The notes beneath the pieces are model-generated. The model searched no databases. It was not told the origin of the DNA and saw nothing but the letters and a program-made list of their open reading frames with translations. A DNA stretch of 64,000 bases from Ianthella basta (taxonomy: Eukaryota > Porifera > Demospongiae > Verongiida > Ianthellidae): positions 700,168-764,167 of the forward strand of contig OZ025879.1 in assembly GCA_964019415.1 (NCBI GenBank), written 5' to 3'. Shown in pieces: positions 1 through 64,000 of this stretch (position 1 is its first letter; the number at the start of each line of letters is the position of its first letter). Made by a program: the position numbers and the translations under genes.

Positions 1-57
1 GGGTCAGATTGCTAGCCTAACGTGGTGACTGCATTGCCATCACTTGTGTCCGTACAG

Positions 58-163
58 GGACAGTGTAACGACTGATGCTGAAACAGGGACGGGTTACGAC
101 TACCCAGCAGATTGCAGTGTCCAGTTGGAGGAGAACTCAGCATACGCTAGCATGAGGAAATAA
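58..163 (+). CDS. Family 2 receptor, last exon only (cytoplasmic tail)
   Basis: Only the terminal exon of a family 2 gene lies in the window; the rest is off the left edge. The acceptor is at 56-57, and the exon begins in phase 2 like its paralogues at 16690 and 25577. It encodes a tail with a YDYPAD segment and ends ENSAYASMRK, then TAA at 161-163. The intact paralogues read ENPAYASM, an NPxY motif (PTB-domain type) overlapping YxxM (p85/PI3K SH2 type). Here the Pro is replaced by Ser, so the PTB-type motif is lost while YASM remains. Homology to complete copies is clear; the function of the family is inferred from motifs only. Confidence 0.75.
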
Positions 164-1723
164 TGATATTCATGAGTAGCATAGTCATCAGTCCGGACTA
201 GAGGTGGAGAACCTCTATTGGTGACTACAGTAGGAGAATACGAATTGAGTTGATCGACACATTGTTACGCAGATAGAAAGCGCGCCGGAGTGGTGAGCCA
301 GTTGCGGTGAGAGTGGTGGGGTATAGGGAATGGCAGTCGCTAGATCCAAGTTCTTGTTACCGTGGTTGGAAGCCGCTCGTAACATAGGCGACATGAAACT
401 GGAGTGGAATCGGAGCATGAGCCTTTCAGGACTGCAATCTCATTTAATTTCGTGCGCTCCATCCGCCGCACACGATAGTCTAATGACTAGCCTACGTAGG
501 AGGCCGCGGCCGCCCCCTCCCCCCCCCCTCGGGTCCAGGCCCTAGCTGTTGATGTTGTAGCTACTGCTGAGCTCGTGAAGGTTCGTCTTAAGTCACGTTA
601 GAATGGCAGGTTCCTTGGCGTTGCTGGTGGCTATGTGCTTCAATTAGTCAAAGAGACTACCCCTCAATGATTCCTTGGAAGTGGTACATTCATTAGCAGA
701 AGCTGTTCTTGTTTTTGGGGTAGGCTAAGTGCTGTGATGTCATGGCTGACATGATGTCAGACACAGACATTGGCCACACGGCTTCCTTGGGTTGTGTTAG
801 TGTACACTGAAGTAGCTTGTGTCCCTCACAGAGTAACCAACCAATGGAATGTTGTGTGTGTACTACTAATAACCATTCATGTCTGCAGTGAATAACGCAT
901 CCTCTGTTGACCTTGCCTTGTGGCTCAAGGACTGCATGGTTCCAGCTGTACTTCCTACACTGGCAATTATCTACAAAGTTGTCTTTCACGCATGTTCCTC
1001 AGTGGTTGAGCCCATGCAGGCAGATCAACTTCTATTGCAGATGTAGCCTCACACCCAGATCCATATGCGCCGCTGGCACATGTGCATGGGTCTGGGTACG
1101 AGACTATTGCAGATGTCACTGAAGACATTACAGGATAGGCTGTTGAGGATGCTTGCAGGTCCTTGAATTCTGTTGATTGTGCATGGGTGACGCAGAGTAC
1201 CTAATGATACATTAAACTGCACAAATGTAGCATACTTAATTTGAGGAGGTCCTCCAACTGTACACAGCATGCCATCAGGCGAAGCTATATCCTGGGTAGC
1301 TATATATGTACTTAGATAGCCTGTAGGATTCCAAGTAAACTCTCATCTTTGCATATGAATTACTTCAAAGTCTCTTAATCTATCAAAAATGGTGTGGAAA
1401 GTGTGGATATATACTGGCGTCAGTGTGAATGTCACACTAAAGTGACGATGTACTGATCACACCCTTAGTGTGGGCATTGAGTGCATGGTGTGACAGGGTC
1501 AAACCATTATTTTTAACAGTGTGGACAGTGAATGTGAAAGTGCAGTGAAGTTTATGTACAATCCATGCTGTGTTTTGTGGACTTGCTGATGGTAAATGAG
1601 GAGTGATTTGGATGAAGTTGCTATTATTTGCAGAGGGAATACTCTGGTTAATATTGAATGGTAAGGTTCAGTTACTTTGAAATTCTTCTGTCTGTGTAGG
1701 TTGTGACAGGACGAAGTGGTGGA
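164..1723. other. Module spacer between family 2 and family 1
   Basis: About 1.55 kb without a confident gene. Most of it recurs between family 2 and family 1 at about 16800-18640, 25690-28230 and 33660-35220, so it belongs to the duplicated module. It contains a short ATG frame at about 604 (MAGSLALLVAMCFN then stop) that is conserved between copies and resembles a signal peptide, and an open stretch after a TCTGCAG acceptor-like site near 890 (see findings). An acceptor-like tctgtgtag at 1691-1699, conserved 24 bases before every family 1 ATG, implies an upstream non-coding exon that I cannot place. Confidence 0.6.
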
Positions 1724-4029
1724 ATGGAGAGTGTGGTTGTGTTGTGTGTGTTGTCAGGTAAGTGGTGACCTGTGTAGTGGTCTGGGTGAGGCTGGGTGAG
1801 CAGACACTGAGTGATATCCACCTCTTTCCTCTTCAGCCTTTGGTGTACTTGTGGAAGGACAAGGCTACTTTGTACTACCACCTGAAAACAACTACGACTT
1901 CCCTCTTGATCCATACCTAGCAGCAGCGACTGTTGTTGTGTTCTGTTATTACAATGAAAGTGGAGCTATCTACACAATTACAAAGGGTGGAGATGTCCTT
2001 GATACTGTTGTAGTTCCAAATCAAGGAGTTCAGGTAATAGTTCATGTTCCCAATGGAGTCTACACCCCATCTGTGGAGGGCATCTACACATGCAGTGTAA
2101 CTGTAAGTAGAACGAACAGGGAAACAAGGGACACCATTGTCAGTTTACCAGGTAAGTTCTGTATGCAACATGTATTTGTCTCACATGCATAGTCAGGTAG
2201 TGTCTGTTAGCTAGTACCCCCCTCCCCCCCCTTGGCAGTGTTGTTCTTGGTTGATATGACCACTGCAGTGGTAACTGCAGGAGAGACAGTGTCAGTGAAC
2301 TGCAGTCAGACAGGATACATCAGAACAGACTGGAGCTGGAGGAGGAATGGAATTGACATCACATCTAATATGAGCGAGAGAGTGTACACTGAGCTGTCAA
2401 CAAGGACCAATCTGGGCCCAACTTTTAGCAACAAGGCTGCCAACCACCAGAGTCTCTTCCTCCACTTGCGATATGCACGTGTGATGGACAACGGAGTTTA
2501 CACCTGTGTCACACAGGAAGGCACACAAACAGTCACACAGACAGTCACTGTGGATGTGCAGCCACCAGGTGGGACACACTACTGTGTGACAACTAAGTAT
2601 TAGGACATCATACCATATAAGGTGACCCATTGTGATCTGTATGCACCACTCTCTGTACATGTTCCTCCTACTGCTTCCCTCACAGCCAATGTCAGGTTCA
2701 ATGATAGTGGCCCAGTGAGCTATGAGGTGCCTCTGCCCTTTGAAAACAACAATGTGTCCTACACTGACTTCCTCTACAGTGGCAGTGAGGACAGTGGGAT
2801 GCTGAGGAGTGGAAGGGGTCAGTTGGTGGATGGGGTGACAGGGACGGCGATACTGGACACAGACGAGGGGAGGTTCCCGTGGGTGGGGTGGACCGCACCC
2901 CTTGAGGAGATCATCTTTGACTTTGGCAGCCTCCATCAGTTTGGCTCTATCTCAGTGCATGCTTACTTCAACAGCTTAGGAGTGAGATGGTTTAGTACTA
3001 TTGAGGTGGCCATCTCTCAAAACATGGAACAGTGGAATGCATTCTCCCGACAACTAAATGACCTTCGTGGCCCACAGAATGTTATGGTGCCAACTGTGAT
3101 GGCCGACAACAGCACTGCAGAAGGTCGTTATGTCCGCCTTCGCTTTGGTGGCTTTCAAGGCTCAGGGCTAATGCTCATCAGTGAGGTGTCCTTTGACAGT
3201 ACAGCTGGTGAGTTTCTTAACAGCCTAATAGCTACTCAAAAATACAGGTTGCTTCCACATCCTGACCCACTCTGCTGTGTTTGTTTGCTCCTTCACAGTA
3301 CCTCCACCCAGTCCACCAGTGAGCATTGATGGCATTGTGGTAGGAGTAATTGTTGCAATTGCTGCTTTGATTGTTGTAATCATCACTGCATCTATCACTA
3401 TCTCTTGCATCATAAAGAAGAGAAGGGTATCAACCAGGGCACCAAGGTGAGCTACACACCAACTGCACAGTCTGTACCCATGTACACAGTGCATATACAT
3501 TACCAAAGTGACTGGTGTCATGAACCCAGCCCTAGTGTAATGACAAACGTCTACTCTGGCTGAAGACTGTGGTAAGTGGCTATTGCACAATAGTCCTTTG
3601 ATTGTTGCTATGGGTATATGCACTACATGTATAAAGGGAACCAGGTTACCGCTTCACATCAATCATGCAGAGATGTGTGGTATGTAACTTAAATATAGCA
3701 GAGATATTCAATTGTACACATCTGTAGTGTATTATAGGATATGTATGCTTGCAACAAATTGTTTAGCACATTGCTCTCCCCTCAGAGGTGAAGGCTCTGT
3801 ACATGACTACAGCTATCCTTATAATTACAACAATCCTCCAACTGAGATGGTCAAGAATCCAGCTTATGTTACCATGGAAACAGGCCAGATTGTGAGGTCC
3901 CAAAATGATGAAGGCAATGTGACGGACCATGCCTGCGCAACAATTGGTAGGGAAGGGGACAATACAGAAGCTAGTGCACTGAGTGATGAGGACACACAGC
4001 AGAGTAACCCTGAGCCTTCATACATATGA
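1724..4029 (+). CDS. Family 1 receptor A: Ig-Ig-DDR DS-like-TM with NPAY/YxxM tail
   Basis: Six coding exons: 1724-1757, 1837-2151, 2239-2568, 2686-3207, 3299-3446, 3786-4029, giving 530 residues. Introns are GT-AG, phase 1 except the last (phase 2). Residues 1-20 form a signal peptide (MESVVVLCVLS). Exon 2 is an Ig-like domain with Cys48 and Cys97. Exon 3 is a canonical Ig domain: Cys138, Trp148, then DNGVYTC ending at Cys206. Exon 4 (residues 227-400) resembles the DS-like domain of DDR receptors: GQLVDGV, FPWVGW, a beta-rich middle and ISEVSF near the end. The helix is residues 413-439, followed by KKRR. The tail has [17 protein letters not shown] (NPxY overlapping YxxM) and C-terminal EPSYI, a class I PDZ-type end. 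No kinase domain is present. The tyrosine of DHxYATI is Cys here. Ligand unknown; role as adhesion or recognition receptor is inferred. Confidence 0.85.
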
Positions 4030-4599
4030 AGATGCTGATTTTTTTGCAGGGTACCCAAAACTGTCAACCTCTATAGCTAATAACATACGTAGGCTACAGA
4101 TAGAGTATTGCAGCATATACTTTTGTAGATGCACAGGATATGTACATACTGTATGTACAATTGTTATGGACTATTGGCTAATAATGGTGGATGAAACCAA
4201 TTTGGTCCAATTACTGCAGTGTTGTTTCCTTTGATGAGAGCTCTAGGGAGTCCTTATCCTGTGTTTAGTATACAAATACAAAGAGTACATTAATAGCACA
4301 TCTTGTTCTGTCTGTACCGACCTATGTGGGCGATTCCATTTGATGATGGAATCATTGCTTGTAATGTGTTACTATATTACCAAGATTTCCTGTTTCTGCA
4401 TGCACATGTGTTGCTGTGTGAAGGATTAGTTGATAATGGCCCATCTGGTCAGATGGAGTCTGTAAATTTACTTCAAATGGAAAACACTAAGTCTTGATGC
4501 TGATGAGTAAGCTTATCTGGATGCATGTCATACAATAAGATGTACATTGTACCGTTATATTCATAGGAGCTGAATTTGTATGTGTGGGGGAGGGGTGCT

Positions 4600-4665
4600 G
4601 CCTAAATCCCTGGGGGGGTGCCTAAATCCCTGGGGGGTGCCTAAATCCCTGTGGGTGCCTAAATC
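4600..4665. repeat. Short G-rich tandem repeat (CCTAAATCCCTGGGGG)
   Basis: About four imperfect copies of a 16-20 base unit CCTAAATCCCTGGGGG(GTG). The same array, with copy-number differences, occurs at 10918-10982, 38200-38258 and 51687-51745, always in the family 1 3' block. It separates the copies by length and is useful as a paralogue marker. Confidence 0.75.
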
Positions 4666-6096
4666 CCATATCCATAAAGAATTATGCATTTCCATTGCAA
4701 CTACTTCAAAGCAGTTGCAATATTACAACTACATTAAAGTTACATAAACTGGGAGTTCATATAAGAATCATCTTCACTGAATATAGCAATGCTTCAAGTT
4801 CTTTTGGAAGCATGCAACGACATCTTAGTGGCAAGTGTTTGTATATATCACTGGCTATAGCATAATGCACTGTGTAGCTTGTGTGTATGCACACACCCAC
4901 ACACACAGCCTGCAGTACATGGGGTCACTACTGCATCCACACTGGAGAGATGGCAACACCAATCTTAGCCCAGCACTATGCAGGAGTGTACATTTGTATA
5001 CTGTATATGTACACCAGCACCTGGTACGTAAGTTTAGCTACATGCATCATAATATATACAGAACAGACGCCAACAGGACTTATGTGCATCCCTAGCTTAC
5101 TCCAATGCATGTCAAGAAAGGGCTACACAAGCACAGCTCCATAGGCCCAGCATGAGTCAGTGTAACAGGCAAGTATCACACTAGCTTCTATAATCGACAC
5201 ACAATTCCTTAATTAATTCTTGTAAACAGATTGATGTTTAAGTGTTGTTTGTGCTAGATGTGTTCTTCTTTCGTATTTGAACAACTGCTCATGACTGTAG
5301 AGAGCCTTTACATTCAAGGTATACTGGAGAATAGAGAACACAGAGATTGAGTTATGGTCAATATCCATTGGTACAGAGCCTTATGAACGTGCAGTGTGGT
5401 AGTTGTACATGCAGACAATGATATGAGATGATTGCTGTGCATGTGTAGCAGTCAATATGGAAGGAATAATGAGTGTAATCACAACTGGAGTACAATAGAG
5501 GGAACTACAGTCCAGAGATTGACAGTGAATGTGTGTAGTTAAGGATACAATCTGTGTCACTGCACACACAGTGGGAGATCATGTGTAGCCAAGTCCATTC
5601 TGTTATCATCACTAGCTACATCCACCATGTGATCGCCAATCATGATGGCCTCCCCTCTCAAAAGGCAGGCCGGTAGTGGTGTGTGTGGGCTGCTTCCTAG
5701 GGCATCACTCCTTATATGGTAGTCTAGGAGCCCTGTGGCCAAGAGGTGTACATTAGTGAAGCCTCCCAACCTGCATGCCTTGGCTGAGAAAGGCATGTTG
5801 AGCTACACAGGGCCAGGTTTTCCATCCACATATGAGGCAGGCTTCACAAAGTGATGTCAGGTCGCAGGCAGCACATCTCAACTGACAAGGCACTCCCTGA
5901 ATCCCCTCGGGTTGTTTCACTCAGTTGTCATCACTGGTCTTTGAAAGTGGGACTTTTCTATTTTTCATAGCTTCCTTAAAAGGTTCACACAAGATCCCCC
6001 TGCATGGGGTGTCATTACCTTATTGCCCTCTAAAGCCTTTTACATTCAGTACACTTACCTGGCACATTCCTGGGAGTTACCTAATTGTAGTGACTG

Positions 6097-6199
<103 letters not shown>

Positions 6200-6327
6200 T
6201 TATTGAATGGTAGCGTTTAGTCAGTCACTTTAATTTCAACTTGCTTCTGTCTGTGTAGGTTGTGACAAGACGAAATGGTGAAATGGAGTGTGTGGTTGCG
6301 ATGTGTCCTTTGTCAGCTCAACTTTTG

Positions 6328-6419
6328 GGATCAAGTAAAATGAACGGACCAGCCATATATGCAGTGAAATGTGTGCAGCCATGTTGGGGTGTGGCCGGTC
6401 TGTTCTTTTCACTTGACCC
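6328..6419. repeat. Palindromic MITE-like element, copy 1
   Basis: A roughly 90-bp element with imperfect terminal inverted repeats: left arm starts TCAAGTAAAATGAACGGACC, right arm ends GGTCTGTTCTTTTCACTTGA. The two arms can pair over about 25 bases. Copies occur at 14565-14652, 21234-21303 (left arm lost) and 31576-31663, each 250-270 bases upstream of a family 2 signal-peptide exon. The constant distance shows it was inherited with the module. Whether it is a dead transposon, a hairpin regulatory site or both is not decided. Confidence 0.6.
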
Positions 6420-6684
6420 CAACACAATACTCCGGCTAGCCAAGGGGTATGGCAAACCACAAGGGAAATCCCTTACTGCTGCATCTGTTTGCAAATGGCT
6501 ACTACACCAGGGACAGTGGTTAGCACATGGCTTAGTTCCAGGCCAAGATGAATGCCTTTAATGTACTTATGGCACACATATGAGCACTCAAGGCTACATT
6601 TTTCACGGCTACAGATTTAAACATGTTCGTAACTGTCTCATTTACCTGCAGCAAAATGTTCACTGTCTTCCAGGTAGATTGAAG

Positions 6685-7977
6685 ATGTGTCCTTCCATTG
6701 CACCTGTATGTGTGTTACTGCTGTTGGTAATTGCACGTTGCACTGAAGGTAAGCAAGTAATGTGTTTGTAGCACATGCAGAGCTGAAGACAATTATTTAT
6801 AAGTATGCACAATCCTATCACATGCCCCATGTACATGTAGAAGATGCTATATATATTGTCAGTGCTTCCCTCACGATAGTAGTTAATGGACTTCATGTAT
6901 GCATGTATGTGAGATGTGGAGTTCGTCCTACACTCGCATGCTGGGTGGTAACAATACTGTACCATTATACTAACCCTTTGTGGTCTTGGACATTCCCGAA
7001 GAATGGTGTGTTGGTAGTGTCAGGATGGATTTCAATACAGATTCAGTACTTTTGACTCCATCCATAAACATAATAGTCCACAACATGACACAGATGTGCA
7101 ACAAGAGCCACACTGTTCAAGCAATGTCCGTCAGGTGAAACAGATAATTTTTCTGTAGTATTCAACTTTAACACTACTTATATTTACATGTGGAAGGCAC
7201 CTCAGGATTGACATAAGTGGTCCTGACAGAGACTGCTGCATATATTTGGTGTATGTGAGTGTTCCTTGTGTGTTGTGAACAGTACAGTCATGTGAGCCCA
7301 ATCCCCACAACTATAAACAGCACCACACCCACTAATCTACCCTCATTTCATATAATAGGCTTTACTAATGACATTATTGGATTCACACTGGTGTTCTCTA
7401 GCTCTGAGGCCTTTAGTCCACAGCACAGAGCACCTCTCCAATGATATTGACAAGATAACGGTCAATTAGTAGTAGTTGCAATACTGTCATCAGCTATGAT
7501 GGGCTGTACAACCATTGCTTGTGGGAAGTACTTCAAACAAGACATTGGCTTTCGACACGATGTTTCTAACAGAGTTTGAAACGAATTATTTGAAGCAGAA
7601 ACTGCCAGCTCTCCCACTCAGCTGCTAATGCTGATTGATGCTCACGCTCATGTGTAACTAGTGTATTCAGCTAAGACAGCCTGCTAGCCTTGTATGTCAA
7701 CCACATGTGCCTCCAGGTCTCATGCCATCTCAGTAGTGTATGCATTGTGGTAGTATCCTGTCAGCATACTACGTACCTGTTCGTGTCCATGCTGCTATAA
7801 TGTACAATATATACTGCATGAAATCGACAATGCCTACAGTACAATCAACACTCTGGAAACTATTCATGTTGACTGCTGAAAGTCTGCTCTCTTTCCCTTT
7901 CCAATTCAGGACCTGAATTGCTTCCTACACCCTTGCCCACATCCTTAGGCAATATTACTACTGGAGAAAGCAGTACA
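6685..7977 (+). pseudogene. Family 2 receptor, 5' part only (copy 1)
   Basis: The signal-peptide exon is intact at 6685-6748 (MCPSIAPVCVLLLLVIARCTE, donor GTAAGC, phase 1), preceded by a tcttccag acceptor for a leader exon. A stalk exon starts at 7910 after TTCAG (GPELLPTPLPTSLGNITT) but breaks off near 7977, where sequence switches directly to the region just upstream of family 1 exon 1 of gene B. The transmembrane and tail exons and the usual 1.5-kb spacer are missing. The remaining exons are phase 1, so splicing into gene B exon 2 is possible; otherwise this is a truncated gene. Confidence 0.65.
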
Positions 7978-8043
7978 TGTATGATGTTTAGTCACTTTCG
8001 AATTGTTCTGTCTGTGTAGGTTGTGACAGGACGAAGTGGTAGA

Positions 8044-10346
8044 ATGGAGTGTGTGGTTGTGTTGTGTCTGTTGTCAGGTAAGTGGTGACCTGTGTAGTGG
8101 TCTGGGTGAGGCTGGGTGAACAGACACTTAGTGATATCTACCTCTTTCCTCTTCAGCTATTTCTGTGCTTGTGGAAGGACAGGGCAACTTTGTACTACCA
8201 CCTGAAGACAACCACAACCTTGTTCTTGATCCATACTTTGCAGCAGAGACTGTCATTGTGTTCTGTATTTATAATGTAACAGGAGCTACGCCTAACTATG
8301 TGTTTAGAAAGGATGGAGTTCGCATTGAAACTGGTATACTACCAAATCAAGGAGTCAGTATACCTGTTCCCAATGGAGACTACACCCCATCAGTGGAGGG
8401 CACCTACACATGCAGTGTAACTGTAAATGGACAACTCAGGGGATCAAGGGACACCATTGTCAGTTTACCAGGTTAGCACATTTTATATCATGTATTTGTC
8501 TCACATGCACAGTCAGGTAGTGTCTGTTAGCTAGTACCCCCCCCCCCCTTGGTAGTATTGTTCTTGGTTGATATGACCACTGCAGTGGTAACTGCAGGAG
8601 AGACAGTGTCAGTGAACTGCAGTCAGACAGGATACATCAGAACAGACTGGAGCTGGAGGAGGAATGGAATTGACATCACATCTAATATGAGCGAGAGAGT
8701 GTACACTGAGCTGTCAACAAGGACCAATCTGGGCCCAACTTTTAGCAACAAGGCTGCCAACCACCAGAGTCTCTTCCTCCACTTGCGATATGCACGTGTG
8801 ATGGACAACGGAGTTTACACCTGTGTCACACAGGAAGGTACACAAACAGTCACACAGACAGTCACTGTGGATGTGCAGCCACCAGGTGGGACACACTACT
8901 GTGTGACAACTAAGTATTATGACATCATACCATATAAGGTGACCCATTGTGATCTGTATGCACCACTCTCTGTACATGTTCCTCCTACTGCTTCCCTCAC
9001 AGCCAATGTCAGGTTCAATGATAGTGGCCCAGTGAGCTATGAGGTGCCTCTGCCCTTTGAAAACAACAATGTGTCCTACACTGACTTCCTCTACAGTGGC
9101 AGTGAGGACAGTGGGATGCTGAGGGGTGGAAGGGGTCAGTTGGTGGATGGGGTGACAGGGATGGCGATACTGGACACAGACGAGGGGAGGTTCCCATGGG
9201 TGGGGTGGACCACACCCCTTGAGGAGATCATCTTTGACTTTGGCAGCCTCCATCAGTTTGGCTCCATCTCAGTGCATGCTTACTTCAACAGCTTAGGAGT
9301 GAGATGGTTTAGTACTATTGAGGTGGCCATCTCTCAAAACATGGAACAGTGGAATGCATTCTCCCGACAACTAAATGACCTTCGTGGCCCACAGAATGTT
9401 ATGGTGCCAACTGTGATGGCCGACAACAGCACTGCGGAAGGTCGTTATGTCCGCCTTCGCTTTGGTGGCTTTCAAGGCTCAGAGCTAATGCTCATCAGTG
9501 AGGTGTCCTTTGACAGTACAGCTGGTGAGTTTCTTAACAGCCTAATAGCTACTCAAAAATACAGGTTGCTTCCACATCCTGACCCACTCTGCTGTGTTTG
9601 TTTGCTCCTTCACAGTACCTCCACCCAGTCCACCAGTGAGCATTGATGGCATTGTGGTAGGAGTAATTGTTGCAATTGCTGCTTTGATTGTTGTAATCAT
9701 CACTGCATCTATCACTATCTCTTGCATCATAAAGAAGAGAAGGGTATCAACCAGGGCACCAAGGTGAGCTACACACCAACTGCACAGTCTGTACCCATGT
9801 ACACAGTGCATATACATTACCAAGGTGACTGGTGTCATGAACCCAGCCCTAGTGTAATGACAAACGTCTACTCTGGCAGAAGACTGTGGTAAGTGGCTAT
9901 TGCACGATAGTCCTTTGGTTATTGCTATGGGTATATGCACTACGTGTATAAAGGGAACCAGGTTATCGCTTCACATCAATCATGCAGAGATGTGTGGTAT
10001 GTAACTTAAATATAGCAGAGATATTCAATTGTACACATCTGTAGTGTATTATAGGATATGTATGCTTGCAACAAATTGTTTAGCACATTGCTCTCCCCTC
10101 AGAGGTGAAGGCTCTGTACATGACTACAGCTATCCTTATAATTACAACAATCCTCCAACTGAGATGGTCAAGAATCCAGCTTATGTTACCATGGAAACAG
10201 GCCAGATTGTGAGGTCCCAAAATGATGAAGGCAATGTGACGGACCATGCCTGCGCAACAATTGGTAGGGAAGGGGACAATACAGAAGCTAGTGCACTGAG
10301 TGATGAGGACACACAGCAGAGTAACCCTGAGCCTTCATACATATGA
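8044..10346 (+). CDS. Family 1 receptor B: Ig-Ig-DDR DS-like-TM with NPAY/YxxM tail
   Basis: Exons 8044-8077, 8157-8471, 8556-8885, 9003-9524, 9616-9763, 10103-10346; 530 residues. Domain order is as in gene A. Exons 3, 5 and 6 encode the same protein as A and exon 4 differs at only about four residues, but exon 2 (first Ig domain) is strongly different and instead resembles copies D, E and F. The donor after exon 2 is GTTAGC rather than GTAAGT, and if not used an in-frame TAG follows at once, giving a 114-residue product, so this splice decides whether the gene is functional. Introns 3 and 4 are free of in-frame stops here, unlike in A. The normal upstream spacer is replaced by the truncated family 2 gene, so its promoter context differs from the other copies. 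The DHxYATI tyrosine is Cys, as in A. Confidence 0.8.
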
Positions 10347-12105
10347 AGATGCTGATTTTTTGCAGGGTACCCAAAACTGTCAACCTCTATAGCTAATAAC
10401 ATACGTAGGCAACAGATAGAGTATTGCAGCATATACTTTTGTAGATGCACAGGATATGTGCATACTGTATGTACAATTGTTATGGACTATTGGCTAAAAA
10501 TGGCGGATGAAACCAATTAATTTTGGTCCAATTACTGCAGTGTTGTTTCCTTTGATGAGAGCTCTAGGGAGTCCTTATCCTGTGTTGAGTATACAGATAC
10601 AAATAGTACATTAATAGCACATCTTGTTCTGTCTGTACTGACCTATGTGGGCGATTCCATTTGATGATGGAATCATTGCTTGTAATGTGTTACTATATTA
10701 CCAAGATTTCCTGTTTCTGCATGCACATGTGTTGCTGTGTGAAGGATTAGTTGATAATGGCCCATCTGGTCAGATGGAGTCTGTAAATTTACTTCAAATG
10801 GAAAACACTAAGTCTTGATGCTGATGAGTAAGCTTATCTGGATGCATGTCATACAATAAGATGTACATTGTACCGTTATATGATAGGAGCTGAATTTGTA
10901 TGTGTGGGGGAGGGGTGCTGCCTAAATCTCTGGGGGTGCCAAATCCCTGGGGGGTGCCTAAATCCCTGGGGGTGCCTAAATCCCATATCCATAAAGAATT
11001 ATGCATTTCCATTGCAACTACTTCAAAGCAGTTGCAATATTACAACTACATTAAAGTTACATAAACTGGGAGTTCATATAAGAATCATCTTCACTGAATA
11101 TAGCAATGCTTCAAGTTCTTTTGGAAGCATGCAACGACATCTTAGTGGCAAGTGTTTGTATATATCACTGGCTATAGCATAATGCACTGTGTAGCTTGTG
11201 TGTATGCACACACCCACACACACAGCCTGCAGTACATGGGGTCACTACTGCATCCACACTGGAGAGATGGCAACACCAATCTTAGCCCAGCACTATGCAG
11301 GAGTGTACATTTGTATACTGTATATGTACACCAGCACCTGGTACGTAAGTTTAGCTACATGCATCATAATATATACAGAACAGACGCCAACAGGACTTAT
11401 GTGCATCCCTAGCTTACTCCAATGCATGTCAAGAAAGGGCTACACAAGCACAGCTCCATAGGCCCAGCATGAGTCAGTGTAACAGGCAAGTATCACACTA
11501 GCTTCTATAATCGACACACAATTCCTTAATTAATTCTTGTAAACAGATTGATGTTTAAGTGTTGTTTGTGCTAGATGTGTTCTTCTTTCGTATTTGAACA
11601 ACTGCTCATGACTGTAGAGAGCCTTTACATTCAAGGTATACTGGAGAATAGAGAACACAGAGATTGAGTTATGGTCAATATCCATTGGTACAGAGCCTTA
11701 TGAACGTGCAGTGTGGTAGTTGTACATGCAGACAATGATATGAGATGATTGCTGTGCATGTGTAGCAGTCAATATGGAAGGAATAATGAGTGTAATCACA
11801 ACTGGAGTACAATAGAGGGAACTACAGTCCAGAGATTGACAGTGAATGTGTGTAGTTAAGGATACAATCTGTGTCACTGCACACACAGTGGGAGATCATG
11901 TGTAGCCAAGTCCATTCTGTTATCATCACTAGCTACATCCACCATGTGATCGCCAATCATGATGGCCTCCCCTCTCAAAAGGCAGGCCGGTAGTGGTGTG
12001 TGTGGGCTGCTTCCTAGGGCATCACTCCTTATATGGTAGTCTAGGAGCCCTGTGGCCAAGAGGTGTACATTAGTGAAGCCTCCCAACCTGCATGCCTTGG
12101 CTGAG
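8489..12105. repeat. Recent ~3.6-kb tandem duplication (partner 2169-5788)
   Basis: From intron 2 of gene B to about 12105 the sequence is near-identical to 2169-5788 at a constant offset of 6317 (6320 before the poly-C tract). It covers exons 3-6, all introns and about 1.76 kb of 3' flank. Identity stops at the right end within GGCTGAGA, where the A copy continues into AAGGCATG and the B copy jumps into an inverted family 2 fragment. The stretch 10347-12105 holds no gene. Confidence 0.85.
10918..10982. repeat. Short G-rich tandem repeat, copy after gene B
   Basis: About four imperfect copies of the CCTAAATCCCTGGGGG unit, slightly shorter than the copy at 4600-4665. It is one of the few differences between the otherwise near-identical A and B 3' blocks. 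Confidence 0.7.
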
Positions 12106-12107
12106 AT

Positions 12108-12545
12108 ACCAGCCGAGTGTCCCATGTCAGTGCTACCAGCTGATGGCAGAGAGGGAAGAAGAGTGTAGTGCTAATTTCACAGTGCAGATGCAATAACAGT
12201 GCTACGTATGTTACGATACAGTACATACTACTTGTTGTAGATGGGCCTCTAGATGACGCTGTTGGCATCAGTTGTGTAGTGCTTTCTCTGGTAGTACTGG
12301 TTACCTGAGAATGTGGACAGCATGGGTGTAGGAAATGATCAGGTCCTGAATTGTAACAGGAAAGAGAGTAGACTTTCAGCAGTCAACATGCATGAATAGT
12401 TTCCAGAGTGTTGTACTTCCCACAAGCATTGTCATTGGAGAGGTGCTCTGTGCTATGGACTGAAGGCCTCAGAACTAGAGAACACCAGTGTGAAATCCCA
12501 TAATTATGTCATTAGTTAATAAGGCCTATTATATGAAATGAGGGA
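12108..12545 (-). pseudogene. Inverted fragment of a family 2 gene
   Basis: Read on the minus strand this is part of a family 2 gene: upstream intron sequence (12545 down to about 12354, matching 7340-7900 with internal deletions), a stalk exon (about 12353-12240, open in phase 1, containing STTQLMPTASSRGP), an intron and the first bases of the transmembrane exon (GSTDMGHSAG) ending at 12108. It is joined on the left to the 3' block of gene B and on the right to the middle of family 1 exon 4 of copy C. It is a rearrangement scar and cannot be expressed as a complete gene. Confidence 0.75.
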
Positions 12546-12549
12546 GATC

Positions 12550-13843
12550 ATCTGGACACAGACGAGGGGAGGTTCCCATGGGTGGGGTGGACCACACCCC
12601 TTGAGGAGATCATCTTTGACTTTGGCAGCCTCCATCAGTTTGGCTCCATCTCAGTGCATGCTTACTTCAACAGCTTAGGAGTGAGATGGTTTAATAATAT
12701 TGAGGTGGCCATCTCTCAAAACATGGAACAGTGGAATGCATTCTCCCCTGAACTAAATGACCTTCGTGGCCCACAGAATGTTATGGTGCCAACTGTGGTA
12801 GCTGACGGCAGTATTGCAGAAGGTCGTTATGTCCGTCTTCGCTTTGACAACTTTCAAGGCTCAGGGCTAATGCTCATCAGTGAGGTGTCCTTTGACAGTA
12901 CAGCTGGTGAGTTTACCATACTCATTACAGATTGCTTCCACATCCTGACCCAATCTGCTTTGTTTGTTGCTCCTTCACAGTACCTCCAACCAGTGCACCA
13001 GTGAGCATTGATGGCCTTCTGGTAGGAGTAATTGTTGCAATTGCTGCTCTGATTGTTGTAATCATCACTGCATCCCTTGCTACCTGCTGCATCATAAAGA
13101 AGAGAAGGGTGTCAACCAGGGCACCAAGGTGAACTACACACCAACTGCACAGTTTGTACCCATGTACACGCTTGCATGAAGCCTTATAAGTGTCGCTCCT
13201 ACGTGAGTGTAATGACAAACGTATACTCTGACAGAAGACTGTGGGATGTAGGTGTTACACAATATCGCAGTTTATGAACACTGTCCTTTGGTTATTACTA
13301 CACATACATACGTTCTGTATAAAGGGAACCAGATTACCATTTCACATTGATCATGCAGAGATGTGCATGTTAGTATGTACTTACATTTTTACGTAAGATG
13401 AACAACTTAGTATGTACTTAAGTAACACAGGTATTCTATTCTACACATGCACTCACAGTGTAGAGTATGTCTATACTTGTAGCAAGTCATTCAGTACATT
13501 GCTCTCCCTCAGGGGTGAAAGTCCTGTACAATACAGCTATCCTTACAACAATCCTCCAACTGAGATGGAGAAGAACCCGGCTTATGCTACCATAGAGACA
13601 GGCCAGAGTGTGGGGTCACAAAACGATGAAGGCAATGTGATGGATCATCTCTACGCAACAATTGACGCAAGGGAAGACAATATAGCTAGCTACAGTGCAC
13701 TAAGTGATGAGGACGCAACAATTGGCAGGGAGGAGGACAATACAGAAGCTAGTGCACTAAGTGCACTAAGTGCACTAAGTGCACTAAGTGCACTAAGTGA
13801 TGAGGACACACTGCAAAGTGCTTCTGAGCCTTCACACATATGA
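12550..13843 (+). pseudogene. Family 1 receptor C, 5'-truncated (half DS-like domain, TM, long tail)
   Basis: Remaining exons: partial exon 4 from 12550 to 12906, exon 5 12981-13128, exon 6 13513-13843. Signal peptide, both Ig domains and the start of the DS-like domain are missing, cut exactly where the inverted family 2 fragment ends. What remains is open and in frame, and closely resembles gene E in the TM segment (ASLATCC) and the longer tail: NPAYATI, DHLYATI, DNIASYSALSDED. The Ala-Leu-Ser stretch near the end is expanded by a 9-base repeat at 13748-13798. It ends EPSHI, still a class I PDZ-type sequence. Probably non-functional, though the TM-tail exons could serve as donors for gene conversion. 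Confidence 0.8.
13748..13798 (+). repeat. In-frame 9-bp repeat (AGTGCACTA)n in receptor tail
   Basis: Five tandem AGTGCACTA units encode repeated Ser-Ala-Leu in the cytoplasmic tail of copy C. All other copies have a single unit at this site. It preserves the frame. Confidence 0.9.
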
Positions 13844-14908
13844 GGATACTGGCATTCATTCAAAGGGTGACTGAAACTTTCGCCATTAATGGCTAATAGA
13901 TATAGTCTATACAGATTATAAATAGAAGATAAAAATGCATAAAATTATATGTTTTTTGTAGATTCACAGACAGGATATGTAAAGACAGCAACATACAATT
14001 ATTGTTGTTATGAACTATTGGTGGAAAATGGTGGCCATGAAATGGGTCTAGTGCAGTGTTTGTCTCCATTATGCAATGAGCTCTAGTCTGTGACTCAAGC
14101 TCTTTATCCTGTGTTGGTTAAACCAGTTACAAAGAGTACATTAATAACACATCTTGTTCTGTCTCTACTGACCTATGTGGGAGATTCCATTTGATGACGG
14201 ATTCATTGTTTCTAATGTGCTACTACCATGCTTTCTGTTTGTGCATGCACATGTGTCATTATGTGAACGATAAGTTAATAATGATCCGTCTAGTCAGATG
14301 GAGTCTGTAAACTTACCTCAAGCAGAGAACACTTGACGTTGATGAGTAAGCTCAACTGGAGGCATGCCATACAATAGGATGTACATTGTACCATTATTAC
14401 AAGAGCTGTTCATTAACAGTGCATGTTGTACTGTACTGTGCTATGCATGCTCAATGTCAATTGCAAAGGTGACGGATTACCTTAGTATTTAAATAAGGAA
14501 GTAGCCTGGTTTGGGCTGCAACTTTTACCCCTCTTCCACCTTGCTTGTATGAGGAACTGGTGTATCAAGTGAAAAGAACGGACCAGCCATATATGCAGTG
14601 AAACGTGTAAACCATGTTGGGGTGTGGCCGGTCTGTTCTTTTCACTTGACCCAAACACACAGTACTCCAGCTAGCTGAGTCAGGGTATGGCAAACCACAA
14701 GGGAATACCCCACTACTGCTGCATCTATTTGCAAATGGCTGCCACACCAGGGACAGCGATTATCACATGACTTAGTTCCAGGTCAAGATGAATGCCTTTA
14801 ATGTACTTATGGCACACATATGAGCACTCGAGGCTACATTTTTAAATGTGTTTGTAACTGTCTCATTTATCTGCAGTAAATGTTCACTGTCTTCTAGGTA
14901 GATTGAAG
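13844..14908. other. 3' flank of copy C, no gene seen
   Basis: About 1.06 kb matching the 3' flank of gene E (30625-31919) with differences. It includes the second palindromic MITE-like copy at 14565-14652. No coding region is supported. Confidence 0.55.
14565..14652. repeat. Palindromic MITE-like element, copy 2
   Basis: The best preserved copy: left arm TCAAGTGAAAAGAACGGACC, right arm GGTCTGTTCTTTTCACTTGA, separated by about 45 bases. It lies 257 bases upstream of the family 2 ATG at 14909. Confidence 0.65.
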
Positions 14909-16795
14909 ATGTGTCTGTCCATTGCACCTGTGTGTGTGTTACTGCTGTTGGTAATTGAACGTTGCACTTAAGGTAAGCATGTAATGTGTTTGTAGCACAT
15001 GCAGAGCTGAAGACAAGTATTTAGAGAACAACAATCAGACATATGTATGATCACTGCCATGCCAGACAGAATACTAATAGCTAGTTGTAAGAAGCAAATG
15101 GTTGATGCGTGCTTGCTCAAATTCGGTAATTGATCCAATGAAGGAAGGCATGATGCATTGTTCTATAGTTGTTGGTGAACAGAAGATCCAAGATGGCGGA
15201 CGGTTTGTTGGGAATTTTGCTTATTCGCGCACCCTTTGGTCATGATAGCACCGTTCGCTGGGGCAGGTTAGTCTCAACTCGGAGGGGCGCCTGCTAGAAA
15301 AGTCACAAACATCTGCTTCACTTTCATTGTGTGGCTTAGCTAGCTAGCAAGCTGCACCTGGCTAGAATACTTAGTCTATGTAGGGATGGTAGTGCGTGTA
15401 TGCTTAAAAGGGAAAGCTCCTCTCCATCCCTTGGGATCACCAGCTCTCCTTTACTCCTGGCAACTCTCACCAGTTCATCAATGTTTTAACTGCTCACATG
15501 ATACACTTACCATCAGTCGATAAATGCTGACAGTCACTTTGGTGTCATATAATATTATTCAACTTCATTAATCTGTGTGAGCTACAGTGTGTATTGATCC
15601 TAAGTACAGCCCATCCTAGTGTATACTGCAACATCCAGCTAGCTCTGCCTGTTATCTCCACCCACATGGATTGTGTCTCCTCAGCTCACACTACTATAAC
15701 CTGCATGAATTCACAATGATAGTTACCGTCATTGCAAATATCGCGCACTGTAGGTACACCTTCACCCGTACACCTCCACCCGTACACCTCCATCCTCAGC
15801 CAGTGGCAATCATGCAGCTTTGTGCTCATCCCCTAATTCCATTCCCACTTCTGCTCTGGAAGGAAGTGGAAATAGGGACTGGGTACGGAGCTACATTGCA
15901 TGTAGGGAGTAATTCATAACGACAGTACATTGGCTTAAAAGATGTTTCTAACAGATATTCAGGTGTAGGTGTATTAAAACCAGACAGTATCAACTCCCCA
16001 CTCAGCTGGTAATGCTGCTTTATGTTCTTCTCCATCCGTGTGGCTAGTGTGCTCATCTAACACTTCCTGCTAACTTCTCTATCCACTGTACCTCCAGGGC
16101 TCATGGCATCTCAGTAATGTATGCTGTGGCTATCAGCAGACTACCTGTTTTGTATTCATAATGCTGGCGAATAATGCAACTACAATGTCTACAGTACAAA
16201 TAGCAATCTGTGTATCATATTGACTGGTTAAAAGTCTGCTTACTTTCCTGTTCCAATTCAGGAACTGAAGTGCTTCCTACACCCGTGCTGCCTGCATCCT
16301 CAGGCAACATTGCTACTGAAGAAAGTACTACACAACTGATGCCAACGATGTCCCCTAGAGGCCCACCTACACCAAGTAGTATGTACTGTATTGTAACATA
16401 CGTAGCACTGTTATTGCATCTGCACCGTGAAATTAGCACTACACTCTTCTTCCCTCTCTGCCACCAGCTGGTAGCACTGACATGGGACACTCGGCTAGTA
16501 TCTCTAGTGCGCTGTTCTTTGCTGGCATGCTAGCTGGAGCTGTCTTTGCTGGTCCTGTTGGGGCACTGTCCGTGGTATGTTACAATTGGAAGAGGCAGCA
16601 GGTAAGGACAGGGACAAGGTGAGTTGTCATGGGGGTCAGATTGCTAGCCTAACGTGTTGACTGCATTGCCTACACTCGTGTCCATACAGGGACAGTGCAA
16701 CGGATGATGATAAAACAGGGACGGCTTACGACTACCCAGCAGATTGCAGTGTCCAGTTGGAGGAGAACCCAGCATACGCCAGCATGAGGAAATAA
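14909..16795 (+). CDS. Family 2 receptor, copy 2: stalk-TM-NPAYASM tail; stop in signal exon
   Basis: Recognised exons: 14909-14972 (signal peptide MCLSIAPVCVLLLLVIERCT), 16262-16375 (stalk, rich in Pro, Thr and Ser), 16468-16618 (TM) and 16690-16795 (tail). All joins keep frame (phases 1, 1, 2). The TM helix reads ISSALFFAGMLAGAVFAG and continues to SVVCYNWKRQQ. The tail has YDYPAD and ends ENPAYASMRK, an NPxY motif overlapping YxxM. The signal exon carries TAA at 14969-14971 where other copies have GAA, so this copy is probably silenced unless a different first exon is used. The 1.3-kb first intron may hide further exons; a Ser-rich open stretch after CCTCAG near 15799 is possible but has no clear donor. 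No named family is recognised. Confidence 0.65.
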
Positions 16796-18644
16796 TGATA
16801 TTCATGAGTAGCAGTAGTAATCAAATTGGTAGTCATCAATCCGGACTAGAGGTGGAGCCTGAACCTCTATTGGTGACTACAGTAGGAGATTACGGATTGA
16901 GTTGGTCGACACATTGTTACGCAGATAGAGCGCGCCGGAGTGGTGAGCCAGTTGCGGTGGGAGAGAGGTGGGGTGTGGGGAATGGCAGACGCCAGATCCA
17001 AGTTCTTGTTACGTGGGTGGAAGCCGCTCGTAAACAATAGTCGACATGAAACTGGAGTGGAATTCGAGCACGAGCCTTTCAGGACTGCATTCTCATTTAA
17101 TTCTGTGCGATCCGCCGCACACGATAGTCTAATAAACTAGCCTATACGTAGGAAGCCCCCCCCCGGGTCCAGGCCCTAGCTGTTGATGGTGTAGCTACTG
17201 CTGAGCTCGTGAAGGTTCGTCTAGTCACGCTAGAATGGCAGGTTCCTTGGTGTTGCTGGTGGCTATATACTTCAATTAGTCACAAAGAGACTAGCTACCC
17301 ACTAGTTACCCCCTCAATGATTACCTGGAAATGGCATTCATTAGCAGAAACTGTTCTTGTTGTTGGGGTAGGCTAAGTGCTGTGATGTCATGGCTGACAT
17401 GATGTCCTACACAGACATTGGCTAGCTACCATAGGTTCTGTGTTAATGTACACTGAAGTAGCTTGTGTCACTCACAGTATAACTAGCCGATGGAATGTTG
17501 CGTGTGTACTACTAATAACCATGCGTGTCTGCAGTGAATAACGTATCCTCGGTTGGCCTTGCCTTGTGGCTCAAGGACTGCATGGTTCCAGCTGCACTTC
17601 TTACACTTGCAAAATTATGTAGAAAGTTGTACTTCACACAAGTGTTCCCCTCAGTGGTTGAGCCCATGCAGGCAGATCCAACTCTATTGCAGATGTAGCC
17701 TTGTACCCAGCCCCATATGCACCGCTGGCACACATGCATGGGTGCAGATGTAGCTGTAGATGTTACAAGATAGACTGTTGAGGATGCTTGCAGGTCCTAT
17801 ACTTCGTTGATGATGTTGTTAACATCTCAGGTGAATTTGTTTTGCACATGAACAAGAAACCATGCATGCACACATGCACACAAGGAGGTGGTCAGAGGAA
17901 GCTACATGGCTGCACTGTCTTTGAGTTCACTCCTCACCATTGTGTTTCTGTCTGCTAACTTTGCACTGTTAAAAGTAGGGAGTGATGATCACACCCAAAT
18001 CTGGTGTGAATTGGTTGCCACTGTAAGTGCACCCATTTGCAGTGTGATGTTCCCCCATGCAGTACACAACATACCATTATATGTGAACAGTTTGTAAGAG
18101 ACTATATTAAGCACTTCATGGTACCTAATAATACATTATAAACTGCACAAATGTAGCATACTTAATTTGAGGAGGTCCTCCAACTGTACACAGCATGCCA
18201 TTAGGCTAAGCTGTATCCTGGGTAGCTATATATGTACTTAGATAGCTTGTAGGATTCCAAGTAAACTCTCATCTTTGCATATGAATTACTTCAAAGTCTC
18301 TTAATCTATCAGAAATGATGTGTGGAAAGTGTGGATATATACTGGTGTCAGTGTGAATGTCACACTAAAGTGACGGTGCAACTGATTACACCCTTGGTGT
18401 GAGCACTGAGTGGTGTGACAGTCAAACTATTTTTTAACAGTGTAGGCAGTGAATGAGAAGATGCAGTGAAGTTTATGTACAATCCATGCTGTGTTTTGTG
18501 AACTTGCTGATGGTAAATGAGGAGTGATTTGGGTAAGATTGCTGTATTTGCAGACGGCGTATATATACTCTGGTTGTTGAATGTTAATGTTCAGTCACTT
18601 TCAACTTTCTGTCTGTGTAGGTTGTGACAGGACAAAGTGGTGGA
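16796..18644. other. Module spacer before gene D
   Basis: Paralogous to 164-1723. No confident gene. A conserved open stretch starts near 17534 after CTGCAG and stays open to the same stop as in the first copy. The conserved acceptor-like tctgtgtag is at 18612-18620. Confidence 0.55.
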
Positions 18645-21021
18645 ATGGAGTGTGTAGTTGTGTTGTGTCTGTTGTCAGGTAAGTGGTGACCTGTGTAGTG
18701 GTCTGGGTGAGGCTGGGTGAACAGACACTGAGTGATATCTACCTCTTTCCTCTTCAGCCTTTGGTGTACTTGTGGAAGGACAGGGCAACTTTGTACTACC
18801 ACCTGATAACAACTACAACCTCCCTCTTGATCCATACGAAGCAGCACAGACCGTCATTGTGTTCTGTATTTATAATGAAACTGGAGCTACACCTGACTAT
18901 GTGTTTAGAAGGGATGGAGTTCGCATTGAAACTGGTATAGTGCCAAATGTAGGAGTCAGTATTCCTGTTCCCATTGGAGACTACACCCCATCTGTGGAGG
19001 GCACCTACACATGCAGTGTAACTGTAAATGGACAAAGCAGGGGAACAAGGGACACCATTGTCAGTTTACCAGGTAAGTTCTGTATGCAACATGTATTTGT
19101 CTCACATGTACAGTCAGGTAGTGTCTGTTAGCCGGTACCCCCCCCCCCCCCCCCCCCCCCCACATGCAGTGTTGTTCTCGGTAGTAACTGCAGGAGAGAC
19201 AGTGTCAGTGAACTGCAGTCAGACAGGATACATCAGAACAGACTGGAGCTGGAGGAGGAATGGAGCTGACATCACATCTGATATGAGCGAGAGAGTGTAC
19301 ACTCAGCTGTCCACAAGGACCAATTTGAGACCAATGGTAAGTATACATGTTGTTCCCAACCACCAGAGTCTCTTCCTCCGCTTGCGATATGCACGTGTGA
19401 TGGACAATGGAGTGTACAGATGTGTCACGCAGGAAGGCACACAGACAGTCACACGGACAGTCACTGTGGATGTACACCCACCAGGTGGGACACTCCATAC
19501 TGTATGGCAACTAAGTATTGGGACATCATACCATAACATATAAGGCTTTTAGGACATTATACCATATAAGGCTAGCTAACCATGTAAGCTGTATGCACCA
19601 CTCTCTGTACATGTTCTTCCTACTGCTTCCCTCACAGCCAATGTCAGGTTCAATGACAGTGGCCCAGTGAGCTATGAGGTGCCTCTGCCCTTTGAGAACA
19701 ACACTGTGTCCTACACTGACTTCCTCTACAGTGGCAGTGAGGACAGTGGGATGCTGAGGGGAGGAGTGGGTCAGCTGGTGGATGGGGTGACGGGGACGGC
19801 GACACTGGACACAGACGAGGGGAGGTTCCCTTGGGTGGGGTGGACCACACCCCTTGAGGAGATCATCTTTGACTTTGGTAACCTCCATCAGTTTGGCTCC
19901 GTCTCAGTGCATTCTTACTTAAACAGCTCAGGAGTGAGATGGTTTAGTACTATTGAGGTGGCCATCTCTCAAAACATGGAACAGTGGAATGCATTCTCCC
20001 GACAACTAAATGACCTTCGTGGCCCACAGAATGTTATGGTGCCAACTGTGATGACTGTCGGCAGTACTGTAGAAGGTCGTTATGTCCGTCTTCACTTTGA
20101 CAACTTTCAAGGCTCAGGGCTAATGCTCATCAGTGAGGTGTCCTTTGACAGTACAGCTGGTGAGTTTCTTAACAGCCTAATAGCTACTCAACAATACAGC
20201 TTGCTTCCACATCCTGACCCAGTTGTGTCTTGCTCAAGAATCTCATATCAGTGTATTATCAATGCAACTATATGAGCACAATATCATTGACCACTTTGCT
20301 TTGTTTGTTTGCTCTTTTGCAGTACCTCCATCCAGTCCACCAGTGACCATTGATGGCCTTCTGGTAGGAGTAATAGTTGCAATTGCTGCTCTGATTGTTG
20401 TAATCATCACTGCATCTATCACTATCTCTTGCATCATACGGAAGAGAAGGGTGTCAACCAGGGCACCAAGGTGAGCTACACACCAACTGCACAGTTTGTA
20501 CCCATGTACACAGTGCATGCAGTTACCAAGGTGACTGGTGTCACGAACCCAGCCCTAGTGTAATGACAAACGTCTACTCTGGCAGAAGACTGTGGTAAGT
20601 GGCTATTGCACAATCGTCCTTTGATTATTGCTATGGGTATATGCACTACATGTATAAAGGGAACCAGGTTACCGCTTCACATCAATCATGCAGAGATGTG
20701 CGGTATGTATAGGTATAGCAGAGATATTCAATTGTACACATCTGTAGCGTAAATAGAATATGCATGCTTGCGGCATTATGTTCAGCACATTGCTCTCCCC
20801 TCAGAGGTGAAGGCTCTGTACATGACTACAGCTATCCTTACAATTACAACAATCCTCCAACTGAGATGGTCAAGAATCCAGCTTATGTTACCATGGAAAC
20901 AGGCCAGATTGTGAGGTCCCAAAATGATGAAGGCAATGTGACGGACCATGCCTACGCGACAGTTGGCATGGAGGAGGACAATACAGAAGCTAGTGCACTA
21001 ACTGATGAGTACACACTGTAG
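18645..21021 (+). CDS. Family 1 receptor D: PDZ-type C-terminus lost
   Basis: Exons 18645-18678, 18758-19072, 19170-19484, 19638-20159, 20323-20470, 20805-21021; 516 residues. Domains as in gene A. Exon 3 lacks six residues (DMATAV) found near its start in the other copies, in frame and before the first Ig cysteine. Intron 4 is longer because of an extra ~70-bp segment. The tail keeps [17 protein letters not shown] and DHAYATV, but a TAG at 21019-21021 replaces CAG, so the last residues (ending EPSYI in other copies) are not translated although their codons are still visible downstream. The same stop is present in the chimeric gene at 62504. A long C-homopolymer sits at the exon 3 acceptor (19138-19160). 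Confidence 0.82.
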
Positions 21022-21233
21022 AGTACCTCTGAGCCTTCATACATATGAAGGTGCTGATTTTGTTCACAGGGTGCCCAGAACCATCACCCTCTATAGCTAA
21101 TATACATACATAGACTACAGATAGAGTATTGCAGTGTATATGTTTGTAGTTGCACAGGATATGTACACATGGCAATATACTGTATGTGCAATTGTTATGG
21201 ACTATTGGCTGAAAATGGTGCATGAAACTGATT

Positions 21234-21303
21234 CGGCCATATATGCAGTGAAACATGCGAACCATGTTGGGGTGTGGCTGGTCCATTCTTTTCACTTGAC
21301 CCC
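21234..21303. repeat. Palindromic MITE-like element, copy 3 (left arm lost)
   Basis: Only the centre and right arm (CATTCTTTTCACTTGACC) remain; the left part is fused to the 3' block of gene D. It is 253 bases upstream of the next family 2 ATG. Confidence 0.55.
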
Positions 21304-21555
21304 AACACATTACTCTGGCTAGCCGAGCCAGGGGTATGGCAAACCACAAGGGAAATCCCCTTACTGCTGCATCTGTTTGCAAATGGCTGCCACTCCAGGG
21401 ACAGTGGTTATCACATGGCTTAGTTCCAGGTCAAGATGAATGCCTTTAATGTACTTATGGCGCACATATGAGCACTCAAGGCTACATTTTAAAATGTGTT
21501 CATAACTGCCTCATTCACCTGAAGTAAATGTTCACTGTCTTCCAGGTAGATTAAG

Positions 21556-24500
21556 ATGTGTCTTTCCATTGTACCTGTGTGTGTGTTACTGCTGTTGGTA
21601 ATTGAACGTTGCACTGAAGGTAAGCATGTAATGTGTTTGTAGCACATGCAGAGCTGAAGACAAGTATTTATAAGTATGCACAATCCTACCTGTGAGCCCC
21701 ATGTACATACAAGATTCTATATATGTTGCCACTGCTTCCCTCATGATAGTAGCTAATGGACTTCATGTATGCATGTATGTGAGATCACAAGTGGAGTCCA
21801 TCCTACACTCGCATACTAGGCGGTAACAATACTGCACCATAATACTAACCCTTTTGTGTCACCGGGGAATATGGCATCCCCTGCAAACATCGGGCATCTG
21901 GTGCCCCAATGAACTTCACCGGGGAATATGGCATCCCCTACAAACATTGGGCATCTGGTGCCCCAGTGAACTTCACCGGGGAATACGGCATCCCTTGCAA
22001 ACATTGGGCACCTGGTGCCCCAATGAACTTCATCATGGAATATGGCATCCCCTGCAAACATTGGGCATCTGGTGCCCCAGTGAACTTTACTGGGGAATAC
22101 GGCATCCCCTGCAAACATTGGGCATCTGGTGCCCCAATGAACTTTACCGGGGAATACGACATCCCCTGCAAACATTGGGCATCTGGTGCCCCAATGAACT
22201 TTACCGGGGAATACGACATCCCCTGCAAACATTGGGCATCTGGTGCCCCAATGAACTTCACCGGGGAATACAGCATCCCCTGCAAACTTTGGGCATCTGG
22301 TGCAACAATGAACTTCATCGGGGAATACGGCATCCCCTGCAACACAAAGTGCCTGATGGTACTCAGACAGAGAGCGTGCCGGAGTGTTGAGCCAGTTGCA
22401 CTAGGAGAGTGGCATGGTATGGGGAATGGCAGTTGCTAGATTGAAGTTCTTGTTAGCTATCATGCTTGGGAAACACTCGTAAACAATAGCCATGCATGAA
22501 ACTGGAGTGGAATCCGAGCATGAGCCTTTCAGGACTGCAATCTCATTTTATTTCGTGTGATCCATCCACTGCACACATTAATGAAACTAGCCTATAGCTA
22601 TAGGATGCCACAGCCGCCCTCTTTCAGGTCCTAGCTGTTCATGGCGTACCTACTGCTGAGGTCGTGAATGTTTTTTGTCAAAGTCACGTTAGAATGACAG
22701 GTTCCTTGGTGTTGCTGGTGGCTATGTGCTTCAATTAGTCACAAAGAGACTAGCTACCCCCTCAATGATTCCCTGGAAATGGTACTCATCAGCAGAAGCT
22801 GTTCTTGTTGTTGGGAGTAGACTACAGTATACATGTGTGTGCGATATGGACAATAGAGTGTACACCTGTCACAATAACAGACATATGGTCCACGACACAA
22901 TACCTTGACATGCAGCCACCAGGTGCACAGGGCCCTACCATATGACAGCAACAAACATTAAGCCATACATTGAAGTATCCTTCTTTTATGCAATTAGAAT
23001 AGATTAAGTTAATTATATATGGGATAGAGGAAGTATGCATGGGCACCTATAACCATATTGGGCGCTTGCACTCAATGGCTTTGCATGCATGCATTCGCTG
23101 TACGCGCTCCTCCTAATGCTTCCTCCTATAGTGCTTCCCTCACAGCCAATGTCTGCTTCAGAGATAGAGTGACCCAGAGATCTATGAAGTGCTTCTGCAC
23201 CATTGAGAACAACTCTTCATGACAGCCTCTGCAGTGGGAGTGAGGACAATGGAACGCTGAGTGGAGGAATGGGTCAGCTGGTGGATGGGGTGAGGGGGAT
23301 GGATACATTGGATACAGATGAGAGGAAGTTCCCATGGGTGGGGTGGGCCACACCCCCTCAAGATGTTGCCTTGACAGTGGCGTAGGAAGCGGGGGGGCGC
23401 GGGGGGCTGGCGCCCCCCTGAACGCCAGAAATGGGGGGCTGTGCCCCCCTAAAAATATGCCAAATTGTTTTATAACTTGCCCCATTTAGTCACTATTCTG
23501 TTGTACTGGACTGAATTCTGAACTTGTAGAACGCCCGGCAGTATAGTCTCGCTTATCTAGCCAGTCCAGCCCCTAGTGCACGTCCCGCACAACAATCCTA
23601 CTCCATTTTGTATTGCGCAAGGGGCAGGTGTTGCGCAATAAGTGAAAAAATTTTTCCTAGCACTACAGCCCCCCTTTACTCAAACTACTTCCTACGCCCC
23701 TGCTTGAGTTTAGTAGTCCACATGCACTGAGTGACTTCAACAGCTTAGGAGTGGCATTAATTCTGAAACTTCCTATGGAACTTATGCAACTAATATACAA
23801 TTGAAGCAGTGCTGTGTGCACATCAACCTCCTTCTGAAGTATTATAATCCTTCCCTGTTTTTGGTGCATCCTACATCAGCATGTTGTGAGATGGCAGTCA
23901 CAATACACTTTATATAGTGTTGATATTTAGGCCTATGCACACCAGTATGCATGCACGCACGTGCACTAATGAGAGAACAACAATCAGACATATGTATGGT
24001 CACTGCCATGCCAGACAGAATGCTAATAGTTGTAAGAAGCAAATGGTCGATGCATGTGTGCTTGCTCAAATTCGGTGATTGATTCACTGAAGGAAGCATG
24101 ATGCATTGTTCTATAGTTGTTGGTGAACAGAATGATCCAAGATGGCAGGCGGTTTGTTGGGAATTTCGCTTATTCGCATACCCTTTGGTCATGATAGCAC
24201 CGTTCGCTGGGGCAGTTTAGTCTCAATTCAGAGGGGCGCCTGCTAGAAAAGTCACAAACATCCGCTTCACTTTCCCTGTGTAGCTTAGCTAGATAGCAAG
24301 CTGCACCTGGCTAGAATAATTAGTCCATGTAGGGATGGTAGTGCGTGTATGCTTAAAGGGAAAGATCCTCTCCATCCCTTTGGGATCACCTTTACTCCTG
24401 GCAACTCTCACCAGTTCATCAATGTTTTAACTGCTCACACGATACACTTACCATCAGTCGATAAATGCTGACACTTTGGTGTCATATATTCAACTTCATT

Positions 24501-25682
24501 AATCTGTGTGAGCTACAGTGTGTATTGATCCTAAGTACAGCCCATCCTAGTGTATACTGCAACATCCAGCTAGCTCTGCCTGTTACCTCCACCCACATGG
24601 ATTGTGTCTCCTCAGCTCACACTACTATAACCTGCATGAATTCACAATGAAAGTTACTGTCATTGCAAATATCACGCACTGTAGGTACACCACCCATACA
24701 CCTCCTCCCTCAGCCAGTGGCAATCATGCAGCTTCGTGCTCATTCCCTAATTCCATTCCCACTTCTGCTCTGGAAGGAAGTGGAAATAGGGACTGAGTAC
24801 GAAGCTACATTGCATGTAGGGAGTAATTCATGACGACAGTACATCGGCTTGAAATATGCTTCTAACAGATATTCAGGCGTAGATGTATTAAAAACAGACA
24901 GTATCAACTCCCCACTCAGCTGGTAATGCTGCTTTATGTTCTTGTCCATCTGTGTGGCTAGTGTGCTCATCTAACACTTCCTGCTAACTTCTCTATCCAC
25001 TGTACCTCCAGGGCTCATGGCATCTCAGTAGTGTATGCACTGTGGCTGTCAGCAGAGTACCTGTTCGTATTCATAATGCTGGCAAATAATGCAACTACAA
25101 TGTCTACGGTACAAATAGCAATCTGTCTATCTAATTGACTGGTTAAAAGTTTGCTTCTTTCCTGTTCCAATTCAGGAACTGAAGTGCTTCCTACACCCAT
25201 GCTGCCTGCATTCTCAGGCAACATAGCTACTGGAGAAAGTACTACACAACTGATGCCAACGATGTCCTCTAGAGGCCCACCTACACCAAGTAGTATGTAC
25301 TGTATTGTGACATATGCAGCACCGTCATTGCATCTGCACTGTGAAATTAGCACTACACTCTTCTTCCCTCTCTGCCACCAGCTGGTAGCACTGACATGGG
25401 ACACTCGGCTGGAATCTCTAGTGCGCTGTTCTTTGCTGGTCCTGTTGGGGCACTGTCTGTGGTATGTTACAATTGGAAGAGTCAGCAAGTAAGGACAAGG
25501 ACAAGGTGAGTGGTCATGTGGGTCAGATTACTAGCCTAACGTGGTGACTGCATTGCCACCACTTGTGTCCATACAGGGACAATGCAATAACTGGTGATAA
25601 AACAAGGACGGCTTACGACTACCCAGCAGACTGCAGTGTCCAGTTGGAGGAGAACCCAGCATATGCCAGCATGAGGAAATAA
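21556..25682 (+). CDS. Family 2 receptor, copy 3: stalk-TM-NPAYASM tail, shortened TM
   Basis: Exons: 21556-21619 (MCLSIVPVCVLLLLVIERCTE, phase 1), 25176-25289 (stalk TEVLPTPMLPAFSGNIAT), 25382-25505 (TM), 25577-25682 (tail). The TM exon lacks 27 bases relative to copy 2 (residues GMLAGAVFA), leaving about 18 hydrophobic residues, so membrane insertion should still be possible but with a shorter helix. The tail ends ENPAYASMRK. The first intron is about 3.5 kb and is crowded with a 57-bp minisatellite, fossil family 1 exons and a transposon, so the leader exon and the rest may no longer be joined in a transcript. Confidence 0.6.
21862..22345. repeat. 57-bp minisatellite, about 8.4 copies
   Basis: A 57-base unit is repeated about 8.4 times with few changes. 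Because 57 is a multiple of three, every frame is periodic: one + frame reads MNFTGEYGIPCKHWASGAP, another CPNELHRGIWHPLQTLGIW, and two minus frames are also open. This explains the long reading frames here. No signal peptide or conserved neighbour supports coding. It lies within the first intron of family 2 copy 3. Confidence 0.9.
22840..23770 (+). pseudogene. Fossil family 1 exons 3 and 4
   Basis: At 22846-22922 there is a decayed end of exon 3 (ATGGACAATAGAGTGTACAC, then CAGCCACCAGGTG). At 23136-23374 there is a decayed exon 4 with the acceptor CCCTCACAG, GQLVDGV and FPWVGWAT still readable, interrupted by frameshifts. The fossil continues after an inserted transposon at 23703 with an ACTTCAACAGCTTAGGAGTG block. 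A sister fossil of exon 3 is at 32520-32610. These are old, non-functional family 1 copies. Confidence 0.75.
23375..23702. mobile_element. Non-autonomous DNA transposon (328 bp) with 5-bp target duplication
   Basis: Terminal inverted repeats CAGTGGCGTAGGAAG and CTTCCTACGCCCCTG. The element is flanked on both sides directly by CTTGA (23370-23374 and 23703-23707), a clean target-site duplication. It is inserted in the fossil family 1 exon 4, whose sequence resumes on the far side. It has no coding capacity. The termini resemble hAT-type MITEs, but the 5-base duplication is not the typical 8, so the superfamily is left open. Confidence 0.85.
23771..25175. other. First-intron/upstream region of family 2 copy 3
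   Basis: About 1.4 kb closely matching 15,020-16,260 of copy 2 (for example 24,100-25,170). No confident exon is seen. A Ser-rich open stretch after CCTCAG near 24714 (ASGNHAASC) corresponds to the one at 15799, but lacks a clear donor. Confidence 0.5.
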
Positions 25683-28235
25683 TGATATTCATGAGTAGCA
25701 GTAGTCAATCAAATTGGTAGTCATCAGTCCGGACTAGAGGTGGAGAACCTCTATTGGTGACTACAGTAGGAGAATACGAATTGAGTTGGTCGACACATTG
25801 TTACGCAGAGAGCGCGCCGGAGTGGTGAGCCAGTTGCGGTGGGAGAGTGGTGGGGTATAGGGAATGGCAGTCGCTAGATCCAAGTTCTTGTTACCGTGGT
25901 TGGAAGACGCTCGTAACATAGGCGACATGAAACTGGAGTGGAATCCGAGCATGAGCCTTTCAGGACTGCAATCTCATTTAATTTCGTGCGATCCATCCGC
26001 CGCACGCGATAGTCTAATGAAACTAGCCTACGTAGGAGGCCGCGGTCGCCCCCCCCTCCGGTGTCACAGTTTATTTTACCCCCCGTATAAAGTATCCCCC
26101 CGGGTAACCGAAGGTTGGTTAAACGACACAGAAATGCTGATAGAAGCTAGTAAAATGCACCCTGCTGCAGGATGAGACTTACCACTACCAGAAGAGACTG
26201 TTAGGTGATGATATCTGCGAACCCTGCACTTCCTTCGCAGTCCTTGCAGAAGACCACATCGATCTTGTTAACTGACGACCGCGGTGAGGTTTTTGTCCTT
26301 CTACCATGGCTGGGATGCTTGTGTAGTCCTCTGAGTTCTCGAAGAATGTCAAGAGGGCACTACTACAACGAGCAGAAGTTTTTGAGTAGCAGTACGGCGT
26401 GCAGATTCGCAAACTGGTGGACATCGATGTGCAGGTACATCGACGCTACAGCCTGAGCATGTGAGGAGCATGAATGAATCTTAGCTACTGCTTGTCAAAG
26501 CAGGGTTGATGGCATCCAGAACAACCCCTCGAGGTGAAACACACCAAAAAGAGTTAAGGAATACTCAGAAATTCGAAGTCGGGGGATAAAGTATCCTAGT
26601 TTATTTTACCCGGAGGGGATACAAAACTGGGGGGATGGAATAAACCGTGACACCGGGTCCAGGCCCTAGCTATTGATGGTGTAGCTACAGCTGAGGTCGT
26701 GAAGGTTCGCGGTCTAAGTCACGCTAGAATGGCAGGTTCCTTGGTGTTGCTGGTGGCTATGTGCTTCAATTAGTCACAAAGAGACTAGCTACCCCCTCAA
26801 TGATTCCCTGGAAATGGTATTCATTAGCAGAAGCTCTTCTTGTTGTTGGGGTAGGCTAGCTAAGTGCTGTGATGTCGTGGCTGACATGATGCCGTACAGA
26901 CATTGGCCAGCTTCCTTGGATTGTGCTAATGTACACTGAAGTAGCTTGTGTCACTCACAGAGTAATCAGCCGATGGAATGTTGCGTGTGTACTACTAATA
27001 ACCATGCGTGTCTGCAGTGAATAGTGTATCCTCTGTTGGCCTTGCCTTCTGTCTCAAGGACTGCATAGTTCCAGCTGTAATTCCTTCACTTGCAAAATTA
27101 TGTACAAAGTTATCCTTCACACAAGCGTTCCTCAGTGGTTGAGCCCATGCAGGCAGATCAACTTCTATTCCAGATGTAGCCTCGTACCCAGACCCATATG
27201 TGCACCACTGGCACACTATGGGTCTGGGTACAAGACTATTGCAGATGTCACTGATGACATTACAGGATAGGCTGTTGAAGATGCTTGCAGGTCCTTGTCT
27301 TCTGTTGATGGTGTTGTTGACATCTCAGGAGAATTTGTTTTGGACATAAACCAGAAACCATGCATGCATGCACAGAAGGAGGTGGTCAGAGGCTGCACTG
27401 TCTGTGGCGTCTGCATGCATGGCAAGCTTGATGTCACAGCATCAGATCTTCAAGTTCACTCCTCACCACTGTGTTTCTGTCTGCTAACTTTGCACTGTTA
27501 AAAATGGGGAGTGATGATCACACCCATTTGCAGTGTGGTGTTCACTCCAACCATGCAGTATATACACAACAGACCATTTGTGTGAACAGTTTGTAAAAGA
27601 CTAAACACTTCACGGTACAATTCACTACAGATATGCATATATATAGTACACAGCATATCAGGATATAGCTACATATAAATAGTTTGTGCACGCATGGGTG
27701 ACACAGAGTACCTAATGATACATTGAACTGCACAAATATAGCATATACTTAGTTTGAGGAGGTCCTCCAACTGTACACAACATACCAACAGGCTAAGCTG
27801 TGTCCTGTGTAGCTATATATGTGCTTAGATAGCCTGCAGGATTCCAAATAGACTCTCATCTTTGCATATTAATTACTTCAAAGTCTCTTAATCTATCAGA
27901 AATGGTGTGGAAACGTATGGATACTGGTGTCAGTGTGAATATCACTAAAGTAACGGTGTGACTGATCACACCCTTGGTGTGAGCACTGAGCGCATGGTGT
28001 GACGGTCAAACCATTATTTTTAACAGTGTGGACAGTGAATGTGAAAGTGCAGTGAAGTTTATGTACAATCCATGCTGTGTTTTGTGGACTTGCTGATGGT
28101 AAATGAGGAGTGATTTGGATGAAGTTGCTATTATTTGCAGACTGAGGGAATACTCCGGTTAATATTGAATGGTAATGTTCAGTTACTTTCAACTCGTCTC
28201 TGTCTGTGTAGGCTGTGAAAGGACGAAGTGGTGGA
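25683..28235. other. Module spacer before gene E
   Basis: Paralogous to 164-1723 with a transposon inserted at 26060-26654. No confident gene. The conserved open stretch after CTGCAG (about 27016) is frameshifted in this copy. Confidence 0.55.
26060..26654. mobile_element. Non-autonomous DNA transposon (~595 bp) with long inverted ends
   Basis: The left end GGTGTCACAGTTTATT and the right end AATAAACCGTGACACC are inverted repeats extending imperfectly for about 40 bases into CCCC/GGGGATAC-containing sequence. It interrupts the module spacer; the uninterrupted sequence is seen at 17150-17170. If CCGG is taken as the target duplication, the ends are TGTCAC...GTGACA. A minus-strand frame of about 80 codons inside has no recognisable transposase motifs. 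Confidence 0.75.
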
Positions 28236-30624
28236 ATGGAGTGTGTGGTTGTGTTGTGTCTGTTGTCAGGTAAGTGGTGACCTGTGTAGTGGTCTGGGTG
28301 AGGCTGGGTGAACAGACACTGAGTGATATCCACCTTTTTCCTCTTCAGCCGTTGGTGTACTTGTGGAAGGACAGGGCAACTTTGTACTACCACCTGAAGA
28401 CAACTACAACCTTCCTCTTGATCCATATGAAGCAGCAGATTCTGTAACTGTGTTCTGTTTTTATAATGAAACTGGAGCTACGCCTAACTATGTGTTTAGA
28501 AAGGATGGTGTTCGCATTGAAACTGGTATAGTGCCAAATGTAGGAGTCAGTATACCTGTTCCCAATGGAGACCACACCCCATCTGTGGAGGGCACCTACA
28601 CATGCAGTGTAATTGTAGATGGAATGAACAGGGGATCAAGGGACACCATTGTCAGCTTACCAGGTAAGTTCTGTATGCAACATGTATTTGTCTCACATGC
28701 ACGGTCAGGTAGTGTCTGTTAGCTAGTACCCTTCCCCCCCCCCCCCCCCCCTGCAGTGTTGTTCTCAGTTGATATGGCCACTGCAGTAGTAACTGCAGGA
28801 GAGACAGTGTCAGTGAACTGCAGTCAGACAGGCTACATCAGGACAGACTGGAGCTGGAGGAGGAATGGAGCTGACATCACATCTGATACGAGGGAGAGAG
28901 TGTACACTGAGATGTCAACAAGGACCAATTTGAGACCAGTGGTAGGTAATGTTGTTCCCAACCACCAGAGTCTCTTCCTCCACTTGCGGTATGCACGTGT
29001 GATGGACAATGGAGTGTACAGATGTGTCACACAAACAGTCACACAGACAGTCACTGTGGATGTGCAGCCACCAGGTGGGACACTCTACTGTATGGCAACT
29101 AAGTTGAATCAGCCATAGTTATTAGGACATCATGCCATATAAGGCCAGCTACCCATGTAAGCTGTATGCACCACTCTCTGCACATGTTCCTCCTACTGCT
29201 TCCCTCACAGCCAATGTCAGGTTCAATGACAGTGGCCCAGTGAGCTATGAGGTGCCTCTGCCCTTTGAGAACAACACTGTGTCCTACACTGACTTCCTCT
29301 ACAGTGGCAGTGAGGGCAGTGGGATGCTGAGGGGAGGAGTGGGTCAGCTGGTGGATGGGGTGACAGGGACGGCGACACTGGACACAAATGAGGGGAGATT
29401 CCCGTGGGTGGGGTGGAGCACACCCCTTGAGGAGATCATCTTTGACTTTGGCAGCCTCCATCAGTTTAGCTCTGTCTCAGTGCATGCTTACTTCAACAGC
29501 TCAGGAGTGAGATGGTTTAGCACTATTGAGGTGGCCATCTCTCAAAACATGGAACAGTGGAATGCATTCTCCCGACAACTAAATGACCTTCGTGGCCCAC
29601 AGAATGTTATGGTGCCAACTGTGATGACTGCTGGCAGTACTGTAGAAGGTCGTTATGTCCGTCTTCGCTTTGACAACTTCCAAGGCTCAGGGCTAATGCT
29701 CATCAGTGAGGTGTCCTTTGACAGTACAGCTGGTGAGTTTCTTAATAGCTTACTCATGCAGCTGACCCACTCTGCTGTGTTTGTTGCTCCTTCACAGTAC
29801 CTCCACTCAGTGCACCAGTGAGCATTGATGGCCTACTGGTAGGAGTAATTGTTGCAATTGCTGCTCTGATTGTTGTAATCATCACTGCATCCCTTGCTAC
29901 CTGCTGCATCATAAAGAAGAGAAGGGTGTCAACCAGGACACCGAGGTGAGCTACACACCAACTGCACAGTTTGTACCCATGTACACGCTTGCATGAAGCC
30001 TTATAAGTGTCGCTCCAACGTGAGTGTAATGACAAACGTATACTCTGACAGAAGACTGTGGGATGTAGGTGTTACACAATATCGCAGTTTATGAACACTG
30101 TCCTTTGGTTATTACTACACATATATACGTTCTGTATAAAGGGAACCAGATTACCATTTCACATTGATCATGCAGAGATGTGCATGTTAGTATGTACTTA
30201 CATTTTTACGTAAGATGAACAACTTAGTATGTACTTAAGTAACACAGGTATTCTATTCTACACATGCACTCACAGTGTAGAGTATTTCTATACTTGTAGC
30301 AAGTCATTCAGTACATTGCTCTCCCTCAGGGGTGAAAGTCCTGTACAATACAGCTATCCTTACAACAATCCTCCAACTGAGATGGAGAAGAACCCGGCTT
30401 ATGCTACCATAGAGACAGGCCAGAGTGTGGGGTCACAAAACGATGAAGGCAATGTGATGGATCATTCCTACGCAACAATTGACGCAAGGGAAGACAATAT
30501 AGCTAGCTACAGTGCACTAAGTGATGAGGACGCAACAATTGGCAGGGAGGAGGACAATACAGAAGCTAGTGCACTAAGTGATGAGGACACACTGCAAAGT
30601 ACTTCTGAGCCTTCATACATATGA
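28236..30624 (+). CDS. Family 1 receptor E: long-tail variant with YATI motifs
   Basis: Exons 28236-28269, 28349-28663, 28757-29074, 29211-29732, 29798-29945, 30330-30624; 543 residues, the longest copy. Domains as in gene A. Exon 3 lacks a four-residue piece (QEGT) near the second Ig cysteine. The TM exon has the ASLATCC variant shared with copy C. The tail is extended: NPAYATI replaces NPAYVTM, so YxxM becomes YxxI; then DHSYATI, an inserted DNIASYSALSDED segment, and C-terminal EPSYI. YxxI sites are ITIM-like in core, but Pro or His at the -2 position does not fit the strict ITIM consensus. This suggests a different SH2 partner from the YxxM copies (inference). Confidence 0.85.
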
Positions 30625-31919
30625 GGATACTGCATTCATTCAAAGGGTGACTGAAACTTTCACCATTAATGGCTAATAGATGTAGTCTATACAGATTATA
30701 AATAGAAGATAAAAATGCATAAAATTATATGTTTTTTGTAGATTCACAGACAGGATATGTAAAGACAGCAACATACAATTATTGTTGTTATGAACTATTG
30801 GTGGAAAATGGTGGCCATGAAATGGGTCTGGTGCAGTGTTTGTCTCTATTACCCAATGAGCTCTAGGCTGTGACTCAAGCTCTTTATCCTGTGTTGAATA
30901 ACCAGTTACAAAGAGTAAGTAATAGCACATCTTGTTCTGTCTCTACCGATCTATGTGGGAGATTCCATTTGACGACGGATTCATTGTTTCTAATGTCCTA
31001 CTACCATGCTTTCTGTTTCTGCATGCTCATGTGTCATTATGTGAACGGTAAGTTCATAATGATTCGTCTAGTCAGGTGTAGTCAGTAAACTTACTTCAAG
31101 CGGAGAACTCTTGACGTTGATGAGTAAGCTTAACTAGATTCATGCCGTACAATAAGATGTACATTGTACTGTTCTAGCAAGAGCTGCATGTGTGCATTGG
31201 GGGGGTACTGCGATGTTGGGGGAGTAAGGGACTTAGTATGGCAGAGTGAGGACTGTGATAGCACACATGTAATACAGTAATACATACATAATACGGCATT
31301 ACCACTGGTAATACTGTACTACATAAACATGAACCAAAACTGTCATAAAACACAATCTGAAAATTTAGTAAACCATGGTAATTCCACCTCGCTTCACTCC
31401 CGCATAAAGAAAGAGTGGATACTAAGTAGGGTGTTCATTAGCAGTATTGTGCTGTGCTATGTTCAAAGTCAATTGCGAAGGTGACGGATTACCCTAGTAT
31501 TTAAATAAGGAAGTAGCCTGGTTTGGGCTGCAACTTTTATCCCTCTTCCACTTTGCTTGTTTGTGAGGAACTGTTGGATCAAGTAAATAGAACGGACCAG
31601 CCATATGCAGTGTAACATGCGAACCATGTTGGGGTGTGGCTGGTCCATTCTTTTCACTTGGCCCCAGCATATTACTCCGGCTAGCAGAGCCAGGGGTATG
31701 GCAAACCACAAGGGAAAAACCCACTACTGCTGCATCTGTTTGCAAATGGCTGCCACTCCAGGGACAGTGGTTAGCACATGACTTAGTTCCAGGTCAAGAT
31801 GAATGCCTTTAATGTACTTATGGCACACATATGAGCACTCACGGCTACATTTTTAAACGTGTTCGTAACTGTCTCATTTACCTGCAGTAAATGTTCGCTG
31901 TCTTCCAGGTAGATTAAAG
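30625..31919. other. 3' flank of gene E, no gene seen
   Basis: About 1.3 kb paralogous to 13844-14908, with an extra insertion around 31,190-31,440. No coding region is supported. It contains the fourth palindromic element. Confidence 0.5.
31576..31663. repeat. Palindromic MITE-like element, copy 4
   Basis: Left arm TCAAGTAAATAGAACGGACC, right arm GGTCCATTCTTTTCACTTGG. It is 257 bases upstream of the family 2 ATG at 31920. Confidence 0.6.
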
Positions 31920-33656
31920 ATGTGTCTTTCCATTGCACCTGTGTGTGTGTTACTGCTGTTGGTAATTGCACCTTGCACTGAAGGTAAGCATGTAATGTGT
32001 TTGTAGCACATGCAGAGCTGAAGACAATTATTTAGAGAACAACAATCAGACATATGTATGGTCACTGCCATGCCAGACAGAATAGAGAGTGGTATGGTAT
32101 GGGGAATGGTAGTCGCTAGATCGAAGTTCTTGTTAGCTATCATGCTTGGGAGCCACTCATAAACAATAGCCATGCATGAAACTGGAGTGAAATCCGAGCA
32201 TGAGCCTTTCAGGACTGCAATCTCATTTTATTTCGTGTGATCCATCTGCTGCACATGATAATGAAACTAGCCTATAGCTATGAGAGGCCACAGCCGCCCT
32301 CTCCCAGGTCCAGGCCCTAGCTGTTGATGGTGTACCTACTGCTAAGGTTGTGAAGGTTTGTCTAAGTCTCGTTAGAATGAAAGGTTCCTTGGTGTTGCTG
32401 GTATGTACTTCAATTAGTCACAAAGAGACAAGAGACTAGCTACCCCCTCAATGATTCCCTGGAAATGGTACTCATCAGCAGAAGCTGTTCTTGTTGTTGG
32501 GAGTAGGCTACAGTATACATGTGTGTGCGATATGGACAATAGAGTGTACACCTGTCACAATAACAGACACATGGTCCACGACACAATATCTTGACATGTA
32601 GCCACCAGGTGCACAGGGCCCTACCATAGGACAGCAACAAGCTTTAAGCCATACATTGAAGTATCCTTCTCTTATGCAATTAGAATAGATTTAGTTAATT
32701 ATATATGGGATAGAGGAAATATGCATGGGCACCTATAACCATATTGGGCACTTGCACTCAATGGCTTTGCATGCATGCATTCACTGTACATGCTCCTCCT
32801 AATGCTTCCTCCTATAATGCTTCCCTCACAGCCAATGTGAGCTTCGTGCTCATCTCCTAATTTCATTCCCACTTCTGCTCTGGAAGGAAGTGGAAATAGG
32901 GACTGGGTACGAAGCTACATTGCATGTAATTCATGACGACAGTACATTGGCTTGTATATGTTTCTAACAGATATTCAGGTGTAAGTGTATTAAAAGCAGA
33001 TATTGTCAACTCCCCACTCAGCTGATAATGCTGCTTTATGTTCTTGTCCGTCCATGTGGCTAGTGTGCTCATCTAACACTTCCTGCTAACTTAAATTTGT
33101 CTATCCACTGTATTTCCAGGGCTCATGGCATCTCAGTAATGTATGCACTGTGGCTGTCAGCAGACTACCTGTTTTGTATTCATAATGCTGGCGAATAATG
33201 TAATTAGCAATGTGTACAGTACAAATAGCAATCTGTGTATCATATTGACTGGTTAAAAGTCTGCTTCTTTCCTGTTCCAATTAAGGAACTGAAGTGCTTC
33301 CTACACCCATGCTGCCTACATCCTCAGGCAACATTACTACTGGAGAAAGCACTACACAACTGATGCCAACGATGTCCTCTAGAGAACCACCTACACCAAG
33401 TAGTATGTATATACTGTGTTGTGACATATGCAGTACCGTCATTGCATCTGCACTGTGAAATTAGCACTACACTCTTCTTTCCTCTCTGCCACCAGCTGGT
33501 AGCACTGACATGGGACACTCGGCTGGTATCTCTAGTGCGCTGTTCTTTGCTGGCATGCTAGCTGGAGCTGTCTTTGCTAGTCCTGTTGGGGCATTGTCCA
33601 TGGTATGTTACAATTGGAAGAGGCAGCCAGCACGAGGAAATAATGACATTCATTAG
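31920..33656 (+). pseudogene. Family 2 receptor, copy 4: signalling tail deleted
   Basis: Signal exon 31920-31983 (MCLSIAPVCVLLLLVIAPCTE), stalk exon 33286-33399 (acceptor TTAAG instead of TTCAG), TM exon from 33496. A deletion joins the TM exon within KRQ directly to the last bases of the tail exon, so the frame reads KRQPARGNNDIH and stops at 33654-33656. YDYPAD and NPAYASM are gone. The helix ISSALFFAGMLAGAVFAS is intact. The product would be a membrane protein with almost no cytoplasmic tail: either a decoy-like form or a dead gene. Fossil family 1 exon 3 sequence lies in its first intron (32520-32610). Confidence 0.65.
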
Positions 33657-35224
33657 TAGCAGTAGTAAATCAAAATGGTAGTCATCAGTCGGACTAGAGG
33701 TGGAGAACCTCTATTGGTGACTACAGTAGGAGATACGAATTGAGTTGGTCGACACGTTGTTACGCAGATAGAGAGCGCGCCTGAGTGGTGAGCCAGTTGC
33801 GGTGGGAGAGTGGTGGGGTATAGGGAATGACAGTCGCTAGATCCAAGTTCTTGTTACCGTGGTTGGAAGCCGCTCGTAAACATAGGCCATGAAACTGGAG
33901 TGGAATCCGAGCATGAGCCTTTCAGGACTGCATTCTCATTTAATTTCGTGCGATCCATCCGCCGCACGCGATAGTCTACTGAAACTAGCCTACGTAGGAG
34001 GCCGCGGCCGCCCTCCCCCTCCCCAGGTCCAGGCCCTAGCTGTTGATGGTGTAGCTACTGCTGAGGTCGTGAAGGTTCGTCTTAATAAGTCACGTTAGAG
34101 TGATCGACAGGTTCCTTGGTTTTGCTGGTGGCTATGTGCTTCAATTAGTCACAAAGAGACTAGCTACCCCCTCAATGATTCCCTGGAAATGGTATTCATT
34201 AGCAACAGCTGTTCTTGTTTTTGGGGTAGGCTAAGTGCTGTGATGTCATGGCCAACATGATGTCCTACGCAGACATTGACCTGCTTCCATGGGTTCTGTT
34301 AATGTACAGTGAAGTAGCTTGTGTCACTCACAGAATAATCAGTCAATGAAATGTTGCATGTGTACTACTAATAACCATGCATGTCTGTAGTGAATAACAT
34401 ATCCTCTGTTGGCCTTGCCTTCTGTCTCAAGGACTGCATAGTTCCAGCTGTACTTCCTACACTGGCAATTATCTACAAAGTTATCCTTCACACGTTCCTC
34501 AGCGGTTGAGCCCATGCAGGCAGATCAACTTCTATTGCAGATGTAGCCTCGTACCCAGACCCATATGCACCACTGGCACACTATGGGTCTGGGTACAAGA
34601 CTATTGCAGATGTCACTGAAGACATTGCAGGATAGGCTATTGAGGATGCTTGCAGGTCCTTGAATTCTGTTGATTGTGCATGGGTGACGCAAAGTACCTA
34701 ATGATACATTAAACTGCACAAATGTAGCATACTTAATTTGAGGAGGTCCTCCAACTGTACACAGCATGCCATCAGGCGAAGCTATATCCTGGGTAGCTAT
34801 ATATGTACTTAGGTAGCTTGTAGGATTCCAAGTAAACTCTCATCTTTGCAAATGAATTACTTCAAAGTCTCTTAATCTATCAAAAATAGTGTGGAAAGTG
34901 TGGATATATACTGGTGTCAGTGTGAATGTCACACTAAAGTGACGGTGTGACTGATCACACCCTTAGTGTGAGCATTGAGTGCATGGTGTGACAGGGTCAA
35001 ACCATTTTTTAACAGTGTGGACAGTGAATGTGAAAGTGCAGTGAAGTTTACATACAATCCATGCTGTGTTTTGTGGACTTGCTGATGTTAAATGAGGAGT
35101 GATTTGGATGAAGTTGCTATTATTTGCAGAGGTAATACTCTGGTTAATATTGAATGGTAAGGTTCAGTTACTTTCAAATTGTTTCTGTCTGTGTAGGCTA
35201 GCTGTGACAGGACAAAGTGGTGGA
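33657..35224. other. Module spacer before gene F
   Basis: Paralogous to 164-1723. No confident gene. Conserved acceptor-like tctgtgtag at 35189-35197. Confidence 0.55.
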
Positions 35225-37497
35225 ATGGAGTGTGTGGTTGTGTTGTGTCTGTTGTCAGGTAAGTGGTGACCTGTGTAGTGGCCTGGGTGAGGCTGGGTGA
35301 ACAGACACTGAGTGATATCTACCTTTTTCCTCTTCAGTCGTTGGTGTGATTGTGGAAGGTCAGGGCAACTTTGTACTACCACCTGAAGACAACTACAACC
35401 TTCCTCTTGATCCATATGAAGCAGCAGATTCTGTTTTTGTGTTCTGTGTTTATAATGTAACAGGAGCTACGCCTAACCTTGTGTTTCGTAAGGATGGAGT
35501 TCGCATTGAAACTGGTATACTGCCAAATCAAGGAGTCGGTATACCTGTTCCCAATGGAGACTACACCCCATCAGTGGAGGGCACCTATACATGCAGTGTA
35601 ACTATAAATGGACAAAGCAGGGGAACAAGGGACACCATTGTCAGTTTACCAGGTAAGTTCATTTTGCATCATGAATTTGTCTCATATGTACAGTCAGGTA
35701 GTGTCTGTTAGCTAGTACCCCCCCCCCCCTCCCCCCCCGCAGTGTTGTTCTCAGTTGATGTGGCCACTGCAGTAGTAACTGCAGGAGAGACAGTGTCAGT
35801 GAACTGCAGTCAGACAGGATACATCAGAACAGAATGGAGCTGGAGGAGGAATGGAGCTGACATCACATCTGATATGAACGAGAGAGTGTACACTGAGCTG
35901 TCTGCAAGGACCAATTTGAGACCAGTGGTAGGTAATGTTGTTCCCAACCACCTGAGTCTCTTCCTCCACCTGCGGTATCCACGTGTGATGGACAATGGAG
36001 TTTACACATGTGTCGCAGAAACAGCCACACAGACAGTCACTGTGGACGTGCAGCCACCAGGTGGGTCACTCCATAACGTTTGACAACTAAGTATTAGGAC
36101 ATCATGCCATATATATAAGGCTAGCTATCCATTGTAAGCTGTATGCACCACTCTCTGTACATGTTCCTCCTACTGCTTCCCTCACAGCCAATGTCAGGTT
36201 CAATGACAGTGGCCCAGTGAGCTATGAGGTGCCTCTGCCCTTTGAGAACAACACTGTGTCCTACACTGACTTCCTCTACAGTGGCAGTGAGGACAGTGGG
36301 ATGCTGAGGGGAGGAGTGGGTCAGTTGGTGGATGGGGTGACAGGGACGGCGACACTGGACACAAATGAGGGGAGGTTCCCGTGGGTGGGGTGGACCACAC
36401 CCCTTGAGGAGATCATCTTTGACTTTGGTAGCCTCCATCAGTTTGGCTCTGTCTCAGTGCATGCTTACTTCAACAGCTCAGGAGTGAGATGGTTTAGTAC
36501 TATTGAGGTGGCCATCTCTCAAAACATGGAACAGTGGAATGCATTCTCTCAAGAACTAAATGACCTTCATGGCCCACAGAATGTTATGGTGCCAACTGTG
36601 ATGGCCGACAACAGCACTGCAGAAGGTCGTTATGTCCGTCTTCGCTTTGACAACTTCCAAGGCTCAGGGCTAATGCTCATCAGTGAGGTGTCCTTTGACA
36701 GTACAGTTGGTGAGTTTCTTAATAGCTTACTCATGCAGCTGACCCACTCTGCTGTGTTTCTTTGCTGCTTCGCAGTACCTCCCAGTGCACCAGTGAGTAT
36801 TGATGGCCTTCTGGTAGGAGTAATCGTTGCAATTGCTGCTCTAATTGTTGTAATAATCACTGCATCTATCACTATCTCTTGCATCATAAAGAAGAGAAGG
36901 GTGTCAACCAGGGCACCAAGGTGAGCTACACACTGACTGCACAGTTTGTATACCCATGTACACAGTGCATGCAATTACTACTAGTGTCATGAACCCAACC
37001 CTAGTGTAATGACAAACGTCTACTCTGGCAGAAGTCTGTGGTAAGTGGCTGCCGCACGATTGTCCTTTGATTATTGTTATGGGTATATGCACTACATGTA
37101 TAAAGGGAACCAGGTTACTGCTTCACATCAATAATGCAGAGATGTGTGGTATGCAACTTGAATGTAGCAGAGATCTGCAATTGTACACATCTGTAGCGTA
37201 AATAGAATATGCATGCTTGCGGCATTATGTTCAGCCCATTGCTCTCCCCTCAGAGGTGAAGGCTCTGCAGAGGACTACAGCTATCCTTACAATTACAACA
37301 ATCCTCCAACTGAGATGGTCAAGAATCCAGCTTATGTTACCATGGAAACAGGCCAGATTGTGAGGTCCCAAAATGATGAAGGCAATGTGACGGATCATGC
37401 CTACGCAACGATTGGTAGGGAGGAGAACAATACAGAAGCTAGTGCACTAAGTGATGAGGACACACTGCAAAGTGCTTCTGAGCCTTCATACATATGA
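35225..37497 (+). CDS. Family 1 receptor F: Ig-Ig-DDR DS-like-TM with NPAY/YxxM tail
   Basis: Exons 35225-35258, 35338-35652, 35743-36060, 36188-36709, 36776-36920, 37254-37497; 525 residues. Domains as in gene A. The mature N-terminus begins VVGVIVEGQG rather than AFGVLVEGQG. Exon 3 is shortened by a few residues before the second half of the Ig (VCAET instead of the QEGT form). Exon 5 is one codon shorter in the membrane-proximal linker (VPPSAPVSIDG). The tail carries [25 protein letters not shown] and ends EPSYI, so every motif is intact; this is one of the best candidates for a fully functional copy. Confidence 0.87.
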
Positions 37498-38138
37498 GGA
37501 TACTGGCATTCATTCAAAGGTGCTGATTTTGTTCAGAGCTGTCAATCTCTATAGCTAATAAACATGCGTAGACTACAAATAGAATATGGCAGTTTATATG
37601 TTTGTAGTTGCACAGGATATGTACAAATAGCAATATACTGTATGTGCAATTGTTATGGACTATCGGCTGAAATGGTGCATGAAACTGATTTGGTGCAATT
37701 ACTGCAGTGTTGTTTCCTTGATAAGAGCTCTAGGGAGTCCTTATCCTGTGTTGAGTATACAGATACAAATAGTATTTTGATAGCACATCTTGTTCTGTCT
37801 GTACCAACATTAACCTATGTGGGCGATTCCATTTGATGAAGAGATCATGCCTTCTAATGTGTAACTATACTACCAAGCTTTTTTGTTTCTGCACGCACAT
37901 GTGTCATATTGTGTGAAGGATTAGTTGATAGTGGCCCATCTGGTCAGATGGAGTTCGTAAACTTACTTCAAATGGAGAACACTTGACGCTGATGAGTAAG
38001 CTTAACTGGATTCATGCCCTACAGTAAGATGTACATTGTACCGTTATATTATAGGAGCTGCATGTGTATGCGTGTAAGGGGAAGGAGTGCTGTGATGTTG
38101 GGGGAGTACTTACAGCAGGCAGAGGACTGTGACATTAG

Positions 38139-38451
38139 CTGAGAATCATGCATTTCAAACTTGCAATTATTAATTGCAGTATGACATCACATTCAATTCC
38201 CTGGGGGTGTTTAAATCCCTGGGGGGCCTAAATCCCTGGGGGTGCCTAAATCCCTGTTATTATCCCTAAAGATTATGCATTTCCATTGCAAGCAATTGCA
38301 ACTACAATTGCATTAAAAGTTGCATAAACTGGTAGTTCATCTTCAAATTTAGCAGTGCTTCAAGTTGTTTTGGAAGCATGCAATGACATCTTAGTGGCAA
38401 TTGTTTGTATATATCACTGGCTATAGCATAATGCACTGTGTAGCTTGTGTG

Positions 38452-38483
<32 letters not shown>

Positions 38484-38592
38484 GCCTGCAGTACATGGGT
38501 TCACCACTTCATCCACACTGGAGAGATGGCAATGCCAATCTTAGCCCAGCACTATGCAGAAGTGTACATTTGTATACTGTATATGTACACCA
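38139..38592. repeat. Left copy of ~450-bp direct repeat flanking a 13-kb interval
   Basis: Near-identical to 51627-52084, including the G-rich CCTAAATCCC array and a CA tract. After 38592 (CACCAGC) the sequence leaves the family 1 3' block, whereas the right copy continues through it. Confidence 0.8.
38446..38484. repeat. (AC)n microsatellite
   Basis: CA dinucleotide tract inside the left direct repeat; the right copy has the shorter CACACCCACACACACA form. Confidence 0.9.
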
Positions 38593-40783
38593 GCTGGCCT
38601 CTCTTCAACTGTTTCTGGCTTGGGTAGTGTGTGATTATCAGATTGCATGAGAGGGAAATGGATCAGAGGAATTAAAAGATCCTATATGGTGTCTGCACAG
38701 TGTTGCTGCGGTAGGCCTGCCAGGCTGCGTGCAAAGCCAACGAAGTGTGAAAACACCATGCACGATGTCTTCTATGGAAACACACATGTTCCCTTGGTGG
38801 AATAGGCGATCTCACAACGGATTTGTCTCGTGTATACATGTGTACGTGCATGTCCATGTGCATGTGTATGCGCATGTGCATGTGCATGTGTGCGTGCACG
38901 TGTATGTTCATTTGTATGTGTGTGTGTGTGTTGCACATAAGTTTCTATGGCAACCATACATGTGAGTTACCTTGGTAACCATATTCTGCAAAATACAAGC
39001 ATTTCTCAACATGTATCCTGTTTGCAAAGTACAAAGTACATTGTGAGAACAACACAAGGGATGTCAACATGACCTTTGTGTTGTGCTACCCCCCACACAC
39101 AGACAGAGAGTCACATACGTACACTGCAGTCAGACACAGTGGTGCCACTCTGCAGCCAGACATCATCATTCACTGCAGTGACAACAGTCACACACAGCAG
39201 TCACACAGAAAAGAAACGGCTCTAGGAGCATATACGTATTACATCTCCACACTGCTAATATAATGTGCTACAAGTCACATGCATGCAGATGTCTAGTATA
39301 AGCCATGCAGAATGGCCAGCAAATCCTGTTGGAAGAACAGCTACTGTTGTCTGTCACTTCACTAATAATATAACCTTCCATATCAATTGAACATTCTGAT
39401 TACAATGACCACCTTAGACAAGAATAAATAATGTAAATGGAAAAATCATAACCAGCTACACTATAGCTACAGTTAATTTCATGATGGCTGTCTATGATAG
39501 TAAACCTTGCACAGAAGTCACTCAGACAGGCTGCAGTCAAACTGATCAAACACATGCACTGCACCGGCTAAGTCATTATGCACACTTTCAGGTGTAGCTA
39601 GCTCATTTCATGCATGTGAGATGACTAACCCGAACTGCCATCAGTGACAGCTCTGTGTAGCCCTATATACCCTACATGCTTATAAGATCACAAATGAGAG
39701 GCAATGGGCAACAGTGCTCTCTACTAGTGGATGAATGGCAAGTACACGTGTGTGTGTGGTCCATATATCAGGAACAGTAAACAGTCACGCATGCAATTGA
39801 CCGGATCGTTCCAGTAAGGCAGGAGGCGTGGTTTGAGATGAATGATGTCACCACTAATTATATCGGCGAATGGGCAGCTTCGTTTGTGGCGCAGCAGTAC
39901 ACAATTTCCCCTTTCGAAAGCGGCCTACTGACTTTTGGTGCAGTGTAATCTGACCCTTGTTCGTAGTGCATGTGCTCGCTCGTTTTTTATTTGCAGACTA
40001 CTGTCGGCGCGGGCTCGTCGGAGACAACTTGTGCGAAGAGTAGACGGGCGTGATACAAGAAACCAACATAAAAGTGTTCAGAGAGCTGTAGACATTATGA
40101 AATATGCTCTTCTCTTTGAGGTGAGTACAGTATTGTTTTCACTAGCTTGTTCTTGCCAGCTCTAGTTGTGTTAAAGTACTATGCTGCTTGCTTTTTGTAG
40201 GCAATGTCTGCTGTGGTGGTGGCTGTGTGGTTGCATTTCCTGAACGTTGTATACGTAGCTAGCCTTCAAGCTGAGTGCTCTGCATACGCTTCACTTACAC
40301 ATGTGCAGATACTGTCTACTGAGAGAATCGCTGGATTCGCTATTCGTTGATCTAGGTGAGTGCATTATTGTTATCACTTGTTCTTGCTAGCTCTAATTGT
40401 GTTAAAGTACGTTTCTCTTTTTTCTCATCTTGCTACAACTAATGCAGTATCTGCTTATAGAACGTGCTATTTATAGAATAACTAGTTCCAAGGCCCGCCT
40501 TTGGCAAGCCCTAAATTCGGCCCTGTTTGCCCGTTCTCCATCCTTTGCGACGCTCTATGCCACAGTGCAGTCCCTGTGCCTCTTGAAGTTTGATGGCGAA
40601 CCGTTCCCATGCACCGGAGGTTGGCAGGTGAAAGTTGGCCTAAACTCTTTCATCATTCTCACCATGGCTGTTGGAGAATGCCGACGATTCAGTACACCCT
40701 ACAGCACGGCATCATAATGTTAGGTGGCAGTCCATTCTCAGGCGCGAGAAAACTCGGGGCAAATTCTGCTTGAGTTCTCTCTG
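38593..40783. other. Unique region left of the satellite
   Basis: About 2.2 kb not repeated elsewhere in the window. It contains TG-rich stretches (38,830-38,935) and a possible small spliced transcript at 39997-40350. An open frame of about 90 codons at 40448-40717 after a GCAG acceptor-like site shows no recognisable domain. Confidence 0.5.
39997..40350 (+). other. Possible small two-exon gene (hypothetical)
   Basis: A pyrimidine-rich acceptor ends at 39996 (TTTTTTATTTGCAG) and a donor at 40121 (GAG|GTGAGT), then an acceptor at 40200 (CTTTTTGTAG). Joined in phase 0 they read ...DIMKYALLFE-AMSAVVVAVWLHF... to TGA at 40348-40350: a basic N-terminal part and one hydrophobic segment. A further donor (CTAG|GTGAGT at 40355) follows the stop, so the transcript may equally be non-coding. 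No family recognised; low confidence. Confidence 0.25.
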
Positions 40784-43700
40784 TCTTGCCTCATCTTGCC
40801 TCATCTTGCTTCATCTTGCTATATCTTACCTCATCTTGCCTCATCTTGCTATATCTTGCCTCATCTTGCTTCATCTTGCTATTTCTTGCCTCATCTTGCT
40901 TCATCTTGCTATATCTTGCCTCATCTTGCTATATCTTGCTTCATCTTGCTATTTCTTGCCTCATCTTGCAACATCTTTACTCATTTTGCCTCATCTTGCC
41001 TTATCTTGCAAAATCTTGCCTCATCTTGCCTCATCTTGCTATTTCTTGCCTCATCTTGCAATACATTGTATCTTGCTTCATCTTGCTTCATCTTGCCATA
41101 ATATCTTGCCTCATCTTGCAATATCTTGACTCATTTTGCCTCATCTTGCCTCATCTTGCAATATCTTGCCTCATCTAGCCTCATCTTGCTATTTCTTGCC
41201 TCATCTTGCAATACTTACCTCATCTTGCCTCATCTTACTATATCTTGCCTCATCTTGCTTCATCTTGTATTTCTTGCCTAATCATGCAATATCTTGCCTC
41301 ATCTTGCAATATCTTGACTCATTTTGCCTCATCTTGCCTCATCTTGCTATTTCTTGCCTCATCTTGCAATATCTTGCCTCATCTTGCCTCATCTTGCTAT
41401 TTCTTGCCTCATCTTGCAATATCTTGCCTCATCTTGCTTCTTCTTGCTATTTCTTGCCTCATCTTGCAATATCTTACCTCATCTTGCCTCATCTTGCAAT
41501 ATCTTGCCTCATCTTGCTTCATCTTGCTATTTCTTGCCTAATCATGCAATATCTTGCCTCATCTTTCTTCATCTTGTTTATCTTGCCTCATCTTGCCTCA
41601 TCTTGCCTCATCTTACATCATCTTGCCTCATCTTGCTATTTCTTGCCTCATCTTGCAATATTTTGCCTCATCTTGCCTCATCTTGCTTCATCTTGCTATA
41701 TCTTGCCTCATCTTGCTTCATCTTGCTATATCTTGCCTCATCTTGCTTCATCTTGCTTCATCTTGCTATATCTTGCTATATCTTGCCATATCTTGCCTCA
41801 TCTTGCCTCATCTTGCTTCATCTTGCTATATCTTGCTTCATCTTGCTATATCGTGCTTCATCTTGCTATTTCTTGTCTCATATTGCTTCATCTTGCCATA
41901 TCCTGCCTCATCTTGCTATATCTTACCTCATCTTGCCTCATCTTGCTATATCTTTCCTCATCTTGCTTCATCTTGCTATATCTTATACCTCATCTTGCCT
42001 CATGCATCTTGCTATTTCTTGTCTCATCTTGCAATATTTTGCCTAATCTTGTCTCATCTTGAAATATCATGCCTCATCTTGCTTCATCTTGCAATATCTT
42101 GCTTCATCTTGCTTCATCTTGCTATATCTTACCTCAACTTGCCTCATCTTGCTATATCTTGCCTCATCTTGCCTCATGATCATCTTGCTATTTCTTGCCT
42201 CATCTGGCAATATCTTGACTCATTTTGCCTTATCTTACCTCATCTTGCAAAATCTTGCCTCATCTTGCCTCATCTTGCTATATCTTGCCTCATCTTGCAG
42301 TATCTTGCCTCATCTTGCTTCATCTTGCTATAATATCTTGCCTCATCTTGCTGCTTCTTGCTATATCTTGCCTCATCTTGCAATATCTTGACTCATTTTG
42401 CCTCATCTTGCTATATCTTTCCTCATCTTGCTTCATCTTGCTATTTCTTGCCTCATCTTGCTATATCTTGCCTCATCTTGCTTCATCTTGCTATATCTTG
42501 CCTCATCTTGCCTCATCTTGCTATTTCTTGCCTCATCTTGCCTCATCTTGCTATTTCTTGCCTCATCTTACCTCATCTTGCAAAATCTTGCTATATCTTG
42601 CCTCATCTTGCTATAATATCTTGCCTCATCTTGCTTCATCTTGCTATAATATCTTGCCTCATCTTGCCTCATCTTGCTATTTCTTGCCTCATCTTGCTAT
42701 GTCTTGCCTCATCTTGCCTCATCTTGCTATTGCTTGCCTCATCTTGCAAAATCTTGCCTCATCTTGCCTCATCTTGCTATATCTTGCCTCATCTTGCAGT
42801 ATCTTGCCTCATCTTGCTTCATCTTGCTATAATATCTTGCCTTATCTTGCTGCTTCTTGCTATATCTTGCCTCATCTTGCAATATCTTGACTCATTTTGC
42901 CTCATCTTGCTATATCTTTCCTCATCTTGCTTCATCTTGCTATTTCTTGCCTCATCTTGCTATATCTTGCCTCATCTTGCTTCATCTTGCTATATCTTGC
43001 CTCATCTTGCCTCATCTTGCTATTTCTTGCCTCATCTTGCCTCATCTTGCTATTTCTTGCCTCATCTTACCTCATCTTGCAAAATCTTGCTATATCTTGC
43101 CTCATCTTGCAATACCTTGCCTCATCTTGCTTCATCTTGCTATAATATCTTGCCTCATCTTGCAATATCTTGCTATTTCTTGCCTCATCTTGCTATATCT
43201 TGCCTCATCTTGCTTCATCTTGCTATATCTTGCCTCATCTTGCCTCATCTTGCTATTTCTTGCCTCATCTTGCCTCATCTTGCTATTTCTTGCCTCATCT
43301 TACCTCATCTTGCAAAATCTTGCTATATCTTGCCTCATCTTGCAATACCTTGCCTCATCTTGCTTCATCTTGCTATATCTTTCCTCATCTTGCCTCATCT
43401 TGCTATTTCTTGCCTCATCTTGCTATGTCTTGCCTCATCTTGCTTCATCTTGCTATATCTTGCCTCATCTTGCCTCATCTTGCCTCATCTTGCTATTGCT
43501 TGCCTCATCTTGCAAAATCTTGCCTCATCTTGTCTCATCTTGCTATATCTTGCCTCATCTTGCAGTATCTTGCCTCATCTTGCTTCATCTTGCTATAATA
43601 TCTTGCCTCATCTTGCTGCTTCTTGCTATATCTTGCCTCATCTTGCAATATCTTGACTCATTTTGCCTCATCTTGCAATATCTTGCCTCATCTTTCTTCA

Positions 43701-46700
43701 TCTTGCTATATCTTGCCTCATCTTGTTTTTTCTTGCTATATCTTGCCTCATCTTGCAATATCTTACCTCATCTTGCCTCATCTTGCTATATCTTGCCTCA
43801 TCTTGCTTCATCTTGCTATTTCTTGCCTCATCTTGCTTCATCTTGCTATGTCTTGCCTCATCTTGCTTCATCTTGTTATATCTTACCTCATCTTGCCTCA
43901 TCTTGCTATATCTTGCTTCATCTTGCTATTTCTTGTCTCATATTGCTTCATCTTGCTATATCTTGCCTCATCTTGCTATAATATCTTGCCTCATCTTGCT
44001 GTTTCTTGCTATCTCTTGCCTTATCTTGCAATATCTTGACTCATTTTGCCTCATCTTGCCTCATCTTGCTATATCTTGCCTCATCTTGCTTCATCTTGCT
44101 ATATCTTGCCTCATCTTGCCTCATCTTGCTATTGCTTGCCTCATCTTGCTATTGCTTGCCTCATCTTGCAAAATCTTGCCTCATCTTGCCTCATCTTGCC
44201 ATATCTTGCCTCATCTTGCAATATCTTGCCTCATCTTGCTTCATCTTGCTATAATATCTTGCCTCATCTTGCTGCTTCTTGCTATATCTTGCCTCATCTT
44301 GCAATATCTTGACCCTTTTGGCCTCATCTTGCAATATCTTGCCTCATCTTTCTTCATCTTGCTATATCTTGCCTCATCTTGGTTCATCTTGCTATATCTT
44401 ACCTCATCTTGCCTCATCTTGCTATATCTTGCCTCATCTTGCTTTATCTTGCTATATCTTGCCTCATCTTGCAATATCTTGCCTCATCTTGCTTCATCTT
44501 GCTATGATATCTTGCCTCATCTTGCTGCTTCTTGCTATATCTTGCCTCATCTTGCAATATCTTGACTCATTTTGCCTCATCTTGCCTCATCTTGCTATAT
44601 CTTGCCTCATCTTGCTTATTCTTGCTATATCTTGCCTCATCTTGCAATATCTTACCTCATCTTGCCTCACCTTGCTATATCTTGCCTCATCTTGCTTCAT
44701 CTTGCTATTTCTTGCCTAATCTTGCAATATCTTGCCTCATCTTTCTTCATCTTGCTTTATCTTGCCTCATCTTGCCTCATCTTACCTCATCTTACCTCAT
44801 CTTGCTATTTCTTGCCTCATCTTGCAATATTTTGCCTCATCTTACTATATCTTGCTTCATCTTGCTATATCTTGCGTCATCTTGCTTCATCTTGCTATAC
44901 CTTGCCTCATCTTGCCTCATCTTGCTTTATCTTGCTATATCTTGCTATATCTTGCCTCATCTTGCTATATCTAGCCTCATCTTGCTATATCTTGCCTCAT
45001 CTTGCTTCATCTTGCTATATCTTATACCTCATCTTGCCTCATGCATCTTGCTATTTCTTGTCTCATCTTGCAATATTTTGCCTCATCTTGCTTCATCTTG
45101 CTATTTCTTGTCTCATCTTGCAGTAACTTGCCTCATCTTGCTTCATGTTGCTATATCTTGCCTCATCTTGCCTCATCTTGCTTTATCTTGCTATATCTTG
45201 CTATATCTTGCCTCATCTTGCTAAGTCTTGCCTCATCTTGCAATATCTTGCTATTTCTTGCCTCATCTTGCTTCATCTTGCTATATCTTCCTTCATCTTG
45301 CTATATCTTGCTTCATCTTGCTATTTCTTGTCTCATATTGCTTCATCTTGCTATATCTTGCCTCATCTTGCTATATCTTGCCTCATCTTGCTTCATCTTG
45401 CTATATCTTATACCTCATCTTGCCTCATGCATCTTGCTATTTCTTGTCTCATCTTGCAATATTTTGCCTCATCTTGCTTCATCTTGCTATTTCTCATCTC
45501 ATCTTGCAATAACTTGCCTCATCTTGCTTCATGTTGCTATATCTTGCCTCATCTTGCCTCATCTTGCTATTTCTTGCCTCATCTTGCTTCATCTTGCTAT
45601 ATCTTATACCTCATCTTGCCTCATGCATCTTGCTATTTCTTGTCTCATCTTGCAATATTTTGCCTCATCTTGCTTCATCTTGCTATTTCTTGTCTCATCT
45701 TGCAATAACTTGCCTCATCTTGCTTCATGTTGCTATATCTTGCCTCATCTTGCCTCATCTTGCTATTTCTTGCCTCATCTTGCAAAATCTTGCCTCATCT
45801 TGCCTCATCTTGCAATATTTTGCCTCATCTTGCTTCATCTTGCTATAATATCTTGCCTCATCTTGCTGCTTCTTGCTATATCTTGCCTCATCTTGCAATA
45901 TCTTGACTCATTTTGCCTCATCTTGCAATAACTTGCCTCATCTTGCTTCATCTTGCTATATCTCGCCTCATCTTGCTTCTTCTTGCTATATCTTGCCTCA
46001 TCTTGCAATATCTTACCTCATCTTGCCTCATCTTGCTATATCTTGCCTCATCTTGCTATTTCTTGCCTAATCTTGCAATATCTTGCCTCATCTTTCTTCA
46101 TCTTGCTTTATCTTGCCTCATCTTGCCTCATCTTGCTTGATCTTTCTATTTCTTGTCTCATCTTGCAATATTTTGCCTCATCTTGCTTCATCTTGCTATA
46201 TCTTACCTCATCTTGCCTCATCTTGCTATGTCTTACCTCATCTTGCTTCATCTTGCTATATCTTGCCTCATCTTGCTATTTCTTGACTCATCTTGCTTCA
46301 NNNNNNNNNNNNNNNNNNNNNNNNNNNNNNNNNNNNNNNNNNNNNNNNNNNNNNNNNNNNNNNNNNNNNNNNNNNNNNNNNNNNNNNNNNNNNNNNNNNN
46401 NNNNNNNNNNNNNNNNNNNNNNNNNNNNNNNNNNNNNNNNNNNNNNNNNNNNNNNNNNNNNNNNNNNNNNNNNNNNNNNNNNNNNNNNNNNNNNNNNNNN
46501 CTCATCTTGCCTCATCTTGCTTCATCTTGCTATATCTTGCCTCATCTTGCTTCATCTTGCTTCATCTTGCCTCATCTTGCTTCATCTTGCTATATCTAGC
46601 CTCATCTTGCTTCATCTTGCCTCATCTTGCAATATCTAGCCTCATCTTGTCTCATCTTGCTTCATCTTGCAATATCTTGCCTCATCTTGCTTCATCTTGC

Positions 46701-48485
46701 TATATCTTGCCTCATCTTGCTTCATCTTGCTAATTCCTTACCTCATCTTGCAATATCTTGCCTCATTTTGCAATATCTTGCATCATCTTGCAATATCTTG
46801 CCTCATCTTGCTTCATCTTAAGCTATATCTTGCCTCATCTTTCTGAATCTTGCCTCATATTGCAATATCTTGCCTCATCTTGCTTCATCTTGCTATATCT
46901 TGCCTCATCTTGCTTCATCTTGCTATATCTTGCCTCATCTTGCCTCATCTTGCTTCATCTTGCTATATCTTGCTTCATCTTGCTTCATCTTGATATATCT
47001 TTCTTCATCTCGCCTCATCTTGCAATATCTTTCCTCATCTTGCCTCATCTTGCTTCATCTTGCTATATCTTGCCTCATCTTGCTTCATCTTGCTTCATCT
47101 TGCCTCATCTTGCTTCATCTTGCTATATCTAGCCTCATCTTGCTTCATCTTGCCTCATCTTGCAATATCTAGCCTCATCTTGTCTCATCTTGCTTCATCT
47201 TGCAATATCTTGCCTCATCTTGCTTCATCTTGCTATATCTTGCCTCATCTTGCTTCATCTTGCTAATTCCTTACCTCATCTTGCTATATCTTGCTATATC
47301 TTGCCTCATCTTGCAATATCTTGCCTCATTTTGCAATATCTTGCATCATCTTGCAATATCTTGCCTCATCTTGCTTCATCTTAAGCTATATCTTGCCTCA
47401 TCTTTCTGAATCTTGCCTCATATTGCAATATCTTGCCTCATCTTGCTTCATCTTGCTATATCTTGCCTCATCTTGCTTCATCTTGCTATATCTTGCCTCA
47501 TCTTGCCTCATTTTGCTTCATCTTGCAATATCTTGCCTCATCTTGCATCTTGCCTCATCTTGCTTCATCTTGCTATATCTAGCCTCATCTTGCTTCATCT
47601 TGCCTCATCTTGCAATATCTAGCCTCATCTTGCCTCAACTTGCTTCATCTTGCTATATCTTGCCTCATCTTGCTTCATCTTGCTATATCTTGCCTCATCT
47701 TGCTTCATCTTGCTAATTCATTGCCTCATCTTGCTATATCTTGCTATATCTTGCCTCATCTTGCAATATCTTGCCTCATTTTGCAATATCTTGCGTCATC
47801 TTGCAATATCTTGCCTCATCTTGCTTCATCTTAAGCTATATCTTGCCTCATCTTTCTGAATCTTGCCTCATATTGCAATATCTTGCCTCATCTTGCTTCA
47901 TCTTGCTATATCTTGCCTCATCTTGCTTCATCTTGCTATATCTTGCCTCATCTTGCCTCATTTTGCTTCATCTTGCAATATCTTGCCTCATCTTGCATCT
48001 TGCCTCATCTTGCTTCATCTTGCTATATCTAGCCTCATCTTGCTTCATCTTGCCTCATCTTGCAATATCTAGCCTCATCTTGCCTCAACTTGCTTCATCT
48101 TGCTATATCTTGCCTCATCTTGCTTCATCTTGCTATATCTTGCCTCATCTTGCTTCATCTTGCTAATTCATTGCCTCATCTTGCTATATCTTCTATATCT
48201 TGCCTCATCTTGCAATATCTTAAGCTATATCTTGCCTCATCTTTCTGAATCTTGCTATATCTTGCCTGATTTTGCCTCATCTTGCTATATCTTACCTCAT
48301 CTTTCTTCATCTTACTATATCTTGCCTCATCTTGCTTCATCTTGCTATATCTTACCTCATCTTACCTCATCTTGCCTTATCTTGCTTCATCTTGCTATAT
48401 CTTGCCTCATCTTGCCTCATCTTTCTTCATCTTGCTATATCTTGCCTCATCTTGCTTCATCTTGGTATATCTTGCTTCATCTTAT
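40784..48485. repeat. ~7.7-kb decamer satellite (TCATCTTGCC/TATATCTTGC variants)
   Basis: Continuous 10-base tandem repeat with consensus TCATCTTGCY and frequent variants TATATCTTGC, TATTTCTTGC and AATATCTTGC. No + frame contains regular stops, which creates hundreds of codons of apparent Leu/Ile/Ser/Cys-rich frames in all three + frames and Lys/Gln/Asp-rich frames on the minus strand; none is a gene. Higher-order structure is visible: blocks of about 500 bp repeat at 42,350/42,850 and blocks of 450 bp at 47,160/47,610/48,060. The array is interrupted by the N run at 46301-46500. Confidence 0.97.
46301..46500. other. Assembly gap (200 N)
   Basis: Exactly 200 N within the satellite. The true array length is therefore unknown, and the round number suggests a placeholder. 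Confidence 0.98.
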
Positions 48486-48529
48486 TGATCGCAGTGATGT
48501 GATAGAAGATGTGTATATAGTAGTTTTTA

Positions 48530-48623
48530 CATTGCGAAACTAAAATGGCCTGTTAAATCAGCTATGCTATTTGATGGTACCTCCTACTTGGATATATGTG
48601 GTAATTCTAGAGGTAATGCATGC
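48530..48623 (+). rRNA. 18S rRNA fragment (diverged, 5' domain ~nt 80-180)
   Basis: Matches the eukaryotic small-subunit rRNA segment with GTTAAATCAG, ATTTGATGGTACCT, CTACTTGGATA and TGTGGTAATTCTAGAG followed by GTAATGCATGC. Substitutions and small indels relative to the conserved sequence show it is not a functional rRNA. It lies right next to the satellite end. Confidence 0.75.
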
Positions 48624-48732
48624 AGCTAGTCAAGTCTTCTGGAAGAGATGTGGCTTCAAAGCAAAGGAACTTCATCCATGATTACTGTTGAGAATCACAT
48701 GGCATTTCACCTGCAAATGGTTCATTCAAGTT

Positions 48733-48835
48733 ACTGCTCTCCCAACTATTGATGGTAGTGTCAAGGTTGCAACAGGCGACGAGAGAATTAGTGTCTGCTA
48801 TTCACAGCAGTAATGGACAATGAAAGCATTTACCA
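48733..48835 (+). rRNA. 18S rRNA-derived fragment (weaker, ~nt 320-400 region)
   Basis: CCAACTATTGATGGTAGTGT and GGTTGCAACAGGCGACGAGA followed by GAATTAG resemble the small-subunit helix region normally reading CAACTTTCGATGGTAGT and GGTGACGGGGAATTAGG. Divergence is higher than in the other two fragments, so this is the least certain piece. Confidence 0.5.
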
Positions 48836-49010
48836 CTTCTGATTAGCTTTACTTGCAAAGGTGTTCAGGTCGCAATCACTTTCCAGAAGTCTTCTCTTGA
48901 TGCAAGCAGTCAGTTGATGCTTTCTACCTTAATCAAGAGGGCTCTTGTTACTTCTTTTACTAGTGAATGCAAGGCTAGTTGCCCGTCTGTGGAGCTAGGG
49001 AAATACTGTT

Positions 49011-49053
49011 TAACTGGTTGATCCTGCCAGTAATTATATTATCTCATTCCAAG
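49011..49053 (+). rRNA. 18S rRNA 5'-terminal fragment, out of order
   Basis: TAACTGGTTGATCCTGCCAG followed by TAATTATATTATCTCATTCC is the near-universal 5' end of eukaryotic 18S rRNA. It lies downstream of fragments that belong 3' of it, so the rRNA sequence is rearranged and non-functional. Confidence 0.8.
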
Positions 49054-49855
49054 TGTGGGAATACAAGGTAAAATACATACGTATGGGGAAGTGAGAGGGA
49101 CATTGAATTGCACCATTTCTAAAGGTCAGTAGAACAGGAGTATTAGAACAAGACTCCAACAATACTTTGTCTTCAATGACATGCGTACTTCTTGATGTAG
49201 CATAATCACGGTTACCCCTCGTTGTGATATCTTACCTCATCTTGCTATATTTTGCCTCATCTTGCTATATCTTGCCTCATCTTGCTATATCTTGTCTTGT
49301 CGTGCTATACAGACCTTTTTGAATTGCTTTTCCACACCTGTACCAATATTCGGGAAACGCTTGCACAATATTATATGGATTCATACGCAACTTACAGTAT
49401 AATTGCAAATCTAGTGTTAACATAAATTGCGAGCTAGAGATTTTATATAGCAATACGGCTCATGTTTATGTATATACTACGATTTTGATTCCGGTACCCG
49501 GTGCCCAGTGTGGACCCAAAAACATCTGTATCTTGCGTCGTCTTGCTATATCTGTACATCTTGCCTCATCTTACTACTTGGGTGTCTTACTCAATCTTGC
49601 CTATTCTTGCTTATATATCTTGCCTCATCTTGCTGTATTATGTATATCCATGCATGCATGCGGTCAATACCAGCATTTTTTCTGCAAAGAGAAGCATGGA
49701 GAAGGTATAGCTTACATGACTACAAACAGAATGCATGCATCTACATATACATGAGAGACTGATAGTGTTCACGTAAGTTATTGTTTTTCTGTATTGTATA
49801 ATTGGGGCGAGCAAAGCGAAGCCCCTCTCATCTGGGTGGTGCGAAAACCGGAAGT

Positions 49856-50200
49856 TTGGTACGTCGTGGTTGCGCAATAGTTTTTGGTACGTCGTGGTTG
49901 CGCAATAATTTTGGTACGTCGCGGTTGCGCAATACCTTACCTTATATGGTACGTTCGTTGCATTGCGCAATAGTTTGGATTTGTCGCGCTTGCGCAATAG
50001 TTTACCATCTTTGGTACGTAGTTAAGGTCTCTTACGCTTGCTTGCTACAGCCGCCTCTGTGACGGGCTACTTTTGTCTCCTGCACAATTGCTATTACGCA
50101 GTCTCTGGTTGGTACGTAGTTAAGGTCTCTTACACTTGCTTGCTACAGCCACCTCTGTGACGGGGTATTTTAGACTCTTGCACTAGTGCAATTACGCAGT
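49856..50200. repeat. Clustered short tandem repeats (TACGTCG/TTGCGCAATA; 97-bp unit)
   Basis: Five spaced copies of a unit containing TACGTCG and TTGCGCAATA, then two copies of a ~97-base unit beginning GGTACGTAGTTAAGGTCTC and containing GCTTGCTACAGCC and CCTCTGTGACGGG. No coding role apparent. Confidence 0.7.
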
Positions 50201-50417
50201 CTCTGGTGCCAGCTTTCAGTGTACTCTTCTGCTGGACAGGTGACTGTCAGGATAGTGAAGGTGCACTGGCCGGTTTAGCCATACAAGGACTGTATGGGCC
50301 AGGTGGGAGGTGTGCTGTTGCTTTGATAGTTAAGTTATCTTACTCTTGCTGGCTATTATATGGAACTGGGCAATATTTTGCACACCACATCTGCCAGTTC
50401 CTGGCTGTTCAGGTGTA

Positions 50418-50587
50418 CAGTTGATTTCAGAATGACTGGGCAAATGGCAAATGGTGTGATGTCACAGCAAATGGCAATACTAAACAATAGGCGTGACGTT
50501 ATAGCAAGTAGCAAAACTACTAGTGACATCATGCCATTTGGCCGTTCTGCCATTTGCCATTTTCGCCAACCATTCTGAAATCAGCTG
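50418..50587. mobile_element. 170-bp MITE with TA target site (Tc1/mariner-like ends)
   Basis: Inverted ends CAGTTGATTTCAGAATG and CATTCTGAAATCAGCTG, with further inverted similarity inward (AAATGGCAAATGG, TGATGTCAC) for about 60 bases per arm. The element is flanked by TA on both sides (50416-50417, 50588-50589), the target preference of Tc1/mariner elements. No coding sequence. Confidence 0.8.
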
Positions 50588-51049
50588 TAGTCTCCATCAT
50601 ACCCAGACCCCACCCATCTGCCTGCCGACAATATTATTATGACAGAATGGGCTACAACTAATTTCTAACTAAATCCTTGCAATTGTACGCATGTGTGCAT
50701 GTATGTTCTTGCTAATAATAATAAATAAAACCATTGAAGACAAAAATAAAATAAACTTCCCGCTCGCCCCCACAATGCCTTGCATTCGTCTAGTAATCTG
50801 AATCTGTAAAGTTAGACTGGATCCACTTTCAGACCATTTTGTTGGCAATACACCACAGAATGTGGTAGTGGTATCCACCATAAAAGTGATGGTGGATATT
50901 CTCCACCAGCATTGGTGGTTTATGCTATTCACCCTTTTTCCACCAATTTTGGCAGAATATTTCCACTAGTGACGTACATGTAGCTTCTCTCTGTTGCACT
51001 ACAGTTGCCATGCAACTAGCAAACTAGGCTAATGTTTTCAAACTGAAAT

Positions 51050-51509
51050 TTATGAAGCTTGGCTACATAGGGGACAGCACTCAAATGAAGCTTGGCTACA
51101 TAGGGGACAGCACTCAAATGAAGCTTGGCTACATAGAGGACAGCACTCAAATGAAGCTTGGCTACATAGGGGACAGCACTCAAATGAAGCTTGGCTACAT
51201 AGGGGACAGCACTCAAATGAAGCTTGGCTACATAGGGGACAGCACTCAAATGAAGCTTGGCTACGTAGGGGACAGCACTCAAATGAAGCTTGGCTACGTA
51301 GGGGACAGCACTCAAATGAAGCTTGGCTACGTAGGGGACAGCACTCAAATGAAGCTTGGCTACATAGGGGACAGCACTCAAATGAAGCTTGGCTACATAG
51401 GGGACAGCACTCATGAAGCTTGGCTACATAGGGGACAGCACTCAAATGAAGCTTGGCTACATAGGGGGCAGCACTCAAATGAAGCTTGGCTACATAGGGG
51501 ACAGCACTC
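51050..51509. repeat. 33-bp minisatellite, about 14 copies
   Basis: A 33-base unit containing ATGAAGCTTGGCTACATAGG is repeated about 14 times with only a few single-base variants (CATAGG/CGTAGG) and one 2-base deletion near 51412. The unit is a multiple of three, so it yields an 11-residue periodic frame (MKLGYIGDSTQ) on + and periodic Cys-rich frames on minus; the deletion shifts frame, arguing against coding. Confidence 0.93.
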
Positions 51510-51626
51510 AGTGCATTAAGGCTATCATTAGACAACATTAACTTTGCTAATGTTAGCTATAACCTTCTGAAGATGCACATATTATATTTGGCAACTAATC
51601 TAAACTCCTAAGTGAGCAAATTAAAG

Positions 51627-52084
51627 GCTGAGAATCATGCATTTCAAACTTGCAATTATTAATTGCAGTATGACGTCACATTTAATTCCCTGGGGGTGTT
51701 TAAATCCCTGGGGGGCCTAAATCCCTGGGGGTGCCTAAATCCCTGTTATTATCCCTAAAGATTATGCATTTCCATTGCAAGCAATTGCAACTGCAATTGC
51801 ATTAAAAGTTACATAAACTGGTAGTTCATCTTCAAATTTAGCAGTGCTTCAAGTTCTTTTGGAAGCATGCAATGACATCTTAGTGGCAATTGTTTGTATA
51901 TATCACTGGCTATAGCATAATGCACTGTGTAGCTTGTGTGTATGCACACACCCACACACACAGCCTGCAGTACATGGGTTCACCACTTCATCCACACTGG
52001 AGAGATCTAGATATATAGCAATGCCAATCTTAGCTCAGCACTATGCAGGAGTGTACATTTGTATACTGTATATGTACACCAGCA
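51627..52084. repeat. Right copy of ~450-bp direct repeat
   Basis: Near-identical partner of 38139-38592. From here the sequence continues as a normal family 1 3' block to about 53,150, as if the array resumed after an insertion. Confidence 0.8.
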
Positions 52085-53175
52085 CCTGCTAAATTTAGCT
52101 ACATACATCATAATATATACAGAACAGACAGGACTTATGTGCATCCCTAGTTTACTCCCATGCATGTCAAGAAAGGGCTACAGAAGCACAGCTCCATAGG
52201 CCCAGCATGAGTCAGTGTAACAGGCAAGTATCACACTAGCTTCTATAATCAACACACAATTCCTTAATTCTTGTAAACAGATTGCTGTTTAAGTGTTGTT
52301 TGCGATAGATGTGTTCTTCTTTCATATTTGAACAACTGCCCATGACTGTAGAGAGCCTTTACATTCAAGGTATACTGGAGAATAGAGAACACAGAGATTG
52401 AGTTAGTCAATTCTGTTGGTACAGAGCCTTATGAACTGTGCAGTGTGGTAGGTGCACATGCAGACAAAGATATGAGATGATTGCTGTGTGTAGCAGTCAA
52501 TATTTAAAGAATCAGGAGTGCAATCATAACTGGAGTATGATAGAGGAAACTACAGTCCAGAGATTGATAGCGAATGTGTGTAGTTAAGAATACAATCTGT
52601 GTCACTGCACACACAGGGAGAGATCATGTGTAGCCAAGTCAATTCTGTTATTATCCCTAAGTAGCTACATCCACCATGTGATCACTAATCATTATGGCCT
52701 CCCCTCTCAAAAGGTAGGCCGGTAGTGGTGTGTGTGGGCTGCTTCCCAGAGCATCACTCCTTATATGGTAGTCTGGGAGCCCTGTGGCCAAGAGGTATAC
52801 ATTAGTGAAGCCTCCCAACCGGCATGCCTTGGCTGAGATAGGCATGATGAGCTACACAGGGCCAGGTCTTCCATCCACATACGAGGCAGGCTTCACAAAG
52901 TGATGTCAGGTCACAGGCAGCACATCCCAAGGCACTCCCTGAATCCCCTCGGGTTAACGTTGTTTCACTCAGTTGTCATCACTGGTCTTAGAAAGTGGAA
53001 CTGTTCTGATTTTCATAACTTCCTTAAAATGTTCACACAAATGTTCACACAAGATCCCCCATTACCTCATTGCCCTCTAAAGCCTTTTACATTCAGTACA
53101 CACACCTTCCTGGCACTTCCCTGGGAATTACCTAATTGTACTGCCAGTGTGTGTGTGTATGTATGTGTGTGTGTG

Positions 53176-53223
<48 letters not shown>

Positions 53224-54421
53224 TGTGTGAAGAAGTGGTCCAGCTGAGAGTAGCCATGTCGCTGTTAAAGGACCTCGGCTATAGTTACATACCAGTGGAC
53301 AAGGAGTACTGAAGTGCATGTGTGTGCATGTGTGTGTGAGCACATGTTTGCACGTGTGTGTACATTTGAATGTGTGTGCATGTTTGTGTGTGTCTGTGTG
53401 TGTCTGTGTGTGTCTGTGGTAGCCCAGGAGAATGCAGTGTGTGTACACACCATGAAATATTGTCATTGACAAGTTTGTAACTAGCGATGAATGCTAGCAT
53501 AATTGCATGCAATTGATCCAGTTACTGCTGACAGGCTGTGTGGGCAATGATGGTGTTGGATGGGTGCTCTCCACTCTCTGATTGAGCAGCCATGCTCCAG
53601 TTACCGTGGACGGCTTACTGCTGTGTGCAGTGGCCCAAAGCACTAATTACATCAGAGGCTGTGGGCAGCTGGGCAGCCTGTGTAACAAGGATAGCCTGGT
53701 GTGTGTTTTGGGTCAGCGCTTTGAGTCGGTTGTGTGAAAGGGTCATCACTACTGGCAGCTCTGAGGCTGTACAACTGTGTGTGTGTGTGTAGTGCATACA
53801 AATGCTATTGTCCACACCATTCCTCATATGATTAGTGTTACCTGTAAAAGAGAGTACTGTGCCTTTTTAAAAGCTGCGAAGAGGAGTCAAGGGAGTAAGG
53901 AGGGTTCTGTGTCCTACTAAACAATCTAGAGAGAGCACTGGCCCTCTTAGTTTTTGAATTTTCTTCCTTAGTTGGATTGTACAGTGACACATCTGCATTC
54001 TGGAATAATTTGGGACAGTTTGGTGCAGATCCAAGTGTCCTCATTAGAGAGGTGTCTTTATTTCAGAGGTAGTTTGTACATGTCTCTATGTACACGTGTA
54101 CACACACACGCACACACACATGCACATGCACACACACGCACACACACACGCACACACACACACACACGGTTAAACTTGTTCCCAGGAAGTACAACAAATC
54201 TCACACTCGCTGATTTCTCCCCTGCATGTGTGACATCACACTGCACACCCTTGGCTTTACAACACCTGTGTCCTTGTGAGGTGTAGGGATTGCTGTAGTA
54301 TTACATTAACCAGTCGGTAGTGGTATTCAATTAGCCTCAGAAGCCCTCTATGATTCCTTAGAAATGTTACCCATTAAAATTGTTTCTGTTTGTGTAGGTT
54401 GTGACAGGACGAAGTGGTGGA
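52085..54421. other. 3' block remainder and upstream region of gene G
   Basis: 52,085-53,140 matches 4,995-6,095 (family 1 3' block). 53,143-53,229 is a GT then GTGC microsatellite; 53,316-53,415 is TG-rich; 54,100-54,167 is a CA-rich tract. 53,430-54,360 is unique here and shows no supportable gene. The usual family 2 gene and module spacer are absent before gene G. Confidence 0.55.
53143..53229. repeat. (GT)n(GTGC)n microsatellite
   Basis: GT tract followed by repeated GCGT tetranucleotides. Confidence 0.9.
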
Positions 54422-56824
54422 ATGGAGTGTGTGGTTGTGTTGTGTCTGTTGTCAGGTAAGTGGTGACCTGTGTAGTGGTGTGGGTGTGGCTGGGTGAACA
54501 GACACTGAGTGATATCCACCTCTTTCCTCTTCAGCCTTTGGTGTGCTTGTGGAAGGACAGGGCTACTTTGTACAACCAAATGAAACCAACCACAACCTTC
54601 CTCTTGATCCATATGAAGCAGTACAGTCTTTTGTTCTGTTCTGTATTTATAATGAAAGTGGAGCTACACCTACCTACATGTATAGAAAGAATGGAGTTTC
54701 CATTTCTCCTCGTCTGCTTCCTAATCAAGGAATAATTATAGAAGTTCCCAATGGAGACTACACCCCATCTGTGGAGGGCACCTACACATGCAGTGTAACT
54801 GTAAATGGAACGAATAGAGGATCAAGAGACACTATTGTCAGCTTACCAGGTATGTTCTGTACATGCAACATGTATGTATCTCATATATTGAACAGTCAGG
54901 GAGTGGCTATATATCAGTTGGAACTTGAATTATGTATGTGTTATGCTGGTGCACGCACACTTAAATTTATATGAAGCTCTTGCCCTTCCCCCCTCCCCTG
55001 AACTCAGTGTTGTTCTCAGTTGATGTGGCCACTGCAGCAGTAACTGCAGGAGAGACAGTGTCAGTGAACTGCAGTCAGACAGGATACATCAGAACAGACT
55101 GGAGCTGGTGGAGGAATGGATCTGACATCACATCAAATATGAGCAAGAGAGTGTACACTGAGCAGTTGACAAGGACCAATTTGAGACCAGTGATGGGTAC
55201 CGTTCCCAACCACCAGAGTCTCTTCCTCCACTTGCGATATGCACGTGTGATGGACAATGGAGTGTACAGATGTGTCACGCAGGAAGGCACACAGCCAGTT
55301 GCACAGACAGTCACTGTGGATGTGCAGCCACCAGGTGGGACACCTTACTGTATGGCAACTTATTACTAAGTTGAAATCAGCCATAGTTATAAGGACATCA
55401 TACCATGTAAGGCTAGCTATCCATTGTGATCTGTATGCACCATGCACTCTCTGTAAATGTTCCTCCTACTGCTTTCCTCGCAGCCAATGTCAGGTTCAGT
55501 GATAATGGCACTGTGAGCTATGAGGTGCCTCTGCCCTTTGAGAACAACACTGTGTCCTACACTGACTTCCTCTACAATGGCAGTGAGGACAGTGGGATGC
55601 TGAGGAGAGGAAGGGGTCAGCTGGTGGATGGGGTGAAGGGGACGGCGACACTGGACACAAATGAGGGGAGGTTCCCGTGGGTGGGGTGGAGCACACCCCT
55701 TGAGGAGATCATCTTTGACTTCGGTAGCCCCCATCAGTTTGGCTCTGTCTCAGTGCATGCTTACTTCAACAGCTTGGGAGTGAGATGGTTTAGTACTATT
55801 GAGGTGGCCATCTCTCAAAACATGGAACAGTGGAATGCATTCTCCCGACAACTAAATGACCTTCGTGGCCCACAGAATGTTATGGTGCCGACTGTGATGA
55901 CTGCCGGCAGTACTGTAGAAGGTCGTTATGTTCGTCTTCGCTTTGACAACTTCCAAGGCTCAGGGCTAATGCTCATCAGTGAGGTGTCCTTTGACAGTAC
56001 AGCTGGTGAGTTTCTTAACAGCCTAATAGCTACTCAAAAATGCAGCTTACTTCCACATCCTGACCCACTCTGCTGTGTTTGCTTGCTCCTTCACAGCACC
56101 TCCACCCAGTGCACCAGTGAGCATTGATGGCCTTCTGGTAGGAGTCATTGTTGCAATTGCTGCTCTGATTGTTGTAATCATCACTGCATCTATCACTATC
56201 TCTTGCATCATACAGAAGAGAAGGGTGTCAACCAGGGCACCAAGGTGAGCTACACACCAACTGCACAGTCTGTACCCATGTACACAGTGCATGCAATAAC
56301 CAAGGTGACTGGTGTCATGAACCCAGCCCTAGTGTAATGACAAACGTCTACTCTGGCAGAAGACTGTGGTAAGTGGCTATTGCACAATCGTCCTTTGATT
56401 ATTGCTATGGGTATATGCACTGCATGTATAAAGGGAACCAGGTTACCGCTTCACATCAATCATGCAGAGATGTGTGGTATGCAACTGAATGTAGCAGAGA
56501 TCTGCAATTGTACACATGGGTAGCGTAAATAGAATATGCATGCTTGCGGCATTATGTTCAGCCCATTGCTCTCCTCTCAGAGGTGAAGGCTCTGCAGAGG
56601 ACTACAGCTATCCTTATAATCACAACAATCCTCCAACTGAGATGGTCAATAATCCAGCTTATGTTACCATGGAAGCAGGCCAGATTGTGAGGTCCCAAAA
56701 TGATGAAGGCAATGTGATGGACCATGACTATGCAACAATTGGCATGGAAGGGGACAATACAGAAGCTAGTGCACTAAGTGATGAGGACACACTGCAGAGT
56801 ACCTCTGAGCCTTCATACATATGA
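54422..56824 (+). CDS. Family 1 receptor G: most divergent first Ig domain
   Basis: Exons 54422-54455, 54535-54849, 55008-55334, 55484-56005, 56097-56244, 56581-56824; 529 residues. Introns GT-AG; donor after exon 2 is GTATGT. Exon 2 (first Ig domain) is distinct from all other copies in its middle (FVQPNETNHN, then TPTYMYRKNGVSISPRLLP), whereas exons 4-6 are nearly uniform. Exon 3 has WWRNGSD in place of WRRNG. The linker starts APPPSAPVSIDG, and the TM is followed by IIQKRR. The tail has [25 protein letters not shown] and ends EPSYI. Intact by every criterion I can apply. It stands alone, without a family 2 gene upstream. Confidence 0.87.
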
Positions 56825-58494
56825 AGGTGCTGATTTTGTTCACAGGGTGCCCAGAACTGTCAACCTCTATAGCTAATAAACATATGTAGACTACAGATAG
56901 AGTATTGCAGTGCATATGTTTGTAGTTGCACAGGATATGTACAAATAGCAATATACTGTATGTACAATTGTTATGGACTATTGGCTGAAAATGGTGGATG
57001 AAACTGATTTGGTTCACTTACTGCAGTGTTGTTTCCTTTGATGAGAGCTCTAGGGAGTCCTTATCCTGTGTTGAGTATACAGATACAAAGAGTACATTAA
57101 TAGCACATCTTGTTCTGTCTGTACTGACCTATGTGGACAATTCCCATTGATGACAAAGTCATTGCTTCTATAATGTGTAACTATACTACCAAGCTTTTCT
57201 GTTTCTGCATGCACATGTGTTGTGTGAAGGATTAGTTGATAATGGCCCATCTGGTCAGGTGGAGTCTGTAAACTTACTTCAAGCAGAGAACACTTGATGC
57301 AAATGTGTAAGCTTATATAACTATATACCCTGATCATGTCACCCATTATCCCACACTCACTTAATTGGCACTATATTGCTCTTTAGCTTACAGTTGGCAA
57401 CAGCTACTTGTACCATGCATGGGAGTGTAGTAGCTACCTTTTGCTTGTATACGCAATTCTTCCAATGAGATATTCTCCTCATTTGCCTCTTCCACTACCT
57501 CCTCTTTGCACATACCTACTTCTGGTACCTCCTGCTGTGGTTGACCATTTCTATGCAGTAGCACAACTAAATCCCATCTCATTCCCATGCACCTCTCCTC
57601 ACACACCACTTGACCATCATGGCCACATATACTCTTCTGCTCTTCCTTTCTTATTCGTTCTTATACCTTGCCCAGAATCTGCTTTGGTTCTGTCCGAAGT
57701 CGTTGCAGAGGGACTCACCAAGCTTGACCCATTCCTCATTTTTGGTCTTAATTACTGCTCCTCTCACTTCCCCCTGCACCCAAATGTAGCTACTCATCTC
57801 TTGATGCTGATGTCTGCATCTGGATCTATCTTGCATTGATATGCTACCTTCTTCCTCTTCACAGCTGCTGTGACATCCCCATTCACCACCTTTGTTCTCT
57901 TTACCACCCTGAAACCTCTACCTCCCACACAGTTTCAGCTGACACACCCTTGAACTCCCCCATGCTCTTTCAATGCCCTCCTATTTGATGTTGTGGTTCA
58001 TACATTAAGTGCCCCTGTGTAACCCAAACCTCATCTTTCATTTCAATCAGCCTTTCACTCCTTACCTACGTATCAGCTCCTTTCTCTTCTCTTGGTTTAG
58101 CTCCCAGCAGTGTTCACCTTCATCATCACTTACAGGTGATGGTCGCTGCCTTGCAATTTCTACTCCCCGGATCACTCTCACATCATGTACCTACCTCATT
58201 AGTTCACCTCTCACCAAAACATATAGTCTATGGTCTGTATTCCTCACCCTGCATGGGCATGGGCATTTCCATGCATGTATGTGAACTTGTGAATCCGCTT
58301 GTGTTTGAAATAGGAGGCTATTTCCCAGAGATATAGGAAAGCTTCTTCCCTCTACAGAATATGCATCAACCAATCGATACAGGTGCATTGCACTTCAAAC
58401 AGTGCTGCTAATTAGTCTAACATGTGTGCGTGGGTGTGTGCAGCACATACAATGTAATTCTCTGTTAGATGCTAGTCAACTTCCCAGTGTTTAG
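56825..58494. other. 3' flank of gene G and region before ankyrin exons
   Basis: 56,825-57,310 is family 1 3' block. 57,390-58,390 is different in composition, with a minus-strand LINE-like remnant. Earlier exons of the ankyrin-type gene may lie in this interval or the gene may begin left of it, but I could not place any. Confidence 0.45.
57390..57960 (-). mobile_element. Decayed LINE-like retroelement remnant
   Basis: On the minus strand, frames broken by stops read WVQGEVRGAVIKTKNEEWV-KLGESL...FWARY and EVPEVGMCKEEVVEEANEEN, which has the feel of the linker between endonuclease and reverse transcriptase in RTE/CR1-type LINEs. No catalytic motif is visible, and there are many stops and frameshifts. 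The call rests on pattern resemblance only. Confidence 0.35.
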
Positions 58495-59169
58495 TATTGT
58501 TGCAAAGAATGTGCATACGATGTTGCACGGCGGTATGGGAGGACACAGTGTGCTGAATACCTGGAAGCAGCAGGTGTGGTCAATCGCTGTGATGATCCAG
58601 GTATATGCATGGAGAGATGTGTCTTGCTATATACAGACACATGATCTGGCTGTGCAATGTACACTTGCTTTGTAGAAGTCTCATTTTCTCCTGCGTTCCT
58701 GACGGTGATGGCATTGACACAGTTCTTTAGTTCTTATGTTTTCCTGCAGAAAACATCTTTTTTCAATGTCTGCTGTAAAATGGTGTGAGTGAATCAATGA
58801 TGCTATTGTGGACTGGTGTTGTAATGTGTGTCCCTGCAGAAATAGCTGTATCATTCAAGGCCCTGATCACAGGAACAAGGGAGTTCCTGGGGGACGGTGA
58901 GAGGATATCAGGCAAATGGAATAAAGATGATAAGGCATGTTGATGGTGCAGTGGTGTGGATACGGCTGTGCACAATATGCAGTGTTGTGTTCACTGCATG
59001 TTTAATTTATTGCCATTTGTTGTGTCTATAGAACAAAGTGACCACTTTGTGCAAAGAGAAGTGGGACTGGTTGGTGCTTCATCCGGATGCTTCTAGCAAG
59101 GACATTACAGACCAGCAGGACGACTTTGACAATCGCATTGCGCCCTACATGAGCAAACTGCAAGCATAG
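58495..59169 (+). CDS. 3' exons of an ankyrin-repeat / Hsp70-C-terminus-like protein
   Basis: Three exons: 58495-58600, 58840-58934, 59032-59169 (stop TAG). The first encodes an ankyrin-repeat-like end (DVARRYGRTQCAEYLEAAG). The second and third give FKALITGTREFLGDGERISG, then DDKNKVTTLCKEKWDWL and ending APYMSKLQA, which follows the helical C-terminal pattern of Hsp70 (a DK-K-V...C-E...WL...P-I-S-L series). The combination recalls ANKRD45-type proteins; that name is tentative. The second intron starts with GC (58935) and ends AG, a rare but accepted GC-AG type; the frame and Hsp70 pattern both require it. 5' exons are not found, so the gene is incomplete as described. It ends 78-200 bases before the next gene. 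Confidence 0.6.
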
Positions 59170-59246
59170 TTAATGATATTCATGATAGCCTGTCCTTCAT
59201 GTGGGCGTGTCGTTTCAGCGAGCAGACCACCTAATGGCGGTGGAAT

Positions 59247-62200
59247 ATGCAGCATCATCGTCTAGAACTCTTCCTTTCTTCCAGTCACATCGGAAGTGGG
59301 ACGTTCGGTGGATTTCCACGCATCAGTTGTTGTTGGCTCATTCCTTGCAAAGGAGCTTGCAAGATCATGTTAGAGGAAGGGGCGAGCCCACCCCTCCGCC
59401 CTCTGTACAGCGCCTGCTGCACAAACTGCTCCTGCAGAACTAGAAATGCGAAAGTGCGTAGGTACCGACTAGCTCCAAGCCCCGCCGGATGGGTTGCGTT
59501 AGTGGTGTGCATTCTCCTCCACCAAGCGTCCATGGTCAATAGCCAGGAGTTGGGCCCTTTTAGAGAGTGCTATGACGGCGCCATCCCTACCAGATGCGAG
59601 CCAGACGGCACCCCAGTGTCTCTGGGACAACCGGTCACCACCAACAGCACATGTGGTGCTCCCCCAAACACCTTCTGCGAAAGAACGAACTTCCTGATTT
59701 TATCGAACATTCAGCTTGACTGCCAAACGTGTGATGCATCTGATCCCATCCTTAGACACCCACCCGAGTACATGGTGGATTTTGACCTCACAGGGAACTC
59801 CCTCACCTCCTGGATATCAGAAGTCCTCCCAACAAAAGACGACGTTGTCATTGACATTCCCTTTGGTGACCTTGTGGAGATTGAGCTCGTCAACATCAGG
59901 TTCTCCTCCTTCAAGGCTGAATCCTTCTACATTGAAAGGTCTATGGACTTTGGTCAATCATACCAGACCTACCACTACTTTTCAATGTCGTGTCAGAACA
60001 CCTATGGTGTGAACCCCGATGTGATTGCACCAGTGTCAAACGAGCAGCAGCCTCTCTGCACTTCCTTCAGTGACCCTCGCCCAGGGCTCCTCTCATTTAT
60101 CCCCACTTCCTTGAGACCCTCTGCCAACGACTCTCAGCTTGGCGTCAGCGAAGCAGTGTACCAGTTTCTCACTGCTACCAACATCAGGATTGTCCTAGAT
60201 CAGCAATACATTGTTGCAGGCATGCCACCAGATGATCAACAGTTTGCTAGCAGTTATTACTACAGTATTTCGGATGTTACTGTGGTCGCTACCCGGCAGT
60301 GCTTTGGCCATGCTAGCATGCTCAGCCTCTCTATCAATGGAGAGAGTGTGTGTAACTGTCAGCATGGCATGGCAGGAGACCACTGTGAACGGTGTTTGGA
60401 CTTCTACCAAGATGTACCATGGCAGAGACATATCGCCAGTGAACCATTTGAATGTCAAAGTAAGTACTGTGTAACCACCCGTACAGTTGGGTGTTGTTTT
60501 CTGTGCCGTTTTCTGGACTCCTCCTTAACTTGTTGGTAGGATTTGGTAGGAGGGAGGAGTAGTCTGTTGTGTTTGTGGTGTTGCTCATGTTAGATCATAG
60601 TTGATAGAGTGATCTGTGTGTTTACATCCTTGGCCTCCCACCTCCTACCACCCTCCCTCCTGTCTCCACATGTGTTTCCTGCCTCCTCCCCCTGTCCTCT
60701 GTCCTTCCTCCCTCGCTCCCCCATTCATTCACTCCCCCTCCCCCTCACTTCCCCCTTACCCTCACTCCCCCTCCCCTTCACTCCCCCTCCCTCACTCCCC
60801 CTTGCCCTCACTCCCTCTCCCTCACTCTCCCTCCCCCTCATCCCCCCTTCCCCTCACTCCCCTCTACCTCACTTCCCCTCCCCTCACTCCCCCTTCCCTC
60901 ACTTCCCTCTGCCTCACTCCCCCTCCCCTCACTCCCCTTCCCTCACTCCCCTCTCCCTCTCTTCCCCCATAGTGTGTAACTGTAACAACCACTCATCCGA
61001 GTGTGTCTTCAATGCGACTGTGTACGAGGCTACGGGTGGTGTCAGTGGAGGTGTCTGTATCAACTGCACTCACAACACAGCAGGACGGCAGTGTGAGCAG
61101 TGTGCTCCATTCTACTATCCTGACCCCAACAAGGTGCAGACAGATGTGGATGTTTGTATTGGTAAGTTGTGTGTGCATGCGTGCGTGTGTGCATGGTATG
61201 TATGTTACTAAGTTGAAGAGAAGAGGATTGTCAGACTGAGAGGAAGAGATTGCAGCCTGTCGCAGGCACAAGGCTGTGTCTCTAGCACCTCCCATTACTA
61301 TGCCTCACGCTGCAGAGTGTGCATGCCACCTCCCTGGTGTGAGAAACAATGGGGACTGTGCTCGCGTTCCTGGGGAGGGTGTCAGTGTGGGTGACTGCAG
61401 CTGCAAGGACCTGACCATGGGCAGAACCTGCGACCAGTGTGTTCCTGGGTACTTCAACCTCACAGCTGATAAGCCACTAGGCTGCCAAGGTGGGTAGGCA
61501 GCAGGGATTGGAAGGTTGCATGTGGAGAAAGACTGTACCACAAACCTTGTCTGGTGTAGTCTGCCTGTGTAAGCAATCAGGGCATAAACGAATGTGAAAT
61601 GAATGTACGAGGCTACGGGTGGTGTCAGTGGAGGTGTCTGTATCAACTGCATGCACAACACAGCAGGACGGCAGTGTGAGCAGTGTGCTCCATTCTACTA
61701 TCCCAACCCCACAACCTGACCCACTGTGCTGTGTTTGTTTGCTCCTTCGCAGGGCCTCCACCCACTCCACCAGTGAGCATTGATGGCCTACTGGTAGGAA
61801 TAATTGTTGCAATTGCTGCTCTGATTGTTGTGATCATCACTGCCTCTATCGCTATCTCTTGCATCGTAAAGAGAAAGATGTCAACCTGGGCACCAAGGTG
61901 AGCTACACACCAACTGCACAGTCTGTACCCATGTACACTGCTTGCATTTACCAAGGTGACTGCACAAACCCAGCCCTAGTGTAATGACGAACATCTACTC
62001 TAGCAGAAGACCGTGGGAAGTGACCATTGCACAATTGTGCAGTCAATGAACACAGTCTTTGATTATTGCTATCTATATGCACTGCATGTATAAAGGGAGC
62101 CAGGTTACCACTTCACATCAATCATGCAGAGATGTGTGGTATGTATAAGTATACGAGAGATATTCAATTGTACACATCTGTAGTGTATTATAGAATATGT

Positions 62201-62504
62201 ATGCTTGTAGCAAAATTTGCTACAAGCATACATATTCTAGCAATGTGCTGAATAATTTAATTATTCAGCACATTGCTCTCCCCTCAGAGGTGAAGGCACT
62301 GTACATGACTACAGCTATCCTTATAATTACAACAATCCTCCAACTGAGATGGTCAATAATCCGGCTTATGTTGCCATGGAAACAAGCCAGAACGTGGGGC
62401 TCCAAAATGATGAAGACAATGTGATGGACCATGACTATGCGACAATTGGTAGGGAGGAGGACAATACAGAAGCTAGTGCAATAACTGATGAGTACACACT
62501 GTAG
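59247..62504 (+). CDS. Candidate chimeric receptor: netrin-like ectodomain fused to family 1 TM and NPAY/YxxM tail
   Basis: Exons: 59247 (or ATG 59367) to 60459, 60973-61161, 61316-61489, 61753-61897, 62288-62504; about 605 residues from 59367. A hydrophobic leader ([18 protein letters not shown]) precedes a laminin N-terminal domain: [36 protein letters not shown], then a beta-sandwich with [13 protein letters not shown]. Three laminin-EGF modules follow ([27 protein letters not shown]...[30 protein letters not shown]...[15 protein letters not shown]). LamN plus three LE is the netrin layout, but the NTR module is replaced by a family 1 TM exon ([19 protein letters not shown]) and tail ([24 protein letters not shown]). 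All joins are phase-compatible (1,1,1,2). The tail stops early (TAG 62502-62504) as in gene D. The LamN-LE part is certain; expression as one transcript is inferred. Confidence 0.68.
60609..60972. repeat. Pyrimidine-rich CCCTCACTC repeat in intron of the netrin-like gene
   Basis: About 330 bases almost free of purines on the + strand except A in CTCAC units, within intron 60460-60972 and ending at the CCCCCATAG acceptor. The homopyrimidine strand could form triplex DNA. It generates long Pro/Ser/Leu frames that are not coding. Confidence 0.85.
61600..61700 (+). pseudogene. Partial duplicate of an LE exon inside an intron
   Basis: About 100 bases repeat part of the second LE exon (61015-61130; GTACGAGGCTACGGGTGGTG onward) and end at TACTATCCCAACCCC, immediately followed by intron 4 sequence of family 1 (TGACCCACTGTGCTG). 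There is no acceptor before it, so it is not an exon. It marks the junction between netrin-like and family 1 DNA. Confidence 0.75.
62191..62275. repeat. Two adjacent perfect hairpins in the last intron of the chimera
   Basis: 62191-62239 has 24-base arms around one A; 62241-62275 has 17-base arms around one T. Other family 1 copies have only single versions of these arms at this site (for example 10055-10090). The second hairpin ends right before the acceptor tract CTCTCCCCTCAG at 62276-62287. Confidence 0.9.
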
Positions 62505-64000
62505 AGTACCTCTGAGCCTTCATACATATGAAGGTGCTGATTTTGTTCACAGGGTGCCCAGAACCATCACCCTCTATAGCTAATATACATACATAGACTA
62601 CAAATAGAATATTGCAGTTTATATATGTTTGTATGCTCAGGATATGTACAGATAGCAATTTACTGTGTATGTACATATGTTATGGACTTTGGCTGAAAAT
62701 GGTGGATGAAACTGATTTGGTGCAGTTACTGCAGTGTTGTTTCCGTTGATGAGAGCTCTAGGGAGTCCTTATCCTGTGTTGAGTATACAGATACAAAGAG
62801 TACATTAATAGCACATTTTGTTGTGTCTGTACATGTGGGCGATTCCATTTGATGATGGAATCATTGCTTCTAATGTGTCACTACTACCAAGCTTTCCTGT
62901 TTCTGCGTGCACATGGTCATTGTGTGAAGGCCTAGGATTAGTTGATAATGGCTCATCTGTAGCTTGTGTGTATGCACACACCCACACACACAGCCTGCAG
63001 TACATGGGGTCACTACTGCATCCACACTGGAGAGATGGCAACACCAATCTTAGCTCAGCACTATGCAGGAGTGTACATTTGTATACTGTATATGTACACC
63101 AGCACCTGCTAAATTTAGCTACATACATCATAATATATACAGAACAGACAGGACTTATGTGCATCCCTAGCTTACTCCCATGCATGTCAAGAAAGGGCTA
63201 CACAAGCACAGCTCCATAGGCCCAGCATGAGTCAGTGTAACAGGCAAGTATCACACTAGCTTCTATAATCAACACGGAATTCCTTAATTCTTGTAAACAG
63301 ATTGATGTTTAAGTGTTGTTTGTGCTAGACGTGTTCTTCTTTCATATTTGAACAACTGCCCATGACTGTAGAGAGCCTTTACATTCAAGGTACTGGGGAA
63401 GAGAGAACACAGAGATGGAGTTACAGTCAAGATCTGTTGGTACAGAGCCTTATGAACTGTGCAGTGTGGTAGGTGCACACACAGACAGCGATATGAGATG
63501 ATTGCTGTGTGTAGCAGTCAACATGGAAGGATTCATGAGTTCAATCACAACTGGCAAACACGCTCATTATCACTATTGATTAAGATGCATGTACTTTTCC
63601 TTTCATGTTTGCCCAGTTTACACTCATACTCTGATTGACTAGTGGCATGTATAGACACAGAAGTACTTTAAACTCTGGTCCCATGAATTCTAGGGGAAAA
63701 GCAAGCATGCACAATCGCCGTCATTCGTGTTCTAAATAGGGACAAAGCAAGCAGGATGGACTACCCTTGCAGTTTCCATGAGAGGATATGATAATAATAT
63801 TCATACATATCAAAATGATATTCATTGTTCCAGCGGGGCTGAAAACCTCAGGAATGTTGATGGCTGCGGAGAGCCTTTACATTCAAGGGTACTGGAGAAT
63901 AGGAGAGCACAGAGATTGAGTTACTGTCAAGATCCGTTGGTACAGAGCGGTGGGGTCGAGTGGTACACAGCAACACAGATAGCGGGCGCGTCCCAGAATG
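62505..64000. other. 3' block after the chimera, to window end
   Basis: 62,505-63,540 matches the family 1 3' block with a deletion near 62,950. 63,540-63,860 is unique. 63,868-63,950 repeats the block piece GAGCCTTTACATTCAAGG...GGTACAGAGC already present at 63,372-63,450. No gene is supported. Confidence 0.55.

What the first reader, a model, noticed from the sequence alone, without database searches (positions are those of the whole stretch)
1..38000. Tandem array of a paired-receptor module resembling an allorecognition-type complex
Seen: at least five repeats of [family 2 small receptor, spacer, family 1 Ig-Ig-DS-like receptor], all + strand, with intact and broken copies and strong signs of exchange. 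Known: clusters of polymorphic Ig-type transmembrane receptors with Tyr motifs (for example the Alr complex of Hydractinia) mediate allorecognition in colonial invertebrates. Inference: this sponge-like cluster could be an undescribed recognition or adhesion receptor complex.
Basis: partly seen in the sequence, partly recalled or inferred. Interest (0 to 1): 0.88.

Follow-up and report, generated by a model that had tools for sequence, protein, structure and literature searches.

The report
Kinase and kinase-less receptor array
This stretch of an animal genome carries a row of similar cell-surface receptor genes whose outermost part varies strongly between copies, next to one sister gene that ends in a signalling enzyme, so it is a good candidate for a recognition system but has not been shown to be one.

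Summary
The window (C12:700168-764167 of a 209 Mb animal genome) holds six full and one partial copy of an Ig-Ig-DS-like-TM-tail gene; the array runs over C12:691.6-774.7 kb. The small second family is real as repeated exons, but several are broken and none shows coding constraint. New: the last array member, 7 kb beyond the window, joins the same ectodomain by a phase-1 intron to one exon with TM, NPxY site and an open tyrosine kinase closest to DDR1/DDR2. A gene at 59.2-62.5 kb fuses a copied laminin N-terminus to the same TM and tail. Exon 2 (distal Ig) is the variable part: two neighbours under 1% apart in exons 3-6 differ by 19% in exon 2, and exon-2 types move between copies, the kinase gene included. 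Of nine exon-2 sequences from other contigs that look like the same species, five match no copy here above 86%; three match at 95% or more. Best reading: a diversifying set of recognition or adhesion receptors, a DDR-like kinase with kinase-less partners. Allorecognition is possible, untested. Species not established.

The parts
1724..4029 (+). family 1 copy c1: exons 1724-1757 (signal), 1837-2151 (Ig1), 2239-2568 (Ig2), 2686-3207 (DS-like), 3299-3446 (TM), 3786-4029 (tail A)
   Evidence: Ig1 of the same type as in the kinase gene c8
8044..10346 (+). family 1 copy c2, six exons; 4.1-kb duplicate of c1 except exon 2; exon 2 donor GTTAGC
12552..13843 (+). family 1 fragment c3: 3' part of DS-like exon, TM exon, tail B
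18645..21021 (+). family 1 copy c4, six exons; tail A ends early in ...DEYTL
28236..30624 (+). family 1 copy c5, six exons; tail B with YATI-x9-YSAL
35225..37497 (+). family 1 copy c6, six exons: 35225-35258, 35338-35652, 35743-36060, 36188-36709, 36776-36920, 37254-37497; 525 aa
54422..56824 (+). family 1 copy c7, six exons, tail A
59235..62504 (+). chimera: open frame from 59235 with laminin N-terminal domain, three laminin EGF units, then the array's own TM exon (about 61753-61897) and tail A exon (from 62288, early stop); introns read as phase 1 up to the TM exon
   Evidence: Laminin_N 5.5e-44 and EGF_laminin; 58493-61508 is 88-92% identical to C12:780796-783677 in a laminin subunit gene
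23146..23356 (+). decayed fragment of the DS-like exon (79%)
151..358 (+). family 2 tail-like exon, frame uncertain
6685..6750 (+). family 2 signal-peptide exon
7915..7986 (+). family 2 Ser/Thr/Pro-rich exon, truncated
14909..14974 (+). family 2 signal-peptide exon with in-frame TAA
16262..16377 (+). family 2 Ser/Thr/Pro-rich exon
16468..16601 (+). family 2 transmembrane exon
16783..17010 (+). family 2 tail-like exon; this frame has stops in other copies
21556..21621 (+). family 2 signal-peptide exon
25176..25488 (+). family 2 Ser/Thr/Pro-rich exon and TM exon (TM lacks 9 residues)
25670..25892 (+). family 2 tail-like exon, frame uncertain
31920..31985 (+). family 2 signal-peptide exon
33286..33626 (+). 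family 2 Ser/Thr/Pro-rich exon and TM exon; following intron missing
33631..33855 (+). family 2 tail-like exon, frame uncertain

Best explanation
A tandem, diversifying cluster of type I membrane receptors built from exchangeable phase-1 exon cassettes. Shown: the distal Ig exon is the most variable ectodomain exon and is moved between copies; the DS-like exon is kept similar; one member ends in a DDR-type kinase, the others in a short tyrosine-rich tail. Inferred: the variable Ig1 contacts a variable ligand or partner; the DS-like part gives all members a common frame; ligand contact clusters kinase-bearing and kinase-less members, whose NPxY, YxxM, YxNx or paired YxxI/L sites are phosphorylated by the kinase member or by Src-type kinases and recruit PTB/SH2 adaptors. 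The kinase-less copies would thus be co-receptors, substrates or decoys of one DDR-like kinase, and the cluster a recognition or adhesion system.
For: Same ectodomain on two kinds of intracellular part, both joined in phase 1. Kinase closest to DDR2/DDR1 (3.8e-85; first Trk entry 3.5e-65), with VAIKKL, HRDLATRN and DFG present. DS-like domain passes Pfam PF21114; 12 of 13 scored candidates in the genome match PF21114, all 12 in this family on C12. A 712-aa protein of another assembly has DS-like, TM and kinase in the same order. Pooled dN/dS: Ig1 0.79 (dN 0.162), Ig2 0.63 (0.093), DS-like 0.41 (0.044). Ig1 is less conserved than DS-like in 6 of the 6 contig sets compared, four of them more distant assemblies. 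c1 shares its exon-2 type with kinase gene c8 although exons 3-4 group it with c2. P0058 has c7's intron read-through behind a different Ig1 type, P0059 has c6's behind a mosaic Ig1.
Against: No expression, protein or binding data. Ig1 dN/dS is below 1 overall and its codon bootstrap spans 0.56-1.18, so positive selection is not shown; windows above 1 also occur in Ig2 (3.13) and DS-like (2.53). Ig1 matches Pfam Ig models only below cut-off (23.4 bits in c2, 14.3 in c1, cut-off 27). An entry named EGFR (9p9u_A) stands among the DDR kinases at 3.2e-80. Kinase activity and trans-phosphorylation are inferred. Tyr motifs are short and could be chance; c1 and c2 have lost the YATI tyrosine.
Confidence: 0.62

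Rival explanations
1. Allorecognition complex: exon-2 alleles decide fusion or rejection between individuals, as Alr genes do in Hydractinia.
For: Tandem cluster, variable distal Ig exon, exon swaps, and the three exon-2 sequences of contig 563574 whose best match here is 78-83% (P0059, P0065, P0067).
Against: No genetic or phenotypic link tested; three of nine same-species-like exon-2 sequences match a copy here at 95% or more; a kinase ectodomain and a laminin fusion are not needed for it; the main text of the Amphimedon graft study PMC5450542 has 0 occurrences of tyrosine kinase, immunoglobulin or discoidin.
Confidence: 0.27
2. Matrix or collagen-type DDR-like receptors expanded for adhesion, with exon 2 varying by relaxed constraint and conversion only.
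For: DS-like domain, DDR-type kinase, NPxY juxtamembrane site; a laminin short-arm fusion in the same cluster; Ig1 dN/dS not above 1.
Against: No separate N-terminal DS domain, the collagen-binding part of DDRs, was found; two Ig domains stand in its place. DS-like exon is constrained while Ig1 varies in 6 of 6 sets.
Confidence: 0.25
3. Immune or symbiont recognition receptors, with kinase-less copies as decoys or as activating/inhibitory pairs.
For: Tail B of c0 and c5 and of c3 (read) has an ITAM-like YATI-x9-YSxL, tail A does not; other contigs carry exon-2 types not seen here.
Against: Spacing of 9 is outside the usual ITAM 6-8 (recalled); no microbial ligand data.
Confidence: 0.2
4. Assembly artefact: haplotypes placed side by side or a mis-joined repeat.
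For: A 200-base gap lies in a long pyrimidine-rich repeat at 46301-46500.
Confidence: 0.03

Closest known systems
Discoidin domain receptors DDR1/DDR2
   Same: DS-like domain (PF21114) in all full copies; NPxY juxtamembrane site and DDR-type kinase in member c8
   Different: Two Ig domains where DDRs have the collagen-binding DS domain; the other seven full copies have no kinase; tandem array with exon swaps
Geodia cydonium receptor tyrosine kinase and sponge adhesion molecules SAML/GSAM
   Different: Here a DS-like domain follows the Ig pair; sequence similarity to 8qpx, named 'Receptor tyrosine kinase (Fragment)' (Geodia origin recalled), is weak (E 0.031)
Hydractinia/Podocoryna Alr allorecognition complex
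   Same: Chromosomal cluster of duplicated recognition genes (passages of PMC13119343); that they are Ig-type receptors is recalled
   Different: DS-like domain, kinase member and laminin fusion here; no allorecognition data. Domain detail of Alr is recalled
Kinase-impaired partners of receptor kinases (ErbB3-EGFR type)
   Same: One kinase-bearing and several kinase-less receptors with a shared ectodomain
   Different: Analogy only, recalled; ErbB3 keeps a pseudokinase, these have none

Membership tests
Discoidin domain receptor | DS-like domain | tested here: met
   PF21114 1.8e-18 and 5.5e-20, over cut-off; DDR1 8pe9 5e-05
Discoidin domain receptor | N-terminal collagen-binding DS (F5/8 C) domain before the DS-like domain | tested here: not met
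   exons 2 and 3 encode Ig-type domains; the F5_F8_type_C match falls inside the DS-like exon
Discoidin domain receptor | DDR-type tyrosine kinase | tested here: met
   only for c8; the 7 other full copies end in a short tail
Discoidin domain receptor | binds collagen | not testable with these tools
   -
Geodia RTK/SAM type | two Ig domains on kinase and on kinase-less receptors | tested here: met
   (architecture; the definition is recalled)
Geodia RTK/SAM type | homology of the Ig pair to the Geodia proteins | tested here: inconclusive
Alr allorecognition complex | tandem cluster of Ig-type membrane receptors with a variable distal domain | tested here: met
   (definition partly recalled)
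Alr allorecognition complex | alleles decide fusion or rejection | not testable with these tools
   -
Alr allorecognition complex | structural match to Alr domains | not tested
   no Alr model was compared
ITAM receptors | YxxI/L, 6-8 residues, YxxI/L | tested here: inconclusive
   spacing 9 in c0 and c5; c3 read from the translation

The most novel reading that the evidence does not exclude
An undescribed polymorphic recognition locus, shared by several related animals, in which one DDR-like receptor kinase and a changing set of kinase-less sisters draw their variable Ig exon from a common pool by gene conversion, so that sensor kinase and partners can be matched within a haplotype; a laminin arm has been recruited to the same tail. 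If the host is a sponge, this would be a concrete genomic candidate of this build for sponge self/non-self recognition.
Probability: 0.28. Interest if true: 0.92.

Novelty: new variant of a known kind. Interest (0 to 1): 0.74.

Why it matters
Which genes let simple sessile animals tell self from non-self, and how receptor kinases acquire variable recognition parts, are open questions. Here one locus offers a variable exon with a conserved neighbour exon as internal control, a kinase and kinase-less partners with one ectodomain, and relatives in other assemblies, so the question can be tested by ordinary amplicon sequencing, expression and binding work.

Tried and rejected
Family 2: a coding-signal scan of six spacer alignments (2-4 copies each; hits 1, 4, 3, 0, 3, 0 against 18 in the positive control) and a Pfam scan of 10 spacer ORFs (one weak match at 0.057) made me think family 2 absent. 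A hydrophobicity scan showed a recurring signal-like ORF, and proved the first view wrong. My family 2 tail frame from the copy at 16.8 kb has stops in other copies, so that tail is uncertain.

Descent of the short tail from the kinase juxtamembrane stretch: no usable similarity (15 bits, E 0.33). Positive selection on Ig1: not shown. The DS-like model is weak (pLDDT 67.7); its Foldseek list is discoidin/carbohydrate-binding type folds, DDR1 4ag4 at rank 4, used only as agreement. Ig1 profile against solved structures: best E 0.078. One gene-model script failed and was corrected (then 20).

Tree of DS-like domains: 57 of 63 rows kept, six short ones dropped (P0037, P0046, P0049, P0050, P0052, P0053). 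The array copies and rows of contig lengths 417762, 563574 and 59217 form one set of 13 rows (100/99); rows of contig 2550878 do not form one group (6 changes for 6 rows), so copies there are not simply contig-specific. In one search I compared six contig sets with at least three Ig1 and three DS-like matches each; smaller sets (for example 81041, 717909) were not compared.

Literature: nine searches. Discoidin domain receptor + immunoglobulin + sponge + Porifera returned 0 papers; that is one search of an open-licence library, no proof that nothing is in print. Passages only were seen of PMC6485061, PMC12018476, PMC7916673, PMC11999971 (not used), PMC13119343 and PMC5450542.

Full report
WHERE. 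The window is C12:700168-764167 of a genome of 209,087,449 bases in 96 contigs. The species is not given and no call establishes it. I fetched C12:600001-864000 in 20 pieces; several stretches read N, among them 764168-769167.

OBSERVATION. Family 1 is a six-exon gene: signal (34 nt), Ig1 (315 nt), Ig2 (about 315-330 nt), DS-like (522 nt), TM (145-148 nt), tail. By my reading introns 1-4 are phase 1 and intron 5 phase 2. Eight full copies (c0, c1, c2, c4-c8) plus the fragment c3 lie over C12:691.6-774.7 kb; all 8 are open. Pfam supports Ig2 and PF21114, the DS-like domain of discoidin receptors, over cut-off; Ig1 matches Ig_2 only below cut-off but its predicted model is an Ig fold. Genome-wide the DS-like exon gave 14 matches of 15 scored candidates, all on C12: this array and a minus-strand group at 1.651-1.658 Mb, 73-75% identical for its two long matches. 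The TM+tail query gave 20 matches of 34, again all on C12. The two sister genes at 1.65 Mb have tail-like matches and no kinase match in the 3.5 kb held of each.

FAMILY 2. Signal exon, Ser/Thr/Pro-rich exon, TM exon and tail-like exon recur upstream of family 1 copies. Signal exons: 5, at -5.0, 6.7, 14.9, 21.6 and 31.9 kb, each before the family 1 copy at 1.7, 8.0, 18.6, 28.2 and 35.2 kb. Units are visibly damaged, and pN is near pS (signal 0.038/0.047, stalk 0.055/0.051, TM 0.052/0.085), so they may be relics. None was found before c7 or c8.

THE KINASE MEMBER. The one relative of the spliced c6 protein found in the protein collection was a 712-aa protein with DS-like, TM and kinase. It matches C12:772580-774685 at 75-77%: copy c8 has Ig1, Ig2 and DS-like exons like the others, then a phase-1 acceptor and a single open exon with TM, juxtamembrane stretch (SNPIY, IYARP, VYAMP) and kinase. 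It is the one scored place in the genome where DS-like and kinase parts join (63 of 1164 candidates scored). Closest solved kinases are DDR2 and DDR1. DDR orthologues in sponges and ctenophores are mentioned in a passage of PMC6485061.

THE LAMININ CHIMERA. 58493-61508 of the window is an 88-92% copy of the start of a laminin subunit gene at C12:780.8-783.7 kb, which itself goes on with laminin IV and EGF domains. In the copy, Laminin_N and three EGF units are followed in phase 1 by the receptor TM exon and tail A. Whether it is expressed is unknown.

VARIATION. Over copies, Ig1 is the most and DS-like the least divergent ectodomain exon (dN 0.162, Ig2 0.093, DS-like 0.044; TM 0.062, tail 0.096). 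Intron 1 differs by 2.8% on average and intron 2 by 22%, so similarity is patchy. c1 and c2 are a recent 4.1-kb duplicate, yet exon 2 differs at 60 of 309 bases against 9 of 1244 in exons 3-6. In exon 2, c1 is closer to c8 (12.7%) than to c2 (19.4%); in exons 3-4 the figures are 8.8% and 1.1%. c5 and c6 are 0-10% apart in exons 1-4 but 27% in intron 5 and 18% in the tail, so tails seem to be swapped too. In Ig1, windows over residues 41-73 have pN/pS 1.2-1.4 and 11-30 has 1.57; single windows above 1 also occur in Ig2 and DS-like.

OTHER ASSEMBLIES. The DS-like query gave 52 relatives and the Ig1 profile 84. Several share a contig length, taken here as one contig: 2550878 with 6 DS-like (one of them the kinase protein) and 12 Ig1 matches; 1753209 with 5 and 10. 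Mean pairwise identity of Ig1 is below that of DS-like in 6 of the 6 sets compared (window 74.8 against 91.3%). Contig length 417762 carries the window's own copies. Nine further Ig1 sequences look like the same species. Their best matches to a copy here: P0073 70 of 71 (c6), P0060 97% (c7), P0063 95% (c8), P0057 90% (c6), P0058 86% (c0), P0065 83% (c8), P0067 81% (c8), P0059 78% (c0), P0062 76% (c7). P0065, P0067 and P0059 share contig length 563574. P0059 is followed by an intron read-through identical to c6's over 19 residues; its start is nearest c5 (46 of 50), its middle nearest c1 and c8 (14 of 19), its end equal to c0 (34 of 34). P0058 joins an intron read-through identical to c7's to another Ig1 type; P0063 joins c8's read-through to a c8-like Ig1. 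At the sister locus P0066 is 101 of 102 and P0061 96 of 104 identical in Ig1, P0007 165 of 174 in DS-like. That these are alleles rather than further loci or a close species is an inference.

TAILS. Tail A (c1, c2, c4, c6, c7, chimera): NPAY, YVTM (YVAM in the chimera), mostly YNNP. Tail B (c0, c5, by reading c3): NPAY and YATI-x9-YSxL. Six of the eight tails (7 copies and the chimera) keep YATI or YATV; c1 and c2 do not.

READING. The locus works like a set of paired receptors: one ectodomain type, several outputs, variable tip. It is not a DDR in the strict sense (no separate DS domain). It resembles the Geodia kinase/adhesion pair in build, with homology inconclusive, and the Alr complex in genome layout. 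I give 0.62 to a recognition or adhesion system built on a DDR-like kinase and kinase-less partners, 0.27 to allorecognition in particular.

Noticed in passing
C12:655-690 kb (L010-L013), upstream of the array: A second tandem group of membrane-protein ORFs, mostly on the minus strand, with two Ig ORFs at 655.7-657.1 kb; the four other ORFs scanned have no Pfam match over cut-off.
   Followed up: partly
window 40693-48500: Long pyrimidine-rich repeat of about 10-base units with strong GC skew and a 200-base gap at 46301-46500.
   Followed up: no
window 21804-22430 and 50986-51577: Tandem repeats of 57 and 33 bases.
   Followed up: no
C8 1.76-3.49 Mb and C21 2.05-2.67 Mb: Many Ig_3 exon matches in clusters elsewhere in the genome; 150 of 1638 candidates were scored.
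   Followed up: no
C12:804-864 kb (L019-L028): Minus-strand stretches that match the kinase part of P0001 or read by eye as SH3-SH2 pieces, and a retrotransposon-like ORF near 842-847 kb; not scanned with Pfam.
   Followed up: no
window 12103-12390: Inverted copy of a spacer segment with a family 2 stalk exon, so spacers have also been turned round.
   Followed up: no
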